Shown here piece after piece: positions 1-64,000 of a stretch of DNA of 64,000 bases. The notes under the pieces were generated by a model. It was given only the letters and a program-made list of their open reading frames with translations. It had not been told where the DNA came from and searched no databases. Within the stretch, counting starts at the first letter, position 1. Each line of letters begins with the position of its first letter. Made by a program: the position numbers and the translations under genes. Source of the stretch: Komagataeibacter xylinus (GTDB lineage: Bacteria > Pseudomonadota > Alphaproteobacteria > Acetobacterales > Acetobacteraceae); NCBI RefSeq assembly GCF_031081985.1, contig NZ_JARWSK010000007.1, forward strand, positions 124,001-188,000. The letters are read 5' to 3'.

Positions 1-1094
1 TAATGCAGCAGCACATTTTCGCGCGCGTGCACGGCAAGCTCGGCGCGTTCCTGAGCCGACAGCCCGGCCACGTGGTGGATGCATGCGGCGAGCGCCTGCG
101 CGTCATCGGGGGGGAAGGCAAAGCCGGTCACGCCATTCTCCACCGTTTCCAGTGCGGCGCCATGGGCGGCCACGATCACGGGGCGGCCCATGGCCTGCGC
201 CTCCACCACCACGCGGCCAAACGGCTCGGGCCTGCGTGAGGGCACCACGATCATGTCGGCCAGCATCATGGCGGCGGGCATGTCGGCACAGTGGCCTGCA
301 AAGCGCAGGTTGGCCGCAATGCCGCTGCGCTCGGCCTGCGCCACGAGCGCGCGGCCTTCCTTCGCGTTGGCCTCGCCCACGAAAATGCACACCCAGTCCT
401 GGCTGAAGCCTTCCGTGCGGGCAAGATGGGCCAGCGCCTCGATCAGCACGGCGTGGCCTTTCCACCCGGTCACGCGCGCGGGCAGCATGATGACCGTGGC
501 GTCATCGGGGATCTGCCACAGCCCCATAAGCTTCTGCACCCGGTTGCCGCGCACGTTGTGCGGGTCGAAGCGCAGCATGTCCGCCCCGCGCGGGATCAGG
601 CGCAGGCGGTCGTCGCCCACCTTGTATTCATCGCGCAGGCGGGTGGCGATGTACTGGCTGATGGCAATGACCCGCGCGCCCGAGGCCAGCACGCTGTTAT
701 AGCGCTTCTTGCCCGGCAGGTTGGCCGCATGCACCCCATGCCACGTGGTGACCAGCGGCACGCCCGCCCTGCGGCAGGCAAGCGACGCCGCCCAGGCGGG
801 CGCGCGTGAGCGGGCATGCACCAGGTTGACGCCGTGCTCGGCCATGACATGGCGCAGCCTGCTGGCGTTGCGCATGATGGAGAAGGGGTTCTTGGCCCCG
901 AGTTCGAGTGCGATGGGGGTTGCGCCAATATATTTCAGGCGTGGCACGAGGCGCCCGCCCGCACTGGCCACCAGCGCCGTGCCGCCAGCTTGTACGATGG
1001 CCTGCGCCATTTCCAGCGTGCCATGTTCTATCCCGCCGGATTCGAGTGCTGGCAGCACCTGCAGGATGACGGGTCGGTCAGTAACGGTTTGCAT
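1..1094 (-). CDS. Glycosyltransferase family 4 (GT-B fold), 3' end cut by window edge
   Basis: This is a retaining GT-B glycosyltransferase that would move a sugar from a nucleotide-sugar to a cell-envelope acceptor; donor and acceptor cannot be told. The N-terminus reads MQTVTDRPVILQVLPALESG, the usual first strand of the GT4 acceptor domain with a glycine-rich turn (ESGGIE). Near the C-terminal part the EPFGRVVVEAQAMGRPVI segment gives the E-x7-E donor-site motif of GT4 enzymes. About 364 codons are visible and the stop lies outside the window. The ATG follows no strong Shine-Dalgarno sequence. It is divergent from a TPR protein and a GT9 heptosyltransferase-like gene, which suggests lipopolysaccharide or exopolysaccharide work. 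Family is seen; substrate is inferred only loosely. Confidence 0.88.
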   Translation of the reverse strand, partial: MQTVTDRPVILQVLPALESGGIEHGTLEMAQAIVQAGGTALVASAGGRLVPRLKYIGATPIALELGAKNPFSIMRNASRLRHVMAEHGVNLVHARSRAPAWAASLACRRAGVPLVTTWHGVHAANLPGKKRYNSVLASGARVIAISQYIATRLRDEYKVGDDRLRLIPRGADMLRFDPHNVRGNRVQKLMGLWQIPDDATVIMLPARVTGWKGHAVLIEALAHLARTEGFSQDWVCIFVGEANAKEGRALVAQAERSGIAANLRFAGHCADMPAAMMLADMIVVPSRRPEPFGRVVVEAQAMGRPVIVAAHGAALETVENGVTGFAFPPDDAQALAACIHHVAGLSAQERAELAVHARENVLLH

Positions 1095-1266
1095 CACATT
1101 TCACCATACCACGAACGCAATGGAACTGCACGGTCTGCGGGTCAATGGGGCTTTGGCCTTGACCTTGGCCGCAGGCAGGCCGACGAATGCGCTAATGAGA
1201 CCTTTTGCCCAGCCATCCTTCTGCGCGCCTGCCGCATGGCGCAGCCCTGCCGTAGGGCCGGTGCCG

Positions 1267-2169
1267 GTGCTTTCGTGCGCCCGGCATACGGGTTTCATGG
1301 CTTTTGGCCTCGTGCTGGCCGCGGGCCTTGCATGCGGGCGCGCCCGGGCCGATGAAACCCCGCCCGTAAAAGAAGTGCCGCCCCCCGTCGCCACGCCCTC
1401 ATCCACCCCGCCCGCGCCCGCAGTGCCAGAGAGCTGGGATTTCAGCCACTGCACCGCCACCCTGGCCGATGACCCCGATGGCGCCCGCGATTATGCCGAG
1501 GACTGGCGCAGCCATGGCGGCGGGCTTGAGGCCGGGCAATGCGCGGCCCTGGCCCAGATGGAACTGGGCGATGTGGCCACCGCCGCCACGGAACTCGACC
1601 GTCTGGCCCACGTGCCTGACTGGCCCGAAGGCCCGCCCGCGAACCGACGGGGCAGCAGGCAGGAAGTGGCCGAAACACCGGCCTCCCGCCTGCGCCGTGC
1701 CAGTGTTGCGGAGGCGGCGGCCCGCGCCTGGCAGGCCGATGACAGCCCGCAACAGGCTTTTGACAGCGCAACCTATGGCCTGACGCTGGCCCCTGATGAT
1801 CCGGCGCTGAAGCTGGTCTATGCGCGGGTGGCGGTGGAGCTTGGCCAGCCCCAGCGCGCCATCGACATGCTTACGCCACTGCCATCCGCACCTGCCGCGC
1901 GTGACGAGGCGCTGGTGGCGCGGGCGGGGGCGTGGCGCAAGCTCGGGCGCATTGCCCAGGGCATGGATGATATCAACGCTGCCCTGCACGACATGCCTCA
2001 TAACGGCGCTGCCCTGCTCGAGCGCGGCATTCTGTACCAGCGCCAGGGACATATGGAACAGGCCCGCGCTGACTGGCTCGACGTGGTGAAGCAGGCCCCG
2101 GATTCGGATGAGGCCGATCTTGCGCGCCAGGATCTCGCGTTGCTGGAAACCGATCCCGAGGCACCCTGA
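1267..2169 (+). CDS. Exported tetratricopeptide-repeat protein
   Basis: The predicted protein has a signal peptide (hydrophobic MAFGLVLAAGLACG ending in ARA-DE), a Pro-rich linker, and then a helical region of about 200 residues with TPR-like repeats, for example around PQQAFDSATYGLTLAPDDP and PHNGAALLERGILYQRQGH. TPR proteins are protein-interaction scaffolds; the partner is unknown. The start is uncertain: I favour a GTG with AGGG nine bases upstream, giving a 28-residue signal peptide; ATGs at 1120, 1195 and 1297 are in the same frame. Its stop lies three bases before the next gene, a GT9 glycosyltransferase, so the two are probably co-transcribed, and it may help envelope glycan assembly (inference). 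Confidence 0.75.
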   Translation: MLSCARHTGFMAFGLVLAAGLACGRARADETPPVKEVPPPVATPSSTPPAPAVPESWDFSHCTATLADDPDGARDYAEDWRSHGGGLEAGQCAALAQMELGDVATAATELDRLAHVPDWPEGPPANRRGSRQEVAETPASRLRRASVAEAAARAWQADDSPQQAFDSATYGLTLAPDDPALKLVYARVAVELGQPQRAIDMLTPLPSAPAARDEALVARAGAWRKLGRIAQGMDDINAALHDMPHNGAALLERGILYQRQGHMEQARADWLDVVKQAPDSDEADLARQDLALLETDPEAP

Positions 2170-2172
2170 CCG

Positions 2173-3075
2173 ATGGCCCGCATTCTTGTCATCCGCCTGG
2201 GCGCGCTGGGCGATTTTGTGCAGTCCTTTGCACCTTTCGCCGCCATCCGCGCCCATCATGCCCATGATGAGGTGGACCTGCTGACCCAGCCACCCTTCGC
2301 TGAACTCGGCAGCGCCTGCCCGTGGTTCGACCACGTGCTGCTCGACCGCAGGCCGCCATGGCGCGATATTGCCGCCATCATGGCGCTGCGGCGCATGCTG
2401 CGCGGGTATGATTTCGTTTACGACCTGCAGACCTCGGGGCGCAGCACGCGCTACTTTCATCTTTCGGGGCGCAGGGCGTGGTCGGGAATCGGCCGGGGCG
2501 CGCAGGCGGCGCATGACAACCCCCAGCGGCGCTTCATGCACACCCGCGCGCGCCAGCGCGACCAGCTCAGGCAGGCGGGACTCGACCACCTGCCCGACCC
2601 CGACCTGTCATGGCTGGCACAGGGTGGTCCCGTGCTGCCCGCGCCCTACGCGGTGCTCGTGCCCGGTGCCGCCGCCCACCGCCCGGCCAAGCGCTGGCCG
2701 GTGGAGCGCTACGCCGCCCTTGCCGTGCGCCTGCACGTGCAGGGGCTGCTGCCCGTGATCGTGGGCGGGAAGGGCGAGGCCGGGCTGGCCCGCATCATCC
2801 GCAACACCTGCCCCGATGCGGTGGACCTGACCGGGCGCACCACCTTGCTCGAACTCGGCGGCGTGCTGGCGCGTGCGGCCTGGGCGGTGGGCAATGATAC
2901 CGGCCCCATGCACATGGCCGCAGCCCTTGGGGTGAAGTGTACCGTGCTGTTTTCCGCCGACAGCAACCCCGCACTTACCGCCCCGGTGGGGGGGCGGGCA
3001 GGGCAGGTACAGGTGATTTATGTGCATGATCTGGCCACCGTGCGCGTTGACAGGGTTGCGGCAACGCGCGTGTAA
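2173..3075 (+). CDS. Glycosyltransferase family 9, heptosyltransferase-like
   Basis: This 300-residue protein starts MARILVIRLGALGDFVQSFA, the nucleotide-binding N-terminus typical of ADP-heptose:LPS heptosyltransferases (WaaC/WaaF/RfaQ type). The C-terminal half has VLVPGAAAHRPAKRWPVERY and the GNDTGPMHMAAALGVKCTVLF segment, the conserved donor-binding D-x-GPMHLA region of GT9. It would act on the cytoplasmic face of the inner membrane in LPS core assembly. Acetic acid bacteria have atypical LPS cores, so the exact sugar is not certain. It follows the TPR gene with a 3-base gap, and a GT4 gene lies upstream on the other strand. Confidence 0.88.
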   Translation: MARILVIRLGALGDFVQSFAPFAAIRAHHAHDEVDLLTQPPFAELGSACPWFDHVLLDRRPPWRDIAAIMALRRMLRGYDFVYDLQTSGRSTRYFHLSGRRAWSGIGRGAQAAHDNPQRRFMHTRARQRDQLRQAGLDHLPDPDLSWLAQGGPVLPAPYAVLVPGAAAHRPAKRWPVERYAALAVRLHVQGLLPVIVGGKGEAGLARIIRNTCPDAVDLTGRTTLLELGGVLARAAWAVGNDTGPMHMAAALGVKCTVLFSADSNPALTAPVGGRAGQVQVIYVHDLATVRVDRVAATRV

Positions 3076-3076
3076 C
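3047..3076 (+). promoter_or_regulatory. Candidate sigma70 promoter for thrS
   Basis: A perfect TTGACA (3047-3052) is followed 18 bases later by TGTAAC (3071-3076), four of six matches to the -10 consensus. It sits over the last codons and stop of the preceding glycosyltransferase, and would give a leader of roughly 35 bases before the thrS ATG. Based on sequence pattern only. Confidence 0.4.
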
Positions 3077-3116
3077 GCCATTACAGCGCAGTATATTCTT
3101 ACCGGAGCAATAAACC

Positions 3117-5051
3117 ATGCCTGCCATAACCCTGCCTGACGGATCCGTTCGCCGCTTTGACGGGGCAGTGACGGGCACTACTGTGGCGCAGTCCATCGGC
3201 GCCGGTCTCGCGCGCGCCGCCCTTGCCATGGAAGTGGATGGCAGGCTCATGGATATCGGCCGCGAGATCGACCACGACGCCAGCCTGCGTTTCATCACGC
3301 GCAAGGACCCCGAGGCGCTGGAAATGATCCGCCACGACGCCGCCCACGTGCTGGCCGAGGCGGTGCAGTCGCTCTTTCCCGGCACGCAGGTCACCATTGG
3401 CCCGTCGATCGAGAATGGCTTCTATTACGATTTCTATCGCAACGAGCCGTTCAGCCCGGAGGATTTCGCCGCCATTGAAAAGCGCATGGGCGAGATCGTG
3501 GCCGCCAACGAGCCCTTCGTGCGCGAGGCGTGGCCGCGGAACAAGGCCATCGAATTCTTCGAGAACAAGGGCGAGCGCTTCAAGGCCGAGCTGATCCGCG
3601 ACCTGCCGGCGGATGAGGAAATCTCGATCTACCGCCAGGGCGAATGGCTGGACCTGTGCCGTGGCCCGCATTTGCGCGGCACGGCCGATGTGGGCCATGC
3701 CTTCAAGCTGATGAAGGTGGCGGGTGCGTACTGGCGTGGCGACCACCGCAACCCCATGCTCACGCGCATCTACGGCACCGCCTGGCGCGACCGCAAGGAG
3801 CTTGAGGCGCACCTGCACCAGCTTGAGGAAGCCGAGCGCCGCGACCACCGCCGCATTGGCCGCGAGATGGACCTGTTCCACATTCAGGAAGAAGCCGTGG
3901 GCCAGATCTTCTGGCACCCCAAGGGCTGGCGGCTTTACACCGTGCTGCAGGACTACATGCGCCGCGCGCAGACGGCCAATGACTACCAGGAAGTGCGCAC
4001 CCCGCAGCTTGTCGATCGCGCCCTGTGGGAAGCCTCGGGCCACTGGGACAAATATCGCGAGCACATGTTCATCGCCACCGTGGAGGACGAGGACAAGACC
4101 CTTGCGCTGAAGCCGATGAACTGCCCGTGCCATGTGCAGATCTTCCGCCACGGGCTGCGCTCGTATCGCGAACTGCCGCTGCGCATGGCGGAATTCGGGG
4201 CGTGCCACCGCTACGAGCCGTCCGGTGCGCTGCATGGCATCATGCGCGTGCGCGGCTTTACGCAGGATGATGCGCATATCTTCTGCACCGAGGACCAGAT
4301 TGCTGACGAGACCGCGCGTTTCGTGCGCATGCTGGCCGATGTATATCAGGATCTCGGCTTCGAGCATTTCCGCGTAAAGTTTGCGGATCGCCCCGAGCAG
4401 CGCGCGGGCGATGACGCAACATGGGACCGCGCCGAGAACGCCCTGAAAGTGGCCTGCGACATGGCGGGTGTCACCTACGAGCACAATCCGGGCGAGGGCG
4501 CGTTCTATGGCCCCAAGCTGGAATTCGTGCTGCGTGACGCCATCGGCCGTGACTGGCAGTGCGGCACGCTGCAGGTTGATTACGTGTTGCCCGAGCGGCT
4601 CGATGCCTCTTATGTGGGCGAGGACAGCGCGCGCCATCGCCCCGTCATGCTGCACCGGGCCATTCTTGGCTCGTTCGAGCGATTCCTCGGCATCCTGATC
4701 GAGCAGCATGCCGGGCGCTTCCCGCTGTGGCTCGCCCCTACGCAGGTGGTCGTGGCCTCGATCGTGACCGATGCGGCCGATTACGCCCAGCACGTGACCG
4801 ATAGCCTGCGTGAGGCCGGGCTGGTGGTGGAAGCCGACCTGCGCAACGAAAAGATCAACGCCAAGATTCGCGAGCACAGCCTGGCGCGCGTGCCGGTCAT
4901 TCTGGTGGTGGGCCGCAAGGAGGCGGAGGAAAACACGGTGGCCATGCGCCGCCTGGGTGGCAAGACGCAGGAGGTGCTGCCGCTGGAAGAAGCGGTCTCG
5001 GCCCTTGCATATGAGGCCCTGCCACCCGATATCCGTCGCAAGCGCGGCTGA
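3117..5051 (+). CDS. thrS: Threonyl-tRNA synthetase
   Basis: Charges tRNA-Thr with threonine in the cytoplasm. The 644-residue length and domain order are those of full bacterial ThrRS: N-terminal TGS domain (about 1-60), the editing domain with H73-x3-H77 and C181 (DLCRGPH), the class II catalytic core (about 250-530) with zinc ligand C336 in MNCPCHVQ and H387 in DDAHIF, motif 2 around [15 protein letters not shown], motif 3 around [18 protein letters not shown], and the anticodon-binding domain from about 540. CGGAG lies a few bases upstream of the ATG. infC follows after 210 bases; thrS next to infC is an old bacterial arrangement. Confidence 0.98.
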
Positions 5052-5250
5052 TTGCCTCTGTCGTGTGCCGGAACTGCATGGCTGTTTTCGCAGGCACGGG
5101 GCAAGACAGTACTTGATCTGGGGCGCGTCTTTGCGTCACATATCTTTCCATAATGTAAGGTCATTCCTTGCCCGCGTGTTTTCCATGGCTCCGGTCAGGG
5201 TGCGCGGGCAGCGGGAATGGCCTTGCCTGCCGTTTGAATGCAACAGTTAC

Positions 5251-5264
5251 AGGAGCTGACCATA
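5251..5264 (+). promoter_or_regulatory. Ribosome binding site and ATA start of infC
   Basis: AGGAG (5251-5255) is followed after six bases by an in-frame ATA codon (5262-5264) at exactly the point where IF3 proteins begin. The nearest in-frame ATGs are worse: 5238 lies upstream of the Shine-Dalgarno sequence and has none of its own, and 5277 is 21 bases beyond it. IF3 genes are known to use rare start codons (AUU in E. coli) so that IF3 can repress its own translation. Confidence 0.7.
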
Positions 5265-5798
5265 GCCAGACCCCCGATGCCCACTCCGCCAAATCGAGAG
5301 GGCCCCCGCGTCAATGAAGAGATCCGCGTGCCGCAGGTGCGTCTGATCGATGAAGAGGGCGAGATGCTCGGCATCATGTCCACGCGTGATGCGCTGGCAC
5401 GCGCCTATGCCGCCGGTCTTGACCTGCTTGAAATCAGCCCGAACGCCGAGCCGCCGGTGGCCAAGGTGCTCGATTACGGCAAGTTCAAATACGAGCAGCA
5501 GAAGAAGCGCAACGAAGCGCGCAAGAAGCAGAAAGTCATTGAAATCAAGGAAGTCAAGGTTCGCCCGAACATTGATGAAAATGACTATCAGGTGAAAATG
5601 CGTGCCATGAAGAGCTTCATCGGCGAGGGCGACAAGGTGAAGGTGACCCTTCGCTTCCGTGGCCGCGAAATGGCGCATCAGGATCTGGGTGTGAAGGTTC
5701 TTGAGCGGATCCGCGCCGAGATGGATGAACTGGCCAAGGTTGAGCATATGCCCAAGCTTGAAAACCGCCAGATGATCATGGTGCTGGCACCGCGTTGA
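5262..5798 (+). CDS. infC: Translation initiation factor IF-3
   Basis: IF3 binds the 30S subunit, keeps it apart from 50S and checks the initiator codon-anticodon match. From the ATA start the protein is 178 residues, the normal size. It has the N-terminal domain ([20 protein letters not shown]), the basic linker helix ([16 protein letters not shown]) and the C-terminal domain ([17 protein letters not shown], then [19 protein letters not shown]). The non-ATG start fits autoregulation through start-codon proofreading, known for the family. In many bacteria rpmI-rplT follow; here a strong terminator follows at once, so infC is the end of its transcription unit. Confidence 0.95.
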
Positions 5799-5824
5799 TC
5801 CCTTTACGGGGATAGGACGCAAAA

Positions 5825-5855
5825 GCCCGGAGGGATCACCCTCCGGGCTTTTTTT
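5825..5855 (+). terminator. Intrinsic terminator after infC
   Basis: A perfect 10-bp stem, GCCCGGAGGG / CCCTCCGGGC, with a 4-base loop ATCA, is followed by seven T. It starts 26 bases after the infC stop. Confidence 0.93.
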
Positions 5856-5861
5856 ATGGAT

Positions 5862-5942
5862 AAACGTTTCTGGTGAAGCTTTTTTCGGAAAGCTTGAGAA
5901 GAACGCTACCTTTTTGAAAAAAGGCAGCCCTCAAGACTTTTC
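5862..5942 (+). repeat. Double-hairpin intergenic element, copy A
   Basis: About 80 bp with two U-rich hairpins: the first pairs AAGCTTT (5876-5882) with AAAGCTT (5889-5895); the second pairs CCTTTTT with AAAAAAGG, flanked by GCT/AGC (5906-5928). The left edge AAACGTTTCTGGTGAAGC matches the left edge of other copies (for example copy G, GTTTTTGGTGAAGC). It lies between convergent infC and the SIMPL-domain gene, overlapping the latter's stop region by a base or two. Confidence 0.8.
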
Positions 5943-6690
5943 AGGGTTTCAAAATCACCGTTGCCCGCGCTGTTGCGGTCACATCCTGCTGCCCGGTGGG
6001 GGCCTCGGGGGCGGCTACGTCAGCCGAGGCCATGCGGGCCATCATCATCATGGGCATGGGGCGGGGGAAGTTCTGCTCCTCCAGCGCGACCGAGCGGATG
6101 GAGGCCACCCTGAGCTTCAGCGTTGCCGCCGCTGCCTGCGCGCGGGCCTGCATGTCTTCCAGCGCCAGGGTTTCGGCCTTGCGGGTCAGTTCCGCGCGCC
6201 TGGTGCGCGAAAGCGACCAGTCCAGCCGGGTCAGCGCCAGATTCTCGGCCTGGATGCGGCCCACGAGTGGCAGCAGCACCTTGCCGTCGGCCGCTGTCAG
6301 GCGCAGGCCCTGCCGCGCCACCCATTGCGGCTTGCGGTTCTGGTGCACGTCGCCTTCATCATGATGCACGAAATAGGATTCGGCATTGATCACCAGCCCG
6401 TCGGTATGGGCGGTGGCGGCGATGGCCTTGCTGATGAGCGTATTGAGCTGCGCCTGTGCTGCGGCGGCGGTATCGGCCTGCGCCTCGGCCACGAAGGTGG
6501 CGGTCAGTTCATCAGGCGGGGCCTGCACGGTGCCGGTGGCACTGAGTTCGAGTTCGGTGCCATCGGGGCGGGTGGAGTCGGGGGTCTGGGCCATGCCTGC
6601 TGCCGGGTGCAGCCCTGCCGCCGCCAGCAGGCCGCAAAGAGCTACCGCCTGGCATGCGCGGGCGGGGAACGAAAAACGCGATCTGATCAT
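5941..6690 (-). CDS. Exported SIMPL-domain (DUF541) protein
   Basis: A 249-residue protein with a signal peptide (MIRSRFSFPARACQAVALCG, then a hydrophobic stretch ending AAGMAQ) followed by the SIMPL/DUF541 fold: LELSATGTVQAPPDELTATF at the start of the mature protein and ALTRKAETLALEDMQARAQA-type helix later. Family members are periplasmic or outer-membrane-associated oxidative-stress proteins of unclear biochemistry. A Met-rich patch (RPMPMMMMARMAS) lies near the C-terminus. The ATG overlaps the stop of the upstream small gene by 4 bases (ATGA), and AGGAG lies 11 bases upstream. It is the last gene of the htrA/two-component group. Confidence 0.85.
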   Translation of the reverse strand: MIRSRFSFPARACQAVALCGLLAAAGLHPAAGMAQTPDSTRPDGTELELSATGTVQAPPDELTATFVAEAQADTAAAAQAQLNTLISKAIAATAHTDGLVINAESYFVHHDEGDVHQNRKPQWVARQGLRLTAADGKVLLPLVGRIQAENLALTRLDWSLSRTRRAELTRKAETLALEDMQARAQAAAATLKLRVASIRSVALEEQNFPRPMPMMMMARMASADVAAPEAPTGQQDVTATARATVILKP

Positions 6691-7025
6691 GAATGCGTGG
6701 TCTCCTTGAGTTCGACCAACGCGCGACGCAGCCGTACGATGCCCGAGCGGATGCGCCCCTCGCGGCACATGTCCGCACCCTGCATGCGCAGGCTGTCCAC
6801 ATCCTGCGGCAGGGTGGGGCCATAGGCATCGATGATGTTGAGCAGCCGGTTGCAATAGGCCTTGGTGTCGCTTGTGATGATGACCGGCTTGTCGCCGCCG
6901 CCATCACGCGCGGTCATGATCCGGGGCATATCCTCCGGTGGCGCGGTCGGCGCGGGTGCCGCGCCGCACAGGCAGAAACTCATCACGACGATGACGGGCG
7001 TCACGGAGGATTGCATGGTCATCAT
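6687..7025 (-). CDS. Small secreted protein of unknown function
   Basis: A 112-residue protein with a short signal peptide (MMTMQSSVTPVIVVMSFCLC) and a mature part with two cysteines (AYCNRLL and DMCREG) that could form a disulfide, and a basic C-terminal helix (IRSGIVRLRRALVELKET). No family recognised. It starts one base after the histidine kinase stop and overlaps the SIMPL gene by 4 bases, so it is translationally coupled to both and is probably a periplasmic part of the same envelope response. Confidence 0.7.
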   Translation of the reverse strand: MMTMQSSVTPVIVVMSFCLCGAAPAPTAPPEDMPRIMTARDGGGDKPVIITSDTKAYCNRLLNIIDAYGPTLPQDVDSLRMQGADMCREGRIRSGIVRLRRALVELKETTHS

Positions 7026-7026
7026 G

Positions 7027-8595
7027 TTACTCTACGCTACTGTTCGTGTCGTGCTGATGGGGTAATGGTGACGTTTGTGTCATGCCTGATATGTGCGTGC
7101 ATGAGGACAGATCCTCCTCCGCTTCACTCAGGGCGCTCGCGGCCACGGGCAGGGCGAGCGAAACCATAAGCCCCGGCGCATGCGAGGAGAGATGCATCTG
7201 CCCCCCATGCAGTTGCACGATGGCCCGCACCATCGACAGCCCCAGCCCCGAGCCGGGGGTGTGGCGGGCCTTCTCCGCGCGGAAGAAGCGCTCGGTCGCG
7301 CGCGCCATGTCCGCGGCACTCATGCCGATGCCCTCGTCACTGACCGAAAGGTCGAGCATGCCCTCGCCCGTAGGGTCGGCACGGCGCCCCGGCGCGATTT
7401 CGCGCAATTTCGCGCGCAGGAAGACCGTGCCGCCGGGGGGCGAGAATTTGATGGCGTTATCGAGCATGTTGGCCACGGCCTGCTGCACCAGCGAGCGGTC
7501 GCCGTAAAAGAACAGGCGGCCGGGCAGGTCGAGTGCGAGGGTAATGCCATGCTCTTCGGCCACGGCTTCATACAGGTCGGCCACGTCGCGCAGCACGGGC
7601 ACGAGGTCAAAGGTCATGAACGCCGAGCGGCGCGCCCCCGCCTCGATCTGGGCAATGCGCAGCAGGGCCTCGAAAACGGCGGTCACGTTATCAAGGTCGC
7701 CCACCGCGCGCTCGATCGCGCCGCGCAGTTCATCGGGCGTGCTGGCATGGAGGGCGGCATCTTCAAGCTGGGTGCGGGCGCGGGCGATGGGGGTGCGCAG
7801 GTCATGGGCAATAGCGTTCGACACCTGCCGCACGCCATCCATCAGGCGCACGATCCGGTCGAGCATTTCATTGATGGCTTCGGCCACCTGGTCCATCTCG
7901 TCGCCATTGCCCACAAGCGGCATGCGGCGACTGAGGTCGCCATGCGCAATGGCGGAGGTGGTGCGCGCCACGGTCTTGACCATGCGGCGGAAGATGCGGT
8001 GCACCAGTACCGCCCCGCTGATGGCCAGCAGCGTGACCATGACCCACGCCCACAACAGCGAATCGGTCAGCAGGTGGCGCAGGATGCCGCGCGCGCGCAC
8101 GTCGCGTCCCACAAGCAGGCGGTAGCCGCTATCAAGCTGGCCTTCGGTGTGGGTCTGGGCGGTGCCGGGCAGGTTGTAGCCATGAAGCTGGGCCATGCCG
8201 CGCAGCCCGGCGCGGGTATCGGGCAGGTTGTACCACCGGTCGGTATGCTCGACCTTGCCGGGCCAGGCGGAGACGTTGCCGGTCAGGTAATTGCCCTGCG
8301 GGTCGATGACCAGATAGATCGCGTCATCATCAAGGTTCTGTTCAAGCCGGTCCTCGATGGTCAGGGCCAGCGTGGGCAGGCCGCCCATGACCCATCGCTC
8401 GGCCAGGCCGCGCGCATCGGCGTTGATGGCGGTTTCCACTTGGCGTTCAAGGAACCCGATCGTGCCCCACCACATGAACGACATGAACAGGATGGAAGAC
8501 AGCGCGAACATGGTGCCATAGGCCAGCGAAAAGCGCAGGCTGGCCGACCGCCACGCCCGCCAGCGGGAGCGGCGGGGCAGGTCGGGCGCTGTCAT
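7027..8595 (-). CDS. Sensor histidine kinase (EnvZ/PhoR-like)
   Basis: An inner-membrane kinase that senses a signal and phosphorylates the response regulator encoded just upstream. Visible order: TM1 (about residues 20-45, FSLAYGTMFALSSILFMSFM), a periplasmic sensor region of about 130 residues, TM2 (about 180-200), HAMP domain, the dimerisation/phosphoacceptor helix with His264 in NAIAHDLRTPIA, and the HATPase domain (N box MLDNAIKFSP, G boxes DEGIGM and GSGLGLSM). I chose the ATG at 8595; a GTG six codons upstream is also possible. The gene lies 108 bases after the response regulator stop. The signal is unknown, but the neighbouring HtrA and SIMPL genes suggest envelope damage. Confidence 0.95.
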   Translation of the reverse strand: MTAPDLPRRSRWRAWRSASLRFSLAYGTMFALSSILFMSFMWWGTIGFLERQVETAINADARGLAERWVMGGLPTLALTIEDRLEQNLDDDAIYLVIDPQGNYLTGNVSAWPGKVEHTDRWYNLPDTRAGLRGMAQLHGYNLPGTAQTHTEGQLDSGYRLLVGRDVRARGILRHLLTDSLLWAWVMVTLLAISGAVLVHRIFRRMVKTVARTTSAIAHGDLSRRMPLVGNGDEMDQVAEAINEMLDRIVRLMDGVRQVSNAIAHDLRTPIARARTQLEDAALHASTPDELRGAIERAVGDLDNVTAVFEALLRIAQIEAGARRSAFMTFDLVPVLRDVADLYEAVAEEHGITLALDLPGRLFFYGDRSLVQQAVANMLDNAIKFSPPGGTVFLRAKLREIAPGRRADPTGEGMLDLSVSDEGIGMSAADMARATERFFRAEKARHTPGSGLGLSMVRAIVQLHGGQMHLSSHAPGLMVSLALPVAASALSEAEEDLSSCTHISGMTQTSPLPHQHDTNSSVE

Positions 8596-8703
8596 GGCCA
8601 CCCGCGCAGGCACCCGTCATGCAGGCGCATCCCTGCCGCCGGGGGGCGGGCCGTGCCGTGGGCGGCTGCGGCCTGCGCCTGACAGGGCGCGGCGCGGGGC
8701 CGG

Positions 8704-9384
8704 TTACTCGGCACGCAGCATGTACCCCGCATTGCGGATGGTATGGATGAGCGGCGTGCCAAAGGGCTTGTCCACCTTCTGGCGCAGGCGCGAGACATGC
8801 ACGTCGATCACGTTGGTCTGCGGGTCGAAATGGTAGTCCCACACGCCCTCGAGCAGCATGGTGCGGGTCACGACCTGGCCTGCATGGCGGGCGAGATATT
8901 CCAGAAGGCGGAATTCGCGCGGCTGGAGGTCGATCTTCTGCCCCGCCCGGCGCACCGTGCGCGAGAGCAGGTCGATCTCGAGATCAGCCACTTCCAGCTT
9001 GGTCTGGGGCGCGGTTTCGGTGCGGCCCCGGCGGCCAAGGGCCTCGACGCGGGCCAGCAGTTCGCTGAAGGCGAACGGCTTGGTCACGTAGTCATCGCCG
9101 CCCGCCTTGAGGCCCTGCACGCGGTCATCCACATCCGCCAGCGCCGAGAGCAGCAACACGGGGGTGGTGTTGTTCTGCGCGCGGATGGTCTCGAGCAGGC
9201 GCACGCCATCAATGCCGCCGGGCAGCATGCGGTCGAGTATGATCAGGTCGAACTTTTCGCTCACGGCCATGAACAGGCCGTCCTTGCCGTTATCGGTCAT
9301 CTCGACCAGGTGGCCGGCTTCCTTCAGGCCCTTGGCCACGAAGGAGCGGACGGTGGGGTCATCTTCAACAACAAGAATATGCAA
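8704..9384 (-). CDS. OmpR/PhoB-family response regulator
   Basis: A DNA-binding regulator with a receiver domain (acidic pair in LVVEDDPTVR, phosphoacceptor Asp51 in DLIILDRMLPGG, switch Lys in DYVTKPFAF) and a C-terminal winged helix (LEVADLEIDLLSRTVRR to VHVSRLRQKVDKPFG). I start it at a TTG (giving MHILVVEDD) because GAGG stands five bases upstream and family members begin there; the ATG at 9435 would lie inside the htrA coding end and has no Shine-Dalgarno. From TTG it is 226 residues, normal for the family. It sits between htrA and the cognate kinase. Confidence 0.93.
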   Translation of the reverse strand: MHILVVEDDPTVRSFVAKGLKEAGHLVEMTDNGKDGLFMAVSEKFDLIILDRMLPGGIDGVRLLETIRAQNNTTPVLLLSALADVDDRVQGLKAGGDDYVTKPFAFSELLARVEALGRRGRTETAPQTKLEVADLEIDLLSRTVRRAGQKIDLQPREFRLLEYLARHAGQVVTRTMLLEGVWDYHFDPQTNVIDVHVSRLRQKVDKPFGTPLIHTIRNAGYMLRAE

Positions 9385-9415
9385 AACGGCCTCGTGTCGG
9401 TTGGGGCGGGGTCGG

Positions 9416-10621
9416 TCAGTCGTCCAGGTCTTCATCGGGGCGGTGGCCCACGCAGGCTTCCAGGCTCATGGTATCGTGGCGGCGGCGGATGTGCAGCGTT
9501 ACGGTGGAATGCGGCCGCTTGGCCGCGATCGAGCGGATCAGCATGCGCGCGGTGTCGATCGGCTCGTCATTGACGGCCGTAATGACATCGCCAATGCGCA
9601 GATGCGCCTTCATGGCCGGGCCATCACGGTCGATTCCCACGATCTGCACGCCGCCATGACCTGCGCCGTCAGCCAGTGTAACACCAAGCCAGCCACGGTC
9701 TATATGCCCGTTGAGGCGCAGCTCCTCCACAATCGGGGCCACGATCTCCGATGGGAGGCCAAAGCCTATGCCCACCGAGCCGCCGGTGGGCGAGACGATG
9801 GCCGTGTTCACCGCCACCACCTGCCCGCCCAGATTGAACGATGGCCCGCCGGAATTGCCGGGATTGATGGGTGCGTCGATCTGGAAAAAGTCATCGAACG
9901 GGCTGGTGCCGATATCGCGCCCGCGTGCCGATACGATGCCTGCCGTCACACTCGAGCCCAGCCCGAACGGGTTGCCCGCCGCCATGATCCAGTCACCGAT
10001 ATTGACCAGCCTGCTGTCGCCCCACGGCACGAAGGGCATGGGGTGGGGCGCGTGGATCTGGATCACCGCGATATCGGTCAGGTCATCGCTGCCTACCAGG
10101 CGGGCGGGGAATTCCGTGCCATCGGAGAGCGAGACGGTAATCTGGTCGGCCCCCCCCACCACATGCGCATTGGTCACGATCACGCCGTCGGGGTCGATCA
10201 GGAAGCCCGATCCCGCGCCGAGCAGTTCCTCGCCATGGGCACGCATGCGCTCGCGGAATTTATGCTCGAACGGCGTGCCCTTCACGCTGGGGGGCAGGGG
10301 CTGGCGGGTTGCGGCCTGATGGCTGTCCTGCGCCTGCGATACGGCGATGTTCACCACGGCGGGGCCAACCTGGCGCACCAGGGGGGCAAAGGTCAGCGGC
10401 CCGGTCTGCACCACGGGCGGCACCGGCGGCGCGAACAGTGAGGGACTGGCGGGCACGCCCGGCGCGGAGGCTGCCACGGGGGCTGTCGCGTCCTGTGCAA
10501 GCGCCTCCGTGCCCGCGCCGGTCATGCTCAGCAGCAGGACCGGCAGCAGGCGTGCAGCCGGACGGGCCGTGGCGATCCATGTCATGCCGGGGGGCTGGGG
10601 AATGCGTTCATGATGAGACAT
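9416..10621 (-). CDS. HtrA/DegP-type periplasmic serine protease
   Basis: A trypsin-like protease and chaperone that clears misfolded envelope proteins. After a signal peptide (AARLLPVLLLSMTGAGTEALA) comes the protease domain with the triad His153 (TNAHVVGG), Asp183 (DDLTDIAVIQ) and Ser257 (NPGNSGGPS), then a single PDZ domain (about 300-385, GWLGVTLADGAGHGGVQIVG). One PDZ and 401 residues are closer to DegS/short DegQ than to two-PDZ DegP. The chosen ATG (MSHHERIPQ) is weakly supported; an in-frame ATG lies 19 codons upstream. It is the first gene of a minus-strand group that continues into the two-component pair. Confidence 0.93.
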   Translation of the reverse strand: MSHHERIPQPPGMTWIATARPAARLLPVLLLSMTGAGTEALAQDATAPVAASAPGVPASPSLFAPPVPPVVQTGPLTFAPLVRQVGPAVVNIAVSQAQDSHQAATRQPLPPSVKGTPFEHKFRERMRAHGEELLGAGSGFLIDPDGVIVTNAHVVGGADQITVSLSDGTEFPARLVGSDDLTDIAVIQIHAPHPMPFVPWGDSRLVNIGDWIMAAGNPFGLGSSVTAGIVSARGRDIGTSPFDDFFQIDAPINPGNSGGPSFNLGGQVVAVNTAIVSPTGGSVGIGFGLPSEIVAPIVEELRLNGHIDRGWLGVTLADGAGHGGVQIVGIDRDGPAMKAHLRIGDVITAVNDEPIDTARMLIRSIAAKRPHSTVTLHIRRRHDTMSLEACVGHRPDEDLDD

Positions 10622-10734
10622 GTTATCCGAAAAAAGCGGCAATGCCATGTCTGCATGGCATGGTAGGGGCTGATGCATGCGTTTTTAGGGGCGGCCTGAC
10701 AGGCCCGCGCCATACGGCCTGAAAGCCACATGAT

Positions 10735-10811
10735 GTTTCCGGTAAGGCTTTTTTCAAAAACCTCCGGAAGAATACTGTTTTTTTGGGGGAAAGGGGCACC
10801 CGAAACCTTTT
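10735..10811 (+). repeat. Double-hairpin intergenic element, copy B (diverged)
   Basis: GTTTCCGGTAAGGCTTTTTT at the left edge and CACCCGAAACCTTTT at the right edge match the edges of the other copies. The first hairpin (AGG-CTTTTTT/CAAAAA-CCT) is retained; the second is degraded (TGTTTTTTTGGGGGAAAGGGG). It lies between hrpB and htrA, both on the minus strand, so it could end hrpB transcripts before htrA. Confidence 0.65.
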
Positions 10812-10829
10812 ATTATTTTAATCTGCATC

Positions 10830-13388
10830 CTACGACCCACGGCGCGGGCGGGGTGGTGGCGGGCTGGCTGTTGCCGGGTTCTCGGGCCAGTCATGGCGGG
10901 GGTAGCGCCCACGCATGTCGCGCCGCATGTCCGCCCATGACCCGGCCCAGAACCCGGCCAGGTCCGCCGTGATCGCCTGCGGCCTGCCCGCGGGTGAGAG
11001 CAGGGCGATGCGCAGGTCGAGCCTGCCATCGGCCAGGCGCGGGGTCTGGGTCACGCCATAGAAGGTCTGGGCGCGTGCGGCGGCAACCGGCACGGGTTGC
11101 AGGTAGTCGATCAAGGCACGGCCACCGGGCAGGTCGAGATGGGTGGGCAGCATGCGGTCCAGCCATTTCAGGCTGGCATGGTCCATGGTGGCGCGCAGCA
11201 TGGCCAGCAGGTCCATCTCCGCCAGCGCGGACAGGCGGTTTACCCCTGCCAGCCACGGGGCGAGCCATGTTTCGGTTGTGGTGGCGAGTGCTGCATCCGA
11301 CAGGTCAGGCAGATCGGGGCGGTCAAGCTGCGTGCGGGCCATCTCCACCCGTGCCTGAAGCTGGCGGCACGCATCGGACCATGTCAGCGTGGCGGCAAGG
11401 TTCTGCGCCGCCTGCGCGCACAGCAGGGCGCAGACCTCATCGGCGCTGGCGGTGACCGTGCGGTCGCGCAGCACGAGGGTGCCCAGCCGCAGCCTGCGCC
11501 GTGCCAGCACGCTGCCGGTGGTGGTGTCGAGCGTGGTTTCCACCTGTTCCTTGGCCCGCGCCAGCAGGGTCTGCGGCAGGTTGTCGCGCTCCAGCGGGGC
11601 GGCCAGGCAGATCTCGGCCGCCTTGCGCACATGCATGCCCGCCACCGCAAGCAGGGTGCTGCGGGCCAGTTCATCGGTTTTGGAAAGTCGTGCGCTGCCA
11701 CCGCCCGCCAGCCGGAAGGAACCGACATCACCGCGCGCCTGCGCCACCCGGTCGGGGAAGGCGGCGGCAATCAGGACGGCGGGATCGCCCGCAGCCTCGA
11801 TATCCCGGCCCAGCCCCAGCCGCCTGCGATACTGCCATGCGGCATGGCGGATGCGCGAGAGTGCTGCCCGGTCGGCATCGGGGTGGTCGCCACCTGCAAT
11901 CAGGTCCAGGCGCAGGCGGATATCAGCCGGTGCCGCGGGGGGCGCGCCCCGGTTGCCGCCTGCCGGGCGGCGGGGGCGCAGCGGGTCGCGTTCCTCCAGC
12001 AGGGCGGCGATATCGGCGGCCAGTGCGCGTTCGGGGGGCGTGCGGGCGGCCAGCATCATGGCGGCCAGGCGAGGGTGTGCGCCAAGGGCTGCCATGCGCG
12101 TGCCCTCAACTGTTATGCGGCCTGTCTCGTCAAGCGCACCGAGGGCTTCAAGCAGGCTGCGCCCTGCCTCGAACGCGCCATTGGGGGGCGTGTCGGGAAA
12201 GGGCAGGTCGGCAGGCTTCGTGCCCATGGCCTCCTGCCACGCGGCGGCATCAAGCCGCAGGCCGGTCAGTTCGGCTTCCATCATTTCCGGCTGGTCGTGG
12301 GGCGGCATGGCGCGGGTGGTCATTTCCGTCCATAGCCGGATGGCGATGCCCGGCGCCACGCGGCCCGCGCGGCCCGCGCGCTGCCGGGCGGCGGCGCGCG
12401 AGATGCGCACCGTATCGAGTCGCGTCAGCCCCGTGCCCACATCCAGCCGGGGCACGCGGCGGAACCCGCCATCAACCACAATGCGCACGCCCGGCACGGT
12501 GAGCGAGGTCTCGGCAATGGAGGTGGACAGGATCACACGCCTGCGCCCGGCAGGGTGTGGGGTAAGCGCCAGGTCCTGCTCGGCGGGGGGGAGTTCGCCA
12601 TAAAGCGGCAGCATGTCGGCATCAATACCCGCAAGGGCCGTGCGGGCGCGGTGGATCTCGGCCACGCCGGGCAGGAAGGCCAGCACGTCGCCTTCATCCT
12701 GCGCAATGGCCGTGCGGATGGCTGCGGCCATGGCATCGGGCAGGTCGCGGCGGTGCACGAGGTCGCGCGTGGCGTGGCGGATTTCCACGGGGAACATCCG
12801 GCCTTCGCTTTCCACCAATCCGGCGTTCATGCGTTTTGCCAGCGCCGCGCCATCCATGGTGGCGGACATGGCCACCAGCCTGAGTTCCGGCCGCAGGCTG
12901 CGTTGCAGGTCAAGGCAGAAGGCAAGGGCTGCATCGGCATCGACCGAGCGTTCATGGATTTCATCAAAGATGACGCAGGCCACGCCATCAAGCGTGGGGT
13001 CGGACAGCAGGCGGCGTACCAGCAGCCCCTCGGTAATCACCTCGATGCGCGTGCGCTCCGAGGTTGCGCCATCAAGCCGGGTGCGGTAGCCCACCAGCCC
13101 GCCAACCGGCTCATCCACCAGTTCCGCCATGCGGGTGGCCGCCGCCCGCGTGGCCAGCCTGCGCGGCTCAAGCATGAGGATGCGCCCATCGCCCCGCCAT
13201 GGCGCATCGAGCAGGGCCAGCGGCACCAGCGTGGTCTTGCCCGCACCCGGCGGGGCGACCAGAACGGCGTTGGGCGTGCGGTCCAGTGCGGCCTGAAGGG
13301 CAGGCAGGGCCTGGGCCACGGGCAGGGCGGCGGCATTGTCGGCTACAAGGGCGTGCAGCCGGTTTTGCAAGGTTGGGTCGAAAGCCAT
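10830..13388 (-). CDS. hrpB: ATP-dependent RNA helicase HrpB
   Basis: A DEAH-family helicase of 852 residues, the usual HrpB size. Motif I is APPGAGKTTLVP (Lys51), motif II FDEIHERS (about 140), motif III MSATMDG, and motif VI QRAGRAGRVAPG; the HA2/OB-like region and the HrpB-specific C-terminal domain (SLKWLDRMLPTHLDLPGGR) follow. HrpB's substrate is not well established in bacteria; links to mRNA processing and virulence-gene expression are reported for some species. It is divergent from the dsbD-like gene with about 100 bases between the starts. Confidence 0.97.
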   Translation of the reverse strand: MAFDPTLQNRLHALVADNAAALPVAQALPALQAALDRTPNAVLVAPPGAGKTTLVPLALLDAPWRGDGRILMLEPRRLATRAAATRMAELVDEPVGGLVGYRTRLDGATSERTRIEVITEGLLVRRLLSDPTLDGVACVIFDEIHERSVDADAALAFCLDLQRSLRPELRLVAMSATMDGAALAKRMNAGLVESEGRMFPVEIRHATRDLVHRRDLPDAMAAAIRTAIAQDEGDVLAFLPGVAEIHRARTALAGIDADMLPLYGELPPAEQDLALTPHPAGRRRVILSTSIAETSLTVPGVRIVVDGGFRRVPRLDVGTGLTRLDTVRISRAAARQRAGRAGRVAPGIAIRLWTEMTTRAMPPHDQPEMMEAELTGLRLDAAAWQEAMGTKPADLPFPDTPPNGAFEAGRSLLEALGALDETGRITVEGTRMAALGAHPRLAAMMLAARTPPERALAADIAALLEERDPLRPRRPAGGNRGAPPAAPADIRLRLDLIAGGDHPDADRAALSRIRHAAWQYRRRLGLGRDIEAAGDPAVLIAAAFPDRVAQARGDVGSFRLAGGGSARLSKTDELARSTLLAVAGMHVRKAAEICLAAPLERDNLPQTLLARAKEQVETTLDTTTGSVLARRRLRLGTLVLRDRTVTASADEVCALLCAQAAQNLAATLTWSDACRQLQARVEMARTQLDRPDLPDLSDAALATTTETWLAPWLAGVNRLSALAEMDLLAMLRATMDHASLKWLDRMLPTHLDLPGGRALIDYLQPVPVAAARAQTFYGVTQTPRLADGRLDLRIALLSPAGRPQAITADLAGFWAGSWADMRRDMRGRYPRHDWPENPATASPPPPRPRRGS

Positions 13389-13488
13389 ATCTTCATCTTA
13401 TGGCGTCGGGCATGGTGGCGGGGCAATCCTTGCCGTGCTGCGTGGCGGCGTTTTTCCTCATCCCCGGTTTTTGGTGGAGTAACTGTCC

Positions 13489-15582
13489 GTGCCGTTTATG
13501 TGGCTTGTGTCGATCCTGTGCATGCTGGTCACGGCCCTGCCGGTTGCCCGCGCAGCCCAGAGCGACCCCGTAACCTCGACCCGCGCCACCGCCACGCTGG
13601 TCACGGATGATGATACCTACAGCCCCGGCCGCGCCCTGCATGTGGGGCTGCGCCTGCAACTTGCCCCCGGCTGGCACACCTACTGGCTCAACCCCGGTGA
13701 TGCGGGCGATGCGCCTACCCTTGTGGTGAATGCGCAGGGGGGCGCCACCGGGCAGGCCAGCACCATTGAATGGCCTACGCCGCACGTGCTGCATGACGGA
13801 CCGCTGACATCCTATGCCTATACCGGCGATGTGCTGCTGCCGGTCACGCTCACCCCCGTGGCGGGCGAGAATGATGGCCCGCTCACGCTCAATGCCGTGG
13901 CGGACTGGCTTGTCTGTGCCGAGGTGTGCGTGCCCGAGCATGGCACGTTCAGCCTGAGCCTGCCGCGTGGGGCATCCCTTGCTTCGGCGCAGGCCGCAGC
14001 CTTTGCGCAGGCGGCCGCCGCCCGGCCCGTGGCCTCGCCGTTTGCGGCACGGGTCTCGCCGGAAGGGATCATGCAGTTGCGCGGGCGCGAACTTTCGCCC
14101 GACAGCGTGCGCGATGCCTGGTTCATGCCCGAGGTGGCGGGCGCGATCGATCAGGACACCCCGCAGGCGGTGACGGTGCGCGATGGCGTGGTGCAGCTTG
14201 CGCTCCATCCGGGGCCGGAATTCCATGGCGGTGCCAACCTGTCCGGCATCGTGGTGCTGCGCGATGGCATGGGGCGCGAGCGCGGGTTGCAGGTCAGGCC
14301 GGAACCGGGAAAGGTCGAGGCCCTTGCAGCGCCTGTGGCGGCACCGAGCGCGCGGGCCAATGTGGGTGTGCTGCTGCTCATGGCGTTTGCGGGTGGCGTG
14401 ATCCTGAACCTCATGCCCTGCGTCTTTCCCGTGCTGGCCATGAAGATCCTCGCCCTTGAGCGCATGGCGCGCGGGGCGCGGGGGGCAGCGCTGGCGGGGG
14501 CTGCAGCCTATGGCGCAGGTGTTGTCGTGTCCTTTGTGGCCCTTGGTGGCGCTATTGCGGCCTTAAGGGTGGCGGGGCACGAGGCGGGGTGGGGGTTCCA
14601 GTTCCAGTCCGTGGGGTTCGTGACCGTCATCTGCCTGCTGCTGTTTGCTGTCGCCCTCAACCTGCTGGGCGTATTCACCATCGGGCTGCGGCTGATGGGG
14701 GTAGGGGGCAGCCTGCCCGCCCATGCCGGTGATTTCCTGACCGGGGTGCTGGCGGTGGTGCTGGCCTCGCCATGCACGGCACCGTTCATGGGGGCAGCGG
14801 TGGCAGCCGCCCTTGCGGCTTCGCCCATGATCGGGGTGGTGGTGTTTGCCGCCCTTGGGCTGGGACTTGCCGCCCCCTATCTTGTGCTGGCCGCCATGCC
14901 CGGGCTGCTGGCGTGGCTGCCCAAACCGGGCCGGTGGATGGAAACGGTGCGCAACCTGCTGGCCTTGCCGGTGCTGGCTACCTGCGTGTGGCTGGGCTGG
15001 GTGGCGAAGCTGGAAGGCGGCATGGATGCCCTTACCGTGCTGGGCGTGGGGCTGGTGCTTGTTGGCATTGGCTGCTGGAGCCTGCGCCGCGCCAACCGGC
15101 TGGACCTGCGTGATGCCATGGAGGGGCGGGCCGGGCTGTACCGCGCGGTGGCCACATTGAGCCTGCTGGGTGCTTTCATCGGCGGTGCCGTGCTGCCGCC
15201 TGCCACGCTGCATGAGCGCGGGAGCGCGCGCGTGGCCGATGGCAGTTCCGCCTATTCACCCACCCGCCTGGCCGAATTGCGCAGGCAGGGGCGGCCCGTC
15301 TTCGTGGACATGACGGCGGCGTGGTGCATCTCATGCCTGGTCAACGAGCGCGTGGCCCTGTCGAGCCAGAGCGTGCAGAAGGCTTTTGCCAAACGCGGCA
15401 TCGTGTACATGAAAGGCGACTGGACCCTGCGCGATGCGACCATTACTGCCTTCCTGCACGCCCACGGGCGCGACGGGGTGCCGTTCTACGCCTATTACCC
15501 TGCCCACGGGGTGGAGGTGATCCTGCCTGAAATCCTCACCCCCGCCATCGTGCTGGACACGATTGCGCCTGCGGGTAAATGA
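13489..15582 (+). CDS. Thiol:disulfide interchange protein, DsbD/ScsB family
   Basis: Moves electrons from cytoplasmic thioredoxin across the inner membrane to periplasmic partners. It has a GTG start preceded by GGAG, a signal sequence (MWLVSILCMLVTALPVARAA), an N-terminal periplasmic domain with the pair C-x3-C (CAEVCVPEHG), a DsbD transmembrane domain (about 285-565) with the two membrane cysteines in NLMPCVFPV and ASPCTAPFM, and a C-terminal thioredoxin domain with WCISC at 612-616. The long N-terminal domain resembles ScsB more than E. coli DsbD (inference). At 697 residues it is complete. Confidence 0.93.
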   Translation: MPFMWLVSILCMLVTALPVARAAQSDPVTSTRATATLVTDDDTYSPGRALHVGLRLQLAPGWHTYWLNPGDAGDAPTLVVNAQGGATGQASTIEWPTPHVLHDGPLTSYAYTGDVLLPVTLTPVAGENDGPLTLNAVADWLVCAEVCVPEHGTFSLSLPRGASLASAQAAAFAQAAAARPVASPFAARVSPEGIMQLRGRELSPDSVRDAWFMPEVAGAIDQDTPQAVTVRDGVVQLALHPGPEFHGGANLSGIVVLRDGMGRERGLQVRPEPGKVEALAAPVAAPSARANVGVLLLMAFAGGVILNLMPCVFPVLAMKILALERMARGARGAALAGAAAYGAGVVVSFVALGGAIAALRVAGHEAGWGFQFQSVGFVTVICLLLFAVALNLLGVFTIGLRLMGVGGSLPAHAGDFLTGVLAVVLASPCTAPFMGAAVAAALAASPMIGVVVFAALGLGLAAPYLVLAAMPGLLAWLPKPGRWMETVRNLLALPVLATCVWLGWVAKLEGGMDALTVLGVGLVLVGIGCWSLRRANRLDLRDAMEGRAGLYRAVATLSLLGAFIGGAVLPPATLHERGSARVADGSSAYSPTRLAELRRQGRPVFVDMTAAWCISCLVNERVALSSQSVQKAFAKRGIVYMKGDWTLRDATITAFLHAHGRDGVPFYAYYPAHGVEVILPEILTPAIVLDTIAPAGK

Positions 15583-15602
15583 CCCGCGCGGGCAGAACAG
15601 AG

Positions 15603-15684
15603 AAAAGTTTTTGGTAAAGCTTCTTTCAACAAGTTTTGAAAGAACGCCGCCTTTTTGAAAGAAGGCGGCGCCCGGAAATGTTTC
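15603..15684 (+). repeat. Double-hairpin intergenic element, copy C
   Basis: Left edge AAAAGTTTTTGGTAAAGCTT; second hairpin CGCCGCCTT (15645-15653) / AAGGCGGCG (15662-15670), a perfect 9-bp stem with a U- and A-rich loop. It fills the gap between the convergent dsbD-like gene and an unknown secreted-protein gene, ending where the latter's stop codon begins. Confidence 0.85.
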
Positions 15685-16602
15685 TTACTGGCCCGTGCCG
15701 CCCGGCAGGGTCAGGTTGCCCGGCGGCGGTGAGCGCAACTGCGGTGTTGGTGTGGCGGTATCGCTACCTTCGGATGAATATCCTTCGGGGAAGATCGCAT
15801 CCGGTTCCTCATGGATGGCCTTGGGCCGCGCGGGTGCGGGGGCTGCTGCCGGTGCGGCCGTGGCCTCCGGGTGGTCATCGGTCGGGCCGCCGCCAATGGT
15901 CATGGTATCCGCCCCGGTGGCCGGGCTGGCAGGGGTGGTGGTGACGGCGGGCGTATCGCCATCAAGCGGTTCGGCGGCCACGCTGCCCGGTGCCTGCGGC
16001 GTGACCAGCCAGTTGCCAAGGTTGGTGCGGATCTGGTTTTCCAGCTCCTGGTTCATGTCCTGCAGCATGAGGTTGGTCAGGGTGTTCAGGTTCTGGGGCG
16101 TGTCGCTGTTGCCGTGCTTCTTCTTGGGGTCAAACGAGCGGGTGACCTGGGCCACGGCATAGCCGGTGCGGCGGCCATCGGCGGAGGTCACGTCGAGATG
16201 CACGTTCAGTTGCCCGTCAAGGATGCCACCCGGCTCATGCAGGATGGACACCCGGTCGATGGTAAACGTGCCGCTGCCCCCGCTGCCTGCGGCAACCAGC
16301 CGGTCATGCGCAAGCTGCTTGAGCAGGTCATCGGGCGGGTTGGGCGCGCGGCCCGACAGGTCGCCCGGCACCAGGCCCGGGCCGCCCCGGTCCACCACCG
16401 ATATGGTGGCGACATTCAGGTTCAGCGGTGGCTGGTCACCATATTGCGGCCCGGCAAAGGTGGTCGGCTCGTCATGGTGGTGGCGGCTGTAGGCGGGAGC
16501 GCTGAGCGCAGTGAGCGCGATGAGGGGCAGGCCAGCGGCCAGCATCACGCGCAGGCTGCGGCGGAACGACAGGGGGCTAAGCGGCGAACGGTTCGGTCGC
16601 AT
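15685..16602 (-). CDS. Secreted protein of unknown function
   Basis: A 305-residue protein with a twin-Arg-free signal peptide (RSLRVMLAAGLPLIALTALS, then APAYS). The mature part has one ordered region (about 45-200), including LNLNVATISVVDRGGP, LDGQLNVHLDVTSADGRRTG and a coiled helix LTNLMLQDMNQELENQIRTN. A C-terminal low-complexity tail rich in Ala, Pro, Thr and Gly follows. No family recognised. The tail looks like a periplasmic or cell-wall spacer. It stands alone, with the DsbD-like gene convergent on one side and hslO co-directional on the other, 92 bases away. Confidence 0.75.
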   Translation of the reverse strand: MRPNRSPLSPLSFRRSLRVMLAAGLPLIALTALSAPAYSRHHHDEPTTFAGPQYGDQPPLNLNVATISVVDRGGPGLVPGDLSGRAPNPPDDLLKQLAHDRLVAAGSGGSGTFTIDRVSILHEPGGILDGQLNVHLDVTSADGRRTGYAVAQVTRSFDPKKKHGNSDTPQNLNTLTNLMLQDMNQELENQIRTNLGNWLVTPQAPGSVAAEPLDGDTPAVTTTPASPATGADTMTIGGGPTDDHPEATAAPAAAPAPARPKAIHEEPDAIFPEGYSSEGSDTATPTPQLRSPPPGNLTLPGGTGQ

Positions 16603-16694
16603 GGATATATCCCGATAACGGCTGGCGCACGCGGCGCGGTCGGTCGATCAGGAGTGTGATCGTGCCATGTTCCGCGCCGGGCGCATAGGGGCTG

Positions 16695-17657
16695 TCAGGC
16701 GGTCTTGCCGCTGATCTCGCTGCGCTGGAAGTGGAAGTCATGGTTGCAGAACTGGCAGTTCATGGTGATCGTGCCGTCCTTGGCCATATGGTCGAGGTCA
16801 TCAAGCGGAAAGGTTTCCAGCAGGCTCGACAGCCGCGCGCGCGAGCAGCGGCAGCCAAAGGCCAGCGCGCGGGGCTGGCCCGTAATCAGCCCCTCGGCAT
16901 GGAACAGGCGGTACAGCAGGTCAGCCGAGCCAAGCCGGTCATCAAGCACTTCACGCGCGGTTAGCGTGGTGGCGAGCGTGGTGGCCGTCTCCCACGCATC
17001 ATCGCCTTCCTCGGGCGTTACGTCGGTTTCGATGCCGCCGCCCATGGCGATCTTTTCCATCACCAGCGCGCCCGCGCGCCAGCCGGCTTCTGTCTTGTCA
17101 CAGAACAGCTTGACCCAGCAGGCATGCTGCTCGGAGGTGGCGAAGTAATGCGCCGCCATCTCCGACAGGCTCTCCCCGCTGATCTCGACAATGCCCTGAT
17201 GGATGTCGGTATCAGGCCCCTGGTCCACGCTGAAGGCGATGTAGCCCTTGCCCAGCAGGTCGCTTGCCGTGGGGTTGGGATTGGTCTTGAGCAGCTCGGC
17301 TACCGCCTCGTCATCGGAGCGGGCATGAAAGCGCAGTGCGCCCGCATCGGTGCAGTCGGCCAGCAGCAGGCTCAAAGGGCCATCGCCCTTGGCCTGTAGC
17401 GAGAACGACCCCTGAAATTTGAGTGCCGAAGCCAGTGCTGCCACCAGTGCCAGCGCCTCGCCCGCAAGGCGGAGCACGCAGTCGGGGTTGTCATGGCGGG
17501 TCAGCAGCGTGTCGGTCAGCACGCCGGGCCGCACGAGGCGGCCGCGCACGGGCCGGTTGTCAAGATAGAACGGCACCACGCCCTGCGGCACGACCAGATC
17601 GGGCGTGTCGGGGCGGCTGGTGTCGAGAAAGGCGGGGGAGGAAATATTGGAGGTCAT
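16695..17657 (-). CDS. hslO: Redox-regulated chaperone Hsp33
   Basis: A cytoplasmic holdase activated by oxidation of a zinc-bound cysteine centre. The N-terminal fold is visible (VVPFYLDNRPVRGRLVRPG, LLTRHDNPDCVLRLAGEALA), and the C-terminal zinc cysteines are C-x-C in FGCRCSRAR and C-x2-C in MNCQFCNHDF, all four present. From the chosen ATG (MTSNISS) it has 320 residues; GTG/ATG codons six to seven codons upstream lie inside a GC-rich hairpin. It follows argD-argF and a small gene on the same strand, a linkage that recurs in alphaproteobacteria. Confidence 0.95.
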   Translation of the reverse strand: MTSNISSPAFLDTSRPDTPDLVVPQGVVPFYLDNRPVRGRLVRPGVLTDTLLTRHDNPDCVLRLAGEALALVAALASALKFQGSFSLQAKGDGPLSLLLADCTDAGALRFHARSDDEAVAELLKTNPNPTASDLLGKGYIAFSVDQGPDTDIHQGIVEISGESLSEMAAHYFATSEQHACWVKLFCDKTEAGWRAGALVMEKIAMGGGIETDVTPEEGDDAWETATTLATTLTAREVLDDRLGSADLLYRLFHAEGLITGQPRALAFGCRCSRARLSSLLETFPLDDLDHMAKDGTITMNCQFCNHDFHFQRSEISGKTA

Positions 17658-17677
17658 GGCACAAACCCGCTTCATCA

Positions 17678-17700
17678 CGCCCCGCCATGGCGGCGGGGCG
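17678..17700 (-). other. Intercistronic GC-rich hairpin upstream of hslO
   Basis: CGCCCCGCC (17678-17686) and GGCGGGGCG (17692-17700) form a perfect 9-bp stem with a 5-base loop, ending about 20 bases before the chosen hslO ATG. No U-run follows, so it is not a classic terminator; mRNA processing or control of hslO translation is possible. Confidence 0.5.
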
Positions 17701-17708
17701 CTGGGAAA

Positions 17709-18029
17709 TCAGAGGTTGGCGGTAATATCCGCCTCCAGCGCTTCAAGGCGCTGGTCGAGGTCTTCAAGCGTTGTGGCAGGCAGCAGGCCCGCCTCCTGCA
17801 CGGCGCTTATGGCCTGCTGGCGGCAGCGGTCATGCTCCATGTCCAGGTCCTGCGTGCGGCCCGCACCGGCAAGGCAGTCCAGATAGGCATCGCGGATGGC
17901 GTCAAGCCGGGTGTCATGCACCGGCAGGGCCGCGAAAATGTCGCGCGCGCTCTTTTCCGCCCAGCCGGGCACCTCGGGCGTGTCTTCGGTGCCGGTGGGC
18001 AGGGCAGGCTGTTCGGCGGGGCCGGTCAT
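17709..18029 (-). CDS. Small acidic protein of unknown function in the arg-hslO run
   Basis: A 106-residue, cytoplasmic, acidic protein (MTGPAEQPALPTGTEDTPEV) with a C-terminal helix of coiled-coil character (TTLEDLDQRLEALEADITAN). No signal peptide, no membrane segment and no family I recognise. Its ATG overlaps the argF stop by 4 bases (ATGA), so it is translationally coupled to argF; hslO follows after a GC-rich hairpin. It has two cysteines (DCLAG, DRCRQQ). Confidence 0.7.
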   Translation of the reverse strand: MTGPAEQPALPTGTEDTPEVPGWAEKSARDIFAALPVHDTRLDAIRDAYLDCLAGAGRTQDLDMEHDRCRQQAISAVQEAGLLPATTLEDLDQRLEALEADITANL

Positions 18030-19012
18030 GCGGTGGGTTCCTTTCCATATTGCTGCCAGTCCGCGCCACACAGCGCCCAGACCAGAATGCCCTTTTGCGC
18101 GTGCAGGCGGTTCTCCGCCTCATCGAACACGACGGAGCGGGGGCCTTCAAACACGTCTTCGGTCACTTCCTCCCCGATATGGGCAGGCAGGCAGTGCAGG
18201 AAAAGGGCATCGGGGGCGGCATGCGCCATCAGCGCCGCATCAACCCGGTAGGGCTCGAAGGCGCTGACCCGCTGGTCGGATGCCTTGTCGGACATGCTGA
18301 CCCAGGTATCGGTAATGATCGCGTCCGCCCCTTTGACCGCCGTAACCGGGTCGGTCGTGACCGTGATGTCGGCGCCATGTTCGCGTGCCCAGGCCACCGC
18401 CGCGACTGCGGGCGCATGCGTGGGCGGCGTTGCCAGCCGCAGGCTGAAGCCGAACAGGGCGGCCGCCTCGATGAAGGAGGTGGCGACATTGTTGCCATCG
18501 CCCACCCAGGCCAGCGTGCGGCCTTTGATCGGGCCGCGATGTTCCTCGAATGTCATGATGTCGGCCATGATCTGCACGGGGTGCGAATCCGGCGTCAGGC
18601 CGTTGATGACCGGCACGCTGCTCCACCGCGCCAGTTCGCGCAGGTTCTCGGTCTTGCCGGTGCGCAGCACGATGGCATCGACAAAGCGCGAGAGCACGCG
18701 GGCGGTATCGGCAATGCTCTCGCCACGCCCGAGCTGCATGTCGGATGGCGCAAGCAGCACCACGTTGCCGCCAAGCTGCTGCATGCCCACTTCAAACGAC
18801 ACGCGCGTGCGCGTGGAGGGCTTGGAGAGCATCAGCCCCAGCGCGCGGCCGCGCAGCGGCAGGGCGGGGTGCAGGGGGCGTGCCCGGTGGTCCTGCATGC
18901 GCTTGATGCCGGTGGCCACGTCGAGGATGGCGCGCAGCGTTGCGGCATCGACTTCCTTGAGGTCAAGGAAATGGCGGGGCGTGACATGGGTGGGGGTGCG
19001 TAGCGCGTTCAT
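18026..19012 (-). CDS. argF: Ornithine carbamoyltransferase
   Basis: Makes citrulline from ornithine and carbamoyl phosphate in arginine synthesis. The 328-residue protein has the carbamoyl-phosphate loop SKPSTRTRVSFE (STRTR at 66-70), the ornithine-loop HCLPAH (273-278) with the catalytic Cys, and DTWVSMSD in the ornithine-binding domain. The start MNALRTPTH overlaps the argD stop by 4 bases. It is distinguished from the pyrB aspartate carbamoyltransferase in the same window by the HCLPAH motif. Confidence 0.97.
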   Translation of the reverse strand: MNALRTPTHVTPRHFLDLKEVDAATLRAILDVATGIKRMQDHRARPLHPALPLRGRALGLMLSKPSTRTRVSFEVGMQQLGGNVVLLAPSDMQLGRGESIADTARVLSRFVDAIVLRTGKTENLRELARWSSVPVINGLTPDSHPVQIMADIMTFEEHRGPIKGRTLAWVGDGNNVATSFIEAAALFGFSLRLATPPTHAPAVAAVAWAREHGADITVTTDPVTAVKGADAIITDTWVSMSDKASDQRVSAFEPYRVDAALMAHAAPDALFLHCLPAHIGEEVTEDVFEGPRSVVFDEAENRLHAQKGILVWALCGADWQQYGKEPTA

Positions 19013-20214
19013 GCCACATTCTCCGCATTGGTGGCCGCGAGGTGGGCGCGCACGCGCGCGGCCGCCCGGTCCAGCATGGACAGGGCCGCGGCACAGTCGG
19101 CCTCGGTCACGGTCAGGGGGGGGAGCAGGCGCAGCACGTTGTCGCCCGCCGTCACGCACAGCATGCCTTCGCCCATGGCGGCGTTCTGCACCAGCGCCAC
19201 GTCGGGCCTGCATTTGAGGCCAATGAGCAGCCCGAGGCCCCGATGGGCGGTGAAGACATCGGGGTGGGTTGCGATCAGCCGGTCGAAGCCCGCGTCAAGC
19301 TGTGCCGCCCGCGCCTGCACGCCTTCAAGGAAGCCGGGGGCGAGGATGATGTCGAGCACCGCGTTGGCGGCGGCGCAGGCCAGCGGGCTACCGCCAAAGG
19401 TGGTGCCGTGGCTGCCCGGTGTCATGTGCTTTGCAATGGTCTCGGTGGTCAGCACCGCGCCCATGGGGAAGCCGCCCGCAATACCCTTGGCGGTGGACAG
19501 GATGTCAGGCGTTATGTCCGACCATTCATAGGCGAACAGGCGACCGGTCCGGCCCATGCCGCACTGCACCTCGTCCACGCCCAGGAACAGGCCGTATTCA
19601 TCGCACGCGGCCCGCAATTCGCGCATGAAGCGCTGGTCGGCGACATGGATGCCGCTCTCGCCCTGCACAGGCTCGATCATGATGCCCGCCGTCTCGGCGC
19701 CGATGGCGTCGCGCACGGCGTTCATGTTGTTGAGCGGTACGTGGTCGAAGCCTTCCACCCGCGGGCCAAAGCCATCAAGGTATTTGGCGTTGCCGGTGGC
19801 GGACAGGGTTGCCAGTGTGCGCCCGTGAAAGGCGCCGTTGAAGCAGATGATGCGCGTGCGCTCGGGGTGGCCGGACTTGGCCTGCGCGCGGCGGATCATC
19901 TTGATCATGCCCTCATTGGCTTCAGCACCCGAATTGCAGAAGAAGGCGCTATCGGCAAAGCTGTTGGCTACCAGCCGCTCGGCCAGCCTTTCCGCCTGCG
20001 GCACGCGATACAGGTTCGAGACATGCATGACGCGCTGCGCCTGCTGTGCGATGGCCTGCACCAGATGCGGGTTGTTGTGCCCGACCGAGGAGGTGGCGAT
20101 GCCGGAGCCGAAATCAAGGAATCGTCGCCCGTCCACCGTGTACAGCCAGGCACCTTCGCCACGCTCGAAAGCGAGGTCGGCGCGATTGTAATTCGGCATC
20201 AGGGCGGAAATCAT
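19009..20214 (-). CDS. argD: Acetylornithine aminotransferase
   Basis: A PLP enzyme converting N-acetylglutamate semialdehyde to N-acetylornithine; it may also serve in lysine synthesis (known for the family). The 401-residue protein shows the class III aminotransferase layout: CNSGAEANEGMIKM for the phosphate cup (about 93-106), EPVQGESGI (181-189), DEVQCGMGRTG (214-224) and the Schiff-base Lys243 in LSTAKGIAGGFP. AAGG stands eight bases before the ATG. An in-frame ATG 27 codons upstream (20295) lies at the edge of a hairpin and is less likely. argF follows with an ATGA overlap. Confidence 0.95.
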   Translation of the reverse strand: MISALMPNYNRADLAFERGEGAWLYTVDGRRFLDFGSGIATSSVGHNNPHLVQAIAQQAQRVMHVSNLYRVPQAERLAERLVANSFADSAFFCNSGAEANEGMIKMIRRAQAKSGHPERTRIICFNGAFHGRTLATLSATGNAKYLDGFGPRVEGFDHVPLNNMNAVRDAIGAETAGIMIEPVQGESGIHVADQRFMRELRAACDEYGLFLGVDEVQCGMGRTGRLFAYEWSDITPDILSTAKGIAGGFPMGAVLTTETIAKHMTPGSHGTTFGGSPLACAAANAVLDIILAPGFLEGVQARAAQLDAGFDRLIATHPDVFTAHRGLGLLIGLKCRPDVALVQNAAMGEGMLCVTAGDNVLRLLPPLTVTEADCAAALSMLDRAAARVRAHLAATNAENVA

Positions 20215-20265
20215 GGAATGGCCTTGTGATTTCGGGTCAAAGGAAAAAGAATGATGGTCCAGAAA

Positions 20266-20292
20266 CGAAAATAACCCACCGCTCGGGGTGGG
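20266..20292 (-). promoter_or_regulatory. Hairpin with U-rich tract in the argD leader
   Basis: On the minus strand CCCACC (20292-20287) pairs with GGTGGG (20280-20275) around a CCGAGC loop and is followed by TTATTTTCG. It lies about 60 bases before the argD ATG. The shape is that of a short terminator or attenuator; regulation is a guess. Confidence 0.35.
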
Positions 20293-20478
20293 CATCTTTT
20301 CAGTCCCTGCTTTTTCCCGGTCCGCATGCGGGGCCTTCGTCGCCGCGCGATGGGGCCGGAAAAGCGGAAGAATATGGCGCAATGGGCCAAAATGCAACCT
20401 TCAGCGCCATTTCCACCCCGCATTGAGGCCATGCCTGCCATACGGCCATAGGCGCGCGCGGGCTGATTGTGGCATACT

Positions 20479-21129
20479 ATGCGCATCATGGTGGCCCGTC
20501 CTTCCCGTTCCGCACCCCGCCCGCTGCCGCCCGCGCCCGATGGTGCTGCGCTGCGCGCGGTGGCACTTGCTTATCTGGCCCGCTTCTCGGCCACGCGGGC
20601 GGGGGTGATGCGGGTGCTGACCCGTCATGTCGAGCGCTGGGCACGCCGCGCGGTTGACGGCGGAATGGATGCCGAGGAGGCCGCGCGCAGCGTGCAGCCC
20701 GCCCGTGCGCTGATCGGGCGCATCGTGGCGGACATGGAGGGGCTCGGTGCCGTGGATGATGCCCGTTTTGCCGAATTCCGGGCGCGCTCGCTGGCACGCG
20801 CCGGGCGCTCGCGCCGCATGGTTGCCGCCCATCTGAGCGCGCGCGGCGTGGATGAGGCGACGGCTGGGGTTGCGGTGGAGGAGGCGCTGGGCGCGCGCGA
20901 TGGAGAGGGGCGCGAGACGGAGCTTGCCGCCGCCCTTGTGTTCATCCGCAAGCGCCGGGCGGGGCCTTTCCTGCGGGCCGATGCCGGGGAAGAGGAGGCC
21001 GCCCTGCGCCACCGCCGCGCAATGGATGCGATGGCGCGCGCGGGCTTTACGCGCGATACGGCGCGCACGGCGCTGGATATGGACCGTGACGAGGCGGAGG
21101 ACAGGATCATGCGTATGAGGATGGCGTGA
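20479..21129 (+). CDS. recX: RecX-family regulatory protein
   Basis: RecX proteins bind RecA filaments and limit their activity. The protein (216 residues from MRIMVARPS) is all helical and Arg/Ala-rich, with the three-helix repeats of the family: LAYLARFSATRAGVMRVLTR, DARFAEFRARSLARAGRSRR and a C-terminal AMARAGFTRDTARTALDM. It is longer than E. coli RecX (166), as is common in alphaproteobacteria. recA is not in the window. ATG at 20488 is an alternative start. The next gene's GTG overlaps its stop. Confidence 0.85.
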   Translation: MRIMVARPSRSAPRPLPPAPDGAALRAVALAYLARFSATRAGVMRVLTRHVERWARRAVDGGMDAEEAARSVQPARALIGRIVADMEGLGAVDDARFAEFRARSLARAGRSRRMVAAHLSARGVDEATAGVAVEEALGARDGEGRETELAAALVFIRKRRAGPFLRADAGEEEAALRHRRAMDAMARAGFTRDTARTALDMDRDEAEDRIMRMRMA

Positions 21130-21587
21130 GGCGCGTGCTGGCGCGCGGGGCGGCAGGGCTGTCGCTCCTGTCGCTCGCGGCCTGTGCGGGGGGCAGCGGG
21201 CAGGGCTGGCACGGCGCGGTGCAGTGCGCGCCCTATGCGCGGCAGGTCACCCATGTGCAGTTGCGTGGCGATGCGGCCTCATGGTGGGGGCAGGCGCAGG
21301 GGCATTACCCCCGCACGCATGTGCCCCATTTGGGCGCGGTGCTGGTGTTCAGGGCTACGGGCCGCCTGCCAGATGGTCATGTCTCGGTCGTGCGGCAGGT
21401 GCGCAGCCCGCGTGAGGTGCTGGTGGACCAGGCCAACTGGGTGCCCGGACAGGTGGGCCGCGGCGAGCCGGTGGTCGATGTATCGGGGCGCAATGACTGG
21501 TCGCAGGTCAAGGTCTGGTGGTCCCCCATTCACGCGATGGGCAAAACCGTCTATCCTGCCTACGGGTTCATCCTGCCACGGGGCTGA
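21126..21587 (+). CDS. CHAP-domain lipoprotein
   Basis: A 153-residue predicted lipoprotein: GTG start overlapping the recX stop (GTGA), short signal peptide and lipobox LSLAAC, with lipidation on the Cys. The mature part is a CHAP (amidase/peptidase) domain: catalytic Cys in VQCAPYARQ, catalytic His in LPDGHVSVV and the following DQANW motif. CHAP enzymes cut peptidoglycan or related amides. It carries nothing but the CHAP domain. Substrate and regulation are unknown; translation coupling to a RecA modulator is odd. Confidence 0.85.
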   Translation: MRRVLARGAAGLSLLSLAACAGGSGQGWHGAVQCAPYARQVTHVQLRGDAASWWGQAQGHYPRTHVPHLGAVLVFRATGRLPDGHVSVVRQVRSPREVLVDQANWVPGQVGRGEPVVDVSGRNDWSQVKVWWSPIHAMGKTVYPAYGFILPRG

Positions 21588-21716
21588 GTGGCGTGCGGCA
21601 GGGGTGCTTGCATATCATGCGCTCTCCCCTCACATAGGCGGGGAGGGCAGGCCGCTTCCATACGGGAGGGTGGCCAACACGGCATTTTGCGTCACGGACG
21701 CGGATCGAGGGATGCG

Positions 21717-21962
21717 ATGGGTAGCTTGAGCTGGGGACATTGGCTGATCGTACTGGCAGTGGTGCTGGTACTGTTCGGTGGCGGCGGCAAGATCAGTTCG
21801 CTCATGGGTGACATGGCGCGCGGGATCAAGTCGTTCAAGAAGAACATGGCCGATGACGAGCCGCACGAGCCCGTGGCCTCCGGCCACATCCAGGGGCCGG
21901 GCAAGGAAAAGGACGCAACCTTTACCGAAGCGCCGCAGCCTTCCACCAATAACGTGAAATGA
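21717..21962 (+). CDS. tatA: Sec-independent protein translocase subunit TatA
   Basis: TatA forms the translocation pore of the twin-arginine system. The 81-residue protein has one N-terminal membrane helix ([20 protein letters not shown]), the hinge glycines ([13 protein letters not shown]), an amphipathic helix ([18 protein letters not shown]) and a polar tail. The ATG is preceded by GAGG. tatB and tatC are not in the window. Confidence 0.95.
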
Positions 21963-22000
21963 CGCGGCTTTCCGATCACGCGGGTGGAAAGCGCTGAAGC

Positions 22001-22624
22001 ATGACGCAGGCCGTTTTCCCCGCAGGGGCCTATTGCCGCGCGGTAGGGCGCATCATTGCCGCGGGCCAGCGCATGGACCGCTTTGGCTGGGTGCCCGCCA
22101 CGGCGGGCAATATCAGCATCCGCCTGCCTGATGGCAATCTCGCCATCACGCGTTCGGGCGGGCACAAGGGGCTGCTTGGGTCCGACGGGGTGATCTGCGT
22201 CGATCCGCAGGGGCGCCCGCTCACGGCAGGCGACCGGCCCAGCGCCGAGACATTGCTGCACTGCCAGGTCTATGCGCATGACCCCGCGGCAGGCGCCGTG
22301 CTGCATGGCCACTCCGTCGCCTCCACCGTGCTGTCGATGGCAGGTGGCGACGCGCTGGTGCTTGAAGGCTACGAGGTGCAGAAGGTCTTTGCCGGGCAGG
22401 ACACGCATGCCGCCCGCGTAACCGTGCCCATATTCGACAACGACCAGGATATCGCCCGCCTCGCGCGCGTGGTGGCCCCGCATCTTGATGGCATGCGCGC
22501 GGGCTACATCATCCGTGGGCACGGGGTGTATGTGTGGGGGGCGGACATGGACATGGCCCTTGCGCGGCTTGAAGGGCTTGAGTTCCTGCTCGCCTGCGAA
22601 CTGGAAAAAAGGAAGCTCCCATGA
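22001..22624 (+). CDS. mtnB: Methylthioribulose-1-phosphate dehydratase
   Basis: A class II aldolase-fold, zinc-dependent dehydratase in methionine salvage, converting methylthioribulose-1-P to the diketone 2,3-diketo-5-methylthiopentyl-1-P. The 207-residue protein has the family features FGWVPATAGNISIRLPDG, the metal histidines in VLHGHSVAST and IIRGHGVYVWG. Context fixes the assignment: mtnD follows with a 4-base overlap and mtnC next. tatA lies 38 bases upstream. Confidence 0.94.
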   Translation: MTQAVFPAGAYCRAVGRIIAAGQRMDRFGWVPATAGNISIRLPDGNLAITRSGGHKGLLGSDGVICVDPQGRPLTAGDRPSAETLLHCQVYAHDPAAGAVLHGHSVASTVLSMAGGDALVLEGYEVQKVFAGQDTHAARVTVPIFDNDQDIARLARVVAPHLDGMRAGYIIRGHGVYVWGADMDMALARLEGLEFLLACELEKRKLP

Positions 22625-23163
22625 GCCGCCTGAACGTTTTTGCCGATAACAATCCCGGCACGCCCATCATTCACCTGACCGACCCCGCCCGCATCGCATC
22701 CGAACTCGCCCCCCTCGGCGTGCGCTTCGAGCGCTGGAACAGCCCGGTCACCCCCGACCGCGCAGCCCCCGAGGCCGAGGTGCTGGCCGCCTACCGCCCC
22801 TATCTTGACCAGCTTATGGGCGAGACGGGAGCAGGTTCCGCCGATGTGCTGCGCGTGGGGCCGGAAACGCAGGGCTGGGCAGAGGCGCGGCGCAAATACC
22901 TGTCCGAGCACACGCATGGCGAGGACGAGGTGCGGTTTTTCGTGCACGGGCAGGGTGATTTCATCCTGCATGTAAACGGCCGCGTATATGACGTGCGCTG
23001 CACGGCGGGCGACCTGATCTCGGTGCCCGCGGGCACGCCGCACTGGTTTGATGGTGGCGAGGCGCCCGATTTCGTAACGCTGCGCATCTTCACCAACCCC
23101 GATGGTTGGATCGCGTGCTATACCGGCAGTGACATCGCCGTCCGCTTCCCCGCCGAAGCCTGA
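22621..23163 (+). CDS. mtnD: Acireductone dioxygenase
   Basis: A cupin metalloenzyme; with Fe it gives the keto-acid precursor of methionine plus formate, with Ni an off-pathway product (known for the family). The 180-residue protein has the metal ligands H97-x-H99-x3-E103 (EHTHGEDEVRFFV) and the fourth His in AGTPHWFDGG. It overlaps mtnB by 4 bases and precedes mtnC by 24. Confidence 0.96.
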   Translation: MSRLNVFADNNPGTPIIHLTDPARIASELAPLGVRFERWNSPVTPDRAAPEAEVLAAYRPYLDQLMGETGAGSADVLRVGPETQGWAEARRKYLSEHTHGEDEVRFFVHGQGDFILHVNGRVYDVRCTAGDLISVPAGTPHWFDGGEAPDFVTLRIFTNPDGWIACYTGSDIAVRFPAEA

Positions 23164-23187
23164 GCCGCACCGAAGGAGAACAAGACC

Positions 23188-23904
23188 GTGACCCAGGCCA
23201 CGCAGCCGCCAGTACGCGCGGTGCTGCTGGATATCGAGGGGACGACCATTCCGGTTTCCTTCGTCCATGCGACCCTGTTTCCCTATGCCCGCAAGGCGCT
23301 GCCCGCCCTGCTGCGCACCCATGCGGATGACCCCGCGGTCAAGGCCCAGATCGCGGAAATCGCGCGCCTTGCCCCCGGCGTGCCCCCCCTGCACCAGCTT
23401 GAGGCATGGATGGACGCCGATGCCAAGGTAGCCCCCCTCAAGGCGTTGCAGGGCATGGTCTGGGCGCAGGGCTATGCCGAGGGCGCGCTCAAGGCGACCC
23501 TCTACCCTGACGTGGTGCCCGCCCTGCGCTGCTGGGCGGCGGCGGGGCTGTCGCTTGCGGTCTATTCCTCCGGCTCGGTAGCAGCCCAGAAGCTGATCTA
23601 TGGCCATACGACCGAAGGCGACCTGAGCAGCGTGTTCGTGGGGTTTTACGACCTGCAGATGGGCGGCAAGCGCGATGCCGAAAGCTATCGCCGCATCCTT
23701 GACGCCGCGCGCTGGCAGGCGGGCGATGTCCTGTTCCTGTCCGATGTGGTGGCCGAGCTTGACGCGGCGGCACAAGCGGGCCTGCGCACCTGCCAGATCG
23801 TGCATGCGCAGGACGGCACGCAGCCCGGCACCACGCACCCGGTGGCAGGCTCGCTGGCCGAGGTGGCGCAGCGTTTCGGCCTGCCGCACCCGGAGGTGGC
23901 ATGA
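23188..23904 (+). CDS. mtnC: Enolase-phosphatase E1
   Basis: A bifunctional HAD-superfamily enzyme that enolises and dephosphorylates the MtnB product to acireductone, the substrate of MtnD. HAD motif I is LLDIEGTTIPVSFVH, motif II YSSGSVAAQKL, and motif III/IV FLSDVVAELDAA, all intact in 238 residues. AAGGAG lies upstream of the GTG start. The stop overlaps ribF (ATGA). With mtnB and mtnD this completes the lower half of methionine salvage; mtnA and mtnK are not in the window. Confidence 0.96.
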   Translation: MTQATQPPVRAVLLDIEGTTIPVSFVHATLFPYARKALPALLRTHADDPAVKAQIAEIARLAPGVPPLHQLEAWMDADAKVAPLKALQGMVWAQGYAEGALKATLYPDVVPALRCWAAAGLSLAVYSSGSVAAQKLIYGHTTEGDLSSVFVGFYDLQMGGKRDAESYRRILDAARWQAGDVLFLSDVVAELDAAAQAGLRTCQIVHAQDGTQPGTTHPVAGSLAEVAQRFGLPHPEVA

Positions 23905-24860
23905 AGGCGCGGCTGCATACCGACTGGCGGCACACCCCCGATAGCGCGCGGGGATGCGTGGCGGCGCTGGGCAATTTTGATGGCGTGCATCTGGGCCATG
24001 CCCACCTGGTCCATGCGCTGCATGCCGCCCGCCCCGAGCGCGAACTGGCGGTGGTTACCTTCGAGCCGCACCCGCGCGAACTCTTCCGCCCGCAGGACCC
24101 GCCCTTTCGCCTGACCCTGCCTGAGGAGCGCTTTGCCGCCCTTGCCGCCCTCGGGGTCAGGCATGTGTTCCAGATCGGGTTTGACCCCGAATTCAGCGCC
24201 ATGAGCGCCGAGCATTTCGTCACCCGCGTGCTGCATGAAGGGCTGGGCCTGCGCCATGTCGCCTGTGGCATGGATTTCGCCTTTGGCCACCGCAGGCAGG
24301 GCAATGTCGATTTCCTGACCGCGCAGACCGAGGCGCTGGGCATCGGGCTGACCGTGGTGCCGCCGCTTTCCGATTCGCTGGGGCCGTATTCCTCAAGCCG
24401 CATCCGCAGACTGTTGCAGGATGGCTACCCCGAGCGCGCGGCGGAGGAACTCGGGCGGCCGTGGTCGATTCGCGGCGTGGTGCAGCATGGCGACAAGCGT
24501 GGCCGCCTGCTTGGCTTCCCCACGGCCAACATCGCCCTTGGCCGCCACCTTGAACCCGCGCGCGGGGTCTATGCCGTGAGCGTGCGCCTGCCTGATGGCC
24601 GGGTCTGCCCCGGCGTTGCCAATATCGGCCGCAGGCCCACCATCAATGACGGGCAGGAAAGCCGGCTCGAAGTGCACCTGCTCGGCTTTGATGGCGACCT
24701 GTATGGCCAGACCCTGTCGGTGGCGCTGCACACGCTGCTGCGCGCCGAGCGCCGGTTTGACGGGCTTGATGCGCTCAAGGCCCAGATCGCGCGTGATTCC
24801 GCGCAGGCCAGCGCCTGGCTTGCCCTGCACCAGACAGGCGGCCCACCTGCCAAGGCTTGA
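23901..24860 (+). CDS. ribF: Bifunctional riboflavin kinase / FAD synthetase
   Basis: Makes FMN and FAD from riboflavin. The N-terminal nucleotidyltransferase has GNFDGVHLGHAHLVHAL and the SSSRIRRLLQDG motif; the C-terminal flavokinase domain has RGRLLGFPTANIALG and PGVANIGRRPTINDG. Length 319 is normal. It overlaps mtnC by 4 bases and precedes ileS and lspA; ribF-ileS-lspA is a common bacterial order. Confidence 0.97.
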   Translation: MKARLHTDWRHTPDSARGCVAALGNFDGVHLGHAHLVHALHAARPERELAVVTFEPHPRELFRPQDPPFRLTLPEERFAALAALGVRHVFQIGFDPEFSAMSAEHFVTRVLHEGLGLRHVACGMDFAFGHRRQGNVDFLTAQTEALGIGLTVVPPLSDSLGPYSSSRIRRLLQDGYPERAAEELGRPWSIRGVVQHGDKRGRLLGFPTANIALGRHLEPARGVYAVSVRLPDGRVCPGVANIGRRPTINDGQESRLEVHLLGFDGDLYGQTLSVALHTLLRAERRFDGLDALKAQIARDSAQASAWLALHQTGGPPAKA

Positions 24861-24956
24861 CCGCGCCGCGCCGCCGCACCCATAACGTTGCGCCCCCTGA
24901 CATTGCGCCCCTGGGGGCCAGTTGAACTTTCCCCTGCCAGAAGAACAGAACAGGCC

Positions 24957-27830
24957 ATGTCCGAGTCAAAACCACAGGATCTCTATCGGGAGACGGTCTT
25001 CCTGCCGACGACCTCCTTCCCCATGCGTGGCAACCTGCCCCGGCGGGAACCCGAGATTCTGGCGGGGTGGGACGGCGAAAAGCTCGATGCGCGCCTGTTC
25101 GAGCAGGCGAAGGGGCGTGACGTGTTCATGCTTCATGATGGTCCGCCCTACGCCAACGGCCACCTGCATATCGGCCACGCGCTGAACAAGATCCTCAAGG
25201 ACGTGATCAACCGCGCCCACCGCATGGCGGGCTACGGCATCCATTACGTGCCCGGCTGGGACTGCCACGGCCTGCCGATCGAATGGAAGATCGAGGAAGA
25301 ATACCGCAAGCGCGGGCAGGACAAGGACAGCGTGCCCGTGCTGCAGTTCCGCGCCGAGTGCCGCGCCTATGCCCAGAAATGGCTCGACACGCAGGCTGCC
25401 GAGTTCCGCAGGCTGGGCGTGCAGGCGGAGTGGGCGAACCGCTACGCCACCATGGATTTCTCGTCAGAGGCGGCAATCGCGGGCGAGATCGGCAAGTTCC
25501 TGCTCAACGGCCTGCTGTATCGTGGCCTGCGCCCGGTCATGTGGAGCCCGGTTGAAAAGACCGCCCTGGCCGAGGCCGAGATCGAATACCGCGATCACGA
25601 GTCTACCGCCATCCACGTGGCCTTCCCCTTCGTGACCGACCCGACGCCTGCGAAGGCGCTCGAAGACGTGGGCGCCGTGATCTGGACCACCACGCCGTGG
25701 ACCATCCCCGCCAACCGCGCCATCGCTTACGGCCCCGACATCACCTATGCCGTGGTGCGGGTTGATGGCGTGAGCGAGAACGCGACCCTGGAGCCCGAAG
25801 CAAAGGTGCTGGTGGCCGAGGATCTGATCGCCCCGTTCTGCGAGGCTGCAGGCGTTACGGCCCACCACGTTCTCTACACCCTGCCGGGCAGTGCGCTGGA
25901 AGGCGCGATCTGCGCCCATCCGCTGCGCGGGCAGGGCTACGATTTTGACGTGCCGCTGCTGCCCGGCGAGCACGTGACGACCGAGGCGGGCACCGGCCTC
26001 GTGCACACAGCCCCCGCCCATGGCGAGGACGACTTCAACCTTGGCCGCGCCCATGGCCTGGAAATCACCGAACTGGTGATGGATGATGGCCGCTACGCCG
26101 ATTACGTGCCGCTCTTTGCCGGTGGGCATGTGTTCAAGGCCGCCGAGCCGGTGTGCCAGGCCCTGCTTGAGGCCATGCAGCGTGCCGTGAGTGCGGGCAC
26201 CGCGCCGTGCGGGCTGGTGGCGCGGGCGACGCTTGTGCATTCCTACCCGCATTCATGGCGCTCGCGCGCGCCGATCATCTTTCGCGCCACGCCGCAATGG
26301 TTCATTCGCATGGATGGCGAGGGCCACCTGCGCGACCGTGCGCTGGCAGCGCTTGAGAACGTGACCTTCGTGCCCGCGCAGGCGCGTAACCGCCTGACCT
26401 CTATGGTGGCAGGGCGGCCCGACTGGTGCATCAGCCGCCAGCGCGCCTGGGGCGTGCCGATTGCCGTGTTCGTGGAAAAGCGCACCGGCGAGGTGCTGCG
26501 CGATAAGGAGGTGATGGAGCGCGTTGTTGCCGCCTTCCGCGCTGAAGGGGCGGATGCGTGGTACAGCTCGCCTGCCTCGCGCTTCTTGGGCGAGGGCCGC
26601 AACCCCGATGATTACGAGCAGGTGTTCGACATCGTGGATGTGTGGTTCGAGAGTGGCTCGACCCATGCTTTCGTGCTCGGCCATGGCGACATGCCTTTCC
26701 CCGCCGACCTGTATCTTGAAGGCTCGGACCAGCATCGTGGCTGGTTCCAGTCCTCGCTGCTTGAAAGTGTCGGCACGCGCGGCGTAGCCCCTTACAAGGC
26801 GCTGGTGACCAACGGTTTCGTGCTTGATGAGCAGGGCCGCAAGATGTCGAAGTCGCTGGGCAACGTCATTGCGCCGCAGGATGTCAATGACAGCCTTGGC
26901 GCCGATATCCTGCGCCTGTGGGTCATGAACTCGGACACCAACGAGGACCTGCGCATCGGCAAGGAAATCCTCAAGCAGCAGGGCGAGCTTTACCGCCGCC
27001 TGCGCAACACGCTGCGCTGGCTGCTCGGTGCACTCGACGGCTTTACCGAGGCCGAGCGCGTGCCCTACGCCGAACTGCCCGAGCTTGAGCGCTGGGTGCT
27101 GCACCGCATGACCGAACTCGGTGGCCTCGTGGCCCGCGCGGTGGAAACGCATGAATGGGTGGGTGTTTACCCCGCGCTGCATGGCTTCTGCGCGGCTGAC
27201 CTCTCGGCCTTCTACTTCGACGTGCGCAAGGACACCATCTACTGCGATGGCCCGCACAGCCTCAAGCGCCGCGCGGCCCGCACCGTGCTCGACCACCTGC
27301 ATCGCAACCTGTGCGCGTGGCTGGCCCCGGTGCTGGTGTTTACGGCGGAGGAAGCCTGGCTGGCCCGCCCCGGCAATACCGAGAGCGTGCACCTGCAATC
27401 CTTTGCGGAACTGCCCACCGAGTGGAACGACCCCGAACTGGGCGAGCGCTGGGCCATGCTGCGCGCCGTGCGTCGCATCATCACCACCGAGATCGAGACC
27501 GCGCGGCGCGACGGGCTGGTCAAGTCCTCGCTGCAGGCAGCGCTTGAACTGCCCCTGTCGGAGGCGGAAGCCGCGCGGTTTGCGGGCGTGGACTGGGCGG
27601 AACTCAGCATTGTCTCGCAGGCGGATGTGACCGTGGTGGCGGGCAGCGGCTCGATCTATCTGGGCGAGGACGAGGCCCAGGAAGGCACACCCCACGGCAT
27701 TCCCACCATCAGCGTGGCCACGGGCCATAAATGCGCGCGCTGCTGGAAGGTGCTCGATGAAGTGGGGCGCGACGCCAACCACCCCGAACTGTGCCTGCGC
27801 TGTGTCGATGTGGTGCAGGGCAAGGCATAG
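24957..27830 (+). CDS. ileS: Isoleucyl-tRNA synthetase
   Basis: Charges tRNA-Ile. The 957-residue class I enzyme has the HIGH signature in NGHLHIGHALNK, the editing (CP1) domain with TTPWTIPANRA, the KMSKS loop GRKMSKSLGN, the anticodon-binding domain and a C-terminal zinc finger (CARCWK and CLRC), so it is the bacterial type. The ATG (MSESKPQDLYRE) follows ribF after 96 bases; lspA follows after 5 bases. Confidence 0.98.
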   Translation: MSESKPQDLYRETVFLPTTSFPMRGNLPRREPEILAGWDGEKLDARLFEQAKGRDVFMLHDGPPYANGHLHIGHALNKILKDVINRAHRMAGYGIHYVPGWDCHGLPIEWKIEEEYRKRGQDKDSVPVLQFRAECRAYAQKWLDTQAAEFRRLGVQAEWANRYATMDFSSEAAIAGEIGKFLLNGLLYRGLRPVMWSPVEKTALAEAEIEYRDHESTAIHVAFPFVTDPTPAKALEDVGAVIWTTTPWTIPANRAIAYGPDITYAVVRVDGVSENATLEPEAKVLVAEDLIAPFCEAAGVTAHHVLYTLPGSALEGAICAHPLRGQGYDFDVPLLPGEHVTTEAGTGLVHTAPAHGEDDFNLGRAHGLEITELVMDDGRYADYVPLFAGGHVFKAAEPVCQALLEAMQRAVSAGTAPCGLVARATLVHSYPHSWRSRAPIIFRATPQWFIRMDGEGHLRDRALAALENVTFVPAQARNRLTSMVAGRPDWCISRQRAWGVPIAVFVEKRTGEVLRDKEVMERVVAAFRAEGADAWYSSPASRFLGEGRNPDDYEQVFDIVDVWFESGSTHAFVLGHGDMPFPADLYLEGSDQHRGWFQSSLLESVGTRGVAPYKALVTNGFVLDEQGRKMSKSLGNVIAPQDVNDSLGADILRLWVMNSDTNEDLRIGKEILKQQGELYRRLRNTLRWLLGALDGFTEAERVPYAELPELERWVLHRMTELGGLVARAVETHEWVGVYPALHGFCAADLSAFYFDVRKDTIYCDGPHSLKRRAARTVLDHLHRNLCAWLAPVLVFTAEEAWLARPGNTESVHLQSFAELPTEWNDPELGERWAMLRAVRRIITTEIETARRDGLVKSSLQAALELPLSEAEAARFAGVDWAELSIVSQADVTVVAGSGSIYLGEDEAQEGTPHGIPTISVATGHKCARCWKVLDEVGRDANHPELCLRCVDVVQGKA

Positions 27831-27835
27831 CCGCG

Positions 27836-28309
27836 ATGAACAACCGCGTTCTGGGTGCTGGCTGCCTGCTCGGCGCGCTGGTGGCCGATCAGGCCAGCAA
27901 ATACTGGGTCCTCAACATCTACGACCTGCCGGTGCGTGAAAGCGTGCCGGTGCTGCCCGGCCTGAACCTGACCATGGTGTGGAACCACGCCATCACCTTT
28001 GGCATGCTGGGGGGCGCGGGGGCTGCTGGCCGCATCATTTTCTCGGTCGCAGCCCTGCTGATCGTGGCGGGACTGGGCGTATGGATGGCGCGCACCCGGC
28101 GGCACTGGGTGGCGGTGGCGCTGGGCATGGTCATGGGGGGGGCGATTGGCAACGTGATCGACCGGCTGCGCTTTGGCGCGGTGGTCGATTTCATCCATCT
28201 GCACGCCCATGGCTGGTCATGGCCGGTGTTCAACATCGCCGATGCGCTGATAGATTGTGGCGTTGCGATCCTGATTATCGACAACCTGCGTGATCGCGAT
28301 GCAAACTAG
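27836..28309 (+). CDS. lspA: Lipoprotein signal peptidase
   Basis: An inner-membrane aspartyl protease that removes signal peptides from prolipoproteins. The 157-residue protein has four hydrophobic segments and the catalytic aspartates D109 (GNVIDRLRFG) and D136 (FNIADALID). The family N-x-G-x-x-FG motif reads NHAITFG here, a variant with Ala in place of Gly. It starts 5 bases after ileS and precedes a predicted lipoprotein, which is one of its likely substrates. Confidence 0.95.
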   Translation: MNNRVLGAGCLLGALVADQASKYWVLNIYDLPVRESVPVLPGLNLTMVWNHAITFGMLGGAGAAGRIIFSVAALLIVAGLGVWMARTRRHWVAVALGMVMGGAIGNVIDRLRFGAVVDFIHLHAHGWSWPVFNIADALIDCGVAILIIDNLRDRDAN

Positions 28310-28367
28310 GTCGGGCGCGGCGCGCACATGCTTGCCGAACCGTTCCACTCACGGTAATAGGCGAGAT

Positions 28368-28892
28368 ATGGCGATTTCAGCTCTCAGACCCCTTTCATGT
28401 GCATTGCTTGTGTCGAGTGGCTTCATGCTCTCGGGGTGCACGGGTGCCGATGTTTCGCGCGCTTTCGGGCTCGAGCGCAGCCTGCCCGACGAATACACCG
28501 TCACCACCCGCGCGCCCCTGTCCATGCCGCCATCGGATGAACTCGGCGCGCCCAACAGCAATGCGGTCCAGCGCGCGCAGGACACCAACCCGCGCATGCA
28601 GGCGCTTGAAACCCTCTCGCCCAACGTGGCGCTGCAGGGGGCTGATGGCACGGACAGCGCAGGGCAGACCGCCCTTGTGGGTCAGGCGCAGGAAGCCGCG
28701 AACGAGCCCGACAAGGGCGAGATGGGCCGGGCTGACACCAGCTTTGTGGACAAGCTGATGTTCTGGCATGGTGGCGGGGCGGGGAACCTGGTCAATGGCA
28801 AGGCGGAAAACGCCCGCCTGCGCGAGGATTCGGCCCTTGGCCGCAACCTGACCCAGGGGGCTACGCCCACCGTCAGCGGCCCGGCCAAATAA
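28368..28892 (+). CDS. BamF-like lipoprotein (DUF3035)
   Basis: A 174-residue lipoprotein with lipobox LSGC after a signal peptide (LSCALLVSSGFMLSGC). Close to the lipidated Cys is SLPDEYTVTTRAPLSMPP, matching the R-x-x-PDE(F/Y) motif of DUF3035 proteins. A DUF3035 protein was described as BamF of the outer-membrane protein assembly complex in Caulobacter (established for that organism). A low-complexity middle and an acidic/Gly C-terminus follow. It lies downstream of lspA and upstream of mutL. Function by homology only. Confidence 0.82.
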   Translation: MAISALRPLSCALLVSSGFMLSGCTGADVSRAFGLERSLPDEYTVTTRAPLSMPPSDELGAPNSNAVQRAQDTNPRMQALETLSPNVALQGADGTDSAGQTALVGQAQEAANEPDKGEMGRADTSFVDKLMFWHGGGAGNLVNGKAENARLREDSALGRNLTQGATPTVSGPAK

Positions 28893-28896
28893 GAGA

Positions 28897-28950
28897 TTTC
28901 CAGCTGCCGTTTTTTTAAAAAGCGGCACGCGCTGAAGTTTTTTGAAATGG
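28897..28950 (-). repeat. Double-hairpin intergenic element, copy D (partial)
   Basis: A degenerate copy in the reverse orientation, just after the BamF-like gene. TGCCG and CGGCA pair around TTTTTTTAAAAAG (28904-28926), followed by GCTGAAGTTTTTTGAAA, which matches the hairpin-spacer region of the reverse-orientation copies E and F. The outer edges are not clear. It may serve as the terminator of the lspA-bamF unit. Confidence 0.5.
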
Positions 28951-29072
28951 CGCCACCGGCAACGTCCCTTATGGTTACGGGATGTTTGCTGGAGGGGCTT
29001 TTCTGGCCGCCCCATGCGGGCTGGCCCGCACGGGTGCGGCATCCGCGTATTCCACAACCCCGGTTTATCCGC

Positions 29073-30938
29073 ATGAACACGTCTTCCACGCCTGAATTGC
29101 CGGTTATCCGTCGCCTGTCAGAGCAGGTGGTCAATCGTATTGCCGCGGGCGAGGTGATCGAGCGCCCGGCCGCAGCCCTGAAGGAACTGGTTGAAAACGC
29201 GCTGGATTCGGGGGCAAGGCGCATCGGCATCCGCCTCGACCGGGGCGGGATCGACCGCATCGAAGTGACTGATGATGGCTGCGGCATGTCGCCCGATGAT
29301 CTGTGCCTGGCTGTGGAGCGGCACTGCACCTCCAAACTGCGTGACGAGACGCTGGTGCGCATTTCCACCCTTGGTTTCAGGGGCGAGGCGCTGCCCTCCA
29401 TTGGCGCTGCGGCGCGGCTTACGGTCATGTCGCGGCAACGTGGAGCGGATTCGGCATGGTCGATCCGTGTGGAAGGGGGGGCTGTGGGCCAGCCTGAACC
29501 CTGTGCTGGGCCTGCGGGTACCCGCGTGCTGGTGGAAGACCTGTTCTTTGCCACGCCCGCGCGGCGCAAATTCCTCAAGAGCCCGCGTGTCGAATCCAGC
29601 CATGCCGAGAACGTGGTGCGCAGGCTGGCGCTATCTGCCCCGCATGTGGCGTTCCGGCTGGAATTCGACCAGCGCGTGGTCCTTGACCTGCCCGCGCAGG
29701 ACCGGGCCGCCCGCGTCGCGGCCATTCTCGAGGCCGGTCAGGCCGATGGCCTGTTATTGGTTGAAGGTCAGCGTGGCGACCTGAAGCTGAGCGGCTATAT
29801 CTGCGCGCCCTCGGTGCACCGGGCCACGGCCAACGGGCAGATGCTGCTGGTCAACGGGCGGCCCGTGGTCGATCCCGTGCTGCGCACGGCGGTGCGCGTG
29901 GCCTATCGCAACGTGATGGAGCACGGGCGGCATGCGGTGGTGGCGCTGTCGCTTGAAATTCCGCCCGAGCAGGTGGACGTGAACGTGCACCCCGCCAAGA
30001 CCGAACTGCGCTATGCCGACTCGGCTGCAGTGCGGGCGCTGGTCATTGGCACGCTGGGGCGGGTTCTGGGCACCGGGGCGGGTATTGCGGGCGTGCGGCC
30101 CGACCTGCTCCAGTCGCGCGGGCCATCCTCCGCCCGCATCTGGTACCCGCCCGAGCGTGGGAATGACGCGGCGGACCTGTCCACCCGCATGGCAGCGCCA
30201 TTGGTGCCTACCCCGCAGGCCGATCCGGGCCTGCCTCCCGGTTTTGCCGAGTCGTCGCTGCCGCTCGCGGCCCTGCCCGCCGCCCGCAAGGCGGTGCCTG
30301 ACGCCGTGCTTGAGCATACGGACACCACGGCCGCCATGGCGCATCCGCTGGGGGCGGCGGTGGCGCAGGTGCTGGGCACCTATATCCTGTCACAGACGGC
30401 GGATGGCGCGCTGGTGCTGGTGGACCAGCATGCCGCCCATGAGCGCCTGACGCATGAGCTCCTGCGCGCGCAGTATCTGGGCGGCGAGATCCGCGCCCAG
30501 CGACTCCTGCTGCCCGAGGTGGTGGACCTGCCCGCCCGGCAGGTGGACGTGCTGCTGCCTTTCGCGCCCGCGCTGGCGCGGCTGGGCATCGAGATCGAAC
30601 CCTTTGGCGGCACGGCGGTGCTGGTGCGCGCCCTGCCTGCGCTGCTGGGCAAGGAAAACCCGGCTTCCATGCTGCGCGACTTGGCCGAGGAACTGGAGGC
30701 GGACGAGCTTTCCACCCCCGCCCAGGCCGATGCGCTGGACAGCCGCATGGATGCGATCATTGCCCGCATGGCCTGCCATGGCAGTGTGCGGGCGGGCCGC
30801 AGGCTCACACACGAGGAAATGAACGCCCTGCTGCGCGACATGGAACGCACCCCGCGCGCGGGCACCTGCTCGCATGGCCGCCCCACCTGGCTGAAGCTGG
30901 AAAAGGCCGATCTTGAGCGGATGTTCGGCCGCCGCTAG
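29073..30938 (+). CDS. mutL: DNA mismatch repair protein MutL
   Basis: A GHKL ATPase that couples MutS recognition to strand incision. The N-terminal part has KELVENALDSGA, DDGCGM and GFRGEALPSIG; the C-terminal dimerisation domain carries DQHAAHERLTHE, an exact DQHA-x2-E-x4-E endonuclease motif, with ACHGSVRAGRRL and CSHGRPTW. So this MutL is of the nicking type used by bacteria without MutH. From the chosen ATG it has 621 residues. The BamF-like gene lies upstream beyond repeat copy D. Confidence 0.97.
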   Translation: MNTSSTPELPVIRRLSEQVVNRIAAGEVIERPAAALKELVENALDSGARRIGIRLDRGGIDRIEVTDDGCGMSPDDLCLAVERHCTSKLRDETLVRISTLGFRGEALPSIGAAARLTVMSRQRGADSAWSIRVEGGAVGQPEPCAGPAGTRVLVEDLFFATPARRKFLKSPRVESSHAENVVRRLALSAPHVAFRLEFDQRVVLDLPAQDRAARVAAILEAGQADGLLLVEGQRGDLKLSGYICAPSVHRATANGQMLLVNGRPVVDPVLRTAVRVAYRNVMEHGRHAVVALSLEIPPEQVDVNVHPAKTELRYADSAAVRALVIGTLGRVLGTGAGIAGVRPDLLQSRGPSSARIWYPPERGNDAADLSTRMAAPLVPTPQADPGLPPGFAESSLPLAALPAARKAVPDAVLEHTDTTAAMAHPLGAAVAQVLGTYILSQTADGALVLVDQHAAHERLTHELLRAQYLGGEIRAQRLLLPEVVDLPARQVDVLLPFAPALARLGIEIEPFGGTAVLVRALPALLGKENPASMLRDLAEELEADELSTPAQADALDSRMDAIIARMACHGSVRAGRRLTHEEMNALLRDMERTPRAGTCSHGRPTWLKLEKADLERMFGRR

Positions 30939-31072
30939 GCCGCGCAACAGGGCCTGCAAGCACAGGGGCAGGGGTGTGGCGGCGGCAGGCATGCCGGGGT
31001 TCCTCGGCATAATGTGAGCGGGGCGTGGCTGGATTCTCTCCATCCAACGCTCCTAGGGTCAGCGCATCATTC

Positions 31073-32608
31073 ATGGATGATGTGAGACCGAATGTGCATC
31101 CGATCCTGCTCTCCCTAGTTACGTATCTGCCCCTTGTGGGGGCTGCGGCCATCCTGCTCACGCGCGGCACGGCCCAGAGTATCGAGACCGCCGCGCGCTG
31201 GGTGGCGTTGTGGACCAGCAGCATCGTGTTCGTGCTGGCTGTTGTCATGTGGGCGCAGTTCAACCCCGCAAGGCCCGGCATCCAGTTCGAGCAGCAGGTG
31301 GGCTGGGCCAGTGGCGCGGGCATGTCCTACCATGTGGGGGTTGATGGCATCAGCCTCATGTTCGTGCTGCTCTCCGCCTTCCTCACGCCGCTGGCCATCA
31401 TTGGCGGGTGGCGGCAGGTCACGGGGCGGGTGCGTGACTACATGGTGGCCATGCTGGTGCTGGAAACCACGCTGATCGGCCTGTTCTCGGCGCTCGATCT
31501 GGTGCTGTTCTATGTGTTCTATGAAGCAACGCTGCTGCCCGCCAGCCTCATGATTGGCGTATGGGGCGGCCCGCGCCGGGTCTGGGCCTCGCTGCAGTTC
31601 TTCCTGTTCACCTTTGGCGGCTCGCTGTTCATGCTGCTGGCACTGCTGGCCATGTGGAACGCCACCGGCACCACCGACATCGTGGCCCTGCAGCATCACG
31701 GTTTTGGCCACGGCATGCAGTGCTGGCTGCTGGCGGGCTTCATCATCGCCTTTGGCGTCAAGCTGCCGCTCTTCCCGCTGCATGCCTGGCTGCCCGATGC
31801 CTATACGGAGGCACCGACCCCGGCCTCGGTCATGCTCTCTGGCGTGCTGTCAAAGGCGGGGGCATACGGGCTGCTGCGCTTTGGGGTGATGATGTTCCCC
31901 GATGCGGCGCGGCTGTTCGCCCCCGTGGTGCTGACGCTGGGGGTGATTGCGGTGATCTATGCCGCCATCATCGCCCTGGCGCAGACCGATATGAAGCGCG
32001 TGATCGCCTATTCCTCGTTCTCGCATATGGGGGTGATCGCCATCGGGCTGTTTACGCTCACGCCTGAGGGGATTGATGGTGCGATTTTCCAGATGCTGTC
32101 GCATGGCATCGTGATTGCAGCGCTGTTCTTCTGTGTCTCTGCCGTGTCTTGGCGGGCGGAAACGCGCGAGATCAGCGCATTCTCAGGTGTTGCCCACAAG
32201 ATGCCGGTGCTGGCTACGCTGGCCATGCTGTTTGTCATGGCCAATATCGGCCTGCCGGGCACAGGGGCGTTCGTGGGTGAGTTCCTGGTCATGGTCGGCG
32301 CGCTGCATGTCTCGTTCTGGCTGGCCTTCCTCGGCGGCACGAGCATGATCCTGGGGGCGGTCTATATGCTGGTGCTCTACCGCCGCGTGCTGTTTGGCGC
32401 GGATCGGGGTGGCATCGTGGCACTGCTGCGCGACCTGACCGGGCAGGAACTGGCCGTGCTGGTACCGCTGGCGATCGTTACGGTGTGGATGGGGGTGCAT
32501 CCCAACTCGTTCCTGCGCGTGTTCGACCCCGCCGTGACCTACCTGCTGCACCCGCTGGCTACCGTGGCGGCAGTCGAGCCCACGCAGATCACGCATGTGG
32601 CAGGATAA
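31073..32608 (+). CDS. nuoM: NADH-quinone oxidoreductase subunit M (NuoM), isolated gene
   Basis: An antiporter-like membrane subunit of respiratory complex I. From the chosen ATG it is 511 residues, close to E. coli NuoM (509), with about 14 hydrophobic helices. The key charged residues are kept: Glu151 in FYVFYEATLLP and Lys230 in GVKLPLFPLHAWLPDAY, matching E. coli E144 and K234 in position and motif. No other nuo gene is in the window: mutL lies 134 bases upstream and parE is convergent. Either it is a second, solitary NuoM or the complex I genes here are scattered. A relation to Mrp-type antiporters is possible but the motifs favour NuoM. Confidence 0.9.
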   Translation: MDDVRPNVHPILLSLVTYLPLVGAAAILLTRGTAQSIETAARWVALWTSSIVFVLAVVMWAQFNPARPGIQFEQQVGWASGAGMSYHVGVDGISLMFVLLSAFLTPLAIIGGWRQVTGRVRDYMVAMLVLETTLIGLFSALDLVLFYVFYEATLLPASLMIGVWGGPRRVWASLQFFLFTFGGSLFMLLALLAMWNATGTTDIVALQHHGFGHGMQCWLLAGFIIAFGVKLPLFPLHAWLPDAYTEAPTPASVMLSGVLSKAGAYGLLRFGVMMFPDAARLFAPVVLTLGVIAVIYAAIIALAQTDMKRVIAYSSFSHMGVIAIGLFTLTPEGIDGAIFQMLSHGIVIAALFFCVSAVSWRAETREISAFSGVAHKMPVLATLAMLFVMANIGLPGTGAFVGEFLVMVGALHVSFWLAFLGGTSMILGAVYMLVLYRRVLFGADRGGIVALLRDLTGQELAVLVPLAIVTVWMGVHPNSFLRVFDPAVTYLLHPLATVAAVEPTQITHVAG

Positions 32609-32682
32609 AGGTTTTGGGCGCCGCCTTTTTTAAGGCGGCGCTCTTCTGAAGCTTTTGAAAAAAGCTTTACCAAAAACGTCTG
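32607..32682 (-). repeat. Double-hairpin intergenic element, copy E
   Basis: Reverse orientation. AAGGTTTTGGGCGCCGCC at one edge and AAGCTTTACCAAAAACGTCT at the other. The first hairpin pairs CGCCGCCTT with AAGGCGGCG; the second pairs AAGCTTTT with AAAAGCTT. It overlaps the nuoM stop by two bases and lies between convergent nuoM and parE. Confidence 0.85.
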
Positions 32683-32691
32683 TTTTTAAAG

Positions 32692-32721
32692 CCCGGCCCT
32701 CATCTGGAGGCCGGGTTTTTT
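32692..32721 (+). terminator. Intrinsic terminator of nuoM
   Basis: CCCGGCC (32692-32698) pairs with GGCCGGG (32709-32715) around a 10-base loop and is followed by six T that run into the parE stop codon on the other strand. It follows repeat copy E, giving three hairpins in tandem at this convergent junction. Confidence 0.88.
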
Positions 32722-34760
32722 CATACGTCGAGGTTATCGACCTGATTGGCGTGTTCCTGAATGAAGCGGAAACGCAGTTCCGCCTTGCGGCCCATCAGGT
32801 GTTCCACGCGCTCGAGCGTAAACGCCCGGTCCTCGGGTGGGGTGATGACCTTGAGCAGCGTGCGGTGCTTGGGGTCCATCGTGGTCTGCTTGAGGTCGGC
32901 GGGCGGCATTTCACCAAGCCCCTTGAAGCGTGAGACCTCGACCTTGCTGTTGGGCTTGAACACCTTCTTCAGCTTGCGCTCGCGATCGGCGTCATCCATG
33001 GCGTAAACGCTCTTGCTGCCCTGTGTCAGGCGGTAGAGCGGCGGCTGGGCAAGATACAGATGCCCGCCCCGGATCAGGCCGGGCAGTTCGCGGTAGAAGA
33101 ACGTCATGAGCAGGGAGGCGATATGCGCGCCGTCCACATCGGCATCGGTCATGATGATGATGCGGCCATAGCGCAGCTTGCTCGCATCAAAGCGCTCGCC
33201 CGTGCCGCAGCCGAGTGCCTCGACAAGGTCACGCAGTTCCTGATTGCCGCGCAGCTTTTCATTCGAGGCGCTGGCCACGTTCAGGATCTTGCCGCGTAGC
33301 GGCAGCACGGCCTGCGTCTCGCGGTTGCGGGCCTGCTTGGCGGAGCCGCCGGCCGAATCGCCCTCGACGAGAAAGATCTCGGTCTCGGCTGCGTTCTCGC
33401 GCGTGCAGTCGGTCAGCTTGCCGGGCAGGCGCAGGCGGCGGGTGGCACTCTTGCGCGGGGTGTCCTTCTGCTCCTTGCGGCGCAGGCGCTCTTCCGCGCG
33501 TTCGACCACAAAGGCCAGCAGGTTGTCGGCCTGCGGCGGGTTGCCCGCGAGCCAGTGGTCAAAGCGGTCGCGCAGCGCGGTCTCGACCAGCTTGCTGGCC
33601 TCGCCGCTGGTCAGCTTCTCCTTGGTCTGGCCCTGGAACTGCGGGTCGCGGATGAATACCGAGAGCTTGGCGGCGATGCAGCCCATGATGTCATCGGCGG
33701 TAATGTTGGCCGCGCGCTTGTTGGCGCGCTGCTCGCCCCAGTTGCGCAGGCCCTTGACCAGCGCGTTGCGAAACCCGGTCTCGTGCGTGCCGCCATTGGG
33801 GGTGGGAATGGTGTTGCAGTACGACGCCAGCGCCGCAGGCCCCTGCTCAAGGAAGGCGATGGCCCATTCCATGCGCCCCGTATCGGCCCCATCAGGCCCT
33901 GTGGGCAGGTCGGCATCACCGGCCCACAGGTCGGTCAGCAGGGCGGCTTTTTCGCCCAGTTCATCGCGCAGGCTGTCAGCCAGGCCACCGGGGAAGTGCA
34001 GCACCGCCTCGGCGGGGATGTCATGGTCCTTGATCAGCGCCGGATCGCACGACCAGCGGATGGTCACGCCACGGAACAGGAACGCCTTGGAGCGGCACAG
34101 CCGGTACAGCCGCGCGGGCGAGAAATGCAGCCGCCCGAAAATCTCGGGGTCAGGGGTGAAGCGGATCTGGGTGCCGCGCCGGTTATTGACCGGGCCAACC
34201 TTCTCCACGCCTGAAAGCGGGCGGCCGCGCTCATAGACCTGCCGCCACAGGGCGCGATCACGCGCGATCTCGACTTCCATGCGTGAGGCCAGCGCGTTGA
34301 CGACCGATGAACCAACCCCGTGCAACCCGCCCGACGTGGCATAGGCCTTGCCCGAAAACTTGCCGCCCGCATGCAGCGTGGTCAGGATCACTTCCAGCGC
34401 CGAACGGTCGGGAAAGCGCGGATGCGCGTCCACCGGAATGCCGCGCCCGTTATCACGGATGGTCAGGTAGTCACCGGCCTCGAGGGTTACATCGATGGTG
34501 GTGGCATGGCCTGCCACGGCCTCGTCCATCGCGTTATCGAGGATCTCGGAGGCGAGGTGATGATAGGCTGTCTCATCCGTGCCGCCGATATACATGCCCG
34601 GCCGCCGCCGTACGGGTTCGAGTCCTTCCAGTACCTCGATGGCGCTGGCGTCATAGGAATCGGGACCGTTTTTTGCGGGGTCTGGCATGGCGGCGGGGGG
34701 AACCTTGTGCGGGGTGGGCCGGGCAGGGGGCGCAGGCGTGGAAAAAAGATCGTCGTTCAT
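32721..34760 (-). CDS. parE: DNA topoisomerase IV subunit B
   Basis: The ATPase subunit of the decatenating type II topoisomerase. The 679-residue protein has the GHKL ATPase domain (PGMYIGGTDE, DNGRGIPVDAHP, GLHGVGSSVVNAL), the transducer domain, and the TOPRIM domain (EGDSAGGSAKQAR, then ADVDGAHIASLL). The lack of a long insert and the sequence EVILTTLHAGGKFS are those of ParE rather than GyrB. parC is not in the window. The 3' end abuts the nuoM terminator. Confidence 0.93.
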   Translation of the reverse strand: MNDDLFSTPAPPARPTPHKVPPAAMPDPAKNGPDSYDASAIEVLEGLEPVRRRPGMYIGGTDETAYHHLASEILDNAMDEAVAGHATTIDVTLEAGDYLTIRDNGRGIPVDAHPRFPDRSALEVILTTLHAGGKFSGKAYATSGGLHGVGSSVVNALASRMEVEIARDRALWRQVYERGRPLSGVEKVGPVNNRRGTQIRFTPDPEIFGRLHFSPARLYRLCRSKAFLFRGVTIRWSCDPALIKDHDIPAEAVLHFPGGLADSLRDELGEKAALLTDLWAGDADLPTGPDGADTGRMEWAIAFLEQGPAALASYCNTIPTPNGGTHETGFRNALVKGLRNWGEQRANKRAANITADDIMGCIAAKLSVFIRDPQFQGQTKEKLTSGEASKLVETALRDRFDHWLAGNPPQADNLLAFVVERAEERLRRKEQKDTPRKSATRRLRLPGKLTDCTRENAAETEIFLVEGDSAGGSAKQARNRETQAVLPLRGKILNVASASNEKLRGNQELRDLVEALGCGTGERFDASKLRYGRIIIMTDADVDGAHIASLLMTFFYRELPGLIRGGHLYLAQPPLYRLTQGSKSVYAMDDADRERKLKKVFKPNSKVEVSRFKGLGEMPPADLKQTTMDPKHRTLLKVITPPEDRAFTLERVEHLMGRKAELRFRFIQEHANQVDNLDV

Positions 34761-34848
34761 GAAGCGTTCTTTGTTCTGTCAGGTCACGTCCTGTCAAGCT
34801 GCGCGGCCTGTCTCCTTAGCGCTGACTATGCCCGCACTTGCAGGCATG

Positions 34849-34872
34849 AAAAAGGCCGGACAAAGCCCGGCC
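34849..34872 (-). terminator. Intrinsic terminator for the downstream-reading secreted-protein gene
   Basis: On the minus strand GGCCGG (34872-34867) pairs with CCGGCC (34859-34854) around a 7-base loop, followed by five T (34853-34849). It lies 44 bases after the stop of the minus-strand gene and before the parE start, so the two are separate units. Confidence 0.8.
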
Positions 34873-34915
34873 CCGATTTTTCTTCAGCTCTTTGCCGTGC
34901 AGGCTGGCGCGGGCG

Positions 34916-35452
34916 TCAGCTCCGCACCGTGCGGCGCGCGGGCGTGCGCGGGCGGGCGGGGGCTGCGGCCGGGCGGTTGGGGGCCGTGCAGGTCAGGTAG
35001 GAAGCGGGCTGGATGATGTCCTTGGCCTGGGCGTAGGCGGACAGGTCGGCGGTGCTTTCGAGTTCCTGCACTTCATCGAACATGGAGACATGCTGCTGGC
35101 AGAATGCCGTGCCCGCCTGCAGGCCGCGCTCGGACTGCACGTTGGCGAGCTGCGTGATGTAGTCATCATGCTGGCGCTGGGCGTTGCGGCCATAGGTGGA
35201 GGAGAAATACCCGTTGAGCACATGCTCCTCGGCCGCGAGCTTGGGGCGGAACTTGCCGACGAAGTTGTTGTACTTGTCCTGCACGCCACAGGACAGCGCG
35301 GTGACCATGAGCTGGCTCTTCAGCCCCTGCACGTCAAACGCCTCATGCGCGGGCGAGGGGGAGCACGGACCGGCAGCCAGTGCCTGCCCGCCATTAACCA
35401 GCCCCACAAGGGCAAGAGCTGCAGCGCCAGCGCGCCAGATCGACATGGACAT
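34916..35452 (-). CDS. Periplasmic protein of unknown function with paired cysteines
   Basis: A 178-residue protein with a clear signal peptide (MSMSIWRAGAAALALVGLVN, cleavage after GGQALA). The mature part is helical with four to five cysteines (GPCSPS, ALSCGVQ, AFCQQH, LTCTAPN) that could form two disulfides, and ends in a Pro/Arg/Ala-rich basic tail (RPAAAPARPRTPARRT). No family recognised. GGAG stands 11 bases before the ATG. It has its own terminator; its neighbours are parE downstream and a divergent lipoprotein. Confidence 0.75.
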   Translation of the reverse strand: MSMSIWRAGAAALALVGLVNGGQALAAGPCSPSPAHEAFDVQGLKSQLMVTALSCGVQDKYNNFVGKFRPKLAAEEHVLNGYFSSTYGRNAQRQHDDYITQLANVQSERGLQAGTAFCQQHVSMFDEVQELESTADLSAYAQAKDIIQPASYLTCTAPNRPAAAPARPRTPARRTVRS

Positions 35453-35832
35453 CAGGACGGGTTCTCCAGAGGTAGTGGGGCGGTTGCCAATGGGGGTAAT
35501 GCACGGACCCCGCATATTCCGGCACGATGAAATCCGGATCAGGTCTATAGCGCAAACAGGCTGCGGCCAAAAGGGCGCGCGGCAGACCCGCGTTCAAAAA
35601 CATGCGTTATGAATGCACGATGGGATGACAGCGCCCCGTGAGCCGGGTATGCCACACGGGCAGGGCGTGCATGCCTGCGCAAAAGCTGGCGGGTGGGGCT
35701 TTCCCGCGTTGGTGCGTTGTTCTACAGCGTATGCCACGGTGGTTGGCCCGTGCGCCAATCCTGACCGTTACGGGGCGGCGCAGGCGCAATGGTCCTTAAC
35801 GGGTGATGTATCAAACACAGCGGAGCTGACGA
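35453..35832. other. Divergent intergenic region, no gene seen
   Basis: This 380-bp stretch separates the divergent starts of a periplasmic protein and a lipoprotein. Short open frames in it have neither Shine-Dalgarno sequences nor recognisable products. It presumably holds both promoters; I could not place -35/-10 pairs with confidence. Confidence 0.5.
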
Positions 35833-36279
35833 GTGCGACTGCGACTGTCTGCAATCATGATGACGACGGGCATTCTGCTCGCCGGATGTGACAACAAACC
35901 GGCGGTAAACCTTGGTGGCATTGCCGGAACCCCCAATCCCTACAACTACATGAAGGCCTCCGGCCAGTGTCAGGTGGGCAGCCTTGCCGATGCGGGCAAG
36001 AACACGAAGTCCACCACCATGCAGGTGCGTAGCGATGATGGCTATTGCGCCATCGAGACGCGGGCCGCGGCTGGCCACCCCTATGCCTCGTTTGGCGTCT
36101 CTCCGGCGCCCGATCACGGCAAGGTGTTCATCTATAACTACAACGATCACACTTATGTGACGTACACGGCCAATACCGCCTATTCCGGCCCGGACAAGTT
36201 CCGTGTGGTGCTGATTCCCGGTGGGGGCAAGCCGCGTGAATACATGGATGTGACCGCTACCGTCACCGCCGCGAAATAA
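35833..36279 (+). CDS. Small lipoprotein of unknown function
   Basis: A 148-residue lipoprotein: GTG start with GGAG upstream, signal peptide MRLRLSAIMMTTGILLAGC with the lipobox LAGC. The mature part is beta-rich with two cysteines (SGQCQVG, DGYCAIE) and a C-terminal Ig-like segment (GKVFIYNYNDHTYVTYTANT, then YSGPDKFRVVLIPGGG). Similar Ig-like domains occur in surface proteins, but I cannot name the family. It is followed by a long perfect palindrome. Confidence 0.75.
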   Translation: MRLRLSAIMMTTGILLAGCDNKPAVNLGGIAGTPNPYNYMKASGQCQVGSLADAGKNTKSTTMQVRSDDGYCAIETRAAAGHPYASFGVSPAPDHGKVFIYNYNDHTYVTYTANTAYSGPDKFRVVLIPGGGKPREYMDVTATVTAAK

Positions 36280-36287
36280 CCCGGCGG

Positions 36288-36319
36288 CCTGCCAGCCCTG
36301 CCGCGGCAGGGCTGGCAGG
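36288..36319. terminator. Perfect 32-bp palindrome between convergent genes
   Basis: CCTGCCAGCCCTGCCG (36288-36303) is followed directly by its exact reverse complement (36304-36319). It lies between the stops of the lipoprotein gene and the Rrf2-family gene. RNA from either strand would fold into a very stable hairpin, but no T-run follows on either strand, so it is an untypical terminator or an mRNA end-stabiliser. Confidence 0.6.
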
Positions 36320-36329
36320 TAGGGTCAGA

Positions 36330-36776
36330 TCAGATTGAAAACGTGATCGGTTCGGGCAGTGGGCGGCGCATGCCCGCATGCTCGGCCCGGCGCACAAGGT
36401 CATCAAGGCTGATCTTGCGGCACTGTTCATCGATCATCGTATCGAATTCCTGCCAGCATGGCTCGACAACTTTCTGGAACAGGCCGCCAATCGGGCCGTC
36501 ATCCGTGTTGTCCTCCGCCGTGATGACCGCAAGGATATCCGCAAGCATGATATCGCGCCGCGGGCGGCCGAGGCGGTAGCCGCCACGGGGGCCGCGCACG
36601 CTTTCCAGCAGGCCCGAGCGTGACAGGGTCTGGAGCAGTGGCTCGATCCCGCGCCGGGCCAGACCCGCGCGCTCGGCGATGTCGGCAGCACTGATGGTGC
36701 CGTTCCGCCCTGCGTGAAAGGCCACGTCAAGCATGATCAGTATGGCAATCATGGTCCTGTCACGCCGCAGCAGCAT
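36330..36776 (-). CDS. Rrf2-family transcriptional regulator
   Basis: A 148-residue winged-helix regulator. The N-terminal HTH is clear: RTMIAILIMLDVAFHAG, ISAADIAERAGLARRGIEPL and the wing SVRGPRGGYRLGRP. Only two cysteines follow (C107, C119), so the C-x5-C-x5-C iron-sulphur pattern of IscR is absent. It is divergent from cysK, 152 bases apart. In Firmicutes the Rrf2 protein CymR represses cysteine genes and binds CysK (established there); a comparable sulphur-sensing role here is inference. A longer reading frame upstream exists, but it would run through the cysK promoter region. Confidence 0.88.
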   Translation of the reverse strand: MLLRRDRTMIAILIMLDVAFHAGRNGTISAADIAERAGLARRGIEPLLQTLSRSGLLESVRGPRGGYRLGRPRRDIMLADILAVITAEDNTDDGPIGGLFQKVVEPCWQEFDTMIDEQCRKISLDDLVRRAEHAGMRRPLPEPITFSI

Positions 36777-36805
36777 ATCGTTCAGCCTCGCCTTGCCTCG
36801 ATGAA

Positions 36806-36842
36806 AAACCGGTTTCTCCCCATTTATCAGTAATTGGGTGAT
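36806..36842. promoter_or_regulatory. Candidate operator sites between the Rrf2 gene and cysK
   Basis: Two inverted repeats stand in the divergent promoter region: a perfect 10-bp AAACCGGTTT (36806-36815) and a weaker ATCA-N9-TGAT (36826-36842). Both lie between the two starts, where an Rrf2 regulator would bind. Based on symmetry only. Confidence 0.35.
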
Positions 36843-36928
36843 TGTTCCACGCTTCTGTTCAGGAGGATGGTGGATTATGTCAGACTGCACGCGTGAATAG
36901 GCCATACCGCACCAAGGAGTGATACCGG

Positions 36929-37918
36929 ATGACGAAAACCACCCCGCCCGATCGCACGTACGGTTTTGCCGCCCCGCGCGGGCGGATATACGACTCCATT
37001 GTCGAGACCGTGGGGGGTACGCCTCTGGTCGCGCTGCCGCATCTGACCCGCGAGGATGGCCTGGCCGCCCGCGTGCTGATGAAGCTGGAGTTCTTCAATC
37101 CGCTCGCCTCGGTCAAGGATCGGATTGGCGCTGCCATGATCGAGGATGCCGAGGCGCGTGGCGAGATCCATCCCGGCAAAACCACGCTGGTGGAACCGAC
37201 TTCGGGCAATACCGGCATTTCGCTGGCGTTTGTGGCGGCGGCACGCGGCTACAGGCTGATCGTGACCATGCCGGAGGGCGCCTCGATCGAGCGGCGCAAG
37301 ATGCTGCGCCTGCTCGATGCCCAGCTTGAGCTTACGCCCTCGCGCCTGGGCATGGCGGGCGCCATCGCCCGCGCTGAGGAAATCCTGAAAAAAACCCCGA
37401 ATGCCTGGATGCCGCGCCAGTTCGACAACCCGGCCAATCCTGCAATCCATGCCGCCACCACGGCGGAGGAAATCTGGGTCGATACGGCGGGTGAGGTTGA
37501 TATTGTCGTGGCGGGCCTGGGCACGGGCGGCACGGCGAGCGGCATTGCCCATGGGCTCAAACTCCGCAAGCCAGGCATCGAGGTCTATGGCGTGGAGCCG
37601 ATGGAAAGCGCCATCCTCAACGGCGATGAGCCGGGGCCGCATGGCATTCAGGGAATCGGGCCGGGTTTCTGCCCCCGCACGCTCGACCTTGCGGCGCTGG
37701 CGGGCGTGCTGCCGGTATCGGAGCGCGAGGCGATTGCCGCCGCCCGCCGCTGCGCGCGGCTGGACGGGGTGCCGGTGGGCATCTCATCGGGGGCGGCGCT
37801 GCATGCGGCCATACAGCTTGCAGGGCGGCCAGAGAATGCAGGCAAGACCATCGTGACCATCGCGCCCTCCTTTGCCGAGCGCTACCTGTCCACATCCCTG
37901 TTCACCGGACTGGTCTAG
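36929..37918 (+). CDS. cysK: Cysteine synthase (O-acetylserine sulfhydrylase)
   Basis: A PLP enzyme making cysteine from O-acetylserine and sulfide. The 329-residue protein has the PLP lysine K63 in ASVKDRIG, the substrate loop TSGNTG (91-96), the phosphate-binding loop GTGGTASG (about 195-202) and GISSGAAL near the C-terminus. AAGGAG precedes the ATG. It is divergent from an Rrf2 regulator and ends in a strong bidirectional terminator. Type A is favoured over CysM by overall similarity. Confidence 0.96.
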   Translation: MTKTTPPDRTYGFAAPRGRIYDSIVETVGGTPLVALPHLTREDGLAARVLMKLEFFNPLASVKDRIGAAMIEDAEARGEIHPGKTTLVEPTSGNTGISLAFVAAARGYRLIVTMPEGASIERRKMLRLLDAQLELTPSRLGMAGAIARAEEILKKTPNAWMPRQFDNPANPAIHAATTAEEIWVDTAGEVDIVVAGLGTGGTASGIAHGLKLRKPGIEVYGVEPMESAILNGDEPGPHGIQGIGPGFCPRTLDLAALAGVLPVSEREAIAAARRCARLDGVPVGISSGAALHAAIQLAGRPENAGKTIVTIAPSFAERYLSTSLFTGLV

Positions 37919-37936
37919 TTCAGGCACCTTCCTATG

Positions 37937-37971
37937 AAAAAAGCGGCTCCCTTGCGGTGCCGCTTTTTTTT
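37937..37971. terminator. Bidirectional terminator between cysK and the OmpA-family gene
   Basis: AAAAAAGCGGC and GCCGCTTTTTTTT flank an 11-base loop; the A-run on one side and T-run on the other make it work for both convergent genes. Confidence 0.9.
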
Positions 37972-37996
37972 CATGCCCGGACGTGAAAATGTCCAA

Positions 37997-39142
37997 TCAG
38001 TGCAGGATGATTTCTACCCGGCGGTTCTGGGCCTCGCGCGTGTTGGCGGCGGTCTGCACCAGCGGGTTGGCGTCACCATAGCCGTGAATGTCGATGGCGG
38101 GGCCGGGCACGCCGTCACGCACCAGCTCGGCCTTGATGACCTGCGCACGCTTGAGCGAGAGGGCCTGGTTATACTTTTCCCCCTGCGGGCCGGGATGGGC
38201 CGCCGAGTTGTCGGTATAGCCATTGACCTCGATGCGCGTGGTCTGGGTGTTGGTCGAGGCCTGGGCCGCGACGGCCACGATGGAACGGGCGCGGTCGGTC
38301 AGGTCGCTACGGTCCCAGTCAAAGAACACGAGATAGGTCCGGTTCTCGGCGGGGGCGGGCACGGCGTTGGTTGACGGCGGCGGCGGCGGCGGGGGGGCCG
38401 GGTTGAACTCGTAGCGCAGGCCGAGCATCAGCGAATGGTTGAAGTCGGTGCGGCTGTCGCGGTTGCCGTTGCGAAAGCCGTAATCGCCGTTCATGGCGGC
38501 AAGCGTGGTCTCGCTGCCTGTTACCACCGAGTGGTGCGACTGCGGGCCAAGCATGGTCCAGAACCGGTATTCCGCCGTAGCCGACAGGCCCACAACCCAT
38601 GGCATGGGGAAGGAGAGGCCGAATATGCCCTGATAGGCGAAGTTGCCGTAGCTGCCGCTCACGTGCTGGTTGTAGCTCGCCCCGTTCACGTTGCCCGTGA
38701 TGGTGGTGTTCATGTTCTGCCAGCCATAGCCAATACCCGCGCCAAAATACGGGAACAGCCAGCTTTTGCCGATATCAAGGTCGAACAGCGCATTGGCCAT
38801 CAGCCCCGATTCCTGCTGCCGGCCATCGGCATGGGCATGATAGGCGGCATTGCCACCCACGGTTTTCAGGTCGTTGTTGCGATAATGGCCCTCAAGTTCG
38901 ACGCGGAAGCCATTGCCAAGCCCCCAGCCAATCGCGCCGAGGCCGATGGCACCGGTGCGAAACTGATCACGTGCCGAAGAATTCCGTATGACCTGGCCCT
39001 GGTTGAAGGTCGCACCACCTTCACCGCTCATATACAGGCCCTGGACAGGCTGGGCGAATACAGGGGCGGAGACCAGCACGGAGCCCAGGGTAACCGAGGC
39101 AGCCAATAAAGACCCTGCAAGCAATCCGTACCGCAGATTCAT
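37997..39142 (-). CDS. OmpA-family outer membrane protein
   Basis: A 381-residue protein with a signal peptide (MNLRYGLLAGSLLAASVTLG, cleavage after FA-QP), an N-terminal beta-barrel of about 225 residues with alternating aromatic strands (GLYMSGEGGATFN, GNGFRVELEGHYRNND), a Pro-rich hinge (PAPPPPPPPS), and a C-terminal OmpA/MotB peptidoglycan-binding domain with NGYTDNSA and LSLKRAQVIKAELVRDG. It links outer membrane and cell wall. An ATG 40 codons upstream in frame is rejected because the signal peptide fits this start. Confidence 0.95.
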   Translation of the reverse strand: MNLRYGLLAGSLLAASVTLGSVLVSAPVFAQPVQGLYMSGEGGATFNQGQVIRNSSARDQFRTGAIGLGAIGWGLGNGFRVELEGHYRNNDLKTVGGNAAYHAHADGRQQESGLMANALFDLDIGKSWLFPYFGAGIGYGWQNMNTTITGNVNGASYNQHVSGSYGNFAYQGIFGLSFPMPWVVGLSATAEYRFWTMLGPQSHHSVVTGSETTLAAMNGDYGFRNGNRDSRTDFNHSLMLGLRYEFNPAPPPPPPPSTNAVPAPAENRTYLVFFDWDRSDLTDRARSIVAVAAQASTNTQTTRIEVNGYTDNSAAHPGPQGEKYNQALSLKRAQVIKAELVRDGVPGPAIDIHGYGDANPLVQTAANTREAQNRRVEIILH

Positions 39143-39391
39143 ACTCTTTTTCTCCCTTCGACGGGCCTCTTCCGGCATATAGGCCCGGTCGGGTGCACGT
39201 GCCATATTCCCTGGACTGATCAGCATCCGCATTCTTTTGCTGAAAGAAACCGCCCCTGACAATCCATTGCCCCCACCTTAACCCGCCGCTTGGGGGTGTG
39301 TGGCCCACTGGCATGGCTGACTGTGTGCCAGATGCCACACCTTGCCGGCCGGATCGGTTTCCCTGCTTTCAAACCCGTGGAATCACGTCTT

Positions 39392-39730
39392 TCATATCAA
39401 TCTTGCTTCAAACGGCGGCGCCAGATCAGGGGCGTCGAACTCAACAACCCACAAGTCGGGGTCGCGTTCCATCTGCCGTGTGACATAGGCGTCAACACCA
39501 GCCTGATCAACATCCGTCTCCCCTGTAGCGCGGAACCATGCCCGGCGTCCATCGGGGGTACGGGTCTGGGCCAGCACGCACATCCGCCCCTGCCGCCCCA
39601 TGAGCACGACCAGAACGCCCCCCGCATCATCATCGCCATGGTGCAGCACCATGCCCGGATTTCCCTTCTGTCCAGCCTGGCGCAGCATTGCCCGGACCCA
39701 CAGGCCGGTTTTCAGGCGGGGTTCATCCAT
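39392..39730 (-). CDS. DUF1491 family protein
   Basis: A 112-residue cytoplasmic protein starting MDEPRLKTGLWVRAMLRQAG, followed by VLHHGDDDAGGVLVVLMGRQ and ending with MERDPDLWVVEFDAPDLAPP; this layout is that of DUF1491, a small alphaproteobacterial family without known function. It is the last gene of the gltX-to-DUF1491 run, 79 bases after the S41 protease. Confidence 0.85.
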   Translation of the reverse strand: MDEPRLKTGLWVRAMLRQAGQKGNPGMVLHHGDDDAGGVLVVLMGRQGRMCVLAQTRTPDGRRAWFRATGETDVDQAGVDAYVTRQMERDPDLWVVEFDAPDLAPPFEARLI

Positions 39731-39809
39731 GGGGTCTGGTTTCTCCGGTAATGCATAAAAACACAGGGTGGCATGCAGGAATAGCACAGTTTGCACCCGC
39801 GCGGGCGAC

Positions 39810-41516
39810 TCATCCCCCGTTAGGGAGGGGTGCGTCTTCTTCCGGTATGGCCGACAGGGCGGCGCGGTATTCCTCAGGGTTGTCGAGCAGGGAATGCGCG
39901 GCATCGAGGTCGCTATCGGTGCCGATGGCGGCAGGACAGGCCTTGCGGATGGCCAGCACATGCGCCAGATCGGCCGGTGAGCGGACCTGGCGTGCCGCCA
40001 CCACCCACTGCGCGCTGTCGGCCGTGCCTTCGGCCAGGTTCTGCAACTGGCGTTCGAGTTCGCTTTCGCCCCGGCTGGTGCACACCTGCGGCATCACGCC
40101 CAGCCCCTGCAGCGGCCAGCCCAGCGGTGCGAGCACGCGACTCCATGTGACAAACAGTTCGGCCCCGTTGGGCATCTGGCCAATGGTCTGCACCAGCCCC
40201 TTGCCCAGTGTTGCGCTGCCAACCACCACGCCGCGCTTCTGGTCGGACAGGGCGGCGGCGAGAATTTCGGCGGCACTCGCGGTCCGGCCATCAACCAGCA
40301 CGATAATGGGCAGGCCATTGGTCATGTCACCGCCCTGCACGGCCCAGACATGGTTGGCCTGCGGGTCGCGCCCCTGCGTAATGGCGGCAACCCCGTGGTC
40401 GAGCATGAGGGCCGAGGTGGTCACCGCCTGTTGCAGCACGCCGCCCCGGTTGCCGCGCAGGTCAAGGATCAGGCCCGCAATGCCGGGCACGTTCATGGCC
40501 TCGTCGAGGTACTGGCTCATTTCCTCCGCCGTGTTGGCGGAGAAGGCGGTGATGTGCAGCACCACATGCTTGCCGCTGGTATAGGCGAACACCGTCTCGG
40601 GTGGGGTGGAGGCGCGGTGCAGGCTAACCGTGGTCTGCCGCCCCTTGGCTTCCACCGTAATGCGCACGAGGCTGCCAGCCGGGCCATCGAGCCATGAGGT
40701 TACGGTATCGACCGTGCGGGACTCGGTGGAGCGGCCATTGACCGCGCGCACGATCTGCCCCGCCGCCAGGCTGGTGGGCCAGGCCGGGCCGTTGGCATTG
40801 ACCGCCGTGATCCTGATGGCGTGGTGGTCCAGCCCCAGGGTCAGCCCTGCCGTGGCCTCGCCGCCGGTGCGGGTGCTGCGGTCCGATACGGCGGCGCCGG
40901 GCGGGATATAGCGTGAATAGGGATCGAGATGATTGAACAGCTCATCAAAAAAACCCTGCAGCACGCCCTCCTGCCCGGTGTTGCGCATGGCGGACGAGTG
41001 CTGCCACGCCACGTCGAGAATGCGGGTGATGGCACCACTCCATCCCGCCACATCATCCGGTGCGGGCACGGGCAGGGCGAGCACCGTTTTCTGGGTGGCG
41101 GCGAGTTGCAGGAAGCCGTGCTGCTCGTCAATGCTGAGCGAGGGGTCGAGCGCGCTCAGCCCGTTCAGCCCCCACAGGGCGAAATCGTGAATCGTGTGGC
41201 TTTCCAGCGTGCGGGGCTGGAGAAAGGACAGACTCGCCTGCATGACCGATGACAGCACGGCAAGGTCCATGCCGGGCATGTCCGGGTTTTCCATGCTGTC
41301 TTCATGCAGTGGGGGCTGGGGCGTGGGCGCGCGCGGGGTGGCGGGCAGGTCATCGGCGCAGGCGGCGGTGGTGAGCCGGGCGATGATGAGCAGCAGGATG
41401 AACGTATCACGCGGGAGGTGGCCCAGCGTGGCCATGCGCCGCCGCCACGTGCCCGCCCCTTCGCCGGCCAGCCCCATGGGCCGGGCGATGATGACGGGAA
41501 ACAGGGCGCGTTTCAC
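39810..41516 (-). CDS. S41-family (C-terminal processing) peptidase
   Basis: A 568-residue serine/lysine protease. After a hydrophobic N-terminal segment (RDTFILLLIIARLTTAACAD) and a helical region comes a PDZ-like part (AWPTSLAAGQIVRAVNGRST) and the S41 catalytic domain with VDGRTASAAEILAAAL (Ser nucleophile) and GSATLGKGLVQTIG (Lys base). I start it at a GTG that overlaps the rnr stop (GTGA); an in-frame ATG at 41435 just before the hydrophobic segment is equally plausible. Family members trim periplasmic or membrane proteins. Confidence 0.88.
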   Translation of the reverse strand: MKRALFPVIIARPMGLAGEGAGTWRRRMATLGHLPRDTFILLLIIARLTTAACADDLPATPRAPTPQPPLHEDSMENPDMPGMDLAVLSSVMQASLSFLQPRTLESHTIHDFALWGLNGLSALDPSLSIDEQHGFLQLAATQKTVLALPVPAPDDVAGWSGAITRILDVAWQHSSAMRNTGQEGVLQGFFDELFNHLDPYSRYIPPGAAVSDRSTRTGGEATAGLTLGLDHHAIRITAVNANGPAWPTSLAAGQIVRAVNGRSTESRTVDTVTSWLDGPAGSLVRITVEAKGRQTTVSLHRASTPPETVFAYTSGKHVVLHITAFSANTAEEMSQYLDEAMNVPGIAGLILDLRGNRGGVLQQAVTTSALMLDHGVAAITQGRDPQANHVWAVQGGDMTNGLPIIVLVDGRTASAAEILAAALSDQKRGVVVGSATLGKGLVQTIGQMPNGAELFVTWSRVLAPLGWPLQGLGVMPQVCTSRGESELERQLQNLAEGTADSAQWVVAARQVRSPADLAHVLAIRKACPAAIGTDSDLDAAHSLLDNPEEYRAALSAIPEEDAPLPNGG

Positions 41517-43759
41517 GGCCTGCGTTTCCGCAGGCGGGGTGCCACGTCGGGCAGGGCCAGAAGGACGGTGCCCCGGATGGCGCATGCTTCTTCTATCCGT
41601 ACGCGCAGAGCCTGACCGGGGCGGAATGCCATGGTCGTGTCGCGTGCGTGCAATGTCTGCGTTTTTTCATCGTGATGCCATTGATCTTCCGGCAGGGCAG
41701 ACATGGGCAGTAGGGCGGAGGTTCCTGTTGCATCCAGCACGACAAAAATACCGAATCGGGACAGGCTGGAAATATGCCCGTCCATTTCGGTGCCAATCCG
41801 CGCCCCAAGCCAGGTCGCGCCGTAGCGCTCCAGCGTCTCGCGCTCGGCCTGGGCCGCGCGGCGCTCGGTGCGGGTAATGGCCTCGCCCACTTCTTCCAGT
41901 GCCTCATGGCCGGGTGCCGGGCCGGGTTCGAGTCCGGTCGCCACGAGCAGCGCGCGGTGGGTCATCAGGTCGGCATAGCGGCGGATGGGGCTGGTGAAAT
42001 GCGCGTAGGCCGCAAGAGAGAGGCCAAAATGACCAACCGGCTCAGGGCTGTATTCCGCCTGGTTCTGCGCGCGCAGGATCAGTTCATTGACCAGACCGGC
42101 CTGATCGGTGTCGCGCACCTGCTCCAGCACGCGGTCAAGGTCGGCGGCGCGCAGGCTGCCCACCGGCGGCAGTTTCAGGCCCATCAGGTCGAGCGTGCGG
42201 CGCAGGCTTTCCAGCCGCTCGGGCGTGGGGGGCGCGTGGATGCGGTACAGGCACGGGATATGCCGCGCCTCAAGGCAGCGGGCGGCGGCGACATTGGCCG
42301 CGATCATGAATTCCTCGACCAGCCTGTGGCTGTCGAGTCGGATTCGTGGCGCAATGGCCGTGATCTCGCCCCCATCGCCCAGCCGCACCAGCCGCTCGGG
42401 CAGGTCGAGGTCCAGCGTGCCGCGCGCGCGCCGGGCGTGGGTGAGGCAGGTCCACGCGCCAAACAGGCTGTCGAGCAGGCCCGGTGGCAGGGCCTGCATG
42501 GTGGTGTCGGGCGCACCATCGCGCGCGGCCTGCACCTGCTCGTAGGTCAGGCGGGCAGCGCTGCGCATGATGCCGCGCCCGAAGCGGGCATTGCTGACCG
42601 CGCCATCAGGCGCCACGGTCATGGTCACGAACAGGCAGCCCCGGTCCTCATCGGGGCGGAGCGAGCACCACCCGTTCGAGAGATCCTCGGGCAGCATCGG
42701 GATCACCCGGTCGGGGAAGTAGACCGAATTGCCACGCAGCCGGGCCTCGCGGTCGAGTGCACTGCCGGGGCGCACGTACCAGGCCACGTCGGCAATGGCG
42801 ATGGTGATGCGGAAGTCCTCGCCATCGGGTTCGGCGTAGATGGCATCATCAAAATCGCGTGCGTCCACGCCATCAATGGTGACCAGTGGCATCTCGCGCA
42901 GGTCGGTGCGGCCTGTGGGGGCAACGCCACGGGCAGCTTTTGCCTGGGCCAGCGCCTCGGTGGGGAAGACGTGGGGAATGCCCAGCATGGCGACAGACAC
43001 CATGCTGATGGTCCGCGCATCGCCCTGCGGGCCAAGCCGCTCGATGATGCGCGCGGGGTGCAGCCCCGGCCCGGACTGGGGCAGGGGGGTGGCGATGACA
43101 ATTTCGTTATCCGGCGTGCCGTCATCCTCGCCCGCGGGGATGGCCCATTCGGCCTTGGCGCGGCGGTCGGCGGGGGTGAGGCGACCTGCGGGGCGGAATC
43201 GGGCAGGCGTGCTGGCTGCCGGGTCATCAGGCGGCAGGGTGCGGAACAGGCCCACGATCTGTATGGGCGCATCACTCACGCGGCGCAGCGTGCGGCCTTC
43301 ATATCTGCCAGGCCCTACCCGGCGCAGGCGGGCCACCACGCGTTCGCCCGGTGCCAAAGCCGCGCGGCCACGCAGTTCGGGGTGCATGAACACGGTCGGC
43401 GGCGGGCCTTCGCCATCCCACTGCACGGGTTTTGCGATCGGGTCGCCATCGGCATCGGTGCCGGTGACCTGAACCACCATGGATTCGGGCAGCCGGTCCG
43501 ATACGCGAAAGCGCCGTGCGCCCGCAGGGGCCAGCGTGCCATCAAGCGCCATGTCGCGCAGCATCTCGCGCAACGCCGCCTTGTGCTCCGGCCCAAGGCC
43601 GAATTCGCGGCTGATCTCGCGCTTGCCGATGCGCCCTGTCGCCCCTTCGATAAACGCGCGGAGCTGCTCACGATCGGGCAGGCCCCCCGTACGGGCTGGC
43701 GGCGTGCCCGTGGGCAGGCGGTCCGGCATCTCGGGAGTTGCTGGACGCTGCCGCTTCAT
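41513..43759 (-). CDS. rnr: Ribonuclease R
   Basis: A processive 3'-5' exoribonuclease that unwinds structured RNA. The 748-residue protein has an N-terminal winged-helix/cold-shock region, the RNB domain with the catalytic aspartates in TIDGVDARDFDDAIYAE, and a C-terminal S1 domain (GHISSLSRFGIFVVLDATG). It starts 2 bases after topA and overlaps the S41 gene. Confidence 0.96.
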   Translation of the reverse strand: MKRQRPATPEMPDRLPTGTPPARTGGLPDREQLRAFIEGATGRIGKREISREFGLGPEHKAALREMLRDMALDGTLAPAGARRFRVSDRLPESMVVQVTGTDADGDPIAKPVQWDGEGPPPTVFMHPELRGRAALAPGERVVARLRRVGPGRYEGRTLRRVSDAPIQIVGLFRTLPPDDPAASTPARFRPAGRLTPADRRAKAEWAIPAGEDDGTPDNEIVIATPLPQSGPGLHPARIIERLGPQGDARTISMVSVAMLGIPHVFPTEALAQAKAARGVAPTGRTDLREMPLVTIDGVDARDFDDAIYAEPDGEDFRITIAIADVAWYVRPGSALDREARLRGNSVYFPDRVIPMLPEDLSNGWCSLRPDEDRGCLFVTMTVAPDGAVSNARFGRGIMRSAARLTYEQVQAARDGAPDTTMQALPPGLLDSLFGAWTCLTHARRARGTLDLDLPERLVRLGDGGEITAIAPRIRLDSHRLVEEFMIAANVAAARCLEARHIPCLYRIHAPPTPERLESLRRTLDLMGLKLPPVGSLRAADLDRVLEQVRDTDQAGLVNELILRAQNQAEYSPEPVGHFGLSLAAYAHFTSPIRRYADLMTHRALLVATGLEPGPAPGHEALEEVGEAITRTERRAAQAERETLERYGATWLGARIGTEMDGHISSLSRFGIFVVLDATGTSALLPMSALPEDQWHHDEKTQTLHARDTTMAFRPGQALRVRIEEACAIRGTVLLALPDVAPRLRKRRP

Positions 43760-43761
43760 GA

Positions 43762-46479
43762 TCAGTCCGTCTCGCTTTCAGTCTTGGCCGGGGTGGCCTT
43801 CTTGCGGGTGGTGGTTTTTTTGGCCGCCGGTTTGGCCGCCGTCTTCTTGGGGGCTGCCTTTTTCTTCGGTGCAGCCTTCTTGGGCGCGGCGTCCTCGCCT
43901 TCCGCTGCCTTGGCCTTTGTCTTGCGGGCTGCGGGCTTGCGGGTGGTGGTGGCTTTCTTGCCCTTGGCCTTGAGCGGCTTGCCCTTTTCGGCCAGCAGCG
44001 TCAGGGCTTCCTCCATGGTCACGTCGTTCATGTCCTGCCCGCGTGGCACGGTGGCCACGATGGAACCGTGCTGAACGTACGGGCCAAAGCGGCCCTTGCG
44101 CACCATGACCGGCTCGCCATCCTTGGGGTGCGGACCGATGGTGCGGATGGAGGCCAGCTTCTTGGCCAGCGCATCGACCGCGCGGTTCAGCCCCACGGTC
44201 AGGACATCGTCATCCTTGTCCAGCGAGCCATAGACCGCGCCCATCTTCACATACGGCCCGAAGCGGCCCAGCCCCGCCTCGATCGGCTCGCCGAGTTCGG
44301 GGTGAATGCCCACGATGCGCGGCAGCGACAGCAGGCCAACCGCCTGCTCGAGCGTGATCTTGTCGCCATCGAGCCCGCGCGGAATGGTGGCGCGTTTCGG
44401 CTTGGCCTTCTTGTCCTCGGGGTCCGGTTCGCCCTGCTGCACGTACAGCCCCCACGGGCCACGGCGCACGGTCACTTCCTCGCCGGTGGGCGCAGCGCCG
44501 AGCACGCGCATGCCGTCCTTCAGGGCGGCGGCGTCATCGCCTTCCTTGGGGTCCACCACGAGTTTGCGGGTGTACTGGCATGTGGGGTAGTTCGAGCAGC
44601 CGATGAAGGCGCCATACCGCCCCAGCTTCAGCCCCAGCCTGCCGGTATTGCACGCCGTGCAAAGGCGCGGATCCTGCCCGTCCTCACGCGCGGGGAAGAA
44701 ATAGGGCGAAAGGTCCGCGTCCAGCGCCGTGATGACGTCGGATATCTTGAGGTCCTTGGTCTGGTCCACCGCGTGCGAGAAGTCGGACCAGAAGGCGGAC
44801 ATGACATCGCGCCAGTTGGCCCGCCCGCCTGAAATGTCATCAAGCTGCTCCTCAAGCCCTGCGGTGAACTGCGTGTCTACGTAGCGCTCGAAGAACGAGG
44901 TGAGGAAGGCCGTGACCAGCCGCCCGCGATCCTCGGGGATGAAGCGGCGGTTCTCAAGCTGCACGTAATTGCGGTCGCGCAGCACGGTCAGGATGGAGGC
45001 ATAGGTGGAAGGGCGGCCAATGCCGATCTCTTCCATCTTCTTGACCAGCGAGGCCTCCGAATAGCGCGGCGGCGGCTGGGTGAAGTGCTGGTCCGCCGTG
45101 ACCTCGCCACGCCCGATGGCGTCGTGCTCCTTCATGGCGGGCAGCATGCGGTCCTGCTCGTCCTCCGCCTTTGCGGGCGAATCGTCACGGCCTTCGCTAT
45201 AAAGCTTCAGGAAGCCGTCAAACGCGATCATGGAGCCGGTGGCGCGCAGGATCACACGCTTCTGGCGGTCCACCATGTCAACCGCCACCTGGTCGAGTTC
45301 GGCGGACTGCATCTGGCTGGCGACCGAGCGCTTCCACACCAGGTCATACAGTTTCTTCTGCTCGGGCGAGAGATGGCGCGCCATGTCGGCAGGCGTGCGG
45401 CGCACGTCGGTCGGGCGGATGGCCTCATGGGCTTCCTGCGCGTTCTTGGCCTTGGTGGAGTATATGCGCGGCTTGTCGGGCACGTATTCCGCGCCAAAGC
45501 TGTGGCCGATATGGCCCCGGATGGCGCTGATCGCCTCGCCCGCCATCTGCACGCCGTCGGTTCGCATATAGGTGATGAGGCCCACGGTCTCGCCACCGAT
45601 GTCGATGCCCTCATAAAGCTGCTGGGCCGTGCGCATGGCTACCTGTGCGCCCATGCCCAGCTTGCGCGAGGCCTCCTGCTGCATGGTCGATGTGGTGAAG
45701 GGCGGCGGCGGGTTGCGGCGCACCTTGCGGCGCTCGACCTTGTCCACCGCGAAGTCACCGGCCTCGACCGCGGCCTTGGCGGCCATGGCGCTGGCTTCGT
45801 TGTTGAGGTCGAACTGCTCGAGCTTGTGGCCATCAAGATGCGTGAGCCGCGCGGTAAAGGCGGCCCCCGCCGGCGTGGTCATGCGGGCCAGCACCGACCA
45901 GTATTCACGCGGCTTGAAAATCTCGATCTCGGCTTCGCGCTCGCAGATCAGCCGCAGTGCCACCGACTGCACGCGCCCCGCGCTGCGCGAGCCGGGCAGC
46001 TTGCGCCACAGCACCGGCGAGAGCGTGAAGCCCACGAGGTAGTCGAGCGCGCGGCGGGCGAGATAGGCCTCGATCAGCGGAAAGTCGAGTTCACGCGGAT
46101 GGGCCATCGCGGCCTTGATGGCGCTTTTGGTGATCTCGTTGAAGGTGACGCGCTGCACTTCGATGCCCTTTAGGAGCTTCTTCTCCTCCAGGATCGAGCG
46201 CACATGCCACGAAATGGCTTCCCCCTCGCGGTCGGGGTCAGTGGCGAGATACAGGTGTGTCGCCCCGCGCAGCGCCTTGGCGATGGCCGCGATCTGGCGG
46301 CTGCCGCGCTCGTCGGTTTCCCACACCATGGTAAAGCCCTCGTCGGGCTTGACGCTGCCATCCTTGGGCGGAAGGTCGCGCACATGTCCGAACGAGGCCA
46401 GAACCGTATAGTTATCACCCAGATACTTATTGATCGTTTTCGCCTTGGCTGGCGATTCGACCACCACGACGTCAGTCAT
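43762..46479 (-). CDS. topA: DNA topoisomerase I
   Basis: A type IA topoisomerase relaxing negative supercoils. The 905-residue protein has the TOPRIM domain (VVVESPAKAKTINKYLG, TDPDREGEAISWH), the active-site Tyr304 in GLITYMRTDGV, one clear four-Cys zinc ribbon (CTACNTGRLG, GCSNYPTC), several topoisomerase C-terminal repeats of the RKGRFGPYVQHG type, and a Lys/Ala/Pro-rich tail of about 65 residues that probably binds nucleic acid. It lies 45 bases after dprA and 2 bases before rnr. Confidence 0.97.
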   Translation of the reverse strand: MTDVVVVESPAKAKTINKYLGDNYTVLASFGHVRDLPPKDGSVKPDEGFTMVWETDERGSRQIAAIAKALRGATHLYLATDPDREGEAISWHVRSILEEKKLLKGIEVQRVTFNEITKSAIKAAMAHPRELDFPLIEAYLARRALDYLVGFTLSPVLWRKLPGSRSAGRVQSVALRLICEREAEIEIFKPREYWSVLARMTTPAGAAFTARLTHLDGHKLEQFDLNNEASAMAAKAAVEAGDFAVDKVERRKVRRNPPPPFTTSTMQQEASRKLGMGAQVAMRTAQQLYEGIDIGGETVGLITYMRTDGVQMAGEAISAIRGHIGHSFGAEYVPDKPRIYSTKAKNAQEAHEAIRPTDVRRTPADMARHLSPEQKKLYDLVWKRSVASQMQSAELDQVAVDMVDRQKRVILRATGSMIAFDGFLKLYSEGRDDSPAKAEDEQDRMLPAMKEHDAIGRGEVTADQHFTQPPPRYSEASLVKKMEEIGIGRPSTYASILTVLRDRNYVQLENRRFIPEDRGRLVTAFLTSFFERYVDTQFTAGLEEQLDDISGGRANWRDVMSAFWSDFSHAVDQTKDLKISDVITALDADLSPYFFPAREDGQDPRLCTACNTGRLGLKLGRYGAFIGCSNYPTCQYTRKLVVDPKEGDDAAALKDGMRVLGAAPTGEEVTVRRGPWGLYVQQGEPDPEDKKAKPKRATIPRGLDGDKITLEQAVGLLSLPRIVGIHPELGEPIEAGLGRFGPYVKMGAVYGSLDKDDDVLTVGLNRAVDALAKKLASIRTIGPHPKDGEPVMVRKGRFGPYVQHGSIVATVPRGQDMNDVTMEEALTLLAEKGKPLKAKGKKATTTRKPAARKTKAKAAEGEDAAPKKAAPKKKAAPKKTAAKPAAKKTTTRKKATPAKTESETD

Positions 46480-46524
46480 TCTGTCTCCGGATCACGATTC
46501 TCAAAACCTTGCTCTATCCCGCGC

Positions 46525-47688
46525 TCAGGCCGGGGGTGGACGCCGCACGACCAGATCCCCCGCAAGGAATTCGATCGTGCCCGCAATCTCCATTTCCGAC
46601 AGGACGGTCAGGACTGCTGCTGTCGAGAACTGGCAGCGCCGTACAAGATCGTCAACAGGTGATGGCGTGAAAGATAGAAAACCTTCCACCATTTCATGCA
46701 GGTCGCCCTGGGCGGATGGGGGCGCGGCCGGGTCTGCGCGTGGTGGGGCCAAGGCTTGCCCGCCCGATGGGGCAGCATTGTGGCGCACGCGGAGGGGCAG
46801 GGCGGAGAACAGGTCGTTTTCCTCTATTGTTTCAGGGAGTTCGCGCAATATGTCGCGCTCGGTTTCAGTCACGATCGCGCCCTGGCGCAGCAGGTCGTTG
46901 CTGCCGCGGCAGCGTGGATCAAGCGGCGAACCGGGCACGGCGAAGATGGTGCGCCCGTAGTCAAGCGCCATGCGCGCGGTAATCAGGCTGCCCGAGCGCA
47001 GTGCAGCCTCGATCACCACGCAGCCCAGGCCAAGGCCCGCAATCAGCCGGTTGCGGCGCGGAAAGTGCCGGGCCTGCGGCACCGTGCCCGGCGCGGCCTC
47101 GGTCACGACCGCGCCGGTGCGGGCAATCTCGGCCTGCAGGGCGGCATGTTCGGGCGGGTAGGGGCAGTCCAGCCCGCCTGCAATGGCGGCAACCGTGCGG
47201 CCTGCTGTCATGGCGCCGCGATGGGCCGCGCCATCAATGCCGCGCGCCAGCCCCGATACGGTGTGCACGCCCTGGGCCGCGAGCAGGGCGGCCAGGCTTT
47301 CGGCCATGCGCAGCCCGCCTGATGACGCATTGCGCCCACCCACGACGCCCACCATACGGGCGGACAGAAGGGTCACGTCGCCCAGCACCGACAGCACGGG
47401 CGGCGCGTCAGGCAGGGCGGCCAGCAGGGCCGGGTAGCCGGGCTGGCCATGCACCAGCAGCGTGCCGCCCAGCGCCTGCAGGCGCTCAAGCTCGCGCAGG
47501 CCGTCATCACGCGCATAGAGCGGGCCGATGGTGCGGCTGATGCGTGTGGCGCCGCGCTCAAGCATGGCAAGGGCGGCTTCAACGCTGCCATGGGTGCGGA
47601 TGAGCTTGCGGTAGCTGACCGGGCCGATGCCGTCCGTTCGCGCCAGCCGCAGGCAGGCCAGCGCCGTTTCGGCATCGGGGCGGGTCAT
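46525..47688 (-). CDS. dprA: DNA processing protein DprA
   Basis: DprA loads RecA on incoming single-stranded DNA in natural transformation. The 387-residue protein has a SAM-like N-terminus, the Rossmann fold (VGVVGGRNASSGGLRMAE, VSGLARGIDGAAHRGAM, FPRRNRLIAGLGLGCVVIEA) and a C-terminal winged-helix (PSPVDDLVRRCQFSTAAVL). It overlaps plsY by 4 bases. comEC lies 4.5 kb away, so two core competence genes share this region. Confidence 0.96.
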   Translation of the reverse strand: MTRPDAETALACLRLARTDGIGPVSYRKLIRTHGSVEAALAMLERGATRISRTIGPLYARDDGLRELERLQALGGTLLVHGQPGYPALLAALPDAPPVLSVLGDVTLLSARMVGVVGGRNASSGGLRMAESLAALLAAQGVHTVSGLARGIDGAAHRGAMTAGRTVAAIAGGLDCPYPPEHAALQAEIARTGAVVTEAAPGTVPQARHFPRRNRLIAGLGLGCVVIEAALRSGSLITARMALDYGRTIFAVPGSPLDPRCRGSNDLLRQGAIVTETERDILRELPETIEENDLFSALPLRVRHNAAPSGGQALAPPRADPAAPPSAQGDLHEMVEGFLSFTPSPVDDLVRRCQFSTAAVLTVLSEMEIAGTIEFLAGDLVVRRPPPA

Positions 47689-48323
47689 GTGCTTTTCTGG
47701 CCGATTCTGGGCTCGGTGCCCTTGAGCAGGCGGGTAATGTTGGCATGGTGGCGGATGAGGATCATCACCGCAATCAGCACCCCGGCCAGATAGGCGGGGG
47801 AGTTGAAGTCAATGTGGCCGGGCCGGATCATGAGCAGCGGCAGGGCGGCGAAGGCGATGATCGCGCCTGCTGATGAAATGCGCGTGACCTTGGCAAAGAT
47901 CAGCCACAGTGCGCAGCAGCACAGCCCCACGCCGGGCATGAGCGCCAGGATGCATCCAAGCCCGGTAGCCACGCCCTTGCCGCCCCTGAACTTGAGCCAG
48001 ACGGGAAAGCAGTGCCCGGCCACGGCAAAGATGGCGGCCAGCGATTCGGCGGCCAGCGTGTGGAACGGGCACAGCACGAAGGCGCAGAACACCGCGAACG
48101 CGCCCTTGGTGCCATCAAGTGCGAGCGTGCCCGCGGCCAGTCCCTTGCGCCCGGTGCGCAGCACGTTGGTCGCCCCGATATTGCCCGAGCCGATCTTGCG
48201 GATATCGCCCCCGCCCGACAGCGCGGTCAGCACCAGGCCAAAGGGAATGCTGCCGATCAGGTAGGACAGGAAGGCGACACCGCCCATGAGCGGCAGGTCA
48301 TAGGTAGGGATGCCGTAGATCAT
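47685..48323 (-). CDS. plsY: Glycerol-3-phosphate acyltransferase PlsY
   Basis: An inner-membrane acyltransferase using acyl-phosphate to start phospholipid synthesis. The 212-residue protein has the three family motifs: SYLIGSIPFGLV, IGSGNIGATNVLR and KFRGGKGVATGLG, on a five-helix membrane protein. Its ATG overlaps the pyrC' stop and its stop overlaps dprA, both by 4 bases. Confidence 0.96.
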   Translation of the reverse strand: MIYGIPTYDLPLMGGVAFLSYLIGSIPFGLVLTALSGGGDIRKIGSGNIGATNVLRTGRKGLAAGTLALDGTKGAFAVFCAFVLCPFHTLAAESLAAIFAVAGHCFPVWLKFRGGKGVATGLGCILALMPGVGLCCCALWLIFAKVTRISSAGAIIAFAALPLLMIRPGHIDFNSPAYLAGVLIAVMILIRHHANITRLLKGTEPRIGQKST

Positions 48324-49615
48324 GCGGCCTGCGCCCCGAACACGCGCACGCCCTTCTTCCACGTGCCCAGCACGCGGCCTTCGAGCGCGCGGCCATCGAA
48401 CGGGGTGTTCTGCGCCTTGCCCGGCAGGTCGCCCGCGCGCACCACCCAGGCGGTATCGGGGTTGAACAGGCATAGATCGGCAGGCATACCCACGGCCAGC
48501 GTGCCCGCCTGGCTCCCCAGCACGGCGGCCGGGCGGTGGGTGAGCAGGCCAATGGCCTCCATCATGCCCAGATGGCCCGCATGCACCTGCGCAAGTGTAA
48601 CCGCAAGCAGCGTGCACAGCCCGGTGCCGCCCGCTGCCGCCACGGCAAAGGGCTGGCGCTTGTCATCGGCGTCGCACGGCATGTGGTCGGATGCGATGGC
48701 GTCGATCGTGCCATCGGCCAGGGCGGCGCTTACGGCGCGGCGGTCGGCCTCGCTGCGCAGCGGCGGCGAGAGCTTGGCATAGGTGCGGAAATCACCGATC
48801 ACCGTCTCGTTGAGGTCGAAATAGGGCGGTGCCGTATCGCAGCTCACGCGCAGGCCGTCGGCCTTGGCGTTGCGGATCAGGTCCAGCCCCTCGGCAGTCG
48901 AGACATGGCCGAAATGCAGCCGCCCGCCGGTCATGCGCGCAAGGCGCAGGTCGCGTGCGATCAGGATGGCCTCGGCTGCCGCCGGAATGCCCGGCAGGCC
49001 GAGGCGGGTGGCCAGTTCGCCATCAGTCGCGCAGCCGCCGCGCGCGAGCGACGGGTCTTCAGGGTGCTGCACGATCAGGGCGTTGAAGCCTTTGGCGTAG
49101 GTCAGCATCTGGCGCATCATGCGGCTGTCGGCAATGGCGTGCGGGCCATCGGTAAAGGCAATGGCGCCCGCTTCGGCCAGCAGGCCGATTTCGGCCATTT
49201 CCCGGCCCGCGCATTCACGGGTCAGCGCGCCATAGGGCAGGATGTCGATCATGCCCGTTTCTTCGCCACGCGCGCGCAGCAGGCGGGCAAGGGCGGGGTT
49301 GTCGATGGTGGGGCTGGTATTGGGCAGCACGGCAATGGTGGTGATGCCACCGGCCACGGCGGCGCGGGCTGCCGAGAGCACGGTCTCGCGGTATTCGTAG
49401 CCGGGCTCGCCAATGGTCACGCGCATGTCAACAAGGCCGGGGCACAGCACGAGCTGGCCGCCGCCATCAATCACGTCCGCGCCATCAGGCGTGCCTTCGG
49501 CCCCGGGGACGTCAGTGCCTGCAATCAGGCCATCGTGCACCAGCAGGCGGCCGGGGCGGTCCGTGCTGCTGGCGGGGTCGATCAGGCGCACATTTTCAAA
49601 AACGACCGGCTTCAT
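48320..49615 (-). CDS. Dihydroorotase homologue with degenerate metal site (PyrC'-type)
   Basis: An amidohydrolase-fold protein of 431 residues. In active class I dihydroorotases the first metal motif is D-x-H-x-H-x-R-x-PG; here the segment is [10 protein letters not shown], so both histidines are Arg65 and Thr67. Other motifs are partly kept: [20 protein letters not shown] and ASDHMP. The protein is likely catalytically dead. Its ATG overlaps the pyrB stop by 4 bases. In Pseudomonas a non-catalytic PyrC' is needed to assemble active PyrB (established there), which is the best model here; a separate active pyrC would then lie elsewhere. Confidence 0.9.
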
Positions 49616-50577
49616 GCGCCTTCTCCCCCGCGTGCGAGCAGGTCGAGCACCGCCATGCGCACCGCAACCCCCATTTCCACCTGTTCACGGATCACGCTCT
49701 GCTCGGAATCGGCCACGCGGCTGTCAATTTCCACGCCCCGGTTCATCGGGCCGGGATGCATGACCAGCGCATGCGGCTTCGCCAGCGCGAGGCGCTTGTT
49801 ATCAAGGCCATAGAAGCGGAAATATTCCCGCGCGCTGGGCACCTGTGTGCCCTTCATGCGTTCGCGCTGCACGCGCAGCATCATCACCACGTCCACGCCG
49901 CGCAGGCCGTCTTCCATGGTGTGATGGATGCTCACGCCTAATGCGCTAATCGCGCCGGGCACCAGCGTGGGCGGCCCCACCACGCGCACCTGGCAGCCCA
50001 GTGCGGTGAGCAGGTGAATGTTGGAGCGTGCGACCCGGCTGTGGCTCACATCGCCGCAGATCGCCACCGTCAGCCCCTCGAACGTGCCGAAATGGCGGCG
50101 GATGGTCAGCGCATCGAGCAGGGCCTGCGTGGGGTGCTCATGCGTGCCATCGCCCGCATTGACCACGCTGGCCTGCACCTTCTGCGCCAGCAGGGCGGGC
50201 GCGCCGGACTGGGCATGGCGCACGACGAGCAGGTCGGCATGCATGGCGTTGAGCGTGGCTGCGGTGTCGAGCAGCGTCTCGCCCTTGTTGACCGAGGAAC
50301 TGGCCACGGTCATGTTCACCACATCCGCGCCCAGCCGCTTGCCCGCCAGTTCGAACGAGGTGCGGGTGCGGGTGCTGTCCTCAAAGAACAGGTTGATGAG
50401 CGTGCGCCCGCGCAGCAGGTCGCGCGGGGTCTTGCGCGAGCGGTTGAGCAGGGCGTAGTGCTCGGCCAGGTCCAGTATGGGCATGATCCGGCTCGGATGC
50501 ATGCCCTGCACGCCCAGCAGGTGGCGCGTGGCGGAGTTGGCGAAGACGTTGCTGCCGTGGCTGCCGCGCTCACTCAT
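49612..50577 (-). CDS. pyrB: Aspartate carbamoyltransferase catalytic subunit
   Basis: Makes carbamoyl-aspartate in pyrimidine synthesis. The 321-residue protein has [13 protein letters not shown] (carbamoyl-phosphate loop, STRTR at 68-72), [14 protein letters not shown] and the aspartate-loop segment [12 protein letters not shown]. It overlaps gltX by 8 bases and the dihydroorotase homologue by 4, so expression of the PyrB-PyrC' pair is coupled. No pyrI regulatory subunit is in the window. Confidence 0.97.
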
Positions 50578-51976
50578 GGGCGGCGACCGCGTTGATGCGC
50601 GCCAGAACCTCGTCACGGCCAAGGGCGAGCAGCGTGTCATCAATGCCGGGCGACATGGTGCTGCCGGTTACGGCGGCACGCAGTGGCTGGGCCACCTTGC
50701 CCAGCTTCATTTCATGCGTCTCGGCAAACTGGCGCAGGGTGGCGTCGATGGCTTCCTTGCTGAACGGCTCGGTCGCCTTCAGCGCCGCAGCCAGCCTGCC
50801 CAGCATCACGCGGTTTTCCGGCGTGAGCTGCTTTTCGGCCTTGGGGTCGAAGGTAAGCGGCAGCGAACGGCCAAGGAAGGCGGCGTTATCGGCCAGTTCG
50901 ACCAGCGTCTTGGCGCGCTCCTTCAGGCCGGGCATCAGGGCCAGCACCTTCGCACGGGTGGCATCCGATGTATCGACGCCGTCCATCCTGGCCAGCCGTT
51001 CCATCACGTCGTTGGTCAGGCGGGTGTCATCGGCCTGGCGCAGCCATACGCCGTTGATGTGCAGCAGCTTGGCGTAATCCATGCGCGAGGGCGAGCGGCC
51101 CACGCCATCAAGGTCGAACAGCTTGATCTGTTCCTCGCGTGAGAGGATCTCGGCATCGCCGTGGCCCCAGCCAAGGCGCAGCAGGTAGTTGTTCAGCGCC
51201 TCGGGCAGGTAGCCCATCTCACGGAATTCCACCACCGACTGCGCCCCGTGCCGCTTGGACAGCTTGGCCCCGTCAGGCCCGTGAATGAGCGGCAGATGCG
51301 CGAAATGCGGCAGGTCCCAGCCCATGGCGCGGTAGATCATGGCCTGGCGGAAGGTGTTGGTCAGGTGGTCATCGCCACGGATGACGTGGGTGATGTCCAT
51401 GTCATGATCATCGACCACCACGGCAAGCTGGTAGACCGGCGTGCCATCAGCGCGCAGGATGATCATGTCATCGAGTTCGGAGTTCGCCACGCGTACATCG
51501 CCCTGCACCAGGTCGTGGATGGTGGTTTCCCCCTCGCGCGGGGCCTTGATGCGGATGGTGTAGGGAGTGTTGGCGGGGGCCTCGGCGGGGTCGCGGTCAC
51601 GCCACATGCCGTTGTAGCGGGGGGGACGGCCCTCTGCCATCGCCTTCTCGCGCATTTCCTTCAGTTCATCGGCCGTGCAGTAGCAGCGATAGGCTAGGCC
51701 CTTTTCCAGCAGTTCATGCGCCACCTCGGCATGGCGGGCCTGGCGTGTGGACTGGAAGACCGGCTTCTCGTCGGATTCGATGTCCATCCAGGCCAGGCCG
51801 TCGAACAGCACGTCGACCGCCTGCTGGGTCGAGCGTTCGCGGTCGGTATCCTCGATGCGGAGCACGAATTGCCCGCCGTGGTGGCGGGCATAGAGGAAAT
51901 TGAAAAGGGCGGCACGGGCGTTGCCGATATGCAGCAGGCCGGTGGGGCTGGGAGCAAAACGCGTACGGACAGTCAT
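50570..51976 (-). CDS. gltX: Glutamyl-tRNA synthetase
   Basis: Charges tRNA-Glu (and perhaps tRNA-Gln). From [11 protein letters not shown] the protein has 468 residues with the HIGH variant in [26 protein letters not shown], and the KMSKS variant [11 protein letters not shown]; the helical anticodon domain follows. An in-frame ATG six codons upstream is possible. It is the first gene of a nine-gene minus-strand run and divergent from comEC. Confidence 0.96.
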
Positions 51977-52219
51977 GAACCGGGTTCCTAGCATGTTTTC
52001 GCCCTGCTGACAGGGGGCACTCTGGCGTGAAAACCGTTCCGCCCGCTAGGGTGTGCATTCCTGCCACGCCTTTTACGCGCATCATGGGGGTCTCCTGTCG
52101 GGTCTGTCTGCCATTTGCCATCAATGCCGCTGCGGCTGGCATGCCGTCCTGGCGTGGGCAGGCGCCGGGCTGGTGTCGATTCCGGGCCGGGCGGCAGCAC
52201 CTGCCGGGCGGGGTGGTTT

Positions 52220-54367
52220 GTGAGCCGGGTGCTGGCAGGGGGCCTGCCGCGCCTGCGGGCCGCGCTCACCGCGTGGCTGTGGGGGCAGAACACTCGCCTG
52301 GTGCTGTGGCTGCCGGTGGCGCTTGCGGGTGGCATCATCGCGTATTTTGCCCTGCCGACCGAGCCGGGCGGGGTGGTTGTGGCGGGGGGCGTACTGGCCT
52401 GCCTGGCGTCGCTCGCCTGCCGCCTGCTGTGGCCTGACCGGCTGGCCGTGCGGTTGGGCGCGGGCATGGTGGGCGCCGGTAGTGTGGGGTTGCTGCTGGC
52501 ATGGGGGCAGGCATGGCGCATGCCGCCTTTCCCCGACCTGCCGCGCCGGGCGGTGCATCTGTCCGGGCAGGTGGGTGGGGTTGAGGTGCAGCGTCTGGCC
52601 GATGGCACGCAGGTGCTGCGCGTGGCGTTGCGCGGTGTGCGCCTTGAGGATGGGATCAGCATTGGCATGCCGCCCCTGCGGCGGTTGCTGTCCGTGCGCC
52701 TGCAGGCCGATGACCCGGCGCGGCCCATGCCGGGCGATGGGCTGCGGGTGCGCGCCCTGCTGTCGCCGCCTGCCTTCCTCGACATGCCGGGCGGGTATGA
52801 CGCCCAGCGCCGGGCGTGGTTTGCAGGGCAGGCGGGGCATGGCCGTGCGCTGGGCCAGGCCACGATCACGCCCGCGCGGGTGGGCGGCGGTGTGGCGGGC
52901 TGGCTTGCGGGCAGGCGGCATATTCTGGCGGAGCGGATAAGGACGGCCCTGCCCGGTGCGCGGGGCGATATTGCCGCAACGGTGCTGGTTGGCGCGGATG
53001 GCGCGGTGGATGGCGCAATGCGCGCGGCCTTTGCCGATGCGGGTCTTGCGCACCTGCTGGCCGTGACGGGGCTGCATCTGGCCATTGTGATGGGGCTGGT
53101 GATGGTGGTGCTGCGCACGGGGCTGGCGCTGAGCGAGCGGGCGGCGCTGTACTGGCCATGCCGCCAGATCGCGGCGGTGGGCGCATTGCTGGCGGGGTGC
53201 GGTTACGTGCTGCTGACCGGCATGCACCTGCCCGCCCAGCGCAGCCTGCTCATGGCGGGGCTGGCGCTCATGGCGCTGCTGGCGGGCAGGCGGCCGCTCT
53301 CGCTGCGTGCGCTGGCGGTGGCCGCGACGGTGCTTATGGCCCTCAACCCGGAGGGCGTGACCGAGCTGCCACTCCAGATGTCGGTAGCCGCGGTGATGGC
53401 GCTGATCGCGGGGTTTGACGCGCTGCGGCCTGCCCTTTCGGGCTGGGAGCATGATGATATGTGGCTGCGGCGGGTGGCGGCGCGTCTGGCCCACCCGCTT
53501 GTGGCCAGCGTGCTGGCGGGTGGTGCGTGCCTGCCGGTGGGCATGGCGCATTTCGGCACGGTGCAGCCGTGGTTCGTGCTGGCCAACCTGCTGGCGGTGC
53601 CACTGATGTCGGTCTGGATCATGCCGTGGGGGCTGGTCGCACTCGGGCTGATGCCGCTGGGGCTGGAAAAACTGGCCCTTGTGCCCATGGGCTGGGGCCT
53701 TGGCGTGGTGACGTGGCTTGCGCATCTGGTAGCCGGGCTGCCAGCCGCACGCATTGGGGTGCCAGCCATCGGCAATGCAGGGCTTGTGCTATTTTTTGCC
53801 GGGCTGTGCTGGCTGTGCCTGTGGGGCGGGCGTGTGCGGCTGGCGGGGCTTGCGCCCATCATGCTGGCGGTCCTGTCGCCATGGCTGGTTGCGCGGCCTG
53901 TCATCATGCTGGCGCCCGATGGGCGGATGGCGGGTGTTGTCACGGCGGGCCGCCTGCTGACCGGCCCCGGCCTGCATCCTGATCCCTTTGTGCTACGCGA
54001 ATGGCAGCGTGTGAGCGGACTGCCTGCGGGCGTGCTGCCTGCCGAGGGAACGGCAGGGCAGGTGGCGTGCCATGCCGGGGCCTGCCGCGTGGGTAATATC
54101 GTGCTGGTTCTTGCCAATCGCCCGCCTGCGCCGGGCCTGTGCAGGGGGAGCGTGCTGCTGATCAACCTGCCGGGCACGTGGGGGTGTGACGGCGTGCCCT
54201 CCATCGGGCGTTTCGACCTGTGGCGCAACGGGGCTTATGGCATTTACCGGCAGCCCGATGGCGGGCTTGTTGTGCAGACGGACCGCGCCGTGCGCGGGGC
54301 GCGGCCCTGGGTGATGCGCCCCGGCGGGGCGGGCCTGCCCAACCTGCCGCTGGCGCAGGCGGAATAA
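52220..54367 (+). CDS. comEC: ComEC/Rec2-family competence membrane protein
   Basis: The inner-membrane channel for single-stranded DNA uptake. The protein (about 715 residues from the GTG chosen) has an N-terminal pair of membrane helices, a DUF4131-like soluble domain, and the Competence domain with ADAGLAHLLAVTGLHLAIVM and several more helices. The C-terminal part is short and lacks the metallo-beta-lactamase domain seen in longer ComEC proteins. The start is uncertain; an ATG at 52115 is in frame. It is convergent with nth across repeat copy F. Confidence 0.9.
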   Translation: MSRVLAGGLPRLRAALTAWLWGQNTRLVLWLPVALAGGIIAYFALPTEPGGVVVAGGVLACLASLACRLLWPDRLAVRLGAGMVGAGSVGLLLAWGQAWRMPPFPDLPRRAVHLSGQVGGVEVQRLADGTQVLRVALRGVRLEDGISIGMPPLRRLLSVRLQADDPARPMPGDGLRVRALLSPPAFLDMPGGYDAQRRAWFAGQAGHGRALGQATITPARVGGGVAGWLAGRRHILAERIRTALPGARGDIAATVLVGADGAVDGAMRAAFADAGLAHLLAVTGLHLAIVMGLVMVVLRTGLALSERAALYWPCRQIAAVGALLAGCGYVLLTGMHLPAQRSLLMAGLALMALLAGRRPLSLRALAVAATVLMALNPEGVTELPLQMSVAAVMALIAGFDALRPALSGWEHDDMWLRRVAARLAHPLVASVLAGGACLPVGMAHFGTVQPWFVLANLLAVPLMSVWIMPWGLVALGLMPLGLEKLALVPMGWGLGVVTWLAHLVAGLPAARIGVPAIGNAGLVLFFAGLCWLCLWGGRVRLAGLAPIMLAVLSPWLVARPVIMLAPDGRMAGVVTAGRLLTGPGLHPDPFVLREWQRVSGLPAGVLPAEGTAGQVACHAGACRVGNIVLVLANRPPAPGLCRGSVLLINLPGTWGCDGVPSIGRFDLWRNGAYGIYRQPDGGLVVQTDRAVRGARPWVMRPGGAGLPNLPLAQAE

Positions 54368-54446
54368 AAGGTTTTGGGCACCGCTTTTTTCAAAAAAGCG
54401 TTGCCCTTTCGAATCTTTTTGAAAAAAGCTTCACCAAAAACGTCTA
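54366..54446 (-). repeat. Double-hairpin intergenic element, copy F
   Basis: Reverse orientation, AAAAGGTTTTGGGCACCGC at one edge and GCTTCACCAAAAACGTCT at the other. Arm one pairs CGCTTTTTT with AAAAAAGCG inside GGGCA/TGCCC; arm two contains CTTTTTGAAAAAAG. It begins within the comEC stop codon region and ends six bases before the nth stop, filling the whole convergent gap. Confidence 0.88.
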
Positions 54447-54451
54447 TCCGT

Positions 54452-55150
54452 TCAGGCCGGTGCCAGGCGCAGTTCATCCTTCAGGCGGTACTGGCAGGGT
54501 TCAAAAGCAGGGCAGCGCCAGCATTCGGGCTTGCGGGCCTTGCATACATACCGCCCGTGCAGGATCAGCCAGTGATGGGCCGGGCGCAGCATGTCAGGCG
54601 GGATGCGGCGCACCAGTTGGTCCTCCACCGCGCGCACGGTCGCACCCGGCGCCAGCCCCGTGCGGTTGCCGATGCGGAAGATGTGGGTATCGACCGCCAT
54701 GGTGCTGTCGCCAAAGGCCACGTTCATCACCACGTTTGCAGTCTTGCGGCCGACACCGGGCAGGGATTCAAGGGCCGCGCGGTCATGGGGCACCTTGCCG
54801 TCAAAGCGGTCGAGCAACTGCTGTGACAGCGCCACCACGTTGCGCGCCTTGGTGCGCCACAGCCCGATGGTGCGGATATGCGCCCCCACCTTTTCCTCGC
54901 CAAGGTCCACCATGGCCTGTGGGGTCGGCGCATCGCGGAACAGGTTGACGGTGGCCTTGTTGACCGAGGCATCGGTCGCCTGCGCCGACAGCACCACGGC
55001 TACGAGCAGCGTGTAGTCATCGACAAAGTCGAGTTCGCTCTCGGCATCGGGGTTGGCGGTGGCCAGCAGGCTGATGAAGGCACGGACTTCGGCCAGTGTC
55101 ATGGCGCGGCGGGCGGGCTTGGCCCGGGTGCGGGCGGAGGGTGTTGGCAT
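54452..55150 (-). CDS. nth: Endonuclease III
   Basis: A DNA glycosylase/AP lyase for oxidised pyrimidines. The 232-residue protein has the helix-hairpin-helix LPGVGRKTANVVMN with the catalytic Lys, the catalytic Asp in AVDTHIFRIGNRTG, and the iron-sulphur cluster C-x6-C-x2-C-x5-C (CKARKPECWRCPAFEPC), all intact. A short basic N-terminal extension (SARTRAKPARRAM) precedes the domain; an ATG at its end is an alternative start. Confidence 0.97.
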   Translation of the reverse strand: MPTPSARTRAKPARRAMTLAEVRAFISLLATANPDAESELDFVDDYTLLVAVVLSAQATDASVNKATVNLFRDAPTPQAMVDLGEEKVGAHIRTIGLWRTKARNVVALSQQLLDRFDGKVPHDRAALESLPGVGRKTANVVMNVAFGDSTMAVDTHIFRIGNRTGLAPGATVRAVEDQLVRRIPPDMLRPAHHWLILHGRYVCKARKPECWRCPAFEPCQYRLKDELRLAPA

Positions 55151-55327
55151 CGGCTACTCGCTGGGGTGGGTCGGGCGCATTGTGCGGCGTGGGGTGGGGT
55201 CTGTAAATTGCCCCCGGCCTTCATAACCCGGCATGGGCCTTGCATGCCACGCGGGGCGGGGCTAGTCGTTCCAGCCCTTTGCCGTGGCCGGTCGTGGCCG
55301 CGTTTCCTGCATTCTGGCGTGGTGGGC

Positions 55328-57112
55328 ATGGCTTCTTCCTCTTCCCGATCCCTCACGCGGCGGCATGAATTCGCCGCCGTTCTGGGTTTTGTGTGGCACC
55401 GGTGGCGGGCGTGGCCCGCCCTGCTTGCGGGCACGCTGGCGGGTATCGCGCTGGCTACGGTGGCCGATGTGATGATGCCGCTGCTGGCGGGCTGGCTGGT
55501 CGATGACGTGTCGCATCCGGCACAGGCGGCCACCATCCATCGCGCCATACGCGATGTGGCGGGGCTGACCGGGCTGGGCGTGGGCGGCATTGCGGCGCGG
55601 CGCATGGCATATGTAACCATCTCGCACCTGACCTCCCGCGTCATGACCGGCATCGTGACGGAGGCGTTTGGTCGCGTGCAGCGCTTTTCCAGCGAGTGGC
55701 ATGCCAGCAACTTCGCGGGCTCGACCGTGCGGCGCATCACGCGCGGGCTGGGGGCCATCGACACGCTGGGCGATACGGTGCTGCTCATGCTGGTGCCCGA
55801 GGTGATCGTGCTGTGTGCCACGACTGGCGTGCTGGCCTTTCACTGGGCGTTCATGGGGCTGGTGCTGGCGGTGGGGGCGGCAGCGCTTGTGGGGCTGTCG
55901 GTGGTGCTGACGCTGCATTATGTCGCGCCATCCGCCCGGCTGGCCAATGCGTGGGATACGCGCATGGGGGCCACCCTGTCCGATGCCGTGACCTGCAACG
56001 CCGTGGTCAAGGCCTGCGGGGCGGAGGCGCGCGAGGATGCCCGGCTGGCCTGGGTGGCGGGAAGGTGGCGGCAGCGCATGGTGCGCTCATGGCTGCGCGG
56101 CACCGACAGCGCCAATCTACAGAACCTTGCGGCCCTGCTCATGCGCATGGCGCTGATTGCCGGGGTGGCGGTGCTGTGGGTGCGGGGCCGCGCCGGGCCG
56201 GGAGATGTGGCCTATGTGCTGACCATGATGTTCGTCATACAGGGCTACCTGCGCGATATCGGCCAGCAGATTTCGGTCGTGCAGCGCTCGGTCAACGAGA
56301 TGGAGGAACTTGTGGCCCTGTTTGCCATGCAGCCCGGCGTGGCGGACCGGCCGGGCGCTCCGGCGCTGCGCGTAACACAAGGGCATATCCGTTTCGAGCA
56401 TGTCAGCTTCGGGTATGTGCGCCAGCACGGGCGCGTGCTGTTTGATGACCTGAACCTTGATATCGCGCCCGGCAGCCGGGTGGCGCTTGTCGGACCGTCG
56501 GGTTCGGGCAAGACCACTCTCACGCGGCTGCTGCAACGGCTTTATGACGTGCAGGCCAGGCGCATCACCATTGATGGCACGGATATTGCCACCGTGACGC
56601 AGGCCAGCCTGCGCGGGCAGATTGCCATCGTGCCGCAGGAGCCGCTGCTGTTTCACCGCTCGCTGGCCGAGAACATCGCCTATGGCCGCCCCGACGCCAC
56701 GCCTGCCGAGATTGCCCATGCCGCCCGGCAGGCCAATGCGGCGGACTTCATCGACCGCCTGCCGCGCGGCTATGCCACCATGGTGGGCGAGCGCGGGGTC
56801 AAGCTCTCGGGCGGCGAGCGCCAGCGCATTGCCATTGCCCGCGCCTTTTTGAGCCAGGCGCGCATCGTGATCATGGATGAGGCGACATCAAGCCTCGACT
56901 CCCAGTCCGAAGTGCAGGTACAGCAGGCGATGGAGCGCCTCATGGCCGGGCGCACGGTGCTGGTCATCGCCCACCGGCTTTCCACCGTGATGGGGCTGGA
57001 CCGCATCATTGTCTTCCGCCATGGCCGGGTGTGCGAGGATGGCACCCATGCCGCCCTGATGCAGCGCGAAGGCGGGCTGTATCGTGACCTGTTTGAACTT
57101 CAGTCCCTGTAA
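55328..57112 (+). CDS. ABC exporter, fused permease and ATPase (MsbA-like half transporter)
   Basis: A 594-residue half-transporter that would act as a homodimer. The N-terminal membrane domain has about six helices (for example WPALLAGTLAGIALATVADV); the C-terminal nucleotide-binding domain has Walker A VGPSGSGKTTLTR (about 388-400), signature VKLSGGERQRIA (about 490), Walker B RIVIMDEATSSLD (about 510) and the H-loop IAHRLSTV. Lipid, peptide or drug export is possible; the sequence does not tell. It stands alone, divergent from nth and convergent with hinT. Confidence 0.93.
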   Translation: MASSSSRSLTRRHEFAAVLGFVWHRWRAWPALLAGTLAGIALATVADVMMPLLAGWLVDDVSHPAQAATIHRAIRDVAGLTGLGVGGIAARRMAYVTISHLTSRVMTGIVTEAFGRVQRFSSEWHASNFAGSTVRRITRGLGAIDTLGDTVLLMLVPEVIVLCATTGVLAFHWAFMGLVLAVGAAALVGLSVVLTLHYVAPSARLANAWDTRMGATLSDAVTCNAVVKACGAEAREDARLAWVAGRWRQRMVRSWLRGTDSANLQNLAALLMRMALIAGVAVLWVRGRAGPGDVAYVLTMMFVIQGYLRDIGQQISVVQRSVNEMEELVALFAMQPGVADRPGAPALRVTQGHIRFEHVSFGYVRQHGRVLFDDLNLDIAPGSRVALVGPSGSGKTTLTRLLQRLYDVQARRITIDGTDIATVTQASLRGQIAIVPQEPLLFHRSLAENIAYGRPDATPAEIAHAARQANAADFIDRLPRGYATMVGERGVKLSGGERQRIAIARAFLSQARIVIMDEATSSLDSQSEVQVQQAMERLMAGRTVLVIAHRLSTVMGLDRIIVFRHGRVCEDGTHAALMQREGGLYRDLFELQSL

Positions 57113-57130
57113 AACACTGTTCAGTATAGA

Positions 57131-57205
57131 AAGTTTTTGGTGAAGCTTTTTTCAAAAAGCTTCAGGGAATGCCGCCTTCCTCAAAAAAAGGTGGCACCTG
57201 ATTCA
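57131..57205 (+). repeat. Double-hairpin intergenic element, copy G
   Basis: AAAGTTTTTGGTGAAGCTTT begins the copy. The first hairpin pairs GAAGCTTTTT with AAAAAGCTTC (perfect, 57143-57165 region); the second pairs TGCCGCCTT-type and AAGGTGGCA arms with one mismatch. It lies 19 bases after the ABC exporter stop, on the convergent side of hinT. Confidence 0.85.
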
Positions 57206-57271
57206 CAAAAATTAATTATTTTATGTACCAGAAATGCATAATATTCGATCAATAGATCATCTGGTTCAGAA
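57206..57271. other. AT-rich island in the ABC exporter-hinT gap
   Basis: This stretch is strongly AT-rich in a high-GC region, with runs such as AATTAATTATTTTATG and the symmetric GATCAATAGATC. No gene or repeat match is seen. It sits between repeat copy G and the hinT terminator. Confidence 0.5.
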
Positions 57272-57272
57272 T

Positions 57273-57311
57273 AAAAAAACAAGGGCGCCCTTTTTATAAA
57301 AAGGACGCCCT
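57273..57311 (-). terminator. Intrinsic terminator of the his/hinT operon
   Basis: AGGGCG (57282-57287) pairs with CGCCCT (57306-57311) and CCTTTTT (57289-57295) with AAAAAGG (57298-57304), with one mismatch between the two helices. On the minus strand seven T (57279-57273) follow, so it ends the hinT transcript. Confidence 0.88.
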
Positions 57312-57371
57312 GCGAGCTGTCATGCGTGAGCGGAGCAGCGCCATCAGGCCACCGCCCCTGCCTGTCCGGCT

Positions 57372-57749
57372 TCAGCCCGGCAGCATGGCCCCAAGCGGGC
57401 GGCCACCAAACAGATGCACATGGAAGTGCGGCACTTCCTGCCCACCTTCAATGCCGGTGTTCGACACAAGGCGGTAGCCCGGCGCCTCCAGCCCGAGGTC
57501 ACGCGCGACCGTGCCCACCGCGCGGGTAAAGCCCGCGATGGTCGCATCATCGGCCTTGGCGCTGAAATCGGCAAAGGAAACATAGGCCCCTTTGGGGATG
57601 ACGAGCACATGGATGGGCGCCTTGGGGGCGATGTCGTGGAAGGCGAGGGCGTATTCATCTTCATACACCTTCCTGCACGGCAGTTCCCCGCGCAGGATGC
57701 GGGCGAACACGTTCTGCGGGTCATAGGCACCGGTGCCATTTACGGGCAT
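57372..57749 (-). CDS. hinT: HIT-family nucleotide hydrolase (HinT-like)
   Basis: A purine nucleoside phosphoramidase-type protein. The 125-residue length and the motifs FARILRGELPCRKVYED, APIHVLVIPKG and the His-triad PHFHVHLFGGRPLG are those of the HinT branch. It is the last gene of the his run, 25 bases after hisE. HIT genes next to hisE recur in alphaproteobacteria. Confidence 0.94.
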   Translation of the reverse strand: MPVNGTGAYDPQNVFARILRGELPCRKVYEDEYALAFHDIAPKAPIHVLVIPKGAYVSFADFSAKADDATIAGFTRAVGTVARDLGLEAPGYRLVSNTGIEGGQEVPHFHVHLFGGRPLGAMLPG

Positions 57750-57774
57750 GGGTCTTGTCTCCTGTTGGGGTGGC

Positions 57775-58230
57775 TCAGGCCAGCGGGTCGCGGGGGCGGG
57801 CGGCTTTTTCGGCCACGCCGCTCGTGCCTTCGCGGCGCAGCAGCTCGGCCCAGACTTCCGCCGGCTTCACGCCCGCATCCACCCACATCACGATGAGGTG
57901 GTAGAGCACGTCCGCGCTTTCGCTGATCAGTTCCTCGCGGTTATCCGCCACGGCCTCGATCAGGCATTCCACGGCTTCCTCGCCAAATTTCTGCGCAATC
58001 TTGCGGCGGCCCCGGGCAAGGAGGCGCGCGGAATGACTGACGGAGGGGTCCGTGCCCCGGCGGGATTCCACAACGTCGAACAGGCGGTCGAGCACATCAG
58101 GCGTTGCGGGGCCGACGGCCGCGATCTCGATGGTCGCGGCAGCGGCCTTGCCTGCCGCCTTGCCGGGGGCCGGTTTGGCCGGGGCGGCCTTGGCGGGCGC
58201 GTTCTTGCGGGATTTTTCTGGCTTGGCCAT
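57775..58230 (-). CDS. hisE: Phosphoribosyl-ATP pyrophosphatase
   Basis: Second step of histidine synthesis (PR-ATP to PR-AMP). The MazG-like helical domain begins near residue 43 ([15 protein letters not shown]) with the metal-binding acids in [13 protein letters not shown] and [13 protein letters not shown] 35-residue Lys/Ala/Pro-rich N-terminal extension ([18 protein letters not shown]) makes it longer (151) than the usual about 105. The extension's role is unknown. It lies 33 bases after hisF. Confidence 0.94.
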
Positions 58231-58263
58231 GACAATGCTCCGATAGGCGGGAATAAGGGGAGA

Positions 58264-59025
58264 TCAGGCGGTCTGTCTGACCGGCAGGCCCGCTTGTGCC
58301 AGCGCCTGCTTGACCTGTGGAATGGTGAACTGCCCGAAGTGGAATACGCTGGCTGCCAGCAGGCCGGTTGCACCCGCGCGGGCACCCTCGACAAAATGCT
58401 CGAGCGCGCCAACCCCGCCCGAGGCCACGATGGGAATGCGCACCGCCGCGTTCGCCGCCCGCAGCAGGTCAAGATCGAAGCCCTTGCCGGTGCCATCGCG
58501 GTCCATGCTGGTCAGCAGGATTTCGCCCGCGCCACGTTCCGCCACTTCCCTGCACCAGTCAATCACGTTGCGCCCGGTGGGGGTGCGGCCACCATGGGTG
58601 TAGACTTCCCACCCGCCATGGCCGTCGCTGCGGGCATCAATGGCGACCACTACGCACTGGCTGCCGAATTTCTGTGCCGCTTCGCTTACCAGTTCGGGGC
58701 GCGAGACGGCAGCCGAGTTCATGGCGCATTTATCGGCCCCGGCCAGCAGCAGGCGGCGCATGTCATCGGTGGTGCGCACGCCGCCGCCTACCGTCAGCGG
58801 CAGGAAGATGCGCTCTGCCGTGCGGCTGACCACGTCGAGGATGGTGTCGCGGTTTTCGTTGCTGGCCGTGATGTCGAGAAAGGTGAGTTCATCCGCCCCC
58901 GCCGCGTCGTACACGGCGGCCTGTTCCACCGGGTCGCCCGCATCGCGCAGCGAGACGAAGTTGACCCCCTTGACCACCCGGCCGTTTTTCACGTCCAGGC
59001 AGGGAATGACGCGCAGCTTGAGCAT
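58264..59025 (-). CDS. hisF: Imidazole glycerol phosphate synthase subunit HisF
   Basis: The cyclase subunit that uses ammonia from HisH. A (beta/alpha)8 barrel of 253 residues with the catalytic Asp11 ([16 protein letters not shown]) and Asp in [10 protein letters not shown], phosphate-binding [11 protein letters not shown] and a [14 protein letters not shown] end. Its ATG overlaps the hisA stop by one base (TGATG). Confidence 0.97.
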
Positions 59026-60380
59026 CAGGAAAGGACCCGCAGGGCTTCACCAAGGTCGATGCGGCCATCATACAGCGCACGGCCCACGATCACGCCCTCG
59101 ATGCCCGGCGCCCGTGCCGTGGCCGCCCGCAGGGCCTCAAGGTGGCCCAGATTGCCCACGCCGCCGCTGGCGATGACCGGAATGGAGAGCGCATTGGCCA
59201 TGTCGGCGGTCTGCTCGATGTCGATGCCGGTCAGCATGCCGTCACGGCTGATCTCGGTGAAGATGACGGCGGCCACACCGGCATCCTGCATGCGCAGGCC
59301 GAGTTCGACGGCTTTCATCTCTGATGTTTCGGCCCAGCCTTCGGTCGCCACCTGGCCGCTGCGCGCGTCAATGCCCGCCACGATGCGACCGGGGAACAGG
59401 CGGCACGCCTCGCGCACAAGCTCGGGATTCTTGACCGCGATCGAGCCCAGGATCACACGGCTGATCCCGGCATTGAGCCATTTGCCGATGCTTTCAAGGT
59501 CGCGCAGGCCGCCGCCAAGCTGCACGGGCACCGAGGCATTGGCGATGATGGCCTCGATGGCCTCGGTATTGGCCGAGCGCCCGGCAAACGCGCCATTGAG
59601 GTCAACCACATGCAGCCACGAGCAGCCGGCATGGATCCAGGCCCGCGCCTGCGCGCCGGGATCGTCGGAATAGACGGTGGCATTGTCCATTTCGCCACGG
59701 CGCAGGCGCACGCATGTGCCATCCTTGAGGTCGATGGCAGGGTAGAGGGTCAGGCTGTGTCCGGTCACGGGGGCATGTCCTGCTGCAGGGATGGGAGTGG
59801 AGGCAGCCTGCGGGTGGGCGGGTACGATCCGCTCGTCGTCCTGCAGGCGCTTGGTGAAGAACAGGCCGCGCACGGTGCGGCCATCGGTGCGGGCATAGCT
59901 GGGGTGGGTGCCCCAGTGGTGGAAGCCGCTGCTGCGGAACAGCCGCACGGCTTCGGCCTGGGTCTCGCGCACGTCGAGGTTGATGATCTGGTAGCCCATG
60001 CTGCGCGCACAGTTTTCCACCTCGGTCAGCAGAAGGCGGCCCAGCCCCAGCCCGCGCGCGTAGGGGGCGATGTAGAAATGCATGAGGGTGGCGCTCATGG
60101 CCTGCGCCTCGTTGTTGCGCGGCGGGCGCACGAGTTGGGCGGAGCCTACGATCATGTCATCGAGCCGGGCCACGAACATCTGCCGCTCGGGCACCAGCAG
60201 CACGCCGCGGAAGTACCGCTCCAGCGTCTCGCGCGGTGGCGGCGCCAGCCAGCCAAAGCCGCCGCCATCGAGTATGGCCGCGTTGGTCGCGTCACACAGG
60301 GCGTGCAGGTCGTCCTCGTGCATGTTCTCATGCAGGCGTTCGGCATGCAGCGTGCCGTCAAGGGTGGGCTGGCGGGTCAT
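59025..60380 (-). CDS. hisA: GNAT acetyltransferase fused to HisA (ProFAR isomerase)
   Basis: One open frame of 451 codons holds two domains. Residues 1-180 are a GNAT acetyltransferase, with the acetyl-CoA loop [12 protein letters not shown] (about 107-118) and [19 protein letters not shown]. After a Pro/Ala linker (about 181-207) comes a complete HisA barrel: catalytic Asp217 in [19 protein letters not shown], the second Asp in VAGIDARSG, and [11 protein letters not shown]. HisA isomerises ProFAR in histidine synthesis. A GTG at 59768 (residue 205), with AGGA upstream, could also start HisA alone, so either a fusion or two products from one frame is possible. The first ATG overlaps hisH by 4 bases. 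Confidence 0.92.
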
Positions 60381-61069
60381 GGCGCGGGGTCCGGCACAGG
60401 TGTCCAGCGCAGGAAGTTGGACAGGATGCGCAGCCCCACCTGCTGGCTTTTTTCCACATGGAACTGCGTGCCTGCCCGGTTGCCGCGCGCCACGATGGCG
60501 GGCACCGGGCTGCCGTAATCGGTGGTGGCCACCATATCAGCGCTGTCATAGCCGGTCAGTGCGAAGGAATGGACGAAATAGCCATGCGCATCCGCCGCCA
60601 GCCCATCGGTCAGGGGGTGGGCGCCGGGCGTGAAGGCCAGTTCGTTCCAGCCCATCTGCGGCAGGCGCAGGCCGGGGGCCTCCATCAGCGTGATTTCACC
60701 TGCGATCCAGCCAAAGCCGGGGGTGACGCCATGCTCGCGCCCGCGTTCGGCCATGAGCTGCATGCCTACACATATGCCCAGGAACGGAACGCCGCCATCG
60801 GTTGCCGCAACAATCGCATCGCGCAGGCCGGGCCGGGCTGCAAGTCCTGCCGCGCAGTCGGCAAACGCACCCTGACCGGGCAGGACGATGCGGTCGGCCT
60901 GCAACACGGCCTGCGGGTCCGCCGTGATGGTGACGGTGGCGTCGATGCCGCTATCAGCCGCAGCCCGGGTCAGGGCGCGGGCGGCGGAGGCGAGGTTGCC
61001 GCCATTATAGTCGATCACCACAATGGACTGGGGGCGCGAGGATGCGGGCGCGGGCATGGTCTGCCTCAT
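60377..61069 (-). CDS. hisH: Imidazole glycerol phosphate synthase subunit HisH
   Basis: The glutaminase subunit feeding ammonia to HisF. A class I amidotransferase of 230 residues with nucleophile Cys100 in FLGICVGMQLM and the His-x-Glu pair in FHVEKSQQVG; the N-terminus IVVIDYNGGNLAS is typical. The ATG overlaps the DUF2628 gene by 4 bases; MPAPASS four codons in is another start. Confidence 0.97.
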   Translation of the reverse strand: MRQTMPAPASSRPQSIVVIDYNGGNLASAARALTRAAADSGIDATVTITADPQAVLQADRIVLPGQGAFADCAAGLAARPGLRDAIVAATDGGVPFLGICVGMQLMAERGREHGVTPGFGWIAGEITLMEAPGLRLPQMGWNELAFTPGAHPLTDGLAADAHGYFVHSFALTGYDSADMVATTDYGSPVPAIVARGNRAGTQFHVEKSQQVGLRILSNFLRWTPVPDPAP

Positions 61070-61449
61070 GATACGGGAGAAGGGGAGGGAACAGGCCGGT
61101 TCTGCTCCAGCCAGCGCACAAGGGCTGCGCTACGGTCTGGCGCGTACACGCCTGCGGCCGGGGCATAGCCGCGCAGTTGCAGTTCCCATTGCCGGATTTC
61201 CGGCGTGTTGAGGGCCAGCAGCAGGTGCAGGCCGCCCAGCATGGGCAGGGCGAAGGCCAGCGGCACGAACGCGGGCAGCAGGATGCTCACGCCGCCTGCC
61301 AGCAGCCCGCTGACGAGGCAGCCCCGCAGCAGCAATCCGCCCCAGCCGCACAGCAGCACCAGCCACGACATGCGGCATGCCACCATTACCGGCCAGGCCC
61401 GCCTTTCGGGCTGGCCCGCAGGCGGCAGCAGGGCGGAATAGAATGTCAC
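61066..61449 (-). CDS. DUF2628-like membrane protein within the his operon
   Basis: A 127-residue inner-membrane protein with about three hydrophobic helices ([49 protein letters not shown]) and a soluble C-terminal part ([20 protein letters not shown]). It resembles the DUF2628 family found in alphaproteobacterial his operons; function unknown. It overlaps hisB at its start and hisH at its end, each by 4 bases, so it is translated with the pathway enzymes. Confidence 0.8.
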
Positions 61450-62042
61450 AGGCTGCCCTTGGTGGAGGGGATGATGCCGCCCGCGCGCGGGTCCGGCTCG
61501 CTTGCGGTGCGCAGGGCGCGGGCCAGGGCCTTGAAGGCGGCCTCGGCAATATGGTGGCAGTTATGGCCCGCGCGCTGGATGACATGCAGCGTGACCAGCG
61601 CGCTCATGGCGAAGGCGCGGAAGAATTCCTCGAACAGTTCGGTGTCCATCTCCCCGATCTTGTCGCGCCCGAAGGTGACGGACCACGCCAGGAAGGGACG
61701 GCCGGAAATATCGACCACCGCCTCGCACAGCGCCTCATCAAGCGGCACGGTGGCGCTGCCGTAGCGGCGGATGCCCCGCTTGTCGCCAATCGCCTGCGCA
61801 AAGGCCTTGCCCAGGGCAATGCCCGTATCTTCCACCGTGTGGTGGTAGTCGATATGCAGGTCGCCTTTGGCAACAATGTCGAGATCGCACATGCTATGAC
61901 GGCCAAGGGCTGTCAGCATGTGATCAAGGAAGCCGATCCCGGTGTCGATGCGGGTCTGGCCGGTACCATCGAGGGTGATGGTCACGGTAATGTCGGTCTC
62001 GCTGGTGGCGCGATGGACCGTGGCTGTGCGCGGGCTGTTCAT
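61446..62042 (-). CDS. hisB: Imidazoleglycerol-phosphate dehydratase
   Basis: Dehydrates imidazole glycerol phosphate. The 198-residue monofunctional enzyme (no phosphatase domain) has the paired metal motifs [12 protein letters not shown] and [10 protein letters not shown] in the first half, and [20 protein letters not shown] in the second. It is the first gene of the his run hisB-DUF2628-hisH-hisA-hisF-hisE-hinT; its start is divergent from a nitroreductase gene across 162 bases. Confidence 0.97.
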
Positions 62043-62204
62043 GCTCCCCTTCTACAGAAGGCCGGGGCCGGAATCCATACCGATCCCGCCCGTGCCACGC
62101 CGCCCGGTCATGCGTATTGGCAGGGCCGGGCCGTTGCGGCATGGTGTCGCGCGCGTTGGCTTCCGGCCTGCTGCTGCGTGTCTTCATATCAAGGGAATGA
62201 CCAT

Positions 62205-62792
62205 ATGACATCGCTCGATCTTCTCCTGTCACGGTTTTCCACCGATGCGCTGGCGGAACCGGCCCCCGCGGGTGACGTGCTCGAGGCCATCCTCTCCACC
62301 GCCATGCGCGCGCCCGATCACGGCAAGCTGCGCCCGTGGCGCTACGCCATCGTGCAGGGGGAGGCACGGGTGAAGCTGGCCGAGCGCGTGGTGGCCAGCA
62401 TGAAGCGGCTTGACCCCGATGTGGCTCCCGCCAAGGTGGAAAAGCGCTTCTCGCGCATGTCCACCATGCCCATGACCATCGTGCTGGGCATGCACCTGCG
62501 GCCCGACAACAAGATTCCCCTGTTTGAGCAGGAACTGGCCGTGGGGGCTGCCGCCATGAACATTCTCAACGCCCTGCACGCCACGGGCTTTGGCGGCGTG
62601 TGGGTGAGCGGCGATGTGGCCCATGACCCGGAATTCGCCGCCGAGATGGGCTTCCCCGCGCCGCACAAGCTGGCCGGTTTCCTGTTTGTGGGCACCCCCA
62701 CGGCGGAAGCGAAGGCCCCGAAGCGCCGCGCGGTTGATGACTATGTGGCCCGGTGGACTGGCGCGCCCGCTTCGTTTGGCGCGGATGCGTAA
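62205..62792 (+). CDS. Nitroreductase-family FMN oxidoreductase
   Basis: A 195-residue flavoprotein of the nitroreductase fold, probably NAD(P)H-dependent. Visible: the FMN-phosphate segment MRAPDHGKLRPWRYAIV, AVGAAAMNILNALHATGFGG, and FLFVGTPTAEAKAPKRRAVD near the C-terminus. The layout is that of the YdjA/RutE-like short group. AAGGGA precedes the ATG. It lies 32 bases before a ubiquinone-type hydroxylase, so a quinone-related role is possible (inference). Confidence 0.88.
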   Translation: MTSLDLLLSRFSTDALAEPAPAGDVLEAILSTAMRAPDHGKLRPWRYAIVQGEARVKLAERVVASMKRLDPDVAPAKVEKRFSRMSTMPMTIVLGMHLRPDNKIPLFEQELAVGAAAMNILNALHATGFGGVWVSGDVAHDPEFAAEMGFPAPHKLAGFLFVGTPTAEAKAPKRRAVDDYVARWTGAPASFGADA

Positions 62793-62824
62793 CGCCTGAA
62801 GACCACACGGACAGGAACCCAGCC

Positions 62825-64000
62825 ATGACCTATCATGATGTCACCATAATGGGCGGCGGCCCGGCAGGGCTTGCCGCCGCCCTGTCGCTTGAGGCCCGTG
62901 GCCTGTCCGTAGCCGTGCTCGAGCGCACGCCGCAGGCCCCCTGGGCGGAACCGGCCTTTGATGGGCGCGAGATCGCGCTGACCCATCATTCGGTTGCGGT
63001 GCTCAAGGAGCTTGGCGCGTGGCCCCATATCCCCGAGGTGGCCATCTCGCCGCTGCGTGAGGCCCGGGTCGAGACGGGGCGGGGCAACCATCCCCTCCAG
63101 TTCGACACACAGGGGCGGGGCGTGGATGCGCTGGGCTATCTTGTCTCCAACCACTGCATTCGCCACGGCTTATATATGGCGGCCAGCCAGCGCCCCGGCA
63201 TCAGCCTGCTTGGGGGCACGGCCACCCGCCATATCCGCCGCATCGGGGAGGACATGGTGGTGGTGCATGAGGGGGGCGAGATCACGTCGCGCCTTGCCAT
63301 CGGGGCCGATGGGCGTTTTTCCCAGATCAGGCGGTCGCAGCGCATCGGGGCGATTGTCCATGATTTCCGGCGCTCGATGCTGGTCTGCCGCATGGCGCAT
63401 GAACTGCCGCATCATCATGTGGCCACCCAGTGGTTTGATGAGGGGCAGACCGTGGCGCTCCTGCCGGTCAATGGCGGGGCCTCGTCCATTGTCCTGACGC
63501 TGCCGTCTGAACAGATCGAGCGGCTGCGCACGCTTGAGCGTGATGCCTTCAATGCCGAGATCATGGAGCGCGTGGGCAGGCGACTGGGCAACATGCGGCT
63601 GGTCAGCACGCGGCACACCTATCCATTGCGGGGAGTCTATGCCCATCGTTTCGCGGCTCCCGGCTTCGCGCTGGTGGGCGATGCCGCCGTGGGCATGCAC
63701 CCCATCACAGCCCATGGCTTCAACCTCGGCCTGAAAGGGCAGGAGGCACTGGCGCAGGAAGTGGCGGCAGGCATGGTGCGGGGCGAGCCCGTGGGCAGCC
63801 TGGGCGCGTTGCGGCGTTTCGAGCGGCGGCACCGGATGGAAACAGCCCCCTTGTTTGCCGCCACCAATGGAATCGCCACACTTTACACGCGTGATGAACC
63901 GGCTTTCCGCGTGCTCCGGCAGGCCGGACTCCGCGTGGCGGATGCGCTTTCACCGTTCAAGTCCGCGGTGACAAATATGCTCATGGACCGGAAAGCGGCG
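62825..64000 (+). CDS. UbiH/COQ6-family FAD monooxygenase, 3' end cut by window edge
   Basis: A flavin hydroxylase most likely acting in ubiquinone ring hydroxylation. It has the FAD dinucleotide motif MGGGPAGLAAALSLEARG, the second motif IGADGRFSQIRR and the FAD-ribityl motif LVGDAAVGMHPITAHGFNLG, in which AHGFNLG is typical of the UbiH/UbiM/COQ6 group. About 392 codons are visible with no stop, near the full length of about 400. Which ring position it works on cannot be told; UbiM is a candidate. Confidence 0.88.
   Translation, partial: MTYHDVTIMGGGPAGLAAALSLEARGLSVAVLERTPQAPWAEPAFDGREIALTHHSVAVLKELGAWPHIPEVAISPLREARVETGRGNHPLQFDTQGRGVDALGYLVSNHCIRHGLYMAASQRPGISLLGGTATRHIRRIGEDMVVVHEGGEITSRLAIGADGRFSQIRRSQRIGAIVHDFRRSMLVCRMAHELPHHHVATQWFDEGQTVALLPVNGGASSIVLTLPSEQIERLRTLERDAFNAEIMERVGRRLGNMRLVSTRHTYPLRGVYAHRFAAPGFALVGDAAVGMHPITAHGFNLGLKGQEALAQEVAAGMVRGEPVGSLGALRRFERRHRMETAPLFAATNGIATLYTRDEPAFRVLRQAGLRVADALSPFKSAVTNMLMDRKAA

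Follow-up and report, generated by a model that had tools for sequence, protein, structure and literature searches.

A MITE-borne Y-shaped double hairpin at gene ends in Komagataeibacter

We describe a dispersed repeat of Komagataeibacter xylinus, the core of which folds as a Y-shaped double hairpin and has spread inside a 162-bp non-autonomous MITE that is flanked by TNA target duplications. The outer arms of this MITE are usually gone while the core is retained, and the best reading, which we consider probable, if far from assured, is that of a MITE-borne Y-shaped element retained as a gene-end structure.

Copies in the window and in the genome

The window, i.e. the whole stretch of 64,000 nucleotides that was analysed, had been the subject of a preliminary description that reported seven related intergenic sequences at 5862, 10735, 15603, 28897, 32607, 54366 and 57131, lying in both orientations. 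All seven were recovered at these places, with nhmmer e-values from 1.8e-19 (at 15604) to 1.9e-6 (at 28893, the most decayed) in a search of 464 kb, and both orientations are indeed represented (+ at 5862, 10735, 15603 and 57131, - at 28897, 32607 and 54366):

Copy 1, 5862..5944, + strand: core, in a convergent gap bounded by a stop at 5798 on the left and by the end of the right gene at 5941
Copy 2, 10697..10819, + strand: left arm and decayed core (about 10733-10814), between tandem genes
Copy 3, 15602..15687, + strand: core, between convergent genes (stops 15582 and 15685)
Copy 4, 28888..29009, - strand: arm remnant, the most decayed copy (core e-value 1.9e-6), stop 28892 immediately before it, between tandem genes
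Copy 5, 32604..32680, - strand: core, between convergent genes (stops 32608 and 32721)
Copy 6, 54363..54445, - strand: core, its edge overlapped by the stop of the left gene (54367)
Copy 7, 57089..57224, + strand: left arm and core (about 57130-57216), between convergent genes

A classical intrinsic terminator lies ahead of the core of copy 1 (hairpin 5825-5848, T run 5849-5855). Decay is visible in several window copies on comparison with relatives, and the ortholog of copy 4 in genome G212 is in better shape. Shuffling predicts 1.8 occurrences of a loose hairpin motif in the window, in which 30 are present, including a few that lie outside the copies.

A 464-kb sample of the same genome contains 49 copies, from which we extrapolate to about 370 copies per genome. 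A covariance model search of the whole genome, in which 150 of 1737 first-look candidates were scored, gave at least 150 matches, all with e-values of 3.6e-7 or below; the outcome that would have spoken against a family, namely a few unrelated hairpins devoid of conserved edges, clearly did not occur. A pattern with exact edges proved over-strict, detecting 4 matches in the 464 kb against the 49 known copies. A looser pattern found 17 in this sample; in other genomes it found 3 in G020 (220 kb), 6 in G178 (80 kb) and 2 in G140 (80 kb), with none in 20 kb of G150 and none in one shuffle of each set.

Fold of the core

The core spans ~83 bp and consists of two GC-clamped hairpins with T6/A5 tops that are joined by a common outer stem, AAAAGTTTTTGG/CCAAAAACTTTT. 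Its two edges are inverted repeats of one another, as had been noted, and compensatory changes are present in the stems. In an alignment of 42 of the 57 copies extracted from the own genome, 28 cells were changed on both sides as against 11.5 in shuffles, and the covariation score was 0.166 as against 0.138, neither value being reached in any of 500 shuffles; the number of pairs with a change on both sides (11 of 32, against 7.9) was reached in 38 of the 500. Rfam gave no match at the gathering cut-off in the window, and the best weak match of one copy searched with its flanks (L005 1400-1680) was RsaE, with 36.5 bits as against 79.

The intact form is a MITE

In the Komagataeibacter-type genus the intact form is a MITE of 161-165 bp, with ends GAGACTGTTTGAAAA and the core in its middle. 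Of 19 facing TIR pairs counted, 18 were fetched, and these elements are short, lack coding capacity and carry the TIR GAGACTGTTTGAAAA. Equal TNA flanks were seen in all 18 (TTA in 12, TAA in 3, TGA in 2 and TCA in 1), the middle base being the actual test since the search pattern demanded TNA at both ends. The suggestion that the repeat is a miniature element is hence borne out by intact copies with TIRs and 3-bp target duplications, while the proposal that the core edges bound the unit holds for the bare cores and fails for copies with outer arms, which belong to the 162-bp element.

Empty sites were found by comparison with relatives. The site at 10735 is empty in 10/10 distant congeners having both flanks, where the gap measures 66-72 bp; the five close relatives used for comparison have 198-200 bp there. 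Filled and empty states also contrast at sites 3, 4, 6, 10 and 13 in some relatives. At the 15605 site of one relative (L124) the stop codon TAA is immediately followed by GAGACTGTTTGAAAAG, so that the target lies within the stop codon.

The IS1031 and IS427 groups of the IS5 family have a TIR starting with GAG and produce a TNA target duplication. Taking TNA as the mark of these groups, the targets of the intact elements are those of an IS5-family derivative, and a transposase of the IS5/IS1031 type is the presumed mover in trans. None of the 15 DUF4096 loci examined in the own genome, nor of the 28 DDE_Tnp_1 loci in G211, carries a matching TIR pair that would mark a parent IS. A TIR pair 1.05 kb apart in G212 was discarded as a candidate parent, as it represents two MITE copies around a cytochrome-c-like gene. 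The description of the repeat as REP-like is apt for its location bias and does not extend to the REP mechanism, which we rejected on the lack of any match to the RAYT transposase (Y1_Tnp, PF01797) in the own genome; the same search was positive in 5 of 14 control genomes.

Gene context

Among the 47 classified copies (2 of the 49 sample copies, at stretch ends, being omitted), 24 lie in convergent gaps (binomial P 5.5e-8 per bp) and 2 in divergent gaps (P 4e-5), as judged by a home-made gene caller that misclassified at least one copy (54363). This is copy 6 of the window, which the caller had as tandem, whereas a minus-strand ORF ending at 54452, endonuclease III-like by eye, makes its gap convergent. 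The distance from stop to core is 20 nt or less in 36/69. Such a location bias is equally expected from mere insertion tolerance, and PMC3049150 reports a like bias for IS elements of pneumococcus.

In convergent gaps classical terminators were found elsewhere in 6/23 with the element and 11/28 without it (P 0.38), and we therefore see no substitution of the element for them; the tandem gaps have one in 1/19 and 4/95, respectively. A terminator role is weakly supported. In this genus the MITE, with its TIR GAGACTGTTTGAAAA and TNA duplication, has spread the core as its middle part. Insertions settled behind stop codons, where they are tolerated, and the arms were afterwards deleted or decayed while the core was retained, as comparison shows for one site and the statistics below show more generally. 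The retained core would most likely end transcripts symmetrically, serving one or both of the adjoining genes as a candidate bidirectional terminator and/or a block to 3'-end exonucleases.

Occurrence in other genera

The fold model matches at least 14 of 102 genera of the family, with other GC clamps in several of them. A class-wide search with this model gave a match in 1 of 289 genomes, namely the own one. These counts are minima, with misses possible in the family and class searches on account of stricter filters and fewer candidates scored per genome (22 and 15, respectively, as against 150 for the own genome and genus). No arms are visible in the majority of the pieces read from distant genera, and one copy, from genus g68 (L276), has a right-arm-like end. 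In three genomes with other clamps, 7 of the 8 copies placed in larger stretches, a set that leaves out weaker matches there, sit 0-32 nt after a stop. A core from a distant genus, searched against plasmids, gave no match, possibly owing to the low-complexity filter.

Retention of the core and rival explanations

A less probable reading, though one that we take seriously, is that the copies are purely selfish MITE debris, functionless and inserting harmlessly behind stop codons, in which the core seems kept only since it is recognised more readily and since new insertions, or exchange between copies, renew it. The location bias, the decaying copies and the unaffected classical terminators fit this, and so does the modest conservation of the core: at 21 orthologous sites its identity is 0.845 as against 0.789 in the adjoining 20 bp (P 0.013), a modest excess, and is no higher than that of sequence 100-200 bp off (0.879, P 0.19). 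Against it stand the stem covariation, the same fold in genera without arms seen, and the scarcity of arm pieces, which in 464 kb gave 7 and 3 matches as against 34 and 41 for core halves of similar length, i.e. 5 to 14 times fewer. The comparison that shows arm loss is at site 5862, where the left arm is kept in one relative (L123) and absent from four others. That the repeat is a REP-type palindrome, stalling ribosomes near stop codons or binding gyrase between convergent genes, appears improbable: the short distances from stop to core agree with the ribosome stalling that PMC12306157 reports for REPs lying no more than 15 nt from a stop, but the genome lacks a RAYT and the size and fold are unlike those of REPs.

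It is also conceivable, though we lean away from it, that the core represents an older element of the whole family, self-moving or exchanged between gene-end sites, which was captured by the 162-bp MITE of Komagataeibacter, and that inverted cores reflect replacement by ectopic gene conversion across the common edges instead of flips. The fold without visible arms in most distant-genus pieces favors this, as do the inverted cores. In one set of orthology pairs every named locus was counted as a separate genome. Good cores are present at 24 orthologous sites, 9 of which have an inverted pair, and the spacer length differs at 7/9 of these as against 1/19 sites with the same orientation (P 2e-4). 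However, the contrast shrinks to 2/4 versus 1/18 (P 0.07) at flank identity of 90% or more, so that divergence may confound it. Armed copies, moreover, are seldom inverted against their arms (2 inverted, 43 same, 54 undecided), G135 and G214 mostly agree in orientation (16 same, 2 inverted that are weak and doubtful, 3 absent), and the g68 copy has its right-arm-like end. We doubt that a simple flip is the sole cause of the inverted cores. Tentatively, the whole might be seen as Acetobacteraceae-wide exchangeable gene-end cassettes, in which the edges and T6/A5 tops of the Y-shaped double hairpin stay constant while GC clamps are swapped wholesale between genera; these would be replaced, often inverted, at fixed sites behind stops, and the MITE of one clade would insert even into the stop codon, its duplication restoring it, and bidirectional gene-end signals would thus be distributed by a transposon.

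Comparison with known systems

Under the favored reading, that of a MITE-borne element retained at gene ends, Komagataeibacter and its relatives, which make cellulose and vinegar, carry one mobile fold at many gene ends, and the repeat offers a natural series for how a transposon turns into a transcript-end signal. Since arms, core and orientation vary separately at matched sites, insertion tolerance is separable from selection. Hairpins recurring at gene ends are also relevant to genome assembly, recombination and construct design, and in related genera the shape of the fold outlasts its exact letters.

No description or name of this repeat was found in the open-access PMC papers searched, consistent with the earlier statement that the family has no known name. 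Its nearest likeness is to SPRITE, RUP and BOX of Streptococcus pneumoniae, which PMC3049150 describes as small dispersed MITE-like repeats enriched between convergent genes; SPRITE itself is found close to the 3' ends of genes, and its co-option as a terminator was proposed. The same paper gives SPRITE as a single 18-bp duplex with a U-rich tract, in 30 copies in the genome studied, whereas the Komagataeibacter repeat has a three-way junction with two hairpins, at least 150 copies, a TNA duplication and a 162-bp intact form, and belongs to another phylum.

With MITEs of the IS5 family (IS1031/IS427) it shares the short, coding-free form, the TIR starting with GAG and the TNA duplication; it differs in that a search of two genomes did not turn up its parent IS and in that its structured core outlives the TIRs. 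Like REP, BIME and REPIN sequences it is a dispersed extragenic palindrome at gene 3' ends, but it has no Y1 transposase, has both target duplication and TIR, and is of another architecture. The GC-clamped hairpins behind stop codons recall Rho-independent terminators, from which the repeat departs in having the T run inside the hairpin and an A/T-rich outer stem; by a simple rule 11/35 cores are terminator-like in the - orientation and 0/35 in the + orientation, i.e. in one direction.

Abundance and conserved fold of the core

The double-hairpin family is real and abundant. All seven copies of its ~83-bp core claimed for the window by the preliminary description (5862, 10735, 15603, 28897, 32607, 54366 and 57131) were found as stated and were re-detected by profile with a weakest e-value of 1.9e-6; of 30 high-scoring copies from the genome, 29 had served to build the core profile. 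A longer profile detected 49 copies at E <= 1e-5 in a 464-kb sample of the source genome (the window and 20 stretches of 20 kb chosen blind to copy positions), from which about 370 copies may be extrapolated for the 3.53-Mb genome. The genome-wide covariance-model search that the description had proposed, conducted with a model (R1) of 42 copies from this genome in a three-way-junction fold, recovered at least 150 matches (150 of the 150 scored among 1737 first-look candidates). Furthermore, R1 found matches in all 19 genomes of the Komagataeibacter-type genus, with 28 to at least 150 per genome, 150 being scored. DNA identity of the source genome to loci from Komagataeibacter xylinus, nataicola and melomenusus is roughly 89-95%, in most cases 92-95%, which would place it in Komagataeibacter.

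The core consensus, AAAAGTTTTTGGTGAAGCTTTTTTCAAAAAGCTTC-(7-9 nt)-GCCGCCTTTTTGAAAAAAGGCGGCACCCAAAAACTTTTATC, is predicted to fold as a single strand into a Y, with two hairpins closed by an outer stem AAAAGUUUUUGG/CCAAAAACUUUU and a predicted energy of -37.9 kcal/mol for a consensus-like copy. This fold is conserved: across the 42 copies, 91.4% of the cells were paired as against 89.9% in shuffles, and the test for compensatory changes proposed in the description showed stem covariation exceeding that of shuffles in cells changed on both sides (28 versus 11.5; reached by 0/500), covariation score (0.166 versus 0.138; 0/500) and further pair types (40 versus 34.5; 2/500). Counted by pairs rather than cells, two-sided change was less striking (11/32 pairs, versus 7.9 in shuffles and reached by 38/500). 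This covariation supports, rather than proves, selection on the fold, because it might in part stem from hairpin-templated repair and from the copies being related.

The core as the middle of a MITE

Similar flanks of several copies lengthen the repeat to a 162-bp consensus, which starts with GAGACTGTTTGAAAA and closes with the complement of that sequence or of one almost identical to it. A pattern search found such ends in 14 of the 19 genus genomes, and a close facing pair of them in 18 of 20 fetched stretches. All 18 intact elements measure 161-165 bp and are flanked by identical TNA triplets (TTA 12, TAA 3, TGA 2, TCA 1), although this agreement is informative for the middle base alone, given that the search pattern required TNA at each end. 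The suggestion of a miniature element in the earlier description thus holds, with the core forming the middle of a MITE with matching target duplications. Its insertion is evident from comparisons of sites: the insert at 10735 is common to the five close relatives compared and missing in all 10 distant congeners that have both flanks, and at sites 3, 4, 6, 10 and 13 of the cross-genome comparison at least one relative lacks the element. At the 15605 site of one relative, a TAA stop is followed directly by the left end of the element, an insertion into a stop codon that was restored by the duplication. TNA is the target of the IS5/IS1031 groups, and an enzyme of this type probably transposes the element in trans.

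The genome G211 has 42 exact matches to the terminal inverted repeat, sixteen of which make eight intact pairs with matching duplications, and the MITE looks recently active there. On contig C52 of G212 (L224, 4044-5089), two same-orientation copies with a total span of ~1 kb surround a gene judged by eye to be cytochrome-c-like, possibly forming a composite mobile unit. The Novacetimonas hansenii plasmid NZ_CP094849.1 has a copy (86644-86811) that shares 99.4% identity with a copy of G135 (contig C2), which points to transfer or to very closely related hosts.

Loss of the arms and location of the core

The arms are lost while the core stays. When the element was searched as 36-47-bp pieces in the 464-kb sample, matches at E <= 0.01 numbered 7 for the left arm, 34 and 41 for the core halves and 3 for the right arm; 8 of 98 non-redundant matches from the source genome span both ends of the long profile, in a biased set that includes copies fetched for a good core or end. 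At the 5862 site the left arm is kept in one relative (L123) and absent from four loci (L119-L122), whose junctions, read from the sequence, look as if the stretch from TAA to the core-edge TAAAAG had been deleted.

The core lies at gene ends. Excluding two of the 49 sample copies that fall at stretch ends, 24 are in convergent, 21 in tandem and 2 in divergent gaps, while the sample's intergenic gaps of at least 20 bp comprise 51 convergent (9.2 kb), 164 tandem (31.0 kb) and 54 divergent (15.5 kb) ones; per base, this is a convergent excess (P 5.5e-8) and a divergent deficit (P 4e-5). Stop codon and core are at most 20 nt apart in 36 of the 69 distances measured, and up to 450 nt apart in the others. 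Gene calls came from a simple home-made caller, which misclassed copy 54363 as tandem: a minus-strand endonuclease III-like ORF recognized by eye ends at 54452, which brings the convergent copies in the window to five of seven. An ABC-transporter-like ORF (54878-57112, by eye) overlaps this opposite ORF at 54452-55150, and its start is thus probably over-extended.

Inverted cores at matched sites

We noted opposite core orientations between well-aligned flanks, for example in the locus pairs L001/L113 (94-96%), L028/L112, L030/L064 and L069/L092 (98%). With both cores at 60 bits or more and flanks at least 84% identical, 9 of 24 matched sites had an inverted pair. Spacer length differed at 7/9 inverted versus 1/19 same-orientation sites (P 2e-4), and at 2/4 versus 1/18 when flanks were at least 90% identical (P 0.07). 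A flip thus seems less likely than an exchange of the core for that of a different copy, with divergence probably confounding the contrast. In the comparison of G135 with G214 (21 rows, in that direction), 16 cores had the same orientation, 2 were doubtful and 3 absent; among armed copies of the source genome, the core is canonical relative to the arms in 43, inverted in 2 and undecided in 54. Core orientation would appear to be changeable at fixed sites.

Relatives in other genera

A gapped exact pattern (56 stretches) found a near-identical core in Komagataeibacter, Novacetimonas, Gluconacetobacter entanii and Acetobacter musti. DNA searches gave mostly weak matches in 29/200 family genomes, and R1 matched 26/200, representing 14/102 genera with its own counted; among 289 genomes in a class-wide R1 search, 285 listed as outside the family, only the source genome matched. 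Weak matches from distant genera retain the edges and the T6/A5 tops with different clamps (e.g. GCTTC/GAAGC, GGTTC/GAACC, GCTCCC/GGGAGC). For six copies (L282, L283, L285, L286, L287 and L291) energy minimization predicts a single long hairpin, since each of the two hairpins is able to pair with the other. Eight copies were located within longer stretches from three distant-genus genomes, and seven of these lie 0-32 nt past a stop codon. No arms were seen in the distant-genus pieces read by eye, except for a right-arm-like end of one copy (L276) in the genus g68. Given the same fold in other genera and arms mostly absent from these pieces, the core may predate the MITE. Two weak R1 matches in g68 (L307, 12442-12585 and 17715-17864) extend over 137-150 bp and may be elements with enlarged hairpins.

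Comparison with known repeats

The element is a newly recognized MITE of a familiar type, with a structured core that forms a variant of its own. Lichenicola cladoniae also belongs to the Acetobacteraceae. Hairpin counts for this species are given in the RepRanger work, the available portions of which do not describe the double-hairpin element (PMC12306157). The accessible parts of Komagataeibacter comparative genomics and A. pasteurianus work (PMC6528568, PMC4686929) and of a stem-loop family survey (PMC2267715) do not mention it; a palindrome survey, as far as available, reports CGTC-tagged repeats as missing from Acetobacteraceae (PMC3733652). Within the accessible portions of the open PMC literature we found no description of the element, and the nearest precedent there is the SPRITE repeat from S. 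pneumoniae, which is MITE-like, scattered close to the 3' ends of genes and proposed to be a co-opted terminator (PMC3049150; PMC10969869).

A possible role of the retained core

The kept core would probably act as a symmetric transcript-end structure, because at both of its edges, on either strand, the closing stem is preceded by a run of A and followed by a run of U (CUUUUAU). However, several observations count against a terminator role: classical terminators are not depleted in convergent gaps bearing the element (6/23, versus 11/28 without it), a simple terminator rule is passed by 11/35 cores one way and 0/35 the other, and conservation at orthologous sites is modest (0.845 for the core, 0.789 for the 20 bp next to it and 0.879 at a distance of 100-200 bp). 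At the first window copy, a classical intrinsic terminator, GCCCGGAGGGATCACCCTCCGGGC with T7, already follows the left gene at 5825-5855 ahead of the copy, and its position is conserved in relatives.

Another type of repeat at gene ends has one hairpin only and reads GACGCCGC(C)TTT..AAAGGCGGCGTT, once trailed by ATTTT; it was noted at site 6 (in L055, where it precedes the element) and site 17 (G213/G214). At site 17 it occupies the spot of the double-hairpin core in one relative, and another relative has nothing there.
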